NCBI GenBank assembly: GCA_964035545.1
Contig: OZ037766.1
Coordinates: forward strand, 30,153,140 to 30,217,139
DNA length: 64,000 nt
Direction of reading: 5' to 3'
Source of the DNA: Bugula neritina
Lineage: Eukaryota > Bryozoa > Gymnolaemata > Cheilostomatida > Bugulidae
The notes beneath the pieces are model-generated. The model was not told the DNA's origin, searched no databases, and saw only the letters and a list, made by a program, of their open reading frames with translations. The position numbers and the translations under genes were made by a program. Below are positions 1 to 64,000 of the stretch, one piece after another (within the stretch, counting starts at the first letter, position 1; each line of letters opens with the position of its first letter).

Positions 1-743
1 ATCCGATTTTGTAATAATCAATTGCAAAAGTTCAACTTTCTCGGAATAAGTTTTTCCTTTAAGAATGCTTGAGATGTCGATATTTTGATGTTCTATCAGC
101 CTGCTAAAAAATTATATTCTTTGTAAATTTCTTTACAATCAACAATTAGATTAATAATTAATAATACACAGACACATAAACATGCACAAATATATAAGAC
201 ATTTACTCACCGTGCTTTATTTGCTTTACAAAGTTTTTCTATAGATCTTTTCTTGCAGTGAATAAATATTTCAATACCACAAATCACAGCAATCAATGGA
301 ATAAGGAAACCTGGGGAAAGTGAACATATAGGTACAGCATCACTAATCACAGCTACATTATATAATATATGAGTTTACATCAGCAAACAAAAAATGTTCT
401 AATGAGACCTGCAGTGCGTGTGCGTGTGCGTGTGCGTGTGCGTGTGTGTGCATGCTTGTGTCCGTGTCCGTGTGCGTGTTCGTGTCCGTGTCCGTGTGCG
501 TGTGTGCATGTGTGTGTGTGTATGTATAAACTATATGCATGCTATAGAGGAAGACTATTTTTCTTTCTTGTTATTGATAGCAAACCTTATTTTAAATACA
601 GTATGACTATTATAGTAGCTAGAAATAGTGAAATATACTCACAGATGAGTGTGAACATCATGATGGCGACGTCACTCGGGATTGCCAAGATACCATAATC
701 TATGTCAGACATGTTCAGGCAAGTCTCAAAAGTGTTATAAGAG
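1..743 (-). CDS. Partial gene for a single-pass membrane protein (paralogue A)
   Basis: Three minus-strand exons join in phase: 743-643 (acceptor CAG before 743, donor GTGAGT), 310-211 (acceptor CCCCAG, donor GTGAGT) and 100 to the window edge. The first reads about 33 codons starting SYNTFETCLNMSDIDYG. A hydrophobic stretch of about 25 residues (from DVAIMMF to GIEIFI) spans the first intron and is followed by HCKKRS, a stop-transfer signal, then a tail starting NIDISSILKGK. The predicted topology is a short outside segment, one helix and a cytoplasmic tail. Exon 1 has an ATG at 712-710 but also an acceptor and open frame upstream, so it may be internal. The product is paralogous to the gene at 1.6-3.9 kb: same phases, GIEIFI at the helix end, and a similar following exon. 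I do not recognise the family. The 3' exons lie outside the window. Confidence 0.6.
414..522 (+). repeat. Imperfect TGTGCG/TGTCCG microsatellite
   Basis: About 110 bases of GT-rich hexamer-like repeat (TGTGCG, TGTCCG, TGTGTG) lying in the intron of paralogue A. The short open frames across it are repeat artefacts. Confidence 0.9.
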
Positions 744-1627
744 CTGTATCAGTATAACAGCTATCAAATTTTGTTCTAGTGTATTTTTATTAAGAAAAAC
801 AATCAAAACACTTAAAGTAAAAAATGCTCAACTCATTTATTTTTTGGAGGAATAGGCTAATTAGTTAGGATTTGTTTTAAATAACATTTATATTCAACAA
901 ACAGAAACTTAATCAATTATGTGCATGCGCTGTGCCAAACAATAAATAGCAGCAAATTTTCATACAATATTTCTACATAGTAAATATAGCCATGAAAATT
1001 ATCTATGCTCTATTAAAGTATTATAGACTGCATATATCAAGTCTTTAAGAAAAACCAACGAAACATTTAGTTTTTCAAGTTTTATCTAAAGAGTCTGTGA
1101 TTCTTTGATTTTGCTATAATTACACCATTTCAAAAATAGAATAGACAATGTTATTAATTTATAACTTAAGGTTGAATGGCAGCATAATTGTGGAAATCAA
1201 GTTTTCCTTAAAATTATCCTTTATAGTTATAAATTTCTCTTCCAGATGTAATATAAGTTGAAGTGGCTATAAAATTACTATTTTTCTATTTGTTTTTTGA
1301 CATATTTTATTACAGGTAAGTTAGCCCATTCAATAAAAACTATAATGTCTCAATATTCTTATATTATTTGCTTTTTCACAAATTTTAATATACATGTATT
1401 TTCAATCAATATAGCAGAATTTTTATTAATAAATATAAACTGAAGTTCTAAATGTTTAAGGCTGAGTATAAGTATCAAATAAAGCAAATAAGAAAAATAA
1501 TTTGTTTCACTGTATAATTCACTGCTTTGCTGCATATATATAAGTTAAAATCAACCAATCACGATATACTACTAAAGAAACTAGGTCAGCTTTTCTTGCA
1601 ACAAAGTTGGATCCCATGAATATCAGA
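744..1627. other. Intergenic spacer, nothing recognised
   Basis: AT-rich spacer between the stop codon of paralogue B and the first recognised exon of paralogue A. No exon with good splice sites, no RNA gene and no clear mobile element were seen. If paralogue A has further 5' exons before paralogue B, they should lie here, but I could not find them. Confidence 0.5.
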
Positions 1628-3855
1628 TTAGGTAGAGAAATGGTGTTTGAGAGAAGAGGGTGTCCTGTGAAATCTATGAGACCTGATGCTGCCGAAATCG
1701 CTGCTCATCATCGACGAGGGATACATGACGCTGATCACATCTCCTTCTGCCTCTTCTGAGAAATCAATGTTTAAATCTTCGCCGAATCTTCCCTTTTGCT
1801 TATCCTAAATAATCAGGTTCAACAAAACTCATCTTAATATGCATATGCATGCAGATATTATATATAGTATACAGAGACAATCAAAATAATTGATACATAA
1901 TATATGAAGCAATAGCTGTTTAGCTGTAAACTTTGTTCAGCTCTTTCTTAAAGAGTGTGTATAGCTACAATACAACTGACAAGAGTTTGTATTATAGCTA
2001 CAATATAAGGCTACAATACTACTCATATAATTGCAATATGTACGAGTCTATATAGAATTTATTTTTTAAAAGAAAACATATAAACATATTTTTGGATTAG
2101 CATAATATTTTTCAATAATGTTATTTTTATTATCTTACATAGGCATTAGGTTCATTTAATTTTTTTGAAGATAAAATGTTTGCAGTTCATAAAGATTAAA
2201 ATTATGTCGTTTTTGGTTATAATCAATTTTAAAATTATTTTGGGATTTTTTTCATTTTCCCAGCACCAAAGCAATTGCTGGTGCAGTTAAACACACAATT
2301 TTTGTAAATTTGTTATAAAATGTTACACTGGGAAATCACTATATAAACAAGAGAAGCACAAAGGGTTTGCATGAAGTCAGCAATAATTTTAAGAATATTT
2401 TTCAACTCTATTATTGTAATATTGAAATAAAGGTTTTTTCTTCAAGTGACCTGTGGCTTGTTTATAACTTCGTATAACCATAGAAGACTTTTAAATACTG
2501 TATATATATGGCAAATGCCATTCTAATTGTAAATTTATACATTTTTTTAATTTTCTCTACAGTATATATATAAGTTCTCGTTTTCATTGAACTAAATTGC
2601 TAACAGATACATGTGAACATTATGCAGACACTATAATTAAATTATTAAATATGGAAGCAATCTTGTTCATGGGGTTAGAACCCTAACAAAGGCCATTGGT
2701 GATGTTAGGAAAAGCATTCAGTCATAATTGCTCTTGTGCACTATTTGAATACATCTTTAGCCTATTTGTTAAAAAAGCCTTTCTATGCATCAGTGGTTTC
2801 TGACAAAGATGGCAGCTGTAAACTTGTGTAAGTTATTCTAGATTACAACTTACAGTGCCATTTGATCTCTCTTTCTTATGTTGTGTCGACCCAGTCTTTT
2901 TGTTATCCAATGAATCTTCAATTTTAGAAATTCTTGTTGCTAGCCGAGCGATAAGCTGCTTATCAACAGGTTTCTGCTTCTTCACTTCCTGAAATAAAAA
3001 CAAATTTTCTGAAATTTAGTTGCGATAAATCAATGAATCCATGTGCTTATATATAATCATTGCATGTTTGCAACGCTGCCTATTCTATAGCTTGTATAAG
3101 TCATTATTATTATTATCTGCTTTGGCAGTCAACTTTTTTTCGCCATATTTTAGATGCTACACAACTTAGTGATGAAAATTTTCTGAAATATTTAGGAAAT
3201 ATTTGTACTTCAAAGTTATACAGCATCTAAATGTTAAATAGTTTTTTAATAGCTAGGCTATATCTATGAGTTAGCAACTTCAAGTATAATATAACTACTG
3301 TTTATTATGGAACACAATCACTCTTAGAATAAACTACTTATAATTAGATTGAGGTAAGGTTCCAACCTCTTCTTGAGTAGTAATATTATAATGTAGATTC
3401 AACAGCTTTTTCTTTGCATATGTTTTTAGTTTTTCAGCCTTTGAAGATATTGCTGTCAAAGTTTCTACTTTTTCAGTGAGGCTCATTTTCTTCAGCATGC
3501 TTGTTATGTTGATATTTCGATGTGAGCTGTGTAATCAGAAAGAAAACTAACATGGTTTTGAACATAAATAAATAAGCAAAACTTAGCTACTACCCGGCCC
3601 CCCACACGATAACATGATATATATCATACATGAAAATAATCTGCTATAAAATATATCATACATGAAAGTCACATACTATAATACATCATATATATACATG
3701 CTCCAATTATATATCATACGTTACCATATATTTTGCTTTAACATGCACTTACTGCACTTTATGACCAGTTCTGTTTTTCTTTCTCATAGTTCTTCGTTTA
3801 AGACAAATAAAAATCTCAATTCCAATTATGATCAGTGACAGTGGAGCTAAGAGCC
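1628..3855 (-). CDS. 3' half of a gene for a single-pass membrane protein (paralogue B)
   Basis: Four minus-strand exons join without a frame break: 3855-3753 (acceptor AACAG, donor GTAAGT), 3526-3367 (donor GTTGGA, weak), 2988-2854 (acceptor TTTCAG, donor GTAAGT) and 1804-1628, ending in TAA at 1630-1628. The first encodes a hydrophobic helix ending GIEIFI and then [12 protein letters not shown]. The remaining roughly 155 residues form a charged tail: a Lys/Glu-rich segment with coiled-coil-like spacing ([17 protein letters not shown]), a segment with [13 protein letters not shown], and a Ser/His-rich end with an acidic patch (DFSEEAEGD) closing HHFST. Intron phases at the helix exon match paralogue A exactly, so the two are tandem duplicates. 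The 5' exons, including the one encoding the start of the helix, were not found upstream; they may lie beyond the repeat-filled 4-26 kb region. The family is not recognised; a membrane receptor-like tail is an inference. Confidence 0.65.
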
Positions 3856-6295
<2,440 letters not shown>

Positions 6296-6572
6296 CAATC
6301 TGTGGACAGCAGCTGTTTCGGGGTTTGTCCCCTCATCAGCACAGAACAGAGTACCATGGCCCACACTTTCGCAATAGTAGAAACTTATGTTTCTACCAAA
6401 GCATAGTTAAAAGGTGTGTAAACTCAAGCCAGAGAGCTCAAGTGACTCTAGGGGTCACCTAGGAGTCACGAGCCTTGCAAAATGCTAGCAGCTTGAGTTT
6501 GTGACCATGGTGAGAGAGATCAATCACTGAATGTCATTGCTGAGCATTAAGTGAGAGCATAATATAATATAT
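6296..6572 (-). mobile_element. Hammerhead-bearing non-coding element (copy 1)
   Basis: On the minus strand this reads: body start TGCTCTCAC, a partly palindromic middle (GTGACTCCTAGG and GACCCCTAGAGTCAC), CATGGTACTCTG, then a hammerhead ribozyme, ATTGAGG and a TA array. The same roughly 250-base unit recurs at 20875-21152 (+), 42464-42640 (-, without the ribozyme) and 42805-43030 (+). It has no open frame. Hammerheads of this kind are known from the terminal repeats of Penelope-like elements and from non-autonomous retrozymes. No primer-binding site or polypurine tract was recognised, so a Penelope-derived non-autonomous element is preferred, by inference. Confidence 0.7.
6299..6345 (-). ncRNA. 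Hammerhead ribozyme (intact core)
   Basis: On the minus strand, stem I TCTGTG (6345-6340) pairs with CACAGA (6304-6299). The core box CTGATGA is 6339-6333. Stem II is GGGG (6332-6329) with CCCC (6323-6320) and loop ACAAA. The second core box GAAA is 6319-6316. Stem III is ACAG with CTGT around a three-base loop. Predicted cleavage follows the GTC whose C is position 6305. Every conserved core position of the hammerhead family is present, and all three helices are Watson-Crick. Confidence 0.88.
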
Positions 6573-6637
6573 ATATATAAATTTATTATAAATAGATATG
6601 GGAGAAAAAATTTATTTCCATTACTTCATTAATATAT

Positions 6638-7094
<457 letters not shown>

Positions 7095-7331
7095 CTATAT
7101 ATATGCCGATTGAAAAATAATGCCAGTAAATAAAAAATAAATAGCTCGTTGCTAAACTTATTACAATAATTTTGGTTTTAATTTGTTTTGTCTAAAGAGC
7201 CTAAACATTTCACCAATTTTTGAACTATTTTTAACTCAATCTAGTAGCAAAGCTCACAAACATAACAATTACATTATTCTGCCATTTTTTAAAATTACCT
7301 CTGCTTACCAGATTGCATCTTTAGAACTTAC

Positions 7332-7432
7332 ACAGAGAGATTGAAAAACAAAAAGCTGCTCTGCTTTTCTGAAAATACAAATACTACTGCTATGCTCAAT
7401 ACAAATGCCATCAGAATTCCAATTCTTATCTT
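7332..7432 (-). pseudogene. Inverted relic of the signal-peptide exon of the secreted basic/mucin family
   Basis: On the minus strand the bases before 7432 read CTCAAGATAAGAATTGG and align with the signal exon of copy 2 (15324-15434) and its 5' flank, including the shared GGATTTACTAAACTC upstream. The start codon is ATA (7429-7427) instead of ATG, and one extra base shifts the phase before the conserved donor GTAAGT (7331-7326). The following coding exon is absent; a GT microsatellite lies where it would be expected. It is a dead copy carried by the inverted duplication. Confidence 0.8.
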
Positions 7433-9295
7433 GAGTTTTTTTTCTAGAAAATATTTATTTTATTAGAAAACCGGAGATTAATTTTTGAGTTTAGTAAATC
7501 CATAAATAAATAAAAGTTACAAAAATAATGGTCATTTAGAAAAGACCTTACATAAAACTGTTGATTTTACAGTTTTGCTACTTTCAGTGAACTAATGTAA
7601 TTTCTTTGTTTATAATTGTCTGTTTTTACGCATTAAATACTTAAATGAAATACACTTATGGTATTTAATCCTAATTTTAACTGGTTTAGTTAGATTAAGT
7701 TTAACCTATGGATATATGTCAGGTGGGTAAGATTTATTGATTCCATAAAAAGTGACGGAGTCAACAAACTAGTAATGATTAGATGTTGCAGCTTAAAGTA
7801 CTACTTTGATAAGCGTAGCTATTCCGTCTTTAATGATGGCAAATTGGCAGTTTTTTGAGTTTGTTTTAATATTCCATGCCAGTGGAGCGCTGTTTGTCAC
7901 TTCAATTATGTTCTTGTTCAAACTAAACAAAGATTTATGCTCTGCATTATAAAATGGCCCAGATGTGAAAATTGAAGCACTAAGTTCTGCAGCAAATGTA
8001 AAGGAATTGTAGTGAAAATAAAGAGCATGATGACTTTATCAATTCTTTCATTTAATCTAAAATATTAAATTTTCATTTCTAAGGAGAAATCATCAATTTA
8101 TTTTTTGTTTTGTATTTATCATTTGGCCTTCAATTAATAAAAAGCCTTTTAGTCTATGCAAGTTACAAGTAGATTTCTAAAACATGTTTGACTTTGTTGT
8201 CTCAATTACTATACAGCATGTTATTGCCCTATTTTTATTTTTGCAGAATTTTTCCCTCTTTAAATGTTTACAGCAACAACTAGAATAGAAAAGTTGTCCA
8301 GTAACTCATATTGTTAAAGCTTTCAACCTACACAGTATCTCAAAGCCACTCCTTGATAATTTAAGCTACGTTTACACTTTGTTAAATTTTTATATTTATA
8401 AAAGTGACAGCTTAATAGTTATTAGCATTAAGATACATTCATTATATACTAAAAATTAAATAATACCCTCCATGAGGTTTTCATACCATGGGAAGCTTAT
8501 TTTTTTATCTGTAATAAATCAAAACATTAAGTAGGAAGTATTATTTATAGCTCTGTTAACCCACAGATTTTTAAAAATGTGGAAGACTCGACTCTAAAAA
8601 GTGTCTGGAGGGCTGCAAGATGTTAACAAAATAATAGTCTTATACAATCTCTATAATTGGTAAAGTTATTTTGTAACAGAAGAATCACAATAGTTTCAGA
8701 TATTATAGCATAACGTTATCTATCATGTCCTCAACATTTTCAATTTAGGTCGCTGCAAGTCAACACAAACGTTTTTATATATGTATTGTAGCTTTTGATT
8801 TTTTCTTTGAAAAACTATTTAAGATAAACTGAAACTAAAACATGTCATATAACATAATAGTTTTATTTTAACTGGTTTAAGTAACAACTTCTGTTTATAA
8901 TCTTTATTAAATCTGCAGAACCCAATTTATATCTGATAACATATGAAAGGAGGTGGTTAGGCAATATATAACACTTACTGTCAATAACACGTGCCATCAT
9001 TCTGTTTAATCACATATTAAAGGAATCTGATCTTTTTTCTGTCATAATGAAGTATTCCTTTCGACCATTTCAAGTCAACAGCAAATTGCAAATATTGTAT
9101 TATAATTATGGCAAAAGCAAATTACAATTTTTGTTGAAAGTTTCATCTTAATCAATCTTATAGTATAAAGTGGACACAAAAATCATAGTAAAGCTGTGTT
9201 AGCTAAAGTCTTTGATAACACAATAATTTATTTAGGTAACCTTTCTATTTTGACAGTTGGTGAATTAGCCTAAAATGTTAGCAAAATAATATAAA
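7332..9295 (-). repeat. Left arm of a large inverted duplication
   Basis: The reverse complement of this stretch aligns, with point changes and gaps, to the plus strand between 10620 and 15440. Matching pairs include 9130 with 10760, 8950 with 11390, 8700 with 11600, 8200 with 13790, 7950 with 14060 and 7440 with 15290. This arm lacks the counterpart of about 11.65-13.6 kb (the copy 1 gene body) and of the Gypsy fragment at 14.19-14.94 kb, and it ends at an inverted signal-peptide exon. Confidence 0.85.
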
Positions 9296-10620
<1,325 letters not shown>

Positions 10621-12495
10621 TTTGCTAACATTCACCCTTAGTTAAAATTGAAAGGTTATCTATAAATATATTTTGTCATCAAAAACTTTAGCTATTACAG
10701 CTGGACTATAATTTTTGCGTTAACTTTTTCCAAGATTGATTAAGATGAAACTTTCAACAGCAATTTTAGTTTGCTTTTGCCAGAATTATAATTAAATATC
10801 TGCTATTTCCTTTTGACTTGAAATATATGGGTCATTTTACTTAATTTAGTGCATATTCTAAATATCTTCAGTTTTTAGCTAATTTTTACAACTTATAGCT
10901 GCTAATTTATACAGGTGCTTGCCCAAAAACAATACAATATTAATAAATACAACTATAAAATAATCAAGGTCTTTTCAATTTTTGCCTAATCTCTTTTGTT
11001 TTTTTTTAATTATTTACCTAATTTGATTTGCGGACTATCATGGTTTGTTCGTGACGATCCGTAAATTCAAAGTAAGTAACTAAAAGATTTGGGAAATCAA
11101 GCGAAATTAAAAAATCTTTGATTATTTAGTTGTATTTGTTGATATTTTATTAGTTTTGGACAAGAACCCATATACATTAACAGCTAAGTTCTAAAAAATA
11201 GCCTAAAACTGAAAAATTTGATTGTGTACTAAATTAAGTAAAATGACACGTATGAAAGGAATAATTCATTATGAGGGAGAAAAGATTAGACTCCTTCAAT
11301 GTGTGATTAACTATAAGATTAGTGGCACGTGTTTTTGACAGTAAGAGTTTTATATTGCCCAACTACCTCTTTCCACAATATGTTATCGGAAATAAATTGA
11401 GTTCTTGATTAAATAAAGATTATGAACAGAAGTTTTTTAATGATTAAATCAGTTAAAATTAAACTATTATGTTATGTGACATGTTTTAGTCTCAGTTTAT
11501 CTTAAATAATTTTTCAAATAAAATCGAAAGCTATATAGCCTACACATATAAAACGTATGGGTTATCTTGTAGTGACCTAATTCAAAGGTGTTGAAGAACT
11601 AATAGATAGCATTACGTCATTGTGATTCTGTTGTTTCCAAGTGCCTTTACTACTTAGATAGTGCGTAAGGCTATTATATATAATTGTGCACCAACTGTTG
11701 TACAGATAAAGTGTTACATCATAGATTGATTTCCTGCATGTGAACTAGAGTCTACTTTGTTTCTCATTTATACCTTTGTACAATAGCACCTTCTATCATG
11801 GAGCTAAGTTTTTAAGATTTAATTTTACTTTTCCTTACAGCAATTGATATGCCTTAATTTTCAACATGAAGTAAACTCTGGTATAGCGCAGCACTGTATT
11901 GTAAGCATTCCAGGGGGTTTTAAATAACATAAATGCTATTTAGGCTGTTTAAAGTTCAAAACTGCATTAAAGAACATTATAAATATACTTGTATATAGCC
12001 ATTAGCGCATTGTATTGTTTACTATTTACTTATATTTTCATTTTGCTAAAAGTATCATATGTAATGTATCTCACATAAGTCATGATAATTCAATAGTTTT
12101 TGTTTTAAGTATTCCTGAATAGAGATTATTAAACTATTTTGTAAGTAGAACAATTATAGAAAACTTTTATGGTTCCATATTAAAACTTTGTTTTGTTGCA
12201 GCTATATTTAGCAGTTCACTCTCCACTTGTGGTTGCATATATCCCAATAACTATAAAACTGCAATCTCTATACACTTTACAGGTACTTTCATATATAACT
12301 TATTTTATCTATCACGGAGAAGTAATTTTCTATATCAAAATAATAATAAGTTCCAGCAACTAATCTGATATGCACTTCTTATGGAATCAATAAATCAGAT
12401 TCACTCAAATTTGTCACTTTTTTAAAATTATTCTCACTTAAACATTTAAAGTTAAGATAAAGGGTTTGCGAGTTTAATTACTTTGAGTATCCGGG

Positions 12496-12503
12496 TATAA
12501 AAA
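12496..12503 (+). promoter_or_regulatory. TATA box of copy 1
   Basis: TATAAAAA lies about 30 bases upstream of a conserved 5' leader that ends CTTCAAG before donor GTGAAG (12573). The same arrangement with high identity occurs at 28988-28995 before copy 4, which supports a real core promoter with a non-coding first exon. Confidence 0.7.
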
Positions 12504-12526
12504 GGCCCGATTATAAAAACAGAAAC

Positions 12527-13492
12527 TATAGTTTATTGAAAGCAGCAAAGGCACAACATCAAAAACTTCAAGGTGAAGAATGCTTTTCTTGATAATTAGT
12601 ATATTTGTAGTTTTCATATTCAAAAATTAATAAAATATAACAAACTTGATCTCTACTTATATACTTATAAAAACTTTTTGTAGAAACTGAAGATGAGAAC
12701 TTGGATCTTGATAGCATTTGTATTGAGTGTTATAGCAGTCGTATTTGTCTCTTAGCAAAACCAAGCAGACTTTTCCTCTGCAGTATCTCTGCGTAAGTTA
12801 TAGCTTAACTATTTATAATCATATGCTACTTTGGTAAAATTTGTTATTAGATTGCCGTAAAGTGATAGTCAAGCGATTGGTCAAACTTCTATCTTTTTTT
12901 TAAGCAAAAGAAATTAAAAAACAAAATTATCTGAATGTTTTAATTGAAGCTATTTGCTTTGATTTTTCTAGCATTAGCAAATTTTTTTGCTGTTTTGTAT
13001 TTATTGGCTTATTGAAAAAAATATATTCAAAATTATGATTACTAATAAAAATAATATAGTAAACTAAATTTTGATATCTATGATGGAACTGCATTTAGAG
13101 GCCAAAAGTTAATTATATACTTCACATCATTTCTATGACCAAAGTTCGATTTTTCTTTTCAGCATGCCAAGCCTGTCTACGCACTCGTACTCAAGCATGT
13201 CTTCAGCGCTTAGGAGGAGGTAGGGGAGGTAGAGGAGGTAGAGGTGGGAGGAGAGGAAATAGAAGGGGGGGGCAGAACAGGTAAAAGAAGAGAGGGCAGA
13301 TCTGGAAGGAGAAGTAGCCGAAGACAACAAAGAAAAGATGGAAGAAAAGCTAGAAGAAGAGGTCTTGTGAACAAAGCTCAAATCTGCAATGCAGAAGCAG
13401 GAATACTCTCTAGAATTAAGTCTTCAACAACATTTTCTAAAAATATGTGGGTTAGTAGAGTTATAAATAATACTTCCTACTTAATGTTTTGA
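12527..13492 (+). pseudogene. Copy 1 of the secreted basic/mucin family (disabled)
   Basis: The three-exon layout is preserved: leader to 12572, signal exon 12684-12792 with ATG at 12693, and main exon from 13163 (acceptor TTCAG). Three lesions are visible. A TAG at 12753-12755 replaces the TCA seen in copies 2 and 4, inside the signal peptide. A run of eight G at 13265-13272 shifts the frame within the Arg/Gly linker. The 3' part stops matching after ICNAEAG, so the last two cysteines and the Pro/Thr tail are missing. CQACLRTRTQAC and the linker SGRRSSRRQQRKDGRK remain readable. The downstream flank resembles 17985-18420. Confidence 0.85.
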
Positions 13493-13619
13493 TTTATTAC
13501 AGATTAAAATGTATATAATCTTTATGGTATAAAAATCTCATGAAAGGTATTATTTCATTCTTACAAAAATTAATGTATCTTTGCTAATAATTAAGCTGTC
13601 ATTTTTATAGATATAGAAA

Positions 13620-14189
13620 TTTAATCAAGTGTAAAGGTAGCTAAAAATATATCAAAGAGTGGCTTTGGGATACTATGAGGGTTGAAGCTCTGACAATATG
13701 AGTTACTGCGGACAACTTTTCTATTCTAATTGTTGCTGTATACATTTGAAAACGGAAAAATTTTACAAAAATAAAAACAGGGCAATAACATGCCGTGTAC
13801 TAATTGAGACAACAAAGTCATTTATGTTTTAGAAATCTACTTTATATATAACTTGTATATACTAAGAGGGTTTTTATTAATTAAAGATTATATGATAAAC
13901 TATATCAACAAAAAATCTATCTATCATTTCTCCTTGGAGGTAAGACTTTATTTTTTTCAGATCAAATGAAACAATTAATAATAGTTATCATGCCCTTTTG
14001 TAGATCATTTTTACTACAATTCCTATATCAATACAGAACTACATATATAAGTACTTCAATTTTCAGATCTGGGTTACTTTAGAATTCAGAGGATAAGACC
14101 TTGTCCATTTAAAACAAAAACATAATTAAGATGACTGACAGTTCTTCGCTGACATAGTAAATCAAAAAACCTGAAAAATTGCCAATTCA
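13620..14189. other. Non-coding part of the inverted duplication
   Basis: Matches the reverse complement of about 7850-8400. It has no gene of its own. Confidence 0.6.
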
Positions 14190-14700
14190 CCAATGGATGA
14201 TGCCGGTGAAACCTTGAAGTCCACTACATATAGACCATGCTATAAATCTCATGGGAACCAATTGGTTGGTACTTGTGGATGCATATACCAAATATCCTTG
14301 CATTCATCCCACAAGTTCTATGTCAACCAAGGCAAAAACAGACTCACTGAAAATAAACTTCACTCATTTTGGATGCCCGCAATACCATAGTCACTGACAA
14401 TAGACCAAGCTTTACATCTGCATGAGGAGTTTAAAAATTGTGCAAAGACAGAGGAGATAGATACACCTGAGAGGAGCATATTATTACTACCAATGGAGCA
14501 GCAGAATGACTATAGTAGAATCTTTCAAGCAACCACTAACGAAGTTTGCACCATCATCTAGAGAAGCCCTGAAGGAATTCTAGATGCAATACAGGAAAAG
14601 ACCCTTGTCTAATGAACTCTCACCAAGCTAAACACATAGTGAACGCCAGATCCGAACGAAACTATAGATGCATTACTAACATCACCAGCCCATCTTGATT
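14190..14700 (+). pseudogene. Ty3/Gypsy-type integrase fragment
   Basis: Broken plus-strand frames read KSHGNQLV followed by VDAYTKYPC, then THFGCP, VTDNRPSF, EEFKN, YYHPATNGAAER and QYRKTP. These correspond to the DDE integrase core, with the first D in VDAYTK, the second in TDN, and the HP-x-x-NG-x-AER block. Several frameshifts and stops separate the pieces. The inverted partner (about 7.85 kb) lacks this block, so it is an insertion of about 750 bases into the right arm, or a loss from the left. No long terminal repeat was found. Confidence 0.75.
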
Positions 14701-15136
14701 AAAAAAAAACAAATGCAAGAAAAAAGGAGGATTAGGAAACTACACAGCTACTGCACTGTAAGCACACATTGCTACGCTCTATAGTGTCTATAAAATTCCG
14801 AGGAAAAGGTTAGTTGCATGTGATTGATCTTATGATTTTGTTAAAAAGCTTTTTGGAATAATGAGAAGTATGCTTGTGAGCCGGAAATGTTTAGATAGAA
14901 AGCAGCCACATTCCATATCTGAACAAGTTTGATTAATTGCTGAAGAATGAATAGCTATGCTTATCAAAGTTGTACTAAGCTGCAACATCTAATCAGTACT
15001 AGTCTATTGACCCCATCATTCCCTTGGAATCAATAAATCATACTCACCTGACATATAGCCACAGTTTAAACTTAACGTAATCTTATTCAACCAATTAAAA
15101 TTGAAATTAAAGACCATAAGTGTAAAAAATTTATTG

Positions 15137-15145
15137 CATAAAAAC
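15137..15145 (+). promoter_or_regulatory. TATA-like element of copy 2
   Basis: CATAAAAAC stands where copies 1 and 4 have TATAAAAA. It is followed by a leader homologous to theirs that ends at donor GTGTGT (15212). The same sequence is preserved in the inverted relic near 7.64 kb. Confidence 0.5.
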
Positions 15146-15337
15146 AGTAATAACCAAAGAAACTACATTAGTTTACTGAGAGACGCAAAGCTTTAAAGTC
15201 AAAATTTTTAGGTGTGTAAGTTTGTTTCCTAACGACTATTCTTTTTGTAATTTTTATTTATTCATGGATTTACTAAACTCAAAATTTAAATCCATGGGCT
15301 TATACTATAATACATATTTATAGAAACAAAACTCAAG

Positions 15338-16512
15338 ATGAGAGTTTGGATTCTGATAGCATTGATACTGAGCGCAGCAGTAGTGTTGATCTCTTCACAA
15401 AACGAAGCAGGTTTTCCCTCTGGAGTCTCTCTTCGTAAGTTCTTAAGATACAATCCTTTAGACAGAGGTAGTTATATAGCTCCAAAAACTGGCACAGTAA
15501 TGTAATTGTTATGTTTGTGAACTTTGCTCCTAGATTGTAGTAAACAAGTTTTTACAATTGGTAAAATATTTAGCTCAATAGACAAATCAAGTTAAAATTG
15601 AATTATCGTAGTAATTTTACTGATCAGTTATTTATTTTTAATTTTTGCATGACATCAATTTTTTTTATTTTTTTTTTATTTAATATTTTATTAGTAGAAA
15701 ACTAGTTGAAATTACAACTATATTGATAAAATAAATCACTGAATTTTAATACTTATCAGGAAGTTATATTTGCATCTTCTCAGAGTATGTATTGAAAAAC
15801 TACTTTCTATTTCAAAAGTTATTCACAAGTCTTAATTTCTATGACATGCGTTTCATTTATTATTTTAGCTTGCCAGGCCTGTTTACGTACTCGTACTCAA
15901 GCATGTTTTCAGCGTTTAGGAGGTGGTAGGGGTGGTAGAGGTCGTAGGGGTGACAGAGGTGTCAGGAGAGGAAATAGAAGAGGGGGCAGGAAAGGTAGAA
16001 GAGGGGGTAGAAAAGGAGAAAGAAGAGGTAGAAGAGGGAGCAGAAGAGATAGAAGAAGAAGTAGCAGGAAAGAAGGAAGGAGAAGTAGAAAAGAGGAAAG
16101 GAGAAGTCTCAAGATCCAAGCTCAGTTCTGCAATGTAGAAGCAGCAACACTTTGTACTAGTCTTTGTCAGCCACCAATTCAAGCACCCACCTTAGCACCA
16201 ATCACTTCAGCACCAATCACTTCAGCACCAAACACACCACCACCAATTATGCTACCTTTAATTACACCACCACCAATTACACCAGCTCCTATTACACCAG
16301 CACCAATTGCAGCTGCACCAACCACTGCTGTAATAACCAAACCAACGTTAACCACTGCTGCACCAACTGCAGCTGCTCTAACCCCTTCAGCGTTGTTCAT
16401 ACCAGCAGTAGTTGTACTACCACCAACCACAACTGTACCAACAACCACAACTGTACCAACAACCACAACTGTACTAACAACTACGGTAAACCCAATGTAC
16501 CAAGGTAAATGA
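15338..16512 (+). CDS. Secreted Cys-flanked Arg/Gly-rich protein with mucin-like tail (copy 2, intact)
   Basis: Two coding exons, 15338-15434 (donor GTAAGT) and 15869-16512 (acceptor TTTTAG, stop TGA), give 246 residues; a non-coding leader exon ends near 15211. Residues 1-20 are a signal peptide (MRVWILIALILSAAVVLISS), so the product should be secreted. Cysteines at about 34, 37 and 45 (CxxC-x7-C) and at 120, 128 and 132 (C-x7-C-xxx-C) flank a linker of about 65 residues made almost only of Arg, Gly, Lys, Ser and Glu (GRRGDRGVRRGNRRGG). Residues 133-246 are Pro/Ala/Thr/Ile repeats (ITPAP, TTTVP) suited to O-glycosylation. The intron is in phase 1, as in copy 4. I recognise no named family. 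A structural, adhesive or antimicrobial secretion is possible, but that is inference. The 3' end CAAG before GTAAAT could also act as a splice donor. Confidence 0.85.
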
Positions 16513-17984
16513 AGATAACCTCTGAGTAGAAATTACTTTTTTTTTATAACGTGTATAAAACTAGAACAAAACGTATTGTGGTTATAGAAAAAATATTTAA
16601 TACAAATTCCTGTATGTTAATCTTCCATATACACTTTTGTTCAGTAGTTTATATTTAATTTTCTACATGCTCTGTTTAAAATATAACAATAATTATAATA
16701 AATATGCATATGTGGGTACTTTCATGTGTGCAGTGTGTCCAAGCATTTAAATCTGTATTTTAAATAAATTCATTTTTTACCCGCAATTATAGTCTGTTCA
16801 AACTACTAATGAGTAATTTGTCCATGTGTTCACATTGCATCAGTTTTGACTGACCAAGCTTATAGCTGCTTTAAAGGATTATTATTTTAACTGATTATAG
16901 TTAGTTAAAATTTTAATCTATTTACCAATAAGAGTTCATGCAATAGAGCATATAATCAGTCTGTCTTACAGTGAGAAATATAAGTTTAGTAGCCAAATGA
17001 TCACTATAGGATCATTCACTATTACAACTCAGTCAAACTTAATAGCTTAGTCATATATAATCAAATGTATCATGATTTTTCTAAATCTCAAAACATTTAG
17101 TTGAACATAATATCATCAGGCTCTTTTACAGAGTTTAGTCAGAAATAATAACATATATTATAGTTCTGTAAAAGTGTATTGTTAAATAATGATGATTTTA
17201 GCTTGTGGAACAAATGTAAGAGCTCAGCTAATCATTCTCAGATAACCACCAATAATATATGATATCATCGCCAAACTGAATTTTAAGTGCTATAAGCAGT
17301 GCTAAAACTACACAGCTGTAGTACAGCATTTTATAAAATTAGGCTGTCATAAAGCTATAAAATATGCATCTATAGATGCATATTTTACACGTCTTAAATA
17401 AAATAGATGATACCATCAACAAGTATGAATCTCTAATTTAATAAATAGCTTTATGACAGCCTAATTTTCCTGTATTATAAAATTACGTATTATGATGAAG
17501 TAGATACTAATTTCTTTTCATTGTTTTGGTGTATTTACTTAATAACATCATCATTTTTAAAATACAAATATGTCCTGAGATTTTGAGTTTTTTTAAATGA
17601 TGTGACTTAGTATATATAGGACATAAAAAAATACATACATATATAACCTCATTATAAAATAGTTTTAATTTTTAGTTTGTTGAACTAACCAACATCAATG
17701 CTGCCAATACAGTTCAAATACTCGTGGGGATGCAATAGTCGTCATATCTGTGTGATAACCACTGACTGAGAGTTTTTTTAAGAAGACTCTGTCACCATTG
17801 TGGCGAAATAGTAATTGTGACTAAATGCTCTCCCTAAAGTCATCAATGCGTGACCATTAATGGTAACTAAACTACTAAATAAGTGTTTACAAATGCAGCA
17901 ATGTAAATTCTATAGACAACGCAGTTTCACCCTAATATAATAATAAATTAGTTTGCTGTCATATTATATATATTTTCTTGGCAC
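16513..17984. other. 3' flank of copy 2 and AT-rich spacer
   Basis: Contains possible AATAAA signals (16697-16702 and near 16762) and a short fold-back at 17335-17468. No gene seen. Confidence 0.5.
17335..17468. repeat. Short fold-back / MITE-like inverted repeat
   Basis: Arms of 24 bases (17335-17358 and 17445-17468), sharing the core TTAGGCTGTCATAAAGC and its complement, are separated by about 86 bases. No coding content. Confidence 0.65.
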
Positions 17985-19260
17985 AGTCTTCAAAGCCAAG
18001 TCTTCTACATTTTCTAAAAATATGTGGCTTGATTAAATTATGAATAAAACTTTTTGATTTATTACAGATTAAGAATTATAATATCTTTTGGATTGGCAAA
18101 CATTATTTAATTTACCAGAAAAACCTCAAAAAGAATTTTGATTTTATTCTAGTTTGCTAACAAAATGTATCTTTGCTATTAAGATGTCATTTTTATGATT
18201 AATAGATAGAACAATCGAAACTTAAAAGCAACTTAAAATGTCTAATTTGCAAAAAAAATTAGGCCTGAGGTTTTATGATAAAATGAATTTTTGGCCAACT
18301 TTTCTAACCTATTTGTCGTTGGAAACATTTAAAAACAAAAAGCTTTTTAGAAAATAACAATAAAATGCTATGAGACAGTAAACTCAGTTAAATTTCCAAA
18401 GCTACTCACATATATATCAGAATGCTTTTGTACTATTTGAAGGTTATGATAGATTAGCAATTAAAGTAGTTGTAGAAGAAGGTATCCAGCTAGTTCAACC
18501 AAAGTTTTTCAATGGCAATTGTGAAAAAAAAACTGTCAGTCATGTGTTGATGTCTTTTTTCACTAAAACCAAATGCATAAACATTTTACTCACTCAGATA
18601 GAGCCAATCATGTGCCTGTAAGTTTGTTGGCACAACCCGCTTTTATAGTTATACGAAGCAGGCTAAACCGCCATGTGGAAAATTTGAATCAGTGCCATTT
18701 TTCTTATAACACAACTTGTTTTAAGTATTTATGCAAGCTGGAAAGTGATTTATTATAGAGATTAACAATAAAAAGCACGAAAAGATGAATAAATATTATT
18801 ATAAACAAATAACAGCAATTTTTGATATGATCTGTCATATTGCAACCATACATTTTACATCTTTATAAGAATTCTGGAAACGCTTTAAAATTCCAAGCAG
18901 CAATTTTGTATATGATGCTGTTTCTTATTTTTGCTATCAAATAAAGTTTACTGATTATTTAAAATCTTAAGTTAATTTATTTCACGCTTGTAACTGGACA
19001 TATCAGCAATGTGTAACATCAGAACTTGGCAAACATTTCTAACGATAATCACCATTCCAAAAACTACAGAACTTCTTTTGAAAAAGTTATCAATTTCAGA
19101 TGAAGCATGCATGTGGCTAAATTTTTCAATTTGACTTTAGGAGTTTAGTATACTAAAAACTTTTATATTATAATTGAAAACCAATTGCTAACATGGATTG
19201 TGATGTGGGAATATCGAAAATTGCAATATTTTTTTATCTAAAACAATTGGGAATTTTGTG
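17985..19260 (+). repeat. Orphan flank copy of the secreted-family duplication unit
   Basis: 17985-18420 matches the region just after copy 1 (13420-13870, sharing CATTTTCTAAAAATATGTGG). 18910-19250 matches the 3' flank of copy 4 (30490-30790), including the CAAATAAAG poly(A) context. The coding exons between are absent, so this is a gene-less remnant of the unit. Confidence 0.75.
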
Positions 19261-19610
19261 TCTAGCGCTTAATAGGGGGTAAAATTGAGTTTTAATATAA
19301 CAGTGCTTGCCTGTATACAAGACATATTATTCACAGTGCTAACATAAAAGGTTTTATGAAATGTTAGTTGAAGAAACTCTGAAAAATTTTGAATTTTTAT
19401 TGAGTCAATAAATTAAATAAATGTCATCAATTGTAGAGTTGATGAAAGTATTAATTCTATTTTTAAAGATTTGCCTTATCCACATATTAAAACTCATATG
19501 TTAAAAATAATAGTTATTTCAACACTATTTTCAAAATCATCACAATGACTTCAGGTTTTACAAAGCTCTTTGAGTAAGCATATATAGCTACATATTAATG
19601 TATACATGTC

Positions 19611-19829
19611 ACTAAGTTTTTAGATTGCAATCCTATATTGACTTGTATCTGTGATTATTCAAATGTCACCTGTGAAGTTGTTGTATATTCATACCAGTTG
19701 TAACATTTTAAGCTTGACCACAGGTTTTTTAACATAATAACCGTAATCTTTGTAAAGAAAACTCTACAGGTGACATTTGAATAATCACAAATACAAGTCA
19801 AATCTAGGATTTCAATCTAAAAACTCAGT
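19611..19829. repeat. Fold-back element with 63-base arms
   Basis: 19611-19673 and 19766-19829 are near-perfect reverse complements (both contain ATTCAAATGTCACCTGT or its complement), around a loop of about 92 bases. It looks like a non-autonomous inverted-repeat element; target duplications were not resolved. Confidence 0.8.
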
Positions 19830-19871
19830 AATTTGTATACTTTATTATGTAGCTATGGTTACTCAAAAAAT

Positions 19872-20158
<287 letters not shown>

Positions 20159-20874
20159 TTATGTCTGTCATATATATATAAGTGATCAATAAAATATATG
20201 GCAACTGTTGCTGTCTACACATAATTAAAATAAATGCATAATCCTCGTTAATACTGAAACCCCATGCCGAATGCAAGTTTAAACCCTTTGGTGCTTATAG
20301 TTGGTTTAGAAGCAACTGATAATAGACATGATAGGGAAGTTAGTAGCAGCTGCCCTTAACTGCTTTGTTTAAGATAGTAAGCTTCTAGCATTCCTACAGA
20401 TTTCCATTATTCTCCTAATACTATCATCAGCAACTACAAACAGTGTAGCAGTTCGTGGATGTTAGGAGATTCCTTGGCATGATGTCATATGATTTACATA
20501 CCATATAACAATGAGCTGCTATGCAGAGCTTTTTGGTATGAGTTAGGAGAAGACAACTCCTGGGAGTAAAATTATATCTATGCTTCTAATAAAGTTGATG
20601 ATAAAGTGTTTTTGCTTGTGATTTCGTGTTTTAATTAACATTTACAATCATGCTAGTACACGTATGTTTTATAAGGAAGGAGCATTGAGGTTTACTAAGA
20701 TTTTCTTTTGTTATTCAAATTAGTTAAATGTGTTAAGATATTTTCAATTATGTGGTACCACTGTTATTGTCTTAAAACTCAAAAAATTCTTTTAGTTTTA
20801 TAGTTCGTGTTGTGAAAGCAAGGACATGAAACGACTGAAAAAAAAGAAAAAAGTGCAAAAATTTTCCTATCACA
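20159..20874. other. Spacer, nothing recognised
   Basis: No exon, RNA gene or delimited repeat seen. Confidence 0.45.
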
Positions 20875-21152
20875 GCGACTGTACACAGATTAAGACATAA
20901 TGCTCTCACTTTATGGTCAGTAATTGAGTTCTCTATAACCATCCAAGTCACAGCTAGCATTTTTTAAGGCTCGTGACTCTTAGATAAACTCCTAGAGTCA
21001 CTTGAGCTCTCTGGTTTAAGCTTACACACCGTTTAAATATGCTTTAGTGAAACTACAATTTTTTATACTATAACTATTGCGAAGCTGTGGGCCATGGTAC
21101 TCTGTTCTGTGCTGAGGAGGGGACAAATCCCAAAACAGCTGCTGTACACAGA
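20875..21152 (+). mobile_element. Hammerhead-bearing non-coding element (copy 2, decayed)
   Basis: Begins with CTGTACACAGATTAAG, which is itself the 3' end of a hammerhead, then about 9 bases later the body start ATGCTCTCAC, the palindromic middle, CATGGTACTCTG and a second, decayed hammerhead. This junction shows the units can lie head to tail (ribozyme-body-ribozyme) with no TA array between. Confidence 0.7.
21106..21152 (+). ncRNA. Decayed hammerhead ribozyme
   Basis: Stem I (TCTGTG with CACAGA), the box CTGAGGA (21112-21118), stem II GGGG with TCCC and stem III are all visible. The conserved GAAA is AAAA (21132-21135) and the cleavage triplet is GTA. Loss of the invariant G should abolish activity. 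Confidence 0.75.
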
Positions 21153-21203
21153 TTGACACACACACACACGCGCGCGCACGCACACACGCACGCACACACA
21201 CAT
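21153..21203. repeat. CA/CG dinucleotide tract
   Basis: Alternating CA with CG units, joining the hammerhead element to a pentamer array. Confidence 0.85.
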
Positions 21204-21372
21204 GTAGAGTAGAGTAGAGTAGAGTAGGGTAGGGTAGGGTAGGGCAGGGTAGGGTAGGGTAGGGTAGGGTAGGGTAGGGTAGGGTAGGGTAGGGTAGGGT
21301 AGGGTAGGGTAGGGTAGGGTAGGGTAGGGTAGGGTAGGGTAGGGTAGAGTAGAGTAGAGTAGAGTAGAGTAG
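21204..21372 (+). repeat. Pentamer array TAGGG/TAGAG (array 1)
   Basis: About 34 units; GGGTA in the centre, GAGTA on both edges, one GGGCA near 21241. Followed by GGTAACGGTTGGT-type sequence also found beside the 28.7 kb array. The TLPYP-like open frames are artefacts. Confidence 0.95.
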
Positions 21373-21417
21373 GGTAATGGTAACGGTTGGCAACGGTTGG
21401 TAACAGTTGGTATATAA

Positions 21418-21531
21418 CAGTACAAAAATTTCAACGGGTGGCTTTTACAATGCAATGCAACCCGGAGAAATTTCAACCCGGCCAAATTGAAATTTTGACC
21501 GAAAATCGTGAAGGTATAAACGCAACTTTAC
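21418..21531 (+). mobile_element. Right end of a MITE (truncated copy)
   Basis: About 110 bases nearly identical to 34393-34502, ending GGTATAAACGCAACTT, the terminal inverted repeat seen in full at 34054 and 34502. The left half is missing. Confidence 0.7.
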
Positions 21532-21965
21532 TAGATTTTAAATGAAAATGGAACAGGCATTAATGACACAGGTAAAAATGGCACACAGATGTTAAACTTT
21601 TCCAAACCCCAAACCTTTATCCCAAACTCAAATCCCCATTCTAAACCATCAAATTTTCATATGGAAAGTGCGTCATTTTTATCTGCTTTTTCATATGTGT
21701 TATCTTAATACCTGTGTCACTTTACCAATTAAACACTATGTTACTAGCATCAGTGTACTTTAAATCGTGATTCAATATTCATTAGGCTATTTGAAAAAAC
21801 TATAGCCAAAGTTAAAGTAAAGTTGTTTTTAAAATAACAAAATAAGTTTTGATACTGATGACCAAACTTTTTTTTCTCCGAATATTTAGATAGTAAATTT
21901 TAAAATTTCAAAGATTATTTACTGCTTTTCATTGTTATGGCCCAAATTTGATTGTTTTCTTTCAG

Positions 21966-22620
21966 ATTGTCAAGACTGCTTACGTACTCGTAGTCAAGCA
22001 TGTCTTCGCCGTCTAGAAAATAGTAGGAGAGGTAAAAGTAGTAGAAAAGCCAGAAGAAAAGGCAGAAAAAGTATAAAAAAAGGAAGTAGAAGTAGTAGAA
22101 AGAAAGGGGGCAAATCTGCAAGGAGAAATAGCAGAAGACAACAAAAGAGAGATGACAGAAGAGCTAGAAGAAGAGGTCTTGGGAACAGAGCTCAACTCTG
22201 CAATGTAGCAGCAGGACAGCTCTGTGTTACTTTTTGCCAGCCGCCAACCTCAGCAACTACACCATTTCCAATTACTCCAGCACCAATCACCCCAGCACCA
22301 TTCACACCACCTCCATTTATACTATACCTGTCATTACACCAGCACTCATTACACCAGCTCCTATTACACCAGCTCCTGTCACTGCTGCACCACCAACTCC
22401 CGAACCAACCTCCACAACAACCTCTGCACTAACCCTAGCACCAACCCCTTCACCAACCCCCGCACCAACCCAAGCCCCAACTCCAGCACCAACCACCACA
22501 ACAACCACCACAACAACCACCACAACAACCACCACAACAACCACCACAACAACCACCACAACAACCACCACAACAACCCCCACAACAACCGCTGCACCTG
22601 GTCCAAAGGGAAAAAGATGA
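21966..22620 (+). pseudogene. Copy 3 of the secreted basic/mucin family (no signal exon, frameshifted tail)
   Basis: The main exon starts after acceptor TTTCAG (21965) and keeps all six cysteines: CQDC, x7, C, then C-x7-C-xxx-C ending CQPP. Between them is a linker rich in Arg, Lys and Ser (GKSSRKARRKGRKS, RRQQKRDDRRARRR). An extra TA at about 22325-22326, relative to copy 2, shifts the Pro/Thr tail out of frame. The original frame then runs to a stop at 22432 as His/Gln/Leu-rich sequence, while the ancestral tail (TPAPITPAP, a long Thr run, GPKGKR) continues in another frame to 22620. No signal exon or leader was found in the 5.4 kb upstream; a pentamer array and mobile elements occupy it. 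A shortened, active product spliced from elsewhere cannot be excluded. Confidence 0.75.
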
Positions 22621-22789
22621 TAATAAAAAATGTGTTTGAAACCGTAGCATCTGTGCAGTTGGCTGCATGTACTAAATTATTTTGACCGTTTGATTTCTTT
22701 TTTGTTTTGCAAATTAACATGTTTTTTGTGAAACTATGATGATTTGGAAAATTTTGATGTCTATACTGAATTTGCATTTGTAGCTATCA

Positions 22790-22795
22790 AATAAA
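22790..22795 (+). terminator. Poly(A) signal of copy 3
   Basis: AATAAA in the context GCTATCAAATAAA, shared with the 3' flanks at 18.9 and 30.5 kb. Confidence 0.6.
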
Positions 22796-23134
22796 TTTTA
22801 TTGTTTTATTTACAACTGCACAAGCTAAATTATATTCCTTTTTTACTATAACGCACTTTATAAGAATATTCATGAGCAACATCATCATTTGTTAAACATT
22901 TCTAACTAAAATAGTCAATTTCAGAATTCAAAAATTTCACAATTACTTTACACTCTATATAATATATTGTCCAGCCACAATTAATTTCCATGCATCTGTT
23001 ACGCAGTGTCAAAGCTTTTAGAAGTAAGTTGTATATTCTTTAATTTGCTGCTATATTTTGTGTTGAGCTGCAATAATATAAATTATATTTAGTTTGTGTA
23101 GTATGATTGTACTGATAGAGCACTAGATAGCAAC
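22796..23134. other. Spacer, nothing recognised
   Basis: Similar to 38890-39240, the flank after copy 5 (shared AAAGCTTTTAGAAGTAAGTT), so it is part of the duplicated unit. No gene. Confidence 0.5.
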
Positions 23135-24370
23135 TGACAACCAACCCCACTAACAATTTACATTTATATCACATTCGAAAAAACGTTTATTAAAATATGT
23201 TTAAATGTCGACACCTTTTTTACTGCATATAATAGAATATTTAGGAAAAGCATTTTTGCCAAAACATTTCACAAATGTTGAGTTGCATTAAGTTGCATGT
23301 AGATGTGTTTTATACAACTTTGGTAAAAAGTTGTGATTCAACATTATTTAAATGTTTAAGTTTTAATGTATCTCTTTGTCTCACACAACGTTTAGGCAAA
23401 ACGTTTTCTGCAAACCATTTTACCAACGTTTTATAAACAAGTCATACAAACACTGCTATAATGTAGCTTTGATAACATTTTTATAATTTGTAAACCAACG
23501 TTAAGTTGAATGTTGAAATGTAAATGTAATTTAGCTTTTTTATCCAAATCGTTCTATAAACAACTTTTCATAAATCTTATTATAATATGTTGTGTAAACT
23601 CTATGCAGCATTGCAAATATAGGTTATTATAACCATATGGCAAGGTTTACATAACCATTGCTATATGAAAGTATCTATATAGCAGTAAAATATTTTAAAA
23701 GTTTTGTATTGTTATTTATCAAAAGGACAAATTCATACGTGGAGAAAGGACAATTCCTCATTTCTTCTTCTCTATTGTGCATCATAATAAGGTGTATTAA
23801 CATTTGCAGCAGATCAACTATCGTGATAGTTGACAACCGTCATAGCCAATCAGCGGATTCAGATTTGATACACTATAGGCCTCCAATTAGTAATGCATTG
23901 GGATGAGTGCTATTGACAAACATCTATATAGTTGATTGTACAAGTTTGTATAACGCGCAGTTGAATAGCAGCATTGAAGTAGCTAAGTAGTGTTTCTGCT
24001 ATCAGCAATTATGTAATGTTTTCTTATTTGTGCAGTAGTTACGTATACCTGTGCATTTTTTGTATAATAAACTCTTTTTTACTTTAACTTGGCAATATTG
24101 CATTAGCTCTAAATAACCCGTAATTGATGAAAGCGCAAATTCACAACAATATTATACAAGTGAGGCTTTTATATTGGATGTGTGTTCATAACTTTATTGT
24201 TTAAAAATGAAGAACAATAATTACAAACAATGATTATTACTAAAAAAACATGTGTAACCTAAATTGAAGACATATTTGTCCAATTAAATGACCTAAAATG
24301 AGTTACATATAAAATAAATGTGGCAATGAGCAGATAAATAAATTCATATTGGAGCTAATGCAACAATTAT
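23135..24370 (+). repeat. AACGTT-rich dispersed repeat, older copy
   Basis: Aligns with 63225-64000. In the 63 kb copy many AACGTT words survive; here most appear as AACATT or ATGTT. About 470 bases (roughly 23680-24150) have no match at 63.78 kb, so they are an insertion here or a loss there. Confidence 0.75.
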
Positions 24371-24884
24371 AGATAGCAACAGGTCTTAAGAAGTACAGCA
24401 AAAACTTAAACAGAAAAAAATTTAAACCAATTATTTTAAAATGTTGCTTTAAAACATATATAGCTATTTAGTGAAGTCAGCGAAACATACTTTTCTGTAT
24501 ATTATAAGCAAGTAAACGAAATAACACCAATTATCATATTTATAGAACGCTACTTCCTTTATATCCAAAGCTGAACATTAGCAACGAGCTTTATTACCAC
24601 TTTGGAGATTTAAAGTTATTTTAGCTCTTTCTATTAAGCTTCATCTAAAATTGAGGCCTAACTAAATGTTATAAAATATAAATAGGTTTCTGAAAATTGT
24701 GAATTCAGTCTGCTCATTCTTTTCCTCAAAACATATACTTAAAACTTCAAGGTCACGTTCTTTACAGTAAGATAGTGACCACCTACAAAGCACCAGAATA
24801 CACACTAGAAACAAAAAACATACAATGTAAATGTATATAAGCTGTGGTGAACTGAAGTGGTGTTTCAGAATAAGCTGTGAAAAT

Positions 24885-25850
24885 GGGTGGGCAACTTCAA
24901 ATTTCTGTATATTCCCCTATAAATATGACAAACAATTTGATATATTCCTAAATGGGTAGGCAACTTTGAGCTTATGTACATTTCACTATAAAAATGACAA
25001 ACAAGGGTGCAGATCATAAATGGGTGACAACTTCAAGTTTATGCAAATTCTGCAATAAAGATGGCAAACAAGACAGCTTTGATAGTGGGTGGGCAACTTC
25101 AATTTTAACTAGATTTTACTATAAAAGTGACTAACAAGAAAGTTGAAATATGGGTGGGCAACTTCAACTTTATAAAAATTTTGCCATAAAGATGACAAAC
25201 AATAAAATTAGGAAATAGGTGGGCAACTTCAATTTTATGTACATTTCACTATCAAGATGGCATACAAGAAAGTTAGAAAATTGGTGGGCAACTTCAATTT
25301 TATGTACATTTCACTATCAAGATGGCATACAAGACTGTTCAGAGGTTGGTGGGTACTTTATATTCAATGTAAATTTTATTTTTGAAATGACAAACAATTT
25401 GACACGTTTATAAATGGGTGGGCAACTTCAATGTTGTGTACATTCAGTTATAAAAATGACCAACAAGAGTGTTCGGAATTTGGTGTACAAACTAGACTTT
25501 ATGTAAATTTTACTATAAAGGAGATAAACAAGAAATTTAGAACATAGTGTAATGGATTTTCATCCCCTATCGTTTTGAAAAATTCTAGTTGCTATCACTG
25601 AAAAATACCCTGCCTTTTGTTCTCTCTCACAAAGTTACTACAATAGGTAGGCAACTTCACGCTATAAAGATGATTAACAATAATATCTGATCATAAGTGG
25701 GTGACCTCAACTTTATACACACTGCTCTATAAAAATGACAAACAAATAAAAACTTGTGAAAATAGGTGGGCAATTTCTAATTCATGTACATTTTACTATA
25801 AAAATAACTAACAAGGAAATGGAAAAATGGGTAGGCAACTTTCAGTTAAA
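24885..25850 (+). repeat. Minisatellite with period of about 65 bases
   Basis: About 14 diverged units beginning GGGTGGGCAACTTCAA and ending near ATGACAAACAAG, interrupted at about 25545-25644. Units near 25216 and 25281 are almost identical to each other, showing local homogenisation. Non-coding. Confidence 0.9.
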
Positions 25851-26183
25851 TTCCAATAAATTACTTAAAACTGCGAAATATTGCACTTTTCAAATAATTA
25901 TTGATATAATGTAGATTTTGACTTAACTTCGTACATAACACCATTAGTGCATAGCTTATATGTTTGCATTTAAACAAAATTTTAAACTTTTTAAAAAAAT
26001 TGATAACTATTATAATGCAAAATTTAAATTAATAAAATATGTTTCTTTCCAACATTACAAGCTTCAAATAATCAGAATTGGGCTCACCAACCTATCAATA
26101 AGTTCACATAGTGGCACCTGTGCATTTACTCATATACAGTGTGTAAATTACAGATAACTTCATTGGTATGACTATAAATTTAC

Positions 26184-27385
26184 CTGAATAGCCAAGTACA
26201 TGGGAATAGCTAAACTTCTATCATTCAATACAAGCAAGGTATAGATAGATTCTTCTTGACGCAGAGCCTGGATGTTTCTCATATCAAGTAACCACAGATG
26301 TGAAAATGGCCTAAGGGAAATAAGAAAATATACACAGACTAAACTAATAATTGAAATAGGCTATAACAAACTATTTTCTGACAAAAAAGGAATATTTTGT
26401 AAAAAGCTAGAATGGTAAGGGTAACGGGAAGGGGGAGCACAGCGGTCATATAAAGGGTACAAAAAGCTGGCCAAGTTGTAAGAGAATTTATTTACTTAGA
26501 GTTGGGATTTTTTTGTAAAAAGGTATTGACATAATTATTTAACCATTGTAGATTCAACACTTGCAGAACATACATGTTGAAAAGGCGAGTCAAAAACTGT
26601 ATTTATACAGCTACTTTTTGTAAATCTTTTAAGATGTCGTTAAAGCTTAATAACTTTTTACACTCAAAGGTAACAATAAAAACCTATAAAGTTTACTGAT
26701 GTTGTTGCCATTGCTTGTCTCTACATTGTTTAACTAGTATAACAGCAAACTCTAAAATAGATTTCCCTTGAGCCACATTTATTTTCAAATTGGCCACACG
26801 GAGCACAGTGGCCAAGCTGATTATTGCACCCTGATCACTGTTATTAGTTTGTTTGCCAAAAATTTTAGTTGAAACGTTAATGAAATTTATAGATATAGCC
26901 ATTTCTGAGTTGTTTGTAAAATATCAAGGACATCATGGTAAGACTACAAAGCTACAAGTTGAAGCTCCCCTAATATACACATCTGGTGAAGTTAAAACTT
27001 CAATTGCCATTTTATACATCATACAAAACACTCTGCTGTTGCTACTATAGTATAGATAGTAATGATATTCATTTTATATTATATCATTGATCGAATATTC
27101 ATGCATATGTGACTAAAATAAATTGAAATTTGCTCATTTGCTCCCCCTCTCCCTTCCATGTACTCCAGCCACAAACCGAAGCCATGCACCTTAGCTACAA
27201 ATCAAAGAAAAAAGTTCATTCATAATTGTGTAGTACATGTTACTAAAGTTTTTTTCTGATAAAAGTTCCTCTGAAGTGAAAATAAAAAAAACATTTTCAG
27301 ATCTAAACAGTAATGAAAATGGCACCATAGAACCGAGTGATTTGCATTTTATTTTGCTTTCCACTGCTATCCGTGGTGACACAAA
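26184..27385 (-). CDS. Three internal exons of an unidentified minus-strand gene
   Basis: Exons 27385-27244 (acceptor TACAG, donor GTAACA), 26904-26697 (acceptor CTCAG, donor GTAAAC) and 26310-26184 (acceptor CCTTAG, donor GTAAAT) join in matching phases (1, then 2, then out in 0) with no stop, giving about 158 residues. The exons start FVSPRIAVESKIKCK, continue MAISINFINVSTKIFG with possible N-glycosylation sites at NVS and NNS, then GAIISLATVLRVANLK, and end with HLWLLDMRNIQALRQ and LLVLNDRSLAIPMYL. I do not recognise the family. Because the membrane genes at 1-3.9 kb are on the same strand and lack 5' exons, these could be their extracellular part, with the secreted genes nested in a large intron; this is speculative. 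Further exons on either side were not found. Confidence 0.6.
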
Positions 27386-27539
27386 CTGTACAGCTAAAAC
27401 ATGAATTTTGCTGTAGGTCTGAAAGAATATTTTTATTTGTTTGTAATATCAAATGAATAAAAATCAAATGCTACAAAATCCGCAAAGTTTAAATATATTT
27501 GTTGTGTCCCACCCATTGGCCATTATATGTTGGTATGGG

Positions 27540-28770
27540 AATATTTTGCTATTCATACATGATTGGTTAAGTATACAATTGTAGACGATATCACAATATG
27601 TTGAAATTATATAAAACTAACTAACAATCTACCAACATTCAAGTGAAATATTTTATCTGTTATATCATATGTGTATATATACAGTCAAGGGAGACTGACA
27701 TAATACACTGAGCTTCAACTACCACTTTGCTTTTGCGACAGTCACTTAATACAAGACAGTGCATTGAAGCTAATGAATCTGGATTAGTGTAGGACAGATA
27801 ATAACAGTTAATCTCGTTATTTATGTTATAGGGATGGCTGAGGCTGAAATAATAGTAAATTATTTATAACGCAAGCTCTGAAATCAATCATGGACAGTGG
27901 GTGGCAGCCAAGAACAGCAACTATCTCGTAAAGATTTTTTGAAATGCCAATTTTGACTATTTAAATGTTTTAAATGACAAAATTGGGCTTTGCTTTTAGA
28001 AAGATTGTGCTTTTTGACAAACCTTGAGATATCATTTGCTCTGCTAATTATACGTTTAACATATGAGGAGAGGGGCATGCACCCTATAAAACATTCACAA
28101 TTATATGTGTGTAACTGCAGAATTAATGTAAATTTCTGGTGTCATCAAACAGATATTCTACATTTTAGTGTAGCACAGCATGTCTTCTGGCCCTAATTAA
28201 ATTTAACCAGAAAAAAGCAAATTCAAAATGTTTTTGGACCTGCCTAATTAGATAAAACGTTATATGCTAAACCGTTCTCAACAGTCACTTTATTGAAATA
28301 AAAACTTTTTCAATGAATCATTAACCCCTACCCCTACTTCAAGGTACCCTGGAAAAGATGGTAAAATATATCCAACAATATATTTCAGCCATTATAATAA
28401 CACTAATATACATACTCCAACTCTATATCCTAGCAGAGATGCATATAAAATATGTTGAGATTTTATACTGTGCAAGTCTACTATATATTAATTCACTTCA
28501 TATAGAGTAGAGTAGAATAGAGAAGAGAAGGGTAGAGTAGAGCAGGGCAGGGCAGGGCAGGGCACGGCAGGGCAGGGCAGGGCAGGGCAGGGCAGGGCAG
28601 GGCAGGGCAGGGCAGGGCAGGGCAGGGCAGGGCAGGGCAGGGCAGGGCAGGGCAGGGCAGGGCAGGGCAGGGCAGGGCAGGGCAGGGTAGGGTAGGGAAG
28701 GGAAGGGAAGGGTAGGGTAGGGTAGGGTAGAGTAGAGTAGAGAGGAGTAGAGTAGGGTAGAGTAGGGTCA
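27540..28770 (+). repeat. Left arm of a second inverted repeat
   Basis: Reverse-complement match to 32690-34052 over about 1.2 kb, including the pentamer array at its inner end. The interval between holds copy 4, a further pentamer array and a CR1-like insertion. A third copy of the outer part lies at 43125-43600 in direct orientation. Confidence 0.85.
28503..28770 (+). repeat. Pentamer array GGCAG/GGTAG/GAGTA (array 2)
   Basis: GAGTA edges, a GGCAG core of about 30 units (28540-28686) and a GGGTA/GGGAA transition. It differs from the partner arm, whose core is GGCGG on this strand sense. Confidence 0.95.
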
Positions 28771-28987
28771 TGGTAACGGTTGATAACGGTTGGTAACGGT
28801 TGGTTATATAATAAGAAATGTTGGTCTGATATATTATAACAGTAAAGATGAAATACAACCCGTGAGTCTCTAGGGCCTAGCAATTTACTCAACTGGCAAT
28901 ATTGTCACTGTTTCAAAATTAATCTCACTGAAGCATATAAAGTCAAGATTAAGGATCTACAGGTTTAATTACTTTGAGTATTTGGAG

Positions 28988-28995
28988 TATAAAAA
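28988..28995 (+). promoter_or_regulatory. TATA box of copy 4
   Basis: TATAAAAA about 30 bases before a leader exon that ends CTTTAAG at donor GTGAAG (29062). Upstream and leader sequences match copy 1 closely (ACTTTGAGTAT, GGCACAACATCAAAAACTT). Confidence 0.75.
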
Positions 28996-29186
28996 GCCTG
29001 ATTATGAAAACAAAAGTTAGTCTATTGAAGGCAGAAAAGGCACAACATCAAAAACTTTAAGGTGAAGAATGCTTTTCTTGATAACTAGTTATATATTTGT
29101 ATTTTTCATATTCAAAAATTAATAAAATATAACAAACTTGATCTCTACTTATAATATACTTACAAATTTTTTTGAAGAAGCTGAAG

Positions 29187-30335
29187 ATGAGAACTTGGAT
29201 CTTGATAGCATTTGTATTGAGTGTAGCAGTGGTGTTTGTCTCTTCACAAAACCAAGCAGACTTTTCCTCTGCAGTATCTCTGTGTAAGTAATTTAATTCT
29301 TTATGATTATATGTTATTTTTGTAAATTTTGTTATTAGATTGCAGTAAAGTGATAGTCAAGTGATTGGGCAAATTTTTAAACTTTTTCAGACAAAAGAAA
29401 TTGGAAAAAAGAATTATCTGAATGTCTTAATTGAAGCTAATTGTTTTGACTTTTCTAGCATTAGGAAATATGTCTGCTACTTTGTATACTGTTGATAAAA
29501 ATATAGCAAATTAAATTTTGATACCTATTACGTAACTGCATTTTATAGAGGTCAAAAGGAAATTATACTTTACGTCATTTCTATGGCCAAATTTTGATTT
29601 GTTATTTCAGCATGCCAAGCTTGTTTACGTTCTCGTACTCAAGCATGCCTTCAGCGCTTAGGAGTAGGTAGAGGAGGCAGGGGTGGTAAAGGGAAAAAGA
29701 GAAAAAATAAAAGAGGAGACAGGAGAGGCAATAGAAGAGCGGGCAAGAGCAAGAGAGGCAATAAAAAAGGGGGCAAAAGAAGTAAAAGAAAAGGGGGCAA
29801 GAGAAGTAAAAGAAAAGGGGGTAAAGATGGAAAGAGATCAGCTCGAATTTGCAATATAGAAGCCCAGCGACTCTGTATTAGCTTTTGTCAGCCACCAGCC
29901 CCAGCACCTACACAACCACCAATCACACCAGCTCCAATTCGTGCAGCACGAATTACACCAGCACCAATTATGATACAACTTATTACACAAGCACCTATTA
30001 GACCAGCACCAATAACACCACCACCAATTACTGCTGCACCAACCACTGCTGCACCAACTACTACTACACAAGCCATCGTCGCACGATTCGCTGGCGCAAT
30101 CATCTTCGCACCAGCACCCACTACAACAACAACCACTACAACAACAACACCCACTACAACAACAACACCCACTACAACAACAACACCCACTACAACAACA
30201 ACACCCACTACAACAACAACACCCACTACAACAACAACACCCACTACAACAACAACACCCACTACAACAACAACACCCACTACAACAACAACACCCACTA
30301 CAACAACAACTTCAACGCCAGATAAAAGAAAATAA
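29187..30335 (+). CDS. Secreted Cys-flanked Lys/Arg/Gly-rich protein with mucin-like tail (copy 4, intact)
   Basis: Two coding exons, 29187-29283 (donor GTAAGT) and 29611-30335 (acceptor TTTCAG, stop TAA), give 273 residues; a leader exon (about 29018-29061) follows a TATA box. The signal peptide is MRTWILIAFVLSVAVVFVSS. Cysteines at about 34, 37 and 45 and at 113, 121 and 125 keep the spacing of copy 2. The linker is more Lys-rich, with a repeated KGGKRSKRK motif. The tail has ITPAP-type units and then about nine exact PTTTTT units made by an 18-base tandem repeat, ending STPDKRK. The signal exon is almost identical to that of copy 1, so copies 1 and 4 are the closest pair. Length variation of the Thr tract between individuals is expected. 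The function is unknown; secretion is well supported. Confidence 0.87.
30118..30310 (+). repeat. 18-base coding tandem repeat in copy 4
   Basis: About nine copies of an ACAACAACAACACCCACT-type unit in frame, each encoding five Thr and one Pro. Confidence 0.93.
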
Positions 30336-30500
30336 ACAAAAACTACATTTGAAACATTAGCTTCTCTGCAATTAATCGGCTGTATTTTAAATTGTCTACC
30401 AATTAGCTATTTTTTTTTTTGACAAAACAATTTTTGTTGCGAAATTTAGGTAGTTTAAAAGGTATTGGTGTTATAATGCTTTTTCTCCTTTTGACTATCA

Positions 30501-30506
30501 AATAAA
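30501..30506 (+). terminator. Poly(A) signal of copy 4
   Basis: AATAAA about 165 bases after the stop, in the context ACTATCAAATAAAG shared with 18.9 kb. Confidence 0.7.
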
Positions 30507-30814
30507 GTCTACTGGTTATTTAAAATCCTAAGCTAAAATATTTTATGCTTGTTACTAGACATTTAAGGAATTCGCAACATCAGAACTTGGCAAACATTTC
30601 TAACAATACTTACCATTCCAAAAACTACAAAAAAAAATTTGACAAAGTTATCAATTTCAGATGAAGCATGCATGTGGCTAAATTTTCAATTTGACTTCAG
30701 GAGTTTAGTATACAAACAACTTTTATATTATAGCTGAAAGCCAATTGCTAACATAAATTGTGATGTGGGAAAATATTTTTTATTTAAAATAATTGGATTA
30801 GATTAGAGAAGAAT

Positions 30815-31080
30815 AAGGTAGAAAAGAGTAGAGTAGAGTAGAGTAGAGTAGAGTAGAGTAGGGTAGGGTAGGGTAGGGTAAGGTAGGGTAAGGTAGGGTA
30901 GGGTAGGGTAGGGTAGGGTAGGGTAGGGTAGGGTAGGGTAGGGTAGGGTAGGGTAGGGTAGGGTAGGGTAGGGTAGGGTAGGGTAGGGTAGGGTAGGGTA
31001 GGGTAGGGTAGGGTAGGGTAGGGTAGGGTAGAGTAGGGGAGGGTAGGGTAGGGTAGGGTAGGGTAGGGGAGGGTAGAGTA
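30815..31080 (+). repeat. Pentamer array TAGGG (array 3)
   Basis: GAGTA edge followed by nearly perfect GGGTA units with a few AGGTA and GGGGA variants. It ends at GTATAACTTAAGGTAATAAATAAC, also seen after array 5. Confidence 0.95.
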
Positions 31081-31162
31081 TAACTTAAGGTAATAAATAA
31101 CAATTGTTCTAATCATGTTTTGTAGTTATGAGTGAGAAAATTTGTGCTGTGAGGCCCTACAC

Positions 31163-32462
31163 CTTGATTGATTGATTGATTTTATTTCTATCACTAACCT
31201 GATATATGTTGTGCCAAAAAAAGGTGTTGAATACCGATGCCCCTGATATTAAAAATGATAACAGTGTAACATACATGGCTTAAAAATAAGAATAAAAAGT
31301 CTCTGAGGCTGGAAATCAATTGACAAAAATTATTATACAAGTTTATTTAGCTTGAGTGCTGCCTGGCGTATAAAAGAATCTCTGCCCCATGCATGTGCTT
31401 CTGTATTTAATAGTACGATATCGTCCTGATGGGCCCTTTTCAAGAAAGTCCTTTAGAAAATGATTGTCATCATGTATATATTGCAGTAGCAAGATTTTAG
31501 TTCTGACATCTATTAGATTGTCGATATCCCCAAGATCTTTGATGCGCCTAGTTTGAGTGCCTCTTTAAAAAAGTGCCGGAGTTGCTTTTTATCTTTAGCA
31601 TACAGGGAGATGTAAAGAATGGGCAGACAGTAAGTAAGAAGGGAGATAATAAAACTTTTAAATAGCATACTAGCCAGGGTGGTTGAACAAAGGTAAACAA
31701 AATTTCTAACAATATATAACATTCTTTGACTAGCTTTTGTTGCCACAGAGTTAATGCGCTCTTCAAAACGAAGTTTGTTGTCTATATCCATACCCCTACA
31801 TATTTCACATTGTCACTAAAACTGATACTAACATGATTCAAAATCATAGCAGGGGTGTCTGGCTAAATCCTGTTAGTGGAAAACAATATTTCTTGGGTCT
31901 TACTTGGGTTCAACAAAAGGGCTAAGGAATTACATTCATTGGATATTCTATTTACTTCAAAAAAATAATTACTCAAAGCAGACTCATCCGAAATACAACC
32001 TATTACACAAGTGTCGTCTGCATATTTTAAAATAGTGACATTATATACTAGTTTGAGATGTAATTCCATCAGTGTAAACAGAAAACAAAAGAGGGCTTAA
32101 CACAGAACCTTGGGGAGTGCCTGTAAAATTGGTAACAATAGGCTGAGACATATAGTGCCATCAACTAATGTTCTTTGAACTCGGCCACTGAGGAAACTGG
32201 TTATTCATCCTGTTACATTACAGTCCAGATGTTGTAGCTTAGGTATAAGATGACTAATGTTTATAGTACTAAAAGCAAAAAAGAGAAATCTAGGAACAGG
32301 CATGGTGAGTAATTACAATTAGCTTGTCCGTCAATAAAATTAGTAACAGTCGTAGCGAGGCAGAGCGCTGCATCCTGGGTTGAACGGTGTGAGCGATAAG
32401 CAAACTGAAATTTATCCAAGGGAGTGTGGTTAGAGATGTAGTTCTTCATAAGTCTCTCTATA
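31163..32462 (-). mobile_element. 5'-truncated CR1/Jockey-like non-LTR retrotransposon
   Basis: Broken minus-strand frames read reverse transcriptase motifs in the expected order: KFQFAYRSHRSTQDA, LFLDFS, ILKYADDTCVIG (the catalytic YADD), LLLNPSKTQEI, then DIDNKLRFEERINS and ATKASQRMLYIVRNF of the thumb/C-terminal region. Several frameshifts and a stop show it is dead. The 3' end carries tandem AATC units (31165-31182). It interrupts sequence found uninterrupted at 36305-36340: the flanks GAGGCCCTACACCT (left) and TTTATTATATAGACTATTC (right) are contiguous there, which fixes both ends of the insertion. Confidence 0.85.
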
Positions 32463-32689
32463 AATATTTATTATATAGACTATTCTGTAATTAGACTATA
32501 AGTTAACTAACTATATATATAGCACTACTATATATCTTAAAAAACAACACCACCTGTAAAAGAATTTCTTGCACTAGACTGGGCTTGAGGACTACACTTC
32601 ACCTGGGCTAGGGTTTGTGCCCTTTCAACTACTGTTTTTATTTACTAATTCACTTTCAAAGCTAGCTTAGCTCAGCTACCCTACTCTAC

Positions 32690-33058
32690 CATACCCTACT
32701 CTACCATACCCTATTCTACTCTTCCCTATTCTACTCTTCCCTACTCTACTCCACTCTACTCTGCTCTGCCCTGCCTTGCCCCGCCCCGCCCCGCCCCGCC
32801 CCGCCCCGCCCCGCCCCGCCCCGCCCCGCCCCGCCCCGCCCCGCCCCGCCCTGCCCCGCCCCGCCCTGCCCTGCCCTGCCCTACCCTACCCTACTCTACT
32901 CTACCCTACCCTACTCTACCCTACTCTACTCTACCCTACTCTACTCTACTCTACTCTTCTCTACCCTACTCTACCCTACTCTACTCTACTCTACTCTACT
33001 CTACTCTATCCTACCCTTCTCTTCTCTACCCTTCTCTTCTCTATTCTACTTTATTCTA
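32690..33058 (-). repeat. Pentamer array (array 4, reverse orientation)
   Basis: On the plus strand CCCTA/CTCTA edges enclose a CCCGC core (about 32776-32860) and CCCTG transitions. It is the inverted partner of array 2. Confidence 0.95.
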
Positions 33059-34052
33059 TATGAAGTGAATTAATATATAGTAGACTTGCACAGTATAAAA
33101 TCTTAACATATTTTGTATGCATCTCTGCTAGGATATAGAGTTGGAGTACGTATATTAGTGTTATTATAATGGCTGAAATATATTGTTGGATACATTATAC
33201 CATCTTTTCCAGGATACCATGAAATAGGGGTAGGGGTTAATGATTCATTGAAAAATTTTATATTTCAATAAACTGACTGCATGTTGAGAACGGCTCAGCA
33301 AATAAATTTTTTTTTATTATAGGCAGGTCCAAAAAACATCTTGAACACGTTTTTTTCTGGTTAAATTTAATTAGGGTCAGAAGACATGCTGTTTTACACT
33401 AAAATGTAGAATATCTGTATGATGACGAATTTACATTAATTCTGCGCAGCTACACACATATAATTGTGAATGCTTTATATAGGTTACATGCCCCTTTCCT
33501 CATATGTTAAACTTATTAGCAGAGCAAATGATATTTTAAGGTTTGTCAAAAAGCACAATCTTTCTAAAAGCAAAGCCCAATTTTGTCATTTAAAACTTTT
33601 AAATAGTCAAAATTTGCGTTTCAAAAGAATTTTACAAAGTTTGCTGTTTTTGGCTGCCACCCACTGGCCATGCATGATTTATTTCAGAGCTTGCATAAAT
33701 AATTTACCATTATTTCAGCCTCAGACATTCCTATAACATAAATAACTGTAAGCGCATGCTTTAGATGATTAACTGTTATTATCTGTCCTCCACTAATCCA
33801 GATTCATTAGCTTCAATGCAAAGTCTTGTATTAAGTGCATGACTGTCGCAAAAGCAAAATGGTAATTGAAGCTCAGTATATTATGATATTATGTCAGTCT
33901 CCCTTGACTGTGCATGTACACACATATATATAGTAGATAAAATATTTTACTTCAATCTTGGTAGATTGTTAGTAAGTTTTATATAATTTCAACTTGTAAT
34001 ATATTCTACAATTGTATACCTAACCAATTATGTATGAATAGCAAATTATTCT
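32690..34052 (-). repeat. Right arm of the second inverted repeat
   Basis: Reverse-complement partner of 27540-28770. Matching landmarks include the TTTAGAAAGATTGTGC-type sequence near 28000 and 33560, and GTAGATTGTTAGT near 27630 and 33960. Confidence 0.85.
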
Positions 34053-34053
34053 C

Positions 34054-34502
34054 AAGTTGCGTTTATACCTCTGCTGAAAAAAGTACCGAGTTTAGGTTAA
34101 TAACGCTTTTCCGGGTACCCCTTTATAGTCAAACTTAAACTCGTTGAAATCATATTGATGCGGTTGCTCACTTTCTGAAATTGAAATTTGACTCGCATAA
34201 TAGCTATTTGATGCCCTTTGTAAATGTCGTGAATTAGTGAAGCGGAAAGCATAAAAGCGATAATTGAGAAAGCGTAGGCTATATAATTATAACCGTATAA
34301 GTACGTTGTCTAATCGCCAAAGTAATAACTAAATAACGATGTTTACACGGAGTTATTACTCCTATTCTAAAATTGGCCGATTAAGTTATCACAGTACAAA
34401 AATTTCAACGGGTGGCTTTTACAATGCAATGCAACTCAGAGAAATTTCAACCCGGCCAAATTGAAATTTTGACCGAAAATCGTGAAGGTTTAAACGCAAC
34501 TT
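34054..34502. mobile_element. MITE with 17-base terminal inverted repeats (full copy)
   Basis: Begins AAGTTGCGTTTATACCT and ends with its complement (one mismatch, AGGTTTAAACGCAACTT), about 450 bases, with no open frame of interest. The flanking sequence resembles the uninterrupted region near 10100. Right-end and internally deleted copies are at 21418-21531 and 36931-36997. Confidence 0.75.
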
Positions 34503-35140
34503 CATACAAACATTTTCAACAGAAATATTTACTAAACTGTATGTGGGGGAGAGTTATTATAGACATGGAATGCATATACAATACATGGTGCATACAGATT
34601 CAAAAATAATATGTTCAGGGCATTACCAGTATCTAAATAAAGTGCTTCTTTCCCCAAAGATATTGGTCAGTGAAATGGTGTAGTGACCAAAGTTTAACTG
34701 AGGTGATTATTATTTACATAATTCAAATGCTATCAGTCAGAGTGTTATATATATAGACAATTTATAATACGCAAATAAAAATATGCAAATATATACTACT
34801 TGAAATTCCTAATTGGTTGTATTGTAATTATTTCTAAAGTATGCATGCAGGACACATATATACTGTGTGCGTGTGTCTACTGTATTATACCAGTTGTCGT
34901 ATTTGATTTATTGACGCTTGATTAAACATTTCAATTAGGTTCATCTTAATAAAACTACAACACTATAAATTATCAACAAAAAGAAAGAGAATCTAAGTAT
35001 AAAATAACATAATGGAATACAGAATGCCTGGTGGTTCTGTTCATAGTAAGATACTGACTACTAATTTTCATCTTATACTTGCTTGCTATAATAAATAACT
35101 ATAAATAGCTATAATAGCTATAAACAGTAGCTAGCTAGTA
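34503..35140. other. Duplicated flank, no gene
   Basis: 34560-34740 resembles 10200-10390. Nothing else recognised. Confidence 0.5.
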
Positions 35141-36225
35141 AAGTAGAGAAGAGTAGGGTAGAGCAGAGTAGGGTAGGGTAGAGTAGAGTAGAGTAGAGTA
35201 GAGTAGGGTAGGGTAGGGTAGAGTAGGGTAGGGTAGGGTAGAATAGGGAAGAATATATTATAGTAGGGTAGGGTAGAGTAAAGTGGGGTAGGGTGGAGTA
35301 GGGTAGGGTAAGGAAGAGTAGAGTAGAGTAGGGAAGAGTAGAGTAGAGTATAGAGTAGAGGTGGGTAGGGTAGGGTAGGGTAGGGTAGGGTAGGGTAGAG
35401 TAGGGTAGAGTAGAGTAGAGTAGAGTAGGGAAGGGTAGAGTAGGGTAGGGTAGAGTAGAGTAGAGCGGAGTAGGGTAGAGTAGAGTAGAGTAGAGTGGGG
35501 TAGGGTAGATCAGGGTAGGGTACTAGAGAAAAGTACAGTAGAGTAGAGTAGGGAAGAGTACAGTAGAGTAGGGTAGGGAAGAGTACAGTAGAGTAGAGTA
35601 GGGAAGAGTAGAGTATAGAGTAGAGGTGGGTAGGGTAGAGTAGGGTAGGGTAGGGTAGGGTAGAGTAGGGTAGAGTATGGAGTAGAGTAGAGTAGAAAAA
35701 AGTAGAGTAGCGTAGGGTAGAGTAGAGCGGAGTAGAGTAGGGTAGAGTAGAGTAGAGTAGAGTGGGGTAGGGTAGAGTAGGGTAGAGAAGAGTAGAGTAG
35801 AGTAGAGTAGGGAAGAGTAGAGTAGAGTAGAGTGGGGTAGGGTAGAGTAGGGTAGGGTAGGGTAGAGTAGGGTAGAGTATGGAGTAGAGCAGAGTAGAGA
35901 TGAGTAGAGTAGGGTAGGGTAGAATAGGGTAGAGTAGAGTAGAGTAGGGTAGTGTAGAGTAGGGTAGTGTAGGGTATGGTAGAGTAGAGCGGAGTAGAGT
36001 AGGGTAGAGTTGAGTAGCGTAGAGTGGGGTAGGGTAGAGTAGGGTAGGGTAGAGAAGAGTACAGTAGAGTAGAGTAGGGAAGAGTAGAGTAGAGTGTAGA
36101 GTAGAGGTGGGTAGGGTAGAGTAGGGTAGGGTAGGGTAGAGTAGGGTAGAGTAGGGTAGAGTATGGAGTAGAGTAGAGTAGAGAAGAGTAGAGTAGCGTA
36201 GGGTAGTGTAGGGTAGGGTAGAGTG
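35141..36225 (+). repeat. Pentamer satellite TAGGG/TAGAG with higher-order structure (array 5)
   Basis: About 1.08 kb of GGGTA and GAGTA units with recurring variant blocks. GTAGAGGTGGGTAGGG occurs near 35355, 35618 and 36105; GAGCGGAGTAG near 35462, 35722 and 35984; GAGTATGGAGTAG near 35672, 35876 and 36160. Roughly 260-base spacing recurs, so longer blocks were duplicated. The 376-residue STLPY-type frame is an artefact, since the 15-base triple unit has no stop. Confidence 0.93.
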
Positions 36226-36930
36226 TAACTTGAGGTAATAAATAACAATTAATCTAATCATGTTATATATTAAAGTTTTATGGCTATGACTGAGAAAATT
36301 TGTGCTGTGAGGCCCTACACCTAATGGTTTTTTATTATATAGGCTATTCTGAAATTAGACTATAAGTTATGTAACTATACATATAGCACCACTATGTATC
36401 TTAATATTACAACACCACCTGTAAAGTTTTTTCTTGCACCAGACTGGGCTTGAGTACTGCACTTCACCCGGGCTAGGGTTTGTGCCTGTTCCACCACTGT
36501 TTTTGATTACTAACTCACTTTCAAAGCTAGCTTAACTCAGCTGTATAGCTAGCTACTGTTAGCTATTATAACTATTTATAGGTATTTATTATAGCAAGCA
36601 AGTAGATGAAAATTAGTAATTAGTATCTTACTATGAACAGAACCACAAAGTATTTTTATACCATCATGTTATTCTATACTCAAGTTTTGTTTCTTTTTGT
36701 TGATAATATTTTATAGTGTTGTATATAGTTTCAATAAGAAATGATCAATTTCTTGTGTAATGTTTTGTAATGCTATCAGTCCATCATTTATTATATTATA
36801 GTTAACATTGCTTTATAGGTGTCATGGTTGTTTGGTTGGTTACGGTTGATAACTGTTGGTAATGGTTGGTTGGTTATATAAGAAAGGTTGGTCTGTTATA
36901 TAATAACAGTAAAGATGAAATTCAACCTGC
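36226..36930. other. Duplicated flank with the empty site of the CR1-like insertion
   Basis: 36226-36540 matches 31081-31162 joined to 32463-32660. No gene seen. Confidence 0.7.
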
Positions 36931-36997
36931 GAAGTTGCGTTTATACCTCTAATGAAAGGTATAAAGGTATGAAGGTATAAAGGTATAAAGGCAACTT
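36931..36997. mobile_element. Internally deleted mini-copy of the 34 kb MITE
   Basis: About 67 bases with both ends (AAGTTGCGTTTATACCTC and GGCAACTT) around several GGTATAAA/GGTATGAA repeats. The related site near 28860 (CAACCCGTGAGTCTCT) lacks it. Confidence 0.7.
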
Positions 36998-38299
36998 GAG
37001 TCTCTTGGGCCTAGTAATTCACTCAACTGGCAGACTGTGAAGTGAAAACTTCATACCACCTATGCATAGACATTATAAATGATCAGAATAATTTGGCTGT
37101 ATTTTTAATTTGTTTTAAGTAACAGTTATTTTTTATTATTATTTTTATAAAGAGTAATCTTTTATGGTTAACACCAGCATGCTATTAGATTGGCAATGAG
37201 CAGCTAGTTAACTGACAATTGTATTATCAAGCAGAATTACTATAGATATTATAGTTTTCATGTTCGAAGAGCTGATACTCTTCAAGCAACTTTCTGGATA
37301 AGATGGGAACGTCAAACAAAAAATTATAGCTTGTTTTTTTAATAGTGTGTCATAGCTGCTGGTCATTACTTCATTTCTCATATTTTGTTATAATTACTTT
37401 AGGCTACTATACCATGCAACAGCTGAAGTCATAAAGTTATTCAAATTTTGTATAGTTTCAATAACTTTATATATAGCCTACTGCCAATTGAATTTTTTGC
37501 TATTCTCATTATAATGAAACTTTATCAATAACAAAAATTTTATTTTTCATTTGCCAGAATGATAATCGAGTTAGTTTACTTCATTTAGTACACACCGGCA
37601 ACTTATGACCTATCATTAAAGTTTGCTCAAAATCAATCGAAATTTACTATACACGCTATTTTTATGTGCTGGTATTAACTATACGCAAAACAGAAAAGGC
37701 TGGAAGGGGATTCCCCAAAATTAAAGCCAGGTCATTGTCATGTGCGCTTAATATTCTATATGTGCTAACCGTTACGAAAAAAAAACCGTAAAGGTCCGTA
37801 ACCAAAACTAGCTGAATAATTAGGAAAAAACATCGGAAATAAAGCAAAATTAAAAAGAACTTTGATTATTTAGGTGTATTTTTTGGTGTTTTACTAGTTT
37901 TGGCTAAAAGACCATGTTCAAATTACCAGCTAAATTGTGAAAAAATAGCAAAAAACTGAAGTTATCCAGTGTGTACTAAATTAGGTAAAATGACCCAATC
38001 ACATATCTATAGTCTCTTGATGTTGACTTAAATTACATAAAAATAGTTTATTGGGACAAAGAAGAGATTAGATTCTTTTAATCTTGGATTAGCCAGAGGT
38101 TTGGGCCCTGCAGTTGACAATAAGTATTATATATTGTCTAAGATCTACGTATTTAAATATATTATTTTATGGCATTTAATAAATATTACCAACAGAATTA
38201 TAACGGTTCAGCAAGTAAATCCAACAAAATAAAACCACGATTTTTAGCTTTAGTTTATCTGAAATAATTTTAGTTGAAAACATCAGCTATGCCTTCATA
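36998..38299. other. Upstream flank of copy 5, no gene
   Basis: 37060-37270 matches 43790-43990, and 38220-38290 matches 11450-11540, so this is the 5' flank of the duplicated unit. Promoter, leader and signal exon of the family are absent. Confidence 0.65.
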
Positions 38300-38695
38300 G
38301 AAAAGTTAAAAGAGAAATTAGAAATAGTAAAGGGGGCATATCTGGGAGGAGAAGTAGCAGAAGGCAACAAAATAGAGATGACAGAAGAGCTAGAAGAATT
38401 GAGGTCTTGGGAACAGAATTTAAATCTGCAATATAGAAGCAGGAAAACTTTCTGCTATTTTTTGCCAGCCGCCAACCTCAGCACCTACACCATGTTCAAT
38501 CACCTCAGCATCAATCACTGCAGCACCATTCACACCATCGCCATTTATGCTACCTTTCATTACAATAGCACTCATTACACCACCACCAATTACATCAGCT
38601 CCCGCTTACACCAGCCCCTACAGCACTGCAGCTCCAGTTACGACTGCACCAAAAACTACTGCAACAGCAACTGCTGAACCAACTCTAGCGCACCA
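38300..38695 (+). pseudogene. Copy 5 of the secreted basic/mucin family (5' deleted)
   Basis: Aligns to copy 3 from the middle of the basic linker (SGRRSSRRQQNRDDRRARR) through an ICN-equivalent, CQPP-equivalent sequence and the Pro/Thr tail, but with a stop, frameshifts and no signal or first-cysteine segment. The unit's upstream flank (matching 11450-11540) is joined directly to the linker, so one deletion removed promoter, leader, signal exon and the CxxC segment. The 3' untranslated sequence (GCATCTGTGCGG, TGCAAATTAACATG) matches copy 3, its closest relative. Confidence 0.8.
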
Positions 38696-38889
38696 AATAA
38701 AAAAATGCATTTGAAAGCGTGGCATCTGTGCGGTGGGCTGTATTGAATTTCTTCGATCAGTTGATGGTTTTCATACTATGCAAATTAACATGTTACTTTG
38801 TAAAACTATAATTATTTAGAAAGTTTTAATGTCAATACTAATTTTGTAGTTTTAGCTATGAAATAAATTTTATTAGTCAATTGAAATCA

Positions 38890-41984
<3,095 letters not shown>

Positions 41985-42239
41985 AAACTCTGTATAGCCT
42001 ATTTATATATATTTTATGTACTATATTGAATAGTATCCAAATACCTATAAAGTATAATCACCTAACAACAACTTCATGCATCTGCTATAAATTGTGTTTT
42101 TACATTATGTGTTTATTTTTTATATATTTAATTACACTTAAAAACCTATATAACAAAAAATCCACTGCTATGTTTGCGTTACATTCTACGTTATGTTTAG
42201 CATGTTAAATTTTTCAATGTAAAAATTTAAATCCACCAA

Positions 42240-42290
42240 TATTGTGCCTGAGGAGTGCCGAAGAGGCATGAAACTATTAGTAGCGCAATA
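42240..42290 (+). ncRNA. Hammerhead ribozyme at the 3' end of the Penelope-like element
   Basis: Stem I TATTGTGC (42240-42247) pairs over 8 bases with GCGCAATA (42283-42290), with one G-U wobble. The core box CTGAGGA is 42248-42254. Stem II GTGCC (42255-42259) pairs with GGCAT (42265-42269) around loop GAAGA. GAAA is 42270-42273, then a minimal stem III (AC with GT) around TATTA, and cleavage after GTA (A at 42282). All invariant core bases are present. Short-stem-III hammerheads are an established property of Penelope-like elements, and this one is in the element's sense orientation about 255 bases after its stop. Confidence 0.87.
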
Positions 42291-42402
42291 AAACATCTAA
42301 CTAAATTGCTCTTTTCTTCAATAATATAATTGCTCATTATTATACACATAATAATTTGAGCACTTTTACATCTGCTGTTTTTTAAAAAACTTGCGCCACG
42401 AC

Positions 42403-42404
<2 letters not shown>

Positions 42405-42462
<58 letters not shown>
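42405..42462. repeat. (TA)n microsatellite
   Basis: Perfect TA between the Penelope-like 3' end and a truncated hammerhead-type element. Confidence 0.95.
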
Positions 42463-43030
<568 letters not shown>

Positions 43031-43033
43031 AAG

Positions 43034-43123
<90 letters not shown>
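43034..43123. repeat. (TA)n microsatellite
   Basis: TA array with one CATA start, directly after the hammerhead. Confidence 0.95.
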
Positions 43124-43126
<3 letters not shown>

Positions 43127-44640
43127 TGAGGAGAGGGGCATACAATTCTACTAAGCATTCGCAATTACATGTGCAACTGCAGAATTAATGCAACTTTCTG
43201 GTGTCATCATAAAGTTATTCCACATTTCAGTGTAAAACAGCATATTATGTTTTGTGGTCCTAATTAAATTTAGACAGAAATAACAAAAAGCAATAGTTCT
43301 TAGCTTTTCTACAATGAAATGTTTTTTAACTTGCCCAATAAAATAAAACTTCATCTGCTAAAGTGTTTTTATAGCAGTCACTCTATTGAAATATTGCATG
43401 AAATAATGTTTCAATAAAACATAACTGATAAAAAAAGACTTATACTTCAAAGTACCCTGAAAAGGATGGTATATAATCCAAAACTTTATTGCAGCCATTA
43501 AAATAACACTGATGTACGTACTCCATACCCTAATAGAGATGCACATAAAAGGCTGAGACATTATAATGTACAAGCATACTATATATAAATTCACCTAATG
43601 TATTTAAAGTAATAAATAACAATTAATCTACTGATGTTATATTAAAACTACAGCTGTGAGTATGAAAATTTATGCTATGAGGCAATACACCTAACAGTTA
43701 TAGACCATTTTGTAATTTTACTATAGGTTATATAACTATATATAGCACTAATATATATCCTAGTAGTACAACACGACTTGTGTAAATATTATAAATGCAC
43801 AGATTAATTCTGTTACATTTTGCATTTGCTTTCAGTAAACGAACTTTATTTTTTATTTAACTTTATAAAGATTGATCATACGTGCAACACACACATGCTA
43901 TTAGCATTTTTAAGCAATGAACAGCTTATATAGTAAACTGACAATTGTATTATCAAGCAGTTACTATAATAGTTATAATGTTAAAGTTTTCATATATTTG
44001 AAAAGTTATTAAATGTACAAGTTTACGTACTTTTCAAGTAACTGCATGTATATATAAAAACTGCCTGATATGAAAAGAGTTTTAAAATAAATAACTTTAG
44101 GCTAATGATATATACTCAAGGTTAAAATGAAAAATATATCTAAATTTTAAATTGTCAATAACATTTAGCTACAAGGGCTATATTATGTACTTATAATGCT
44201 TAAAGGTATGAAGTTTATTGTATAATCGTTAAACTCAATCCTAATCAATAACAGCAATTTTAATATTTATTTGCCAGAATGATAATTATTTTTCTGCAGT
44301 CTCTTATTTACCTAAAAGATATAAAAATATAGTTAATTATTAGGAGATTAGGTTTTTTAATCTGTGATTAACCAAGAGTGTGGGGTATGCAGTTGACATT
44401 AAGTGATACATAATATTATCTACCTACATGATTCCATTTGTTATGAGAAATGTATTAGTTTAAGGTTTCTAATAGATATTACCGACAGAGTTATAACGGT
44501 TTATTAAGTAAATCCAATGAAATAGAACCAGTCTCTTATACTACGCACTTTTTAATTACATAAGCTTATCTTAAATGATTTTAACTGAAAACAACCAGTA
44601 TATCTATTATCCTATACCACTATAGAAGTCGTAGAGAACT
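43124..44640 (+). repeat. Gene-less copy of the duplicated flank
   Basis: 43125-43600 matches 28060-28500. 43605-43690 matches 31085-31160 with no pentamer array between the two. 43790-43990 matches 37060-37270, and 44270-44580 matches 37550-37620 and 38060-38280. It ends where the gene would begin, and no family exon follows. Confidence 0.75.
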
Positions 44641-46335
44641 TCGGGTCAATCAGTGGTAATGGGATTTGTATTACATTATATAGATTTCGTCAACGATCCT
44701 AGCCTAATGAGGCGCAATTGAAATAAGTAATTGATTGGCTGGAGGTACAACCAGTTCAACTTCATTGGTTAGGCAACGATCGTAACAACTAAAACAAGTG
44801 GTGGATACAGTTAGGGTTGACATTAAAACACGGCAATTTCTAGCAGTAATTTGCATTCTAAATCAATTTTTTCATGCAAAAGGTTTTAGAAGCTAGGAGT
44901 TATGAGAAAGAATAATATAATGTAATACTTTTGATTGAAAAGCTTTAACAAATGCAGGTTTGAATTTTTGTTTAAATCCGCTCCTTTTAGACTTTGTTCT
45001 AAACAAAGGATATTAATTACTGTAGCTATTAGATAAGAATTTAGTCTTGTAAGTATTTTGAAAGCATAATTGTCTTCTCACTCAATTTCAGCTCATATTA
45101 TAAATTTATCAATCTTCATTATAAAGACATAATTGTCTTCTCATTAAATAATAGTCTATTACAACTTTATTGCTACCATAATATAATATCATTTTGTAAA
45201 ATGTTTTTATTTTCATAGCATTTTTTGCTTAGTATTATAAAATTTTATGCTGCATTGTATATAGCCTACATATGCATATAATGAGCTGCATGTAGTAGAC
45301 GAAAAGAAATATCGCAATTATATAAAAGATGTAGAAATTATTTGTAGAATATAAACAAATGCAAAATAATTTAACAAACATATAACTTTACGAACCTCAG
45401 CATTTAAGTTTAGTTTGCGGCAAGAATAATTTTTTGCTTGTAAAAAATTAAGTAAAAGATACCAACAATTTTGTTTCTTGTTTTTAATGTTATATTTGTT
45501 AACATTGTAGATGTGCCTGTATTACACTATATTGAGTTCTGATTATTTTGGTTTAACATTGTAAATAACATATTGTGCAGTATATACAAAATGAGCACAT
45601 ATATAAAACATATACTCATTATAGTGAAAGTATAAGTTCTAATTTTTTTTGCAAATTCATGCATACTATTTGAAATATATGCATACAACTTGGTGTTTCT
45701 GATTTGTACATGAACAATTTTATTGCTAAATGCTAAGTAATTATTTAAATTTTTCTACAACAAATTCGTCGACATGTTTTATATACCATCTTTTAGCAAA
45801 CACTTGCAACATTCCCATGCAATTACATATAACTGTAGCTGTAGTAAGCTGTTCATAAAATAGCAACTATTATGAGTGCTGCATTTTTACACACACACTC
45901 ACACACGCACACACACATGAAGAAAAGCAAGCATATAGTTTACTGTCATGAGTTACTTGCAAAAATAAGTTGAAATATATGTTGAAGACTTCATACATTA
46001 ATACAAATGGTATACTCTCAGACAGAGGAGCGACATAGTGCACATGCTCTTAGGAGTTGCATTATCACCTTCTTTCTTGGTGTCATCAAAAATATGGCAT
46101 TGAAAGAAGACAATCACTGCTTTGTGGTTTACATATTTGTATTCCTTTTAAAACGTAGTTAAAAAATATATATACATATTTTCTAACTTGAAAAAATGCT
46201 CTATGTAGCTGCTTATATTTTAAAAGAAATTTTAGGTAGCAAAAGTAAGGAATTTTTGACATATTTACTGCAGGGGTGTGATAAACAAATGGACATAACA
46301 TGCTTGTTTTAAAGCTAAAATATGATGTAACAGAA

Positions 46336-46339
<4 letters not shown>
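44641..46339. other. AT-rich spacer, nothing recognised
   Basis: Contains a short CA tract near 45888-45915. No exon or delimited repeat. Confidence 0.45.

Positions 46340-46416
<77 letters not shown>
46340..46416. repeat. (TA)n microsatellite
   Basis: Perfect TA, with no hammerhead sequence beside it. Confidence 0.95.
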
Positions 46417-46419
<3 letters not shown>

Positions 46420-46859
46420 TATATACATAATGAATGTCATTTCACTATATAACAAGAAGAAATAGGCTGCTATTTTTACACTTCTGTGCAGTAATTTAAA
46501 AGCTTTGATAGCTTAACCTTCTTCATCTGGATAACAAATTTTAGCGTGGGGTGCGGGTTAATAAAAATGTAATCACAAGAACATGTACATAACTTAATTT
46601 CTCCATTATTGCACCAACTATCAATATTTACTTAATAACTAAACCCTATATTTAGCCCAGTGTTCAGTATCTAAGTAATATGTATGTACTATATACACTG
46701 TCCACCTGTTGAGTGTTATTTAAAAAGTGAAAGAAATTCTACAACTATAGTCATATTTGACCCATCACTATTATTACACATATCAATGTGTAAAATTAGT
46801 AAAAATAATTTAGTGGAAGTATTTGACAAGAATGCAAGATTGCAAAAAATTTAGCTAAC

Positions 46860-46940
46860 TTCGAGGATTGAACCCATACCCAATGAGTGCAAAGGAGACG
46901 CTGTTTACCACGAAGCCAATGCATCATCTTAGGAAGAGTG
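46860..46940 (-). repeat. tRNA-like head of a probable SINE
   Basis: On the minus strand an A-box-like TGGCTTCGTGG and, about 40 bases later, a B-box-like GGTTCAATCC have tRNA spacing. The acceptor stem is not convincing, so a tRNA-derived SINE or tRNA relic is more likely than a working tRNA gene. Confidence 0.5.
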
Positions 46941-48922
46941 CCAATACATAAGGGATTATACTATAATGATATAAACAACAGCTAGAAAAATGAGTGGGTT
47001 ATATTCCATCAGGGTGTTCACTAGCAGTGAATTGCCATCTTGTTTTAAAATTGGCCTATGACTCTGTTGCTACTTGCAAAGGTATCTTGATTAAATAAAC
47101 CAACGGTTAAAAATAAACTGTAGTTTGTATATTATTACTAAGGCACAGCCAGCGGTCAGAGCTATGGTATATAAATATACACTGATGTACTAGGACCTAG
47201 GTAATAGATTGACAAGTCAAATTATCTTTTATAGGTAAACACACTTTGGTTTGAGAAAACATGCATGCAGCCTTAATTTTAGGTTTACGTCAGCAAATCA
47301 TGAAAAGATCTAAACTAATATTAGAGGTAAATTTTAAAAATTAAATTAATTTTACTTATTTTTACAATAACAAATTTTTTGGAGAAAATAAGTTGCTTCC
47401 TTTTTGTTGCAATGATATTCAACTTGCTTGAGCTATGGCCATCAGTGATGAAATTTGAAACCCTGATTGTTTTGAGATAACTTTGTGACTTGTTATACAT
47501 TTTTGCATATCTTTACCAACATATTACTTGATTCATGATAGTTTTCACATTGCAATTTATGGCATCAGTTGAGACTTGCACTCTGACAAAATATTAACAA
47601 AGCCAAACATATGGCCACACTACAGTGAAAGCTGGTTGGTTATATTAATTGTGGCTGCACTAGTCATGGTCCTAGCAGTTGGCCTACCATGGTATTGCCA
47701 GGTGCGAGCAAGCTTACAAGCATTTATATAGCTATAGCTAAACTGATAAGCTTACAAAACATGTTGGCTAACATTATGCAGTTCACAATAGGCATATGGA
47801 AAACAAAGATGGTCAAAGGGTAATGATATTGTGGTTGACATAATATGTTAACTATAAATAGTTCACGAATGCAGTTCCATTAGGCCTACTGGATTACCAC
47901 TTATTTGCACTAACAGAATGTGTTACAAACGGGCCAGCAGGCAACTAAACCGTGTAATGCACAACTATTGACGTTATGCTATGTCATTATGCTCTGAAGT
48001 ACGTTCTGTCATGGCTGAAAGTCACACTACTCTACACTTGCAGTAGCAATTCGTTTACTACTTCCATCACCAACACTTGCATTTTTATAGGGGCCAAATT
48101 CCTGTACCAAATGGTGTGCTATTCTTTCAAAACAGAGTACTATAAATATTATTTTGTTCATAGATTTTAGCAGACAAAGAATTTATACTAAAGACTACCC
48201 TATAGAAATTCTATTTAAGAAAAAACTTCAATCCTAAAATACTACCTATTGACTTATACAGCTGAACAGAAAAAGAAGTAACCGCAGTTCGAGTATTTAG
48301 CATATCTGAGCCACAATTCAAAAATAAATAGAAGCATAGCACATGTGCATAGTTAATATCATATTATAATAGTTCATATAGTTTGTTTGCCTTTGACAGC
48401 ATATTGAATATTTCTCTACTTGGCTGTAGGTAAGCCCTGCAGTTTTTGTTTTTATCTTAATTTACAATGAAAGAATAACTTGAAAAATGCAACCAAAAAC
48501 TTATTATTGAAAAAAGGCTTTTAACTACTCTGCTAACTATGGCTTTTAATTGTCAATAAATGACCCTTTTAATCTAACTATTGCATGGTGCTGAGACGAC
48601 TGATAATTATGTGTAAAAATGTGTGCAGGTGGGATTAATTAGCTGAGAAACTTTATTAACCTAAGCTCTTAAACTACAAGAGCGTTGATTAGGGGTGCAT
48701 GGTAAAACGAAAGTTATTTCACTGCTTTTCCTCTATAAAACTGAAGCCTTTCCAAATATATTTTTTATTGCACCAGCTGGTACAATCTAAAAATAAAATA
48801 AAGCTGAACAATCAAATTAAAAGAATAGGCGTTTTATATCTTAACTTGTTGAAATGGTGCAGTAAAATTTGTTTGTTGCCTTTTAGGTAAATATTCACCA
48901 GGGCTGACATTGACTTCTTTAT
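46941..48922. other. Spacer, nothing recognised
   Basis: No exon with supporting splice sites and no delimited repeat were found. Confidence 0.4.
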
Positions 48923-49083
48923 CACTGCGTTTCCATGACTTCGCATAATGCGAATGAATTCTGTACGGATTATTTGCGGTTTGTGGTTTGCATTAACTTA
49001 TAGTTGCGTTTCATCGGATGTAACTGTTCCCATTAGCCGAATGAAAAAATCCATTCGCATAATGCGATAATGGAAACGCAGTG
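48923..49083. mobile_element. Short MITE with perfect 14-base ends
   Basis: Starts CACTGCGTTTCCAT and ends ATGGAAACGCAGTG. The inverted similarity extends to about 33 bases (both sides contain CGCATAATGCGA-like sequence). The 161-base element has no coding content. TA flanks are possible but the target duplication is unclear. A diverged neighbour lies at about 49084-49220. Confidence 0.8.
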
Positions 49084-49693
49084 TACTTCGCTTCTATGAC
49101 TGAGCATTGTGTGAATTTGTAGTTGCAGTAACTCATCAGTTGTGGTTTCCTTCGTTATGTAATTAGTTCCATGAGGTGATGAGAAATCCATTTCGGAATG
49201 AGAATGATGAATTGCAGTGCATGTAGGCTGCAGCTTCCAATTTTCTTAAATCAACCATTAGGCTATGTGTACAAAAAAAGGCAAAATACTTTGCTGTGGC
49301 CAACAGTCTGAAAAATACCAGCTAGCACTGAATAAAGCACAATAAGTATAGCTTATTTGCAATGCAATGTTGAGTTTTAGAAAGGTCTCAAGTTAGTGTT
49401 ATTTCCTCACCACTCACGTGGAAAATTTACCAATACTCCCTATTGCTAAGATTTTGTGCTATGCATCTAATTACTAAGGTGTGAGTTTTTAGAACCAATA
49501 CTAGAATGTAACTCCTTGCGATTATGTGGGAGAGAGATGACATATTTGTTGTCAGTCAATATATATTGTAGGCTTGCCTATTACAGAGCTCAAGCCTAGC
49601 TCTTTACAATAAAAAGTACAAAGGTATGAAAGAACAATAGTATGACAACAGAACCATGCGGTATCGTAACAATCAGGATGCAAATCATCTTGA

Positions 49694-52021
49694 TTATATA
49701 GCTAGATGCTTTTCTTCTCTAACGTAGATGTTCTTGTCAATAGTGAAGCTGCACTTAAACTCAAATGGCCACTTTCTTTTAGACCTGTAAAAGCAAAATA
49801 TATTTCAACAGTCAAACTAAATAAGTTGAGGCGATGGTTTCATTGAAGTGACACATAGCAACAGAGTATGCAAAACAGGGGTAGAAAAAGAAATAGGGTA
49901 AGGCTCCATCAAGAAGACTCCAACAAAATTGAAAATGCTGATATAAAATGTGCATTTGACTGACAATGTCTTTTGGCAATAAATTATGACTGCAGACAGC
50001 CCCTAGTTCTTAGTACCTAGAGGATCAATTAGGTTTCATGGAGATGAGTTGTGCTACATAAGCAATGAGGGTAACTAGTCAATATTCTGAATGCCCATTG
50101 CTCCGAAGGTCCATTAGTCCGAAAATTAGTACACACAGGCATCCTCAATGAGAATATCATTAATTTCACTCACAATTCAGTTTAAGTTCTAGCTATGTTA
50201 TTGCTCTGTGGGTGGCATGTGTGTTGCCTACTTGCTACATCATCTATCAACATGATTATGCGTACGGTACATTATTAATTACAGGCTTGCGAGGTGACAG
50301 GCTAATGAATAGCTTGGTGTGTACTTTGTTTATGGAGCAGCCATAATGGAATGTTGATAAACGATACAGCCCTTATTGATCATAGTGTAATCTCAGGCTA
50401 AACAATCACAAATAGGCAACACACATGCCACCCACAGATCAATAATATAGCAAGAACTTAAACTGAATTGTGAGTGATATTAATGATATTCTCAGTGAGG
50501 ATGCCTGTGTGTACTAATTTTCGGACTAATGGACCTTCGGAGCAATGGGCCTTCGGAATATTGCTTCGTCCCCAGAAATGAAGGGATCTGAGACAGGGCG
50601 GCAGTAAATGCAGTAACTATATTTGTGGGAAAGAGAAGGCTGGAATAATATGGGCACCTATGCAGCAGAGAACAATAAAACAAGAAGGGAATCAGCTACA
50701 TCAGTGTGAAACTCCAGAGAAAGGGAGCAAGACCAAAACATTTAAACATGGGGGTTAAAAATCAAAAGAGATCATAGATTAGTGCAGAACACTGCGACCT
50801 AAAAGAATACAGTGAAGAATAGGAGGATGGCAAAATTAAGTAAAACAATGAGTATGAGAGTGACACCACTTGTGAAGCCGAAGTTCTATTTCTTTTAATT
50901 AATTGGTGAAAAAATATAATAGCAACTTTTATGACAGTCTTGTAGATTGGCTGTGTGATGAGGTGACTTGAATACAGCAGCCATGTGTAAAACCTGGCTG
51001 CAAATTAAAGCAGAAGGTGAACATTTTATGTATAATATAAGAGATATATTCAAAAATTGAAATTACCATAAAAACTGTAGTCCTTGTCTGATAGTCAAAA
51101 TAAATTGGCTGCCATCCATAATTTCATCATTCATAATTTCATCTTGATTACACTGCAAAACAAAATGAAGTATTTTGTTGATCACATGTATGAGTTTGAA
51201 ATGAACTATGGTAACAAATATTAACATAATATTTCCTTGCATTTAGTGCATTTTTTAGTTAAGTTACTAGTCTGAATACTTCACATTGCAGTTTAATTTT
51301 CTAAACCAAACATACATTGATGAGCCTGAACTGAACAAGTGTTAGGTCAGCTTGACTAAAATATAACCATAAATACCATCAATATAAATTAGGGGTTTGT
51401 TGATTAAAATATAGTAAAGTAACAGAGTAAAATTAAAACAACCCTGAACAATAGCGTAGTAAAAGTGTACATTCAGGACTCCACACTTAAGGAGTATAGG
51501 AGGATGACAAAAATCAAGTTCAACCATATGAAAAACTAGGAAACATACTGACATCATGTCCAAATATTCTTCCAACTGTCAAACATTTTAAACACTTAAG
51601 AAGAAAAATACCTCAAAATTGTGTGCATTATTTTTAGGTCTTCAAAGTTAATGCTTGTTCATGAAGATAAAGAAAAAAAACTGAGAAACTGATTATTCAT
51701 GTAAAAGTAAATGTAATAATTTGACTATGTTCTGTAGTAAAAAAATTATGATGACTTCTTTTTCTAATATGTGTAAAGAGATAATATACTAGGTAAGCAA
51801 TGCAGGGCTTTTTAATCTTTTAAATTTGTGCTCAAAGTATATTATATTACCACTAAGCCTTAAGATATGCAATTTATTTTTAGATCATCTGTTATCATAA
51901 TAGACTTTTAATTTTGTACAAATGATTTACCTGGACAAGCAAAACAAAGTCTTTCCATTACATCTTCTATGTCAGCATTTTTCAGCTTCACCACAACAGC
52001 CATCGAGTAGTTCATTTTAAA
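49694..52021 (-). CDS. 3' part of a small unidentified minus-strand gene
   Basis: Exon 52021-51931 (acceptor TTTTTAG, ATG at 52015, donor GTAAAT) reads MNYSMAVVVKLKNADIEDVM. Exon 51152-51067 (acceptor TTGCAG, donor GTAATT) reads DEIMNDEIMDGSQFIL and TIRQGLQFL. The last exon, 49784-49694 (acceptor TTACAG), reads SKRKWPFEFKCSFTIDK and ends REEKHLAI with TAA. The last two join in phase. The first ends in phase 1, while the second is open from its CAG in phase 0; use of an AAG acceptor nine bases further on would restore the frame, or a small exon is missing. The product would be about 83 residues from this ATG. No family is recognised. A fold-back element lies in its last intron. Confidence 0.5.
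50093..50550. mobile_element. Fold-back element with about 138-base arms
   Basis: 50093-50230 and 50413-50550 are near-perfect reverse complements (GCCCATTGCTCCGAAGGTCC and its complement at the tips) around a loop of about 180 bases. The tips contain repeated CCATTgCTCCGAA/CCATTAGTCCGAA words. No open frame. Confidence 0.85.
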
Positions 52022-53539
52022 CTAAAAAGAAATAATTAATTTAGGAAATACAATGATTGCCTATGTAAAAAGTGGCAATGTATGCACGTATGGCATCTGA
52101 AGCCACATTTAACTAACTATTCAACTTGCTAATATCATTTTTAAATAAGTTTTTGAAAATGGAATTAAGACAGTTATGAAAAAAAATTGATAACAATAAG
52201 AATATATGTTGAATTAAGTAACCATAGGTAGCAACTATAATAATCATAGTGAAAGAAATAATTTCGAAGGATGATGAAGTAATTCAACAGAATAAAAACT
52301 ATGATGCGACTTTTAATTGTCACAATAAGAACTTTGGACAAAAAAAAACTTTGCAGGCTTTGAGTTATATATAAATAAAACCCTTTGGAATTTTTTGAAA
52401 AATAGTCTTACGAGACATAATAATACATAGTTAAGTTTTAGATTTTTACAACACACTATGACTCATAATTAGTTAATAAAATATTCTTTTGTAACTGCAT
52501 AGTGCATATAACATCTATTTGAATCAATTTGATGGAGTTTGTGAAATTTCTTGTTTGAAAATTACAAAAACTGGCGGCATGTTCGAGTTGTTGAAAATAG
52601 CAAAAAACAAGTAGTAAACAAAGTTAAATAACATTTGCAAAACCTTATACAATGTGCTGTTAAATGCTTGGACAGATACTATCTTGAATAAGATTAATGC
52701 AAGCTTAAAAAAACTTTAAAGTTGAAAGGCATATATTTTGTTACCATCATAATTCATATGCTGTGTAATCAAGCCACATCTTGAGATATAAATATTTTTC
52801 TGCTCCGTGGTCTCTTCAGTACTTAGACCTATGCCTTGCCACACTCTACCACTGCACTTAGCCTTCAATCATAAATCACGATGACATGCAGTGTAAATGT
52901 TGCAGCTGTGGCCTGGTGAATAAGGATATTTTCCAACCACAATTTTTAACAAAACAAAACAAGTTCTCACCTAAAAAACTAGAAATCAACTATAAAGAAA
53001 AATAATTGATTTTTAGTTTGATTATATGGTTTAAACCTGCATTTGCATAGGGGTAGTTGAAGTCTAAACATTCACCAGATTCGCATACATTATTTTCAAT
53101 ATTTCATGTTACCTAAAACTAAAATATATTTAATACTAAAACATTTATTAAAGTGTAGTAACTGACATGTTCAAATGTGTGCCTTAGCCTGCATCACACT
53201 CAAAAAGTAATTGTGAGAGGAAACAAGCTTTGCTTCCATTTTAGAAGTCAAGAGAAGTACCGTCACCTTACATTGGTAGCAACAGATTGTGTACCAAGAA
53301 ATTGTTTCTAAAACTCCACAAAAATATAATTAAAACGTTGAAGATTCTACAGGCAAAAAGTTCTGAATAGATTTTTATAAGCAGAGGACAAATTAAATTT
53401 TGCAAATAATTTCAAGCACAAATAGTCACTAAACAAACTTTATATGCATATAAATAAAAGCCAGCAATACATTAATTAACTTACTTGCATTATATAAGGA
53501 TAAGCACAGATCTCCCTCTCTCCATATCCAATGCCTTAC

Positions 53540-53666
53540 ATATAAGTGCCTGAAACCGTCTTTGCAGCTTTCCATTCAATTCCTCCACAGTGGTCACCAA
53601 CTGAAATATTCTGAAAAATTAAATAATAATTTAACGTACCCATACAATTCTTACTTGTTTGCTCAT
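53540..53666 (-). CDS. Possible 5' exons of the minus-strand gene
   Basis: ATG at 53666-53664 begins MSKQ and reaches donor GTAAGA. Exon 53600-53540 (acceptor ATTTCAG, donor GTAAGG) reads LVTTVEELNGKLQRRFQALI, helix-like, in matching phase 0. It could be the start of the gene at 49.7-52 kb, but the phases (1 out, 0 in) require an unseen exon. An alternative frame through the same exon is also open, so this is tentative. Confidence 0.3.
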
Positions 53667-56050
53667 ATTGAAAACAAAAAAGATGAAAAAATAAAACAAG
53701 ACATGTGACCATCGAACAATAGTTGGTAAATTGTATTGTATTGTAAATCATACGCAATCAAATTGAGAGCCTCAAACAGCCCTCTAAAAAAGTTGGTTAT
53801 GCTCAACCATGCCGTGTATTTTTGATGTCATATGGGAGAACCCCACTTCATATATGTGATTAGTTTAAAGAAGAATTACAAGAAAACAGCATTTGAAAGC
53901 TTTCTTATCAGTTTGCTACTATAACCGCATCGGTTTTAAAGAGTTTTTTGCATTGCCCATTAATGAAATTATAAATGGTAACCGTCACAGATCATATCCA
54001 GAGTTTCTACCATTTGTTTATGCCAGTTCATTCTGATTTTTTGATTGATTTTTATCCTCAATCTTTCATAATTTTTTTTCAACTTGCAAAAGTGGTAAAA
54101 CAATTTATATTATAGGATAAATGGTACTGGTTCAACTTTTTCACAGAGCGATTCAATCTGCCCCCTACAGAGGCACGTTGTAAAAAAAAATTAGTAAAAA
54201 AATGGGCTCTATGTTAGTGAGTAAAATGTTTACACATTTGATTTCAAAGGACAAAGACAGCAACATATGACTGACTTTTATGGTTATGGTCTTTGGATTG
54301 GCAAAATAATTCTCTACAAGTCATGCTAAAGAACACAATTTTTGGTTCAACTATATCCCCACCCTCGCCAATACGATATGAATTTCAATAGCCTTTCTCA
54401 GGGTTACCACTGTAATTCCAGAGAGCTATGCTTAAAAACAGATTTATAGCAATTTTTCACAGAAATTAAAACATGTTGAGAGCATATTTAGCTTTTAATT
54501 GGTGTGTACATTGTCTTATATTACCTCATAAATACTGAGGAAAACATGAATTACCAACAAAACCAAAAATTATCTATGGGTGTCCAAGAAATTTGAGCAT
54601 GACTGCATTTGCAGAAAATTATTATAAAACAAAATTGTTTGAACATGCAACCCACAAACAGATGAGAACTAAGATATTACATATAATTATATATTGTAAT
54701 GCTGTATAAATATAGTGTGTCAGGGAATTTTCAAATAGGTATTATGAATAAATACAAATTGATGTAGAATTTTAATAAATATGTAAGATGCACCTACTTT
54801 TCACGCAGCTTCAATCTTTATTTATTAAGTTTCAACTTTTTGCAGCATCACTTCTGACGTCATCTTCTGCCATACTCCTTTCAGTCAATGTCTCAAGTTG
54901 TGGCAAGCACAGGGAATAGCTATAGCCTATTCATCATTATCAAGAGTCTATAAAAATCATTCCAAACAGATAACTTTTAAGTTGTAGTCAGCAGCTATGA
55001 ACAGAGTTGTCATTGTGAACATTTCAATAATGAAAAGGATATTTATATTCCCATTGAACTTAAATACCCATATTATAAGTACATCTAATAACGCAGCAAA
55101 CTCCCTTTTAAAATCACATTAATATAGCATCAGCAAAAGAACACTAAATGGCAAAAGCAGTTTGAAAACCAATTTCAGATTGAAAATTTAATTGATCAAA
55201 TATTGCTTTTTTATTTAGATTAAGACTCATTGCGGTAAACAAGCAAGAAAACTTTGTGATATGGATAAGAAAGGTTTTAAAACAAAAGCCATGATTTTCA
55301 AAAAGTCTGCACCACACTTAAAATCAACACCATCCTAGATGCTACACCAGAGCAACGAATAATTAAAACAGTATACCTTGGAGAGTTAATAACTGATATT
55401 GCATGGTTAAAATGAACAAGAAATAAAGAGAAGAAATGAACTGGCAAAAAATGCTTTCCAGAATATTTCTTAAGTATATTGACATTAGAAAAATCAAAAT
55501 ACAAACACGAGAGAAATTACTATGCAAAAAATTCTTCCCCATATAACAAGCAGATATTATTAGTTATTTATCAGTAACGCATCTACTAGGCATAGACTCA
55601 CAAGGTTTCATAGTTGATTGTAAGAACAAGGTCGGCAAAGGTTTTTGGATGTTGCAATAAAGATAAAACTCAAACCTTAGTGTGTTAGGATAAATGAGCA
55701 AAGACTCTACCTATGCTACCAGAAGCAGCAACTGGTCCCAAAAAGTGGAGTAAAACTTTACACTTTTAATGATGATGTTTTATGATCATTATTATTAAAA
55801 AAATGTATATCATACTGATAAAACTATAGCGGTAAATGTGAAACATATAATTCATATCAATATTCACACCGTATAAGAGTATTTACTTAAAATGGCTTAT
55901 TCATTTGGAATTGTAACAATACTCACAAGTAACAGAACACGTACCAATAAAATAACAATCACTGTAAAAAATGAGTATTTAACACCATAAAAACCTAAAG
56001 CATTGATACTTGTGGTACATCTAGTACTAAAGCACTTACAGACTTACAGT
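53667..56050. other. AT-rich spacer, nothing convincing
   Basis: A segment near 54800-54900, read on the minus strand, has GATGACGTCAGAAGTGATG and AATAAATAAAG and could be a retroelement 3' tail, but no coding part adjoins it. Confidence 0.4.
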
Positions 56051-56089
56051 GGTAGTCTGTTATCACTAAATCTAATGATTTTCACAGTT

Positions 56090-57640
56090 CTCAATCAAGG
56101 TATTAGACACCATAACTATTAACTACTAGTGGGCCTACTACTACTACTAGTACTAGTAACTAGAGTACTACTACTACTAGTACTACTACTGTACTAGTAG
56201 TAATAATAATTTATATCAAAAATGAGCACATTGTTTTACTAATAATATTCTCAACCTAATAGCAATAGTACCAACCTGATCCGTAATGGGTTTTCCTGAA
56301 GAATGGAACTAGATTGTAATTACCGACATGTGTATACATACTAAATTAGTCTCTAATAATATATTATTATGAAATTTATGATTATCGCCCCATTTGCGGA
56401 GTAGTCAGGCCGAGTTTATTATGAACACAAGAGTCGAGTAAATTTGCGCAGATAAATTACTGGCCACCATGATAGACCAGACCTGTTTTGACCGAATATC
56501 GGTTCTACTTGAACACTAGAATCGCCCCCAAGGTCCAATGCCTAATTGAGTCCGCGGCTCCTTTGGTCAAATGACCCAAAGATTCAATTTCAATTTTGAA
56601 TACCATAGGCGTGCTCAAACTTATAGTTATAGGCTAGGGCATATGCATGGTTATTATTGGAAAATAGATTAATAATTAGTAATACTAATACTAATAGTAA
56701 TACGAATGCACTAATGGTAATAGTTATAATGTCACGATTAGACTTTACATTTGCTCTTACTCTTAGTCTTAGTTATAATCATATTTATAAACATGAATAT
56801 CGCTCTCACTCTGACTCACACTCTAACTCTAAGTCTAAGTCTATCAGCATCACTATCAGTATCACTACCAATATGAATATAGCTATAACTATAAGTATTA
56901 CTCAATCAGTTTCACTATGACTATGATAAAATCATAAAATGATAAATAATCCACTAATACTTAGTGATAACAGTTACTGATTAGAGTGATCTTAAATTAG
57001 TAATCAGTATGAGTATAGCTGTGAGTATAACTCACTGTAGTACTCTTAATCATAATCATAATGGTAGTGGTATGAGTATCACTATCAGTATGGGATCAAC
57101 TAATACTAATAGTAATACTGTAAAGTGTAATACTAATACTAATACAGTATTACTAATAGTAATAGTATCAAATCGAAATTAATCAATAGTAAATATAGTT
57201 ATACTTAAACTTAAAGACTTATACTTATAGTAGTAATAGTTATACTTATAGTATTAGAACCTAATACTATGTCTATAGTCTATGACGGCATGACATACCC
57301 ATAAATGGTGATGTCTAAGTCCTACTTCAAAGTAGCAGTTAAACTTAAAGTTTGATATTCTACTCTGTATAACCGAGACTGACTATCATACACCTTACAT
57401 GTCATGCTGAGTATCATTATGATTATCACTTGAGGTTTATGAGTATCACTTTCAGTAAGATAATCATACTATGACTATGAGTTATACTTATAGTCACACC
57501 CCGATACCCATACTTCTACTTCTAGTGATCTACTCTTACTCCTAGTTCTACGGGCAAGGCTACTCACTCATACTCATAGTCATAGTAACTGATAGTGGTG
57601 TAACCTAAACTAATACTATAACCAATGCCAAAAGACAAGG
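56090..57640. repeat. Degenerate hexamer/trinucleotide low-complexity region
   Basis: Starts as ACT/AGT trinucleotides (56120-56205) and continues as loosely six-base-periodic words (TCTAAC TCTAAG TCTAAG TCTATC style, AATACT, ATAGTT). The frame reading alternating Ser/Ile/Asn at 56657-56920 reflects this period, not a gene. Confidence 0.7.
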
Positions 57641-59199
57641 TAAAGCTAAAATTAAAAATAGAAACCAAAGGGTCATAAATCATATATGTAATGGTGTTTT
57701 AGTTTATGATTGTTTATGTTCATTTTATGTTTATTCTACCAAGTACCAACTCATCAGTCACTTAGTTTTATAGTGATAATTATACTTACACTTATAGCCT
57801 ACACCCTATAGCTTATTTAATTTTGACTCTACCTTGCCCTTTGGCAGTGATTTAGTTTTAATTAAATTGTTATATTTAATGTTTTTCATGAACTTTATGA
57901 AATTTTATTGATAAGATATCATATAGTAATAGTGATAATTGTATCATAATGATGATATTGATATATAAAACATTATGACCATCAATGTATCACTGTGAAT
58001 GTAATAATTTTTATATAAGTAAATTAATTTACTATTAAATAAAACTTGTGCAAGTTTATAGTTGGCATCCCTGTGAGAAACCCCTGATGGGAAAGGTTTT
58101 TTGTTAAATGGGGCTAAGCAATTATTTGGTTGGAGCATAGGAGTAATTATGACTGGATGCTTTTCCTAACAAATGACAGTAATGAAAAATTGAATATGAT
58201 TGTTATCTAATCATTATGTAAGGTTAACCTTTATGTTAGGAATCTCAATAGCACGAGCATACAATTCAATCATCGCCATGTTGGCTGTGATTTTCTTAAT
58301 CATACTTATTAAGCTTGCAGTTTTTGATATTTGATGGATATAGTATTCATAATAATAGTCACTTAAATTTGATGGTAATATTGATCAATAAATTTTAAGT
58401 ACACTGACTAAATCTAATGATTAGTGGTAATGAAACTAACGACACTCAAACTGATTTGCCTCAAGACTGAATTATGTTTTCTAAGTGATGACAGACTAAG
58501 ATTAAGTTTAATAATAGGGCAGTAGTACATGTAACTAAAAGTATAAGCTAAAGTATACAACCATAAGTGAGTAACCATGATGTTATCTCGACCAACGCAA
58601 TCTCAATACTAATACCTGATTTATTGAAAATGTTACTATATATTTGAGTATGAGTATGTAACTGTATTGATATGATAAAACTTATACAGTTATGCACATA
58701 GTGCTAGTGAAAGTATCTCAAACCGTTGCAAAATCCAACTTTATTCAAAACTTTGCTACAAATACTTGAGTTTTTATTTTAAGGTTGATCATAAAAAGTT
58801 AAAATTATTGTGAATAAATTAATTTTAACTGTTCATTTTACTTCAACATTATCTTTTAATTTAATAAAGTTTTAATGAATATTAATTTATTTATTTTTCA
58901 ACAAGTCACTGTTTTAATTAATATAGATATAAGTTTAGGTATCTAATAACTTTAACCATCATTATATTCATCATTTTTAATTTGTATGCCAATTGCTAAA
59001 TTATAATACCTATACTGATATCACCACTGTTGAATTATTTTTCTTATTCACCTATGTTTGTAATACGGTTATTGCTTGTTAGTTAGTAGCATATATAACA
59101 ACTATAGTAATAGCTATAACTACAAGCATATTTAATATGCTAAGGTATATTGAGAGATTGTCATAAATATCTCAGTGATCATATACATGACACCCTTAG
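57641..59199. other. AT-rich spacer, nothing recognised
   Basis: No exon or delimited repeat. Confidence 0.4.
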
Positions 59200-59710
59200 C
59201 ATTCATGTCTTGAACATCTAGCCATAGCTCCCTTTATATTGTTTCCAGTGTTGAATGCCCATCCTGCAAGAATGCTTTGCCTCCATTTGAGAGGTGGTAA
59301 ATTGATTGGATTTTATGTAAAATTTCTTAAGCTCTTGTTTCAGGACATCCTCAAACCTTAGATATAAGTTCTTCTAGCTGGATGAGTTCCTTTTGATATT
59401 AATGCATGCAATCGAGTGCGGCGGATGAGATACTTTGGCATGTTGACCAGCTCAGTGAAGACAGAAGAAATTCAGTTTTGAAGAAAGAGAATCCGGGTCT
59501 GTGATTTCAAATACATCTTCATTTATCATTTTATCTTCCCAGATTTTACTCAACATGTATCTTAAACTCCAGGTAAGAAAAGTGCTGAGCTTTGATTCTT
59601 GCAGTCCACATGTTGCCCATGTTTTTGATCCACAAGGAAGAATGCTGAGAACACAAACTTCGTAGACTTTTCTTTTGGCGTGAATATTAGGGTGGTTGTT
59701 TGTCCATATT
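59200..59710 (-). pseudogene. C-terminal fragment of a non-LTR retrotransposon ORF2
   Basis: One minus-strand frame reads NIHAKRKVYEVCVLSILPCG, then SKTWATC, STFLTWSLRYMLSKIWEDK, INEDVFEITD and, after stops, RFEDVLKQELKKF. This matches the post-RT region of LINE proteins (VL..LLYGSETW.., LR.ILGI.W.D...N.EVL, LR.KDV.KRDLK). Internal stops and missing blocks show it is an old fragment. Confidence 0.75.
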
Positions 59711-61308
59711 TGCTACTTCACAAAGTGGAATTATTTTGGTATTTGTCATATCCTGCAGAGCCCATTTAAATGTTTGAGCAGAAAAAGTAAAAATAAATAT
59801 TTAGCAGTGTGTTTACTGTTTTGATGATGGTTTTAGGGAAACATGTAGATTTACCATTCATGTACTTGTGACAGGCCTGTGTTTCAGCGATTATAGGAGA
59901 GTAGAATTTTTCTTTAATAGAAATTGAGTCATGCAAGGGAAGCTGGTTTCCTTACTTTATTAAGCAAAATATGCTATCACAACAACAGAAGTGTTGCTAG
60001 CCTTGATTTGGAAACATTTTATATTTATAACTCTGATACTTATTTTGAGACATTTGGCTGCATGTTGGATAGATTGCATAGCATCTTTACTTGCGCTAAT
60101 ACTTAGAAGCATTTACTTGGTTTTCCTATAGTTTTATTTTGAATGTTTTTATGACATATTGCAGAACTGTGGGTTCATTCTACTTGTAAGTATATTCCAT
60201 AGGTCTAACTCAAACCCTGTGAATTTTCAAGTTACTATGGCAAGCTATGATGAAAGAAATGCTAAACTGGACAGGTAATAGAAAAGAAAGTCCGATAATT
60301 TTTTTAATTGTAATTTAAATTACTTAGCTTGCATTATTCAGCAGTATGGTAGCAGTGGTAGAACCAGCAGCAGTAGCAGCAGGAGTAGATCATAGTATAG
60401 TAGTATTGATAAAATGATTGATAGATTAGAACTGTAATTTTGAATATTAAAAATATGACAATGCCGCTGTGCGCCATAAATTTCTTGATGGCCATTAAAA
60501 TCAGCCATTAAATCAGTTTTCTTTTGGCTAGAACAAGCACTGCTGCCTGGACGTAGTAATATATTATATGTATGAACTGTATGTTAATTATATGTAGAGG
60601 AATTATTTTTGCTAGCTTTAATAAAAAACCCTGCTCGTTTCTCATATTATTGTATTGTCAGTTTCAGCAATTTCAGGCCAGATACATTTAAATTATACCT
60701 TGCAAATTTTAGGCCTGTTCCAGTCTACCTGTCAAAACATTTGTTTGATCTAAACTAATTATGATGGCCTTCCAAGCAATGTAGTTAGCAAAAGTGAGAG
60801 AACTAATATTGCTTTTTCAGCCTATATTATGTTTGAAACCAGTAAAATAATAGAAATCATGAAACTAGTAATAGGCAATCCTATAATGCTGTTTAATAAA
60901 CTTATTTGCGCTGTTACTTTAGTGATTTCGACGCTGTTTTATAAATTATTAGCAATCTTTCAAAGATGAATAAATATACATTTTCTTTTAGTATGTCACC
61001 AATTGGAATATTTTGACCTGTATACCTATCTAGTGGAGGTGTTAATTTGTAAGCATATTGGTTTTACCAAGATTATTGATTAAAGCAGTTGCTGAAAGCC
61101 AAAATAAAATGCTAACCAAAGTTCATATCTAGTGGGCTACAATTTGCCAACTTCTACAAAGCATATAATAGCTAGTAATTGTTTCTATGCTGTACCACTT
61201 GACGGTCTGTTCTCTTTTACCTTACTCTATATTATGCTGTATAAATTCTAGCACACCTATCTGGTTTTTAATCATTTCTTGCACCATATGCCAATAATTT
61301 TTACGTAG
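59711..61308. other. Spacer, weak exon-like patches only
   Basis: Short stretches bounded by splice-like signals (for example 60204-60278 before GTAATA) do not join in frame with the exons downstream, so none is called. Confidence 0.4.
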
Positions 61309-62607
61309 ATGCATACAATCGGACAGCTGGATGGCCTGGCCATTGTGGAGAAGCATCATAACCACCTGCTTGGTGTTGGAGCCGAGTGCATATCAAGGTG
61401 GGTAGCACAACTTCTCAGTTCATAAGTAGCAGCCTAGTTTTTTAAAAGGTTTGACTATATTAAAATATAAACATTTTGTTATTGCACTAATACAATGATA
61501 AAATGAGCAAACAGTTTCCAATATAACTTGCTGCTGGTGAGATTTACAGTATTTGTAGTAGAAACAATATTAGTAGTGGTGGTGGTGGTGGCGGTGGCGG
61601 CAGTGGCAGCGGCGGTAGTGGTAAAAGTAATAGTAGCAGCAGTAGTAGCAGCAGTAGCAGCAGTAGTAGCAGCAGTAGCAGCAGTAGTAGCAGCAGTAGT
61701 AGTAGTAGTAGAAGTAGAAGTAGTAGCAGCAGTAGTAGCAGTAGCAGTAGTAGAAGTAGTAGCAGCAGCAGTAGCAGCAGCAGCAGTAGTAGTAGCAGTA
61801 GTAGAAGTAGTAGCAGCAGCAGTAGCAGCAGTAGTAGTAGTAGTAGCAGTAGTAGAAGTAGTAGCAGCAGTAGTAGTAGCAGTAGTAGAAGTAGAAGTAG
61901 TAGCAGCAGTAGTAGTAGTAGCAGTAGCAGTAGTAGAAGTAGTAGCAGCAGCAGTAGCAGCAGCAGCAGTAGCAGTAGTAGTAGCAGTAGTAGCAGTAGT
62001 AGAAGTAGTAGCAGCAGCAGTAGCAGTAGTAGTAGCAGTAGTAGAAGTAGTAGCAGCAGCAGTAGCAGCAGTAGTAGTAGTAGTAGCAGTAGTAGTAGTA
62101 GTAGTAGCAGTAGCAGTAGTAGCAGTAGTAGTAGTAGAAGTAATAATAATAAAATAATAACATTATTAGTAGTAGTGGTGAAGTTGCTTTTGGTTCTGAC
62201 GTTAGTACTGTTAGTGGTAGAGATGGTGTTGGTAGAAATAGGATTAGTGGTTGTGCACTCATAGTTGAAGGCATAAAGCATAAACCAGAATTGAATACAT
62301 ATATAACATAGATATGATATGACTTCTTATTTATATTGATTTACTATCTTGCATGAACATGGCATTTTCGCTATCAACATTAGTGTTTGTATTATATACT
62401 TTCACTAAATAAGCTTGTTAAATTTATAAAAAATTATGTAGGTGATGACTTTTGCATATCTGTGTTTAATTTTAAAAATATCATGTTGCATAATTATTTT
62501 TTAGGTGTCTGGTGAGCGGACGACTTCATTTTCGGCTGCTTCATGGCACCTTTATTTTCGGAAAAGATGTAACCACTTGTAAAATCAGTTTTTTTATGGT
62601 GAACTAA
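61309..62607 (+). CDS. Two-exon fragment of an unidentified gene
   Basis: Exon 61309-61397 (acceptor ACGTAG, donor GTGGGT) reads from ATG: MHTIGQLDGLAIVEKHHNHL then LGVGAECIS. Exon 62505 onward (acceptor TTTTTTAG) completes the split Arg codon and reads CLVSGRLHFRLLHGTFIFGKD, with either a weak donor GTAACC at 62569 or a stop at 62605-62607. The phases agree and the base composition is clearly less AT-rich than the surroundings. The family is not recognised; the ATG may be internal. The intron contains a 580-base trinucleotide array. Confidence 0.45.
61570..62152. repeat. Compound trinucleotide array (AGC/AGT with AGA)
   Basis: About 580 bases of TAG/CAG-type triplets with interspersed AGAAGT blocks recurring at roughly 60-90 base spacing. 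Long Val/Ala (plus) and Leu (minus) frames are artefacts of the triplet. Confidence 0.95.
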
Positions 62608-63224
62608 ACAATATAATGTTTAACAAAATTCTTTTTTGGTTAAAAATAAAGGTATACTGTCTTTGGCTTTCTGTTATTTCTATATTGTGTTCTTCTGTTG
62701 CTATGTGTAATTGATGAGATGACTCCAAACTCTTGCACATCCGCCACAATAAAGTTGATAATTTTGCTATGTGCATCAAGATTTTGTTATAAGTAGATAT
62801 AGTTTTGCAATGATAGTGTTGATGCTGCAGCAGGTAACATTCTAATAGGATAAACCAAACAGAATTTAAGCTAAAACATTCTAAAAAAATACAGCATTGC
62901 TTGAGCCACCTTGCCTTCTCTTTTTTCTAGACAAAAGTTGTTAGCTAAATAAGGAAAAGACAAATTAATGATTTCTGTGAGAGTTGTCTACTACAAAAAT
63001 TACGTAGCAGATCATCATTAGTAACCATAACAACACGTACATGTTTACAGCACTCATGTGCTCTCTTTGTTCTGATTCGTCAACAGTCGCGCCCTAGACA
63101 GTCGATGCTATCTTACGAAAATATATTGTTTATTGCGGCTAATATCGCGAAATGGCAAAATGAGGATCGACCCTGACAGTCGTAAAAGCCATGCGATGCA
63201 CTGAAACAACAGCTATGCGTTCCT
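62608..63224. other. Spacer, nothing recognised
   Basis: A less AT-rich patch at 63070-63225 with CAGTCG words borders the AACGTT repeat; no gene seen. Confidence 0.4.
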
Positions 63225-64000
63225 CCCCACTAACAATTTACATTGATATGACGTTGTATAAACGTTGGAAAAAACGTTTATTAAATGTTTAAATGTCGAC
63301 ACAATTTTGTACTATATACAACGTTTGAAACAAACGTTTATCGCAAAACGTTTTACCAACCTTTCATAAACGTTGCGTTGCATAACGTTGTGTAAATGTT
63401 TTTCATACAACGTTGGTGAAAGGTTGCAATCTAACATTGCTTAAATGTTTAAATTTAAATGTATCTCTTTGTCTCGCACAACGTTTAGGCAACAACGTTT
63501 TCTGCAAACCATTTTACCAACGTTTCATAAACAAGTAATACAAACGTTGCCATAACATTTCTTCGGCAACGTTTTTATAATGTTGCAAAACAAGCGTTAT
63601 CTAGATGTTGAAATGTAGACGTTATTTAGCTTTTTTATCTAAAACGTTCTATAAACAACTTTTCATAAATGTTATTATAATGTTGTATAAACTCTATGCA
63701 GCATTGCAAATTTAGGTTATCATAATTATTTGGCAAGGTTTACATATAACCATTGCTATATTAAAGTATATATAGCAGTATAATATATACAAGTGGAAGT
63801 TTTATATTGTGTATTGATAACTTTATTGTTTAAAAGTGAAGAGCAATAATTACAAAAAATAATTGTTACTAAAAAAACATGTGCAACCTAATATAAAGAC
63901 TTATTTGTCAATTTAAATGAGCTAAAAAAAATTACATATAAAAAAATGTGGCTAATAAGTAGATAAATAAATTTATATTGAAGCTAATGCAAACATTATA
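63225..64000 (+). repeat. AACGTT-rich dispersed repeat, younger copy (runs off the window)
   Basis: Many AACGTT/AAACGTTT words in about 440 bases, then an AT-rich tail. Aligns with 23135-24370. Confidence 0.8.

What the first reader, a model, noticed from the sequence alone, without database searches (positions are those of the whole stretch)
12496..38695. Clustered family of secreted proteins: split six-cysteine motif around an Arg/Gly/Lys linker, with a mucin-like tail
Five loci share signal peptide, CxxC-x7-C, a 60-70 residue basic low-complexity linker, C-x7-C-xxx-C-QPP, then a Pro/Thr tail. Exon phases and cysteine spacing are constant while linker and tail vary greatly. The combination of polycationic linker and O-glycosylatable tail in one secreted chain matches no family I know. 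Adhesive, matrix/mineral-binding or antimicrobial roles are inferences.
Basis: partly seen in the sequence, partly recalled or inferred. Interest (0 to 1): 0.88.

Follow-up and report, generated by a model that had tools for sequence, protein, structure and literature searches.

The report
Bryozoan secreted polycation-mucin protein family
A small cluster of genes in the sea-moss Bugula neritina appears to encode secreted proteins in which two cysteine-bearing arms flank a very positively charged stretch in front of a sugar-prone threonine/proline tail, a design that would fit an underwater glue or body-coat protein, although no expression data were available here.

Summary
The window is chromosome 2 of the bryozoan Bugula neritina. 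Across the 204 kb examined I count about 17 loci, five intact, in three clades. Phase-1 intron and all six cysteines are constant in the five intact genes. Signal exon plus cysteine arms are under purifying selection (dN/dS 0.23-0.35). The linker keeps a constant basic fraction (49-53% K+R) while the Lys:Arg ratio changes. The cysteine spacing is mirrored, and both AlphaFold models make each arm a helix. I read this as a clasp with nested disulphides closing a polycationic loop; that pairing is inferred. Pfam, NCBIfam and PDB gave no credible relative. Eukaryotic protein databases could not be searched, so orphan status is untested, as is expression. Best reading: a lineage-specific secreted glue or matrix protein, comparable in layout and turnover to Drosophila Sgs glue genes, with no homology shown. 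Part of the copy number may be uncollapsed haplotypes. Moderately interesting, not exceptional.

The parts
15338..15434 (+). alpha gene, exon with ATG and signal peptide (32 codons + 1 base), phase-1 donor GTAAG
15435..15868 (+). alpha gene, intron (predicted GT..AG)
   Evidence: no transcript data
15871..15918 (+). alpha gene, N arm CQACLRTRTQACFQRL (C1-C3)
15919..16116 (+). alpha gene, basic linker, 66 aa, net +27
16117..16176 (+). alpha gene, C arm QAQFCNVEAATLCTSLCQPP (C4-C6)
16177..16512 (+). alpha gene, Pro/Thr tail (111 aa; 15-bp and 18-bp repeats) and stop
29187..29283 (+). gamma gene, signal-peptide exon
29284..29610 (+). gamma gene, intron (predicted)
   Evidence: no transcript data
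29613..29660 (+). gamma gene, N arm CQACLRSRTQACLQRL
29661..29837 (+). gamma gene, basic linker, 59 aa, net +29
29838..29897 (+). gamma gene, C arm SARICNIEAQRLCISFCQPP
29898..30335 (+). gamma gene, Pro/Thr tail (145 aa; 18-bp PTTTTT-type repeat, 11.1 copies) and stop
30501..30506 (+). AATAAA downstream of the gamma gene
   Evidence: (offset 165 from the stop)
28988..28995 (+). TATA-like box of the gamma gene (TATAAAAA); the same string stands at 12496-12503 before the decayed locus
   Evidence: upstream alignment; promoter role inferred
12693..13410 (+). decayed locus: signal exon with in-frame stop; exon 2 with broken frame, family sequence ends after the fourth Cys (end approximate)
21968..22620 (+). 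exon-2-only locus (delta clade); no signal exon found; frame change in tail
38401..38714 (+). C-terminal half only; one of the three C-arm Cys reads Ser
7330..7669 (-). relict signal exon (start codon lost) and upstream part on the minus strand

Best explanation
A small, locally duplicating family of secreted structural proteins. SHOWN from sequence: two coding exons with a phase-1 intron after the signal peptide (splice sites predicted, no transcripts); six cysteines in mirrored spacing (x2, x7 / x7, x3); a linker of about 50% Lys+Arg between the halves; a P/T tail. PREDICTED: each arm is a short helix. INFERRED: the arms fold back as an antiparallel hairpin with nested disulphides (C1-C6, C2-C5, C3-C4) that clasps both ends of the basic segment, so the polycation is displayed as a closed loop and stays attached to the tail even if a protease cuts at its many dibasic sites. 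The loop would bind acidic polysaccharides, mucins or negatively charged surfaces, and the O-glycosylated tail would hydrate and extend the molecule. That is a plausible component of an underwater adhesive or of the cuticle/pellicle secretion, for example of larval attachment organs.
For: Intact frames, constant phase and six Cys in 5 of 5 intact genes. Purifying selection on signal exon plus arms in 3 of 3 between-clade comparisons, which share branches. Linker K+R fraction 0.49-0.53 in 5 of 5 although K:R runs from 5:28 (alpha) to 17:14 (gamma1); the coding frame is the most basic and lowest in acid in 5 of 5; net charge per residue exceeds the maximum of 2000 base shuffles in 3 of 5 genes, and is below that maximum but far above the mean in 2 of 5. 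Both AlphaFold models give helices at N arm and C arm (10-residue blocks with mean pLDDT 69-89) with a low-confidence linker. Cys of the N arm lie within 80 degrees and of the C arm within 120 degrees of the helical wheel. Tail S+T 29-49% and P 18-27%, with repeat units in multiples of 3 bp. Analogy: Drosophila Sgs glue genes share signal peptide, phase-1 intron, Thr-rich repeats, clustering and rapid gain and loss (passages of PMC6352337; abstract and outline of PMC10835880). In B. neritina larvae the internal sac attaches the animal; its neck has inclusions that aid initial attachment and its roof has secretory material (passages of PMC3133996).
Against: No expression, localisation or disulphide data. 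AlphaFold had only 3 aligned sequences, one of them from the exon-2-only locus; pTM 0.40 and 0.35; no coordinates were available to me, so arm-arm packing and Cys pairing are unverified; in the alpha model the C-arm helix runs on from deep in the linker (54-99). Hydrophobic moments of the arms do not beat shuffles (7 of 7 arms, smallest p 0.099), and mirrored spacing within one residue has a chance of about 6% under a crude model. No Tyr-rich content typical of some marine glues (recalled): mature Tyr 0-1 in 5 of 5. Any secretory tissue could be the site.
Confidence: 0.4

Rival explanations
1. Host-defence or symbiont-control protein: the polycationic segment, free or clasped, acts on bacterial surfaces; the mucin-like tail keeps it in surface mucus. 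B. neritina carries a vertically transmitted bacterial symbiont (recalled), so a cationic secreted family could police it.
For: Net +25 to +37 linker, pI about 12, six Cys; clustered gain and decay of copies.
Against: Arm moments not above shuffles; a Gly/Arg/Lys chain with few hydrophobics is unlike most membrane-active peptides (recalled); no Pfam AMP family match in 3 proteins scanned. The literature search for B. neritina host genes showed no paper on it among the 10 rows listed of 751 (titles and abstract starts).
Confidence: 0.2
2. Precursor of a processed two-chain peptide: proprotein convertases remove the linker at RX(K/R)R and dibasic sites, leaving two short helices joined by disulphides, in the manner of insulin or relaxin.
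For: 1-3 RX(K/R)R sites per protein and 13-17 overlapping dibasic pairs per linker; Cys confined to the two arms; variable connecting segment.
Against: Cys pattern is 3+3 with x2/x7 and x7/x3 spacing, not the insulin pattern (recalled); the C arm runs straight into a 102-145 residue P/T tail, odd for a hormone; charge density of the linker is kept constant, unexpected for a discarded spacer.
Confidence: 0.12
3. Carbonate- or chitin-associated cuticle matrix protein of the zooid wall rather than a glue.
For: The same chemistry would bind acidic polysaccharides; a layer of shell material is visible outside the epidermis at 4 h after attachment in B. neritina (passage of PMC3308966).
Against: No acidic domain, and no known chitin-binding domain by Pfam in 3 proteins scanned.
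Confidence: 0.18
4. Largely non-functional locus: low-complexity purine and ACC/ACA tracts expanding in a decaying duplicated region, with apparent multiplicity inflated by uncollapsed haplotypes.
For: 12 of about 17 loci are broken or partial (my count); long collinear blocks of about 91-99% identity with an N run at one junction; 5-bp and dinucleotide arrays around.
Against: dN/dS 0.23-0.35 across three clades, exon 1 conserved against introns, five intact frames.
Confidence: 0.1

Closest known systems
Drosophila salivary glue genes Sgs1/Sgs3/Sgs7/Sgs8 (PMC6352337, passages; PMC10835880, abstract and outline)
   Same: Clustered secreted proteins; phase-1 intron at the signal peptide; Thr/Pro-rich repeats prone to O-glycosylation; repeat number variable; gene gain, loss and inversion.
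   Different: The Sgs intron interrupts the signal peptide, here it lies after it; Sgs keep the conserved part at the C-terminus after the repeats, here the Cys module precedes the tail and is split by a polycationic segment. No sequence test against Sgs was made.
Alpha-hairpinins and other disulphide-stapled helical hairpins, e.g. CHCH proteins (recalled)
   Same: Two helices with mirrored Cys spacing that would pair as nested disulphides.
   Different: Those have two disulphides and short loops (recalled); here six Cys and a 57-80 residue basic segment between the arms. No Pfam hit; pairing not shown.
Saposin-like proteins (recalled)
   Same: Six Cys with nested 1-6, 2-5, 3-4 pairing; first motif CxxC; all-helical.
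   Different: Much longer helices and other spacing (recalled); no Pfam or Foldseek hit.
Polycationic/coacervating marine glue proteins (sandcastle-worm kind; recalled)
   Same: Gly-, Lys- and Arg-rich secreted segments.
   Different: No Tyr-rich repeats; mucin-like tail and Cys arms in the same chain.

Membership tests
Secreted protein (classical) | N-terminal signal peptide | tested here: met
   Met-Arg then a hydrophobic core ending near ..SSQN in 5 of 5 intact genes, read by eye; no signal-peptide predictor was run
Mucin-like protein | Pro/Thr/Ser-rich repeated domain | tested here: met
   Tail S+T 29-49%, P 18-27% in 5 genes; 15-bp, 18-bp and 12-bp repeats at the window loci
Mucin-like protein | O-glycosylation | not testable with these tools
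   needs biochemistry
Drosophila Sgs glue family | Phase-1 intron interrupting the signal peptide | tested here: not met
   Phase 1 shared, but here the intron falls in codon 33, after the signal peptide, against PMC6352337 passages
Drosophila Sgs glue family | Sequence homology of the conserved C-terminal part | not tested
   no Sgs sequence at hand; protein database off
Drosophila Sgs glue family | Expression in a glue gland | not testable with these tools
   no expression data
Alpha-hairpinin | Two nested disulphides from CxxxC...CxxxC (recalled) | tested here: not met
   CxxC-x7-C...C-x7-C-x3-C, six Cys in 5 of 5
Insulin/relaxin | Insulin Cys pattern or Pfam match | tested here: not met
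   In 3 proteins scanned no Pfam family at E <= 1 except a sub-threshold eIF-3 zeta hit (0.26, over the basic linker, in 1 of 3)
Saposin-like | Pfam or fold match | tested here: not met
   Pfam none in 3 proteins; Foldseek 0 matches to PDB for 2 of 2 models, but the models are of low overall confidence
Cationic antimicrobial protein | Kills or binds microbes | not testable with these tools
   bench assay needed
Cationic antimicrobial protein | Amphipathic cationic helix | tested here: inconclusive
   Arm moments not above shuffles; linker modelled as coil in gamma, partly helical in alpha at low to middling confidence

The most novel reading that the evidence does not exclude
A previously undescribed protein design private to bryozoans: a three-disulphide helical clasp that presents a large closed polycationic loop on a mucin stalk, with loop charge density maintained by selection while its residues turn over by in-frame repeat slippage, serving as the sticky component of the bryozoan underwater glue.
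Probability: 0.2. Interest if true: 0.68.

Novelty: new variant of a known kind. Interest (0 to 1): 0.45.

Why it matters
The listings (titles and abstract starts) showed no paper that names a bryozoan glue protein, and B. neritina is a well-known fouling animal (recalled). A small gene family whose products combine a polycation, cysteine arms and a mucin-like tail gives concrete candidates for that glue or for the body coat, and a natural series in which loop charge is kept while its sequence changes. If it is only one more fast-evolving lineage-specific secreted family, it is ordinary biology.

Tried and rejected
Known families: Pfam (3 of 5 intact proteins; only a sub-threshold eIF-3 zeta hit, 0.26); NCBIfam (5 proteins; 1 of 5 hits U2AF, best E 0.0021, which I reject as an Arg-rich low-complexity match); PDB by sequence (one row each, E 6.9 and 1.3, taken as chance); Foldseek (0 matches for 2 of 2 models). 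Wider genome: exon-2 queries gave 18 of 19 and 19 of 21 rows inside C2:30.11-30.29 Mb, the rest weak (E 0.66; 0.00998 and 3.43; rows are not all separate loci); exon-1 DNA 9 of 9 and signal peptide 11 of 11 inside. A collagen-like reading was dropped because I saw no G-X-Y periodicity in the linker (by eye). Saposin membership was dropped on spacing (recalled) and lack of hits. Open frames at 40.85-41.92 kb and 31.5-31.8 kb(-) look like retroelement pieces (recalled impression) but, with a piece at 62.6-62.9 kb(-), gave no Pfam hit at E <= 0.1 (4 of 4 pieces). Literature, judged by titles and abstract starts: searches (17 of 17 listed; 15 of 33; 12 of 186; 10 of 751; 10 of 48; 4 of 4) showed nothing describing this family; most subscription literature is not held. 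The rRNA family search did not complete twice and was dropped, because the species was settled by assembly size, chromosome 2 length and mitochondrial length. Prokaryote and viral contig collections were not scanned for the family.
Full report
WHERE THIS IS. The window lies in an assembly of 215.85 Mb in 295 contigs, on contig C2 (33,575,671 bp), at 30,153,140-30,217,139. The mitochondrial contig is 15,248 bp; I read its genes with the invertebrate mitochondrial code. The published Bugula neritina assembly tzBugNeri2.1 has 216.00 Mb, chromosome 2 of 33.58 Mb and a 15.25-kb mitochondrion (section 5 of PMC11480708). I therefore take the window to be B. neritina chromosome 2.

THE OBSERVATION. 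Two genes in the window are complete. Alpha: 15338-15434 plus 15869-16512, 246 aa. Gamma: 29187-29283 plus 29611-30335, 273 aa. Each has a signal exon ending in phase 1 before GTAAG, then one exon that encodes CxxC-x7-C, a basic linker, C-x7-C-x3-C-QPP and a Pro/Thr tail. Three more intact genes lie outside the window: delta at -36447/-35708, gamma2 at -28224/-27798 and gamma3 at 107883/107533 on the minus strand, in window-relative coordinates (delta reads CQLP where the others have CQPP). In the 204 kb examined I count, by merging matches by hand, about 17 recognisable loci plus two weak ones (near -2.8 and 72.5 kb), of which five are intact.

REAL GENES. Pooling signal exon and both arms, dN/dS is 0.32 (alpha-gamma1), 0.23 (gamma1-delta) and 0.35 (alpha-delta), Fisher p 0.002, 1e-5 and 0.002 (counts, test). 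The site numbers are small and the three comparisons share branches. Exon 1 is 77-80% identical between these clades while intron 2 is 48-63% identical. TATA-like boxes (12496 and 28988) and a downstream AATAAA are present; a 5' UTR intron is only a guess from GT/AG signals. No transcript was available, and I did not see the Ensembl gene models that the paper mentions.

LINKER AND TAIL. Linkers have 57-80 residues, net charge +25 to +37, and K+R at 49-53% in 5 of 5 genes, yet Lys:Arg is 5:28 in alpha, 17:14 in gamma1 and 9:19 in delta; Gly ranges from 7 of 57 (delta) to 18 of 59 (gamma1). The DNA is 82-89% purine, but frame 0 is the most basic; frame 1 is acid-rich and frame 2 carries 8-11 stops. 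Net charge per residue exceeds the maximum of 2000 base shuffles in 3 of 5 genes and not in 2 of 5 (gamma1 and delta). At the window loci, tails begin with a 15-bp repeat (roughly PITPA) and end in repeats of 18 bp (alpha), 18 bp (gamma) and 12 bp (the 21.97-kb delta locus), so slippage of whole units changes length without losing frame.

CLASP HYPOTHESIS. All five intact proteins have exactly six Cys, 3 and 8 residues apart before the linker and 8 and 4 apart after it, so C3/C4, C2/C5 and C1/C6 are almost equidistant from the loop. AlphaFold2 on the start of exon 2 of alpha (120 residues) and of gamma (113 residues), each with the same three window sequences, gives a helix at 2-16 in both, and at 54-99 (alpha) or 71-92 (gamma); arm blocks have mean pLDDT 69-89, overall pTM 0.40 and 0.35. 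Against it: helical moments are no better than shuffles in 7 of 7 arms, and mirrored spacing has a crude chance of about 6%.

RELATIVES. Pfam (3 proteins), NCBIfam (5 proteins), PDB sequences and Foldseek (2 models) gave no credible match. Within the genome the family is confined to one cluster as far as these queries reach. The large protein database was off, so absence from other animals is untested.

COPY NUMBER CAVEAT. Self-comparison (matches of 700 bases or more) shows collinear blocks of about 91-99% identity: -12 to 27 kb with 63 to 104 kb; -36 to -12 kb with 21.5 to 44.6 kb; 44.6 to 63.2 kb inverted with 125 to 108 kb; a 5,000-base N run lies at 83,135-88,134. These may be true recent segmental duplications or haplotypes not collapsed in this part of the assembly. 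The paper reports purge_dups, manual correction of one haplotypic duplication, and 0.7% duplicated BUSCO genes. The three clades alpha, gamma and delta are too divergent (dS 0.5-0.8) to be alleles.

FUNCTION. The best-supported mechanism is a secreted glue or matrix protein: clasped polycation for binding acidic polysaccharides or surfaces, glycosylated tail for hydration. The nearest documented parallel I found is the Drosophila Sgs glue genes: signal peptide, phase-1 intron, Thr-rich O-glycosylatable repeats, a cluster, rapid gain and loss (passages of PMC6352337; abstract and outline of PMC10835880). Their intron interrupts the signal peptide and their conserved part is C-terminal, so I do not file this as a member. 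B. neritina larvae attach by everting the internal sac; its neck has inclusions that aid initial attachment and its roof has secretory material (passages of PMC3133996). Whether these genes act there is unknown. Rivals are antimicrobial or symbiont control, cuticle matrix, a processed two-chain peptide, and a mostly decayed locus.

VERDICT. A real, lineage-local secreted gene family with an unusual combination of parts, mostly decayed copies in this window, no experimental support and no test of novelty against animal proteomes. Interest 0.45.

Noticed in passing
window-relative -36000 to 138000 (G000:C2:30117000-30291000): Mosaic of large, about 91-99% identical direct and inverted blocks with a 5,000-base N run: recent segmental duplication or uncollapsed haplotypes.
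   Followed up: partly
24879-25542: 65-bp satellite, 10 copies, 70% matches (unit contains GGGTGGGCAACTTCAA).
   Followed up: no
21204-21376, 28503-28768, 30799-31080, 32676-33058, 35137-36224: Long 5-bp arrays (TAGGG/TAGAG/GCAGG kind), several beside the family's loci; possible substrates for local rearrangement.
   Followed up: no
40850-41918: Open frames next to a long TA repeat that look like a retroelement piece (recalled impression); no Pfam hit at E <= 0.1.
   Followed up: partly
G000:C6:11174072-11175412 and G000:C4:5169166-5169759: COX1 matches in chromosome-size contigs, probably nuclear copies of mitochondrial DNA; the C6 copy matches the profile nearly as well as the mitochondrial contig.
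   Followed up: no
G000:C17:12213-13505 and G000:C196:13159-17283: Further COX1 matches: one without stop codons in a 17-kb contig, one split in a 65-kb contig; possibly sequence of symbionts or other organisms in the assembly.
   Followed up: no
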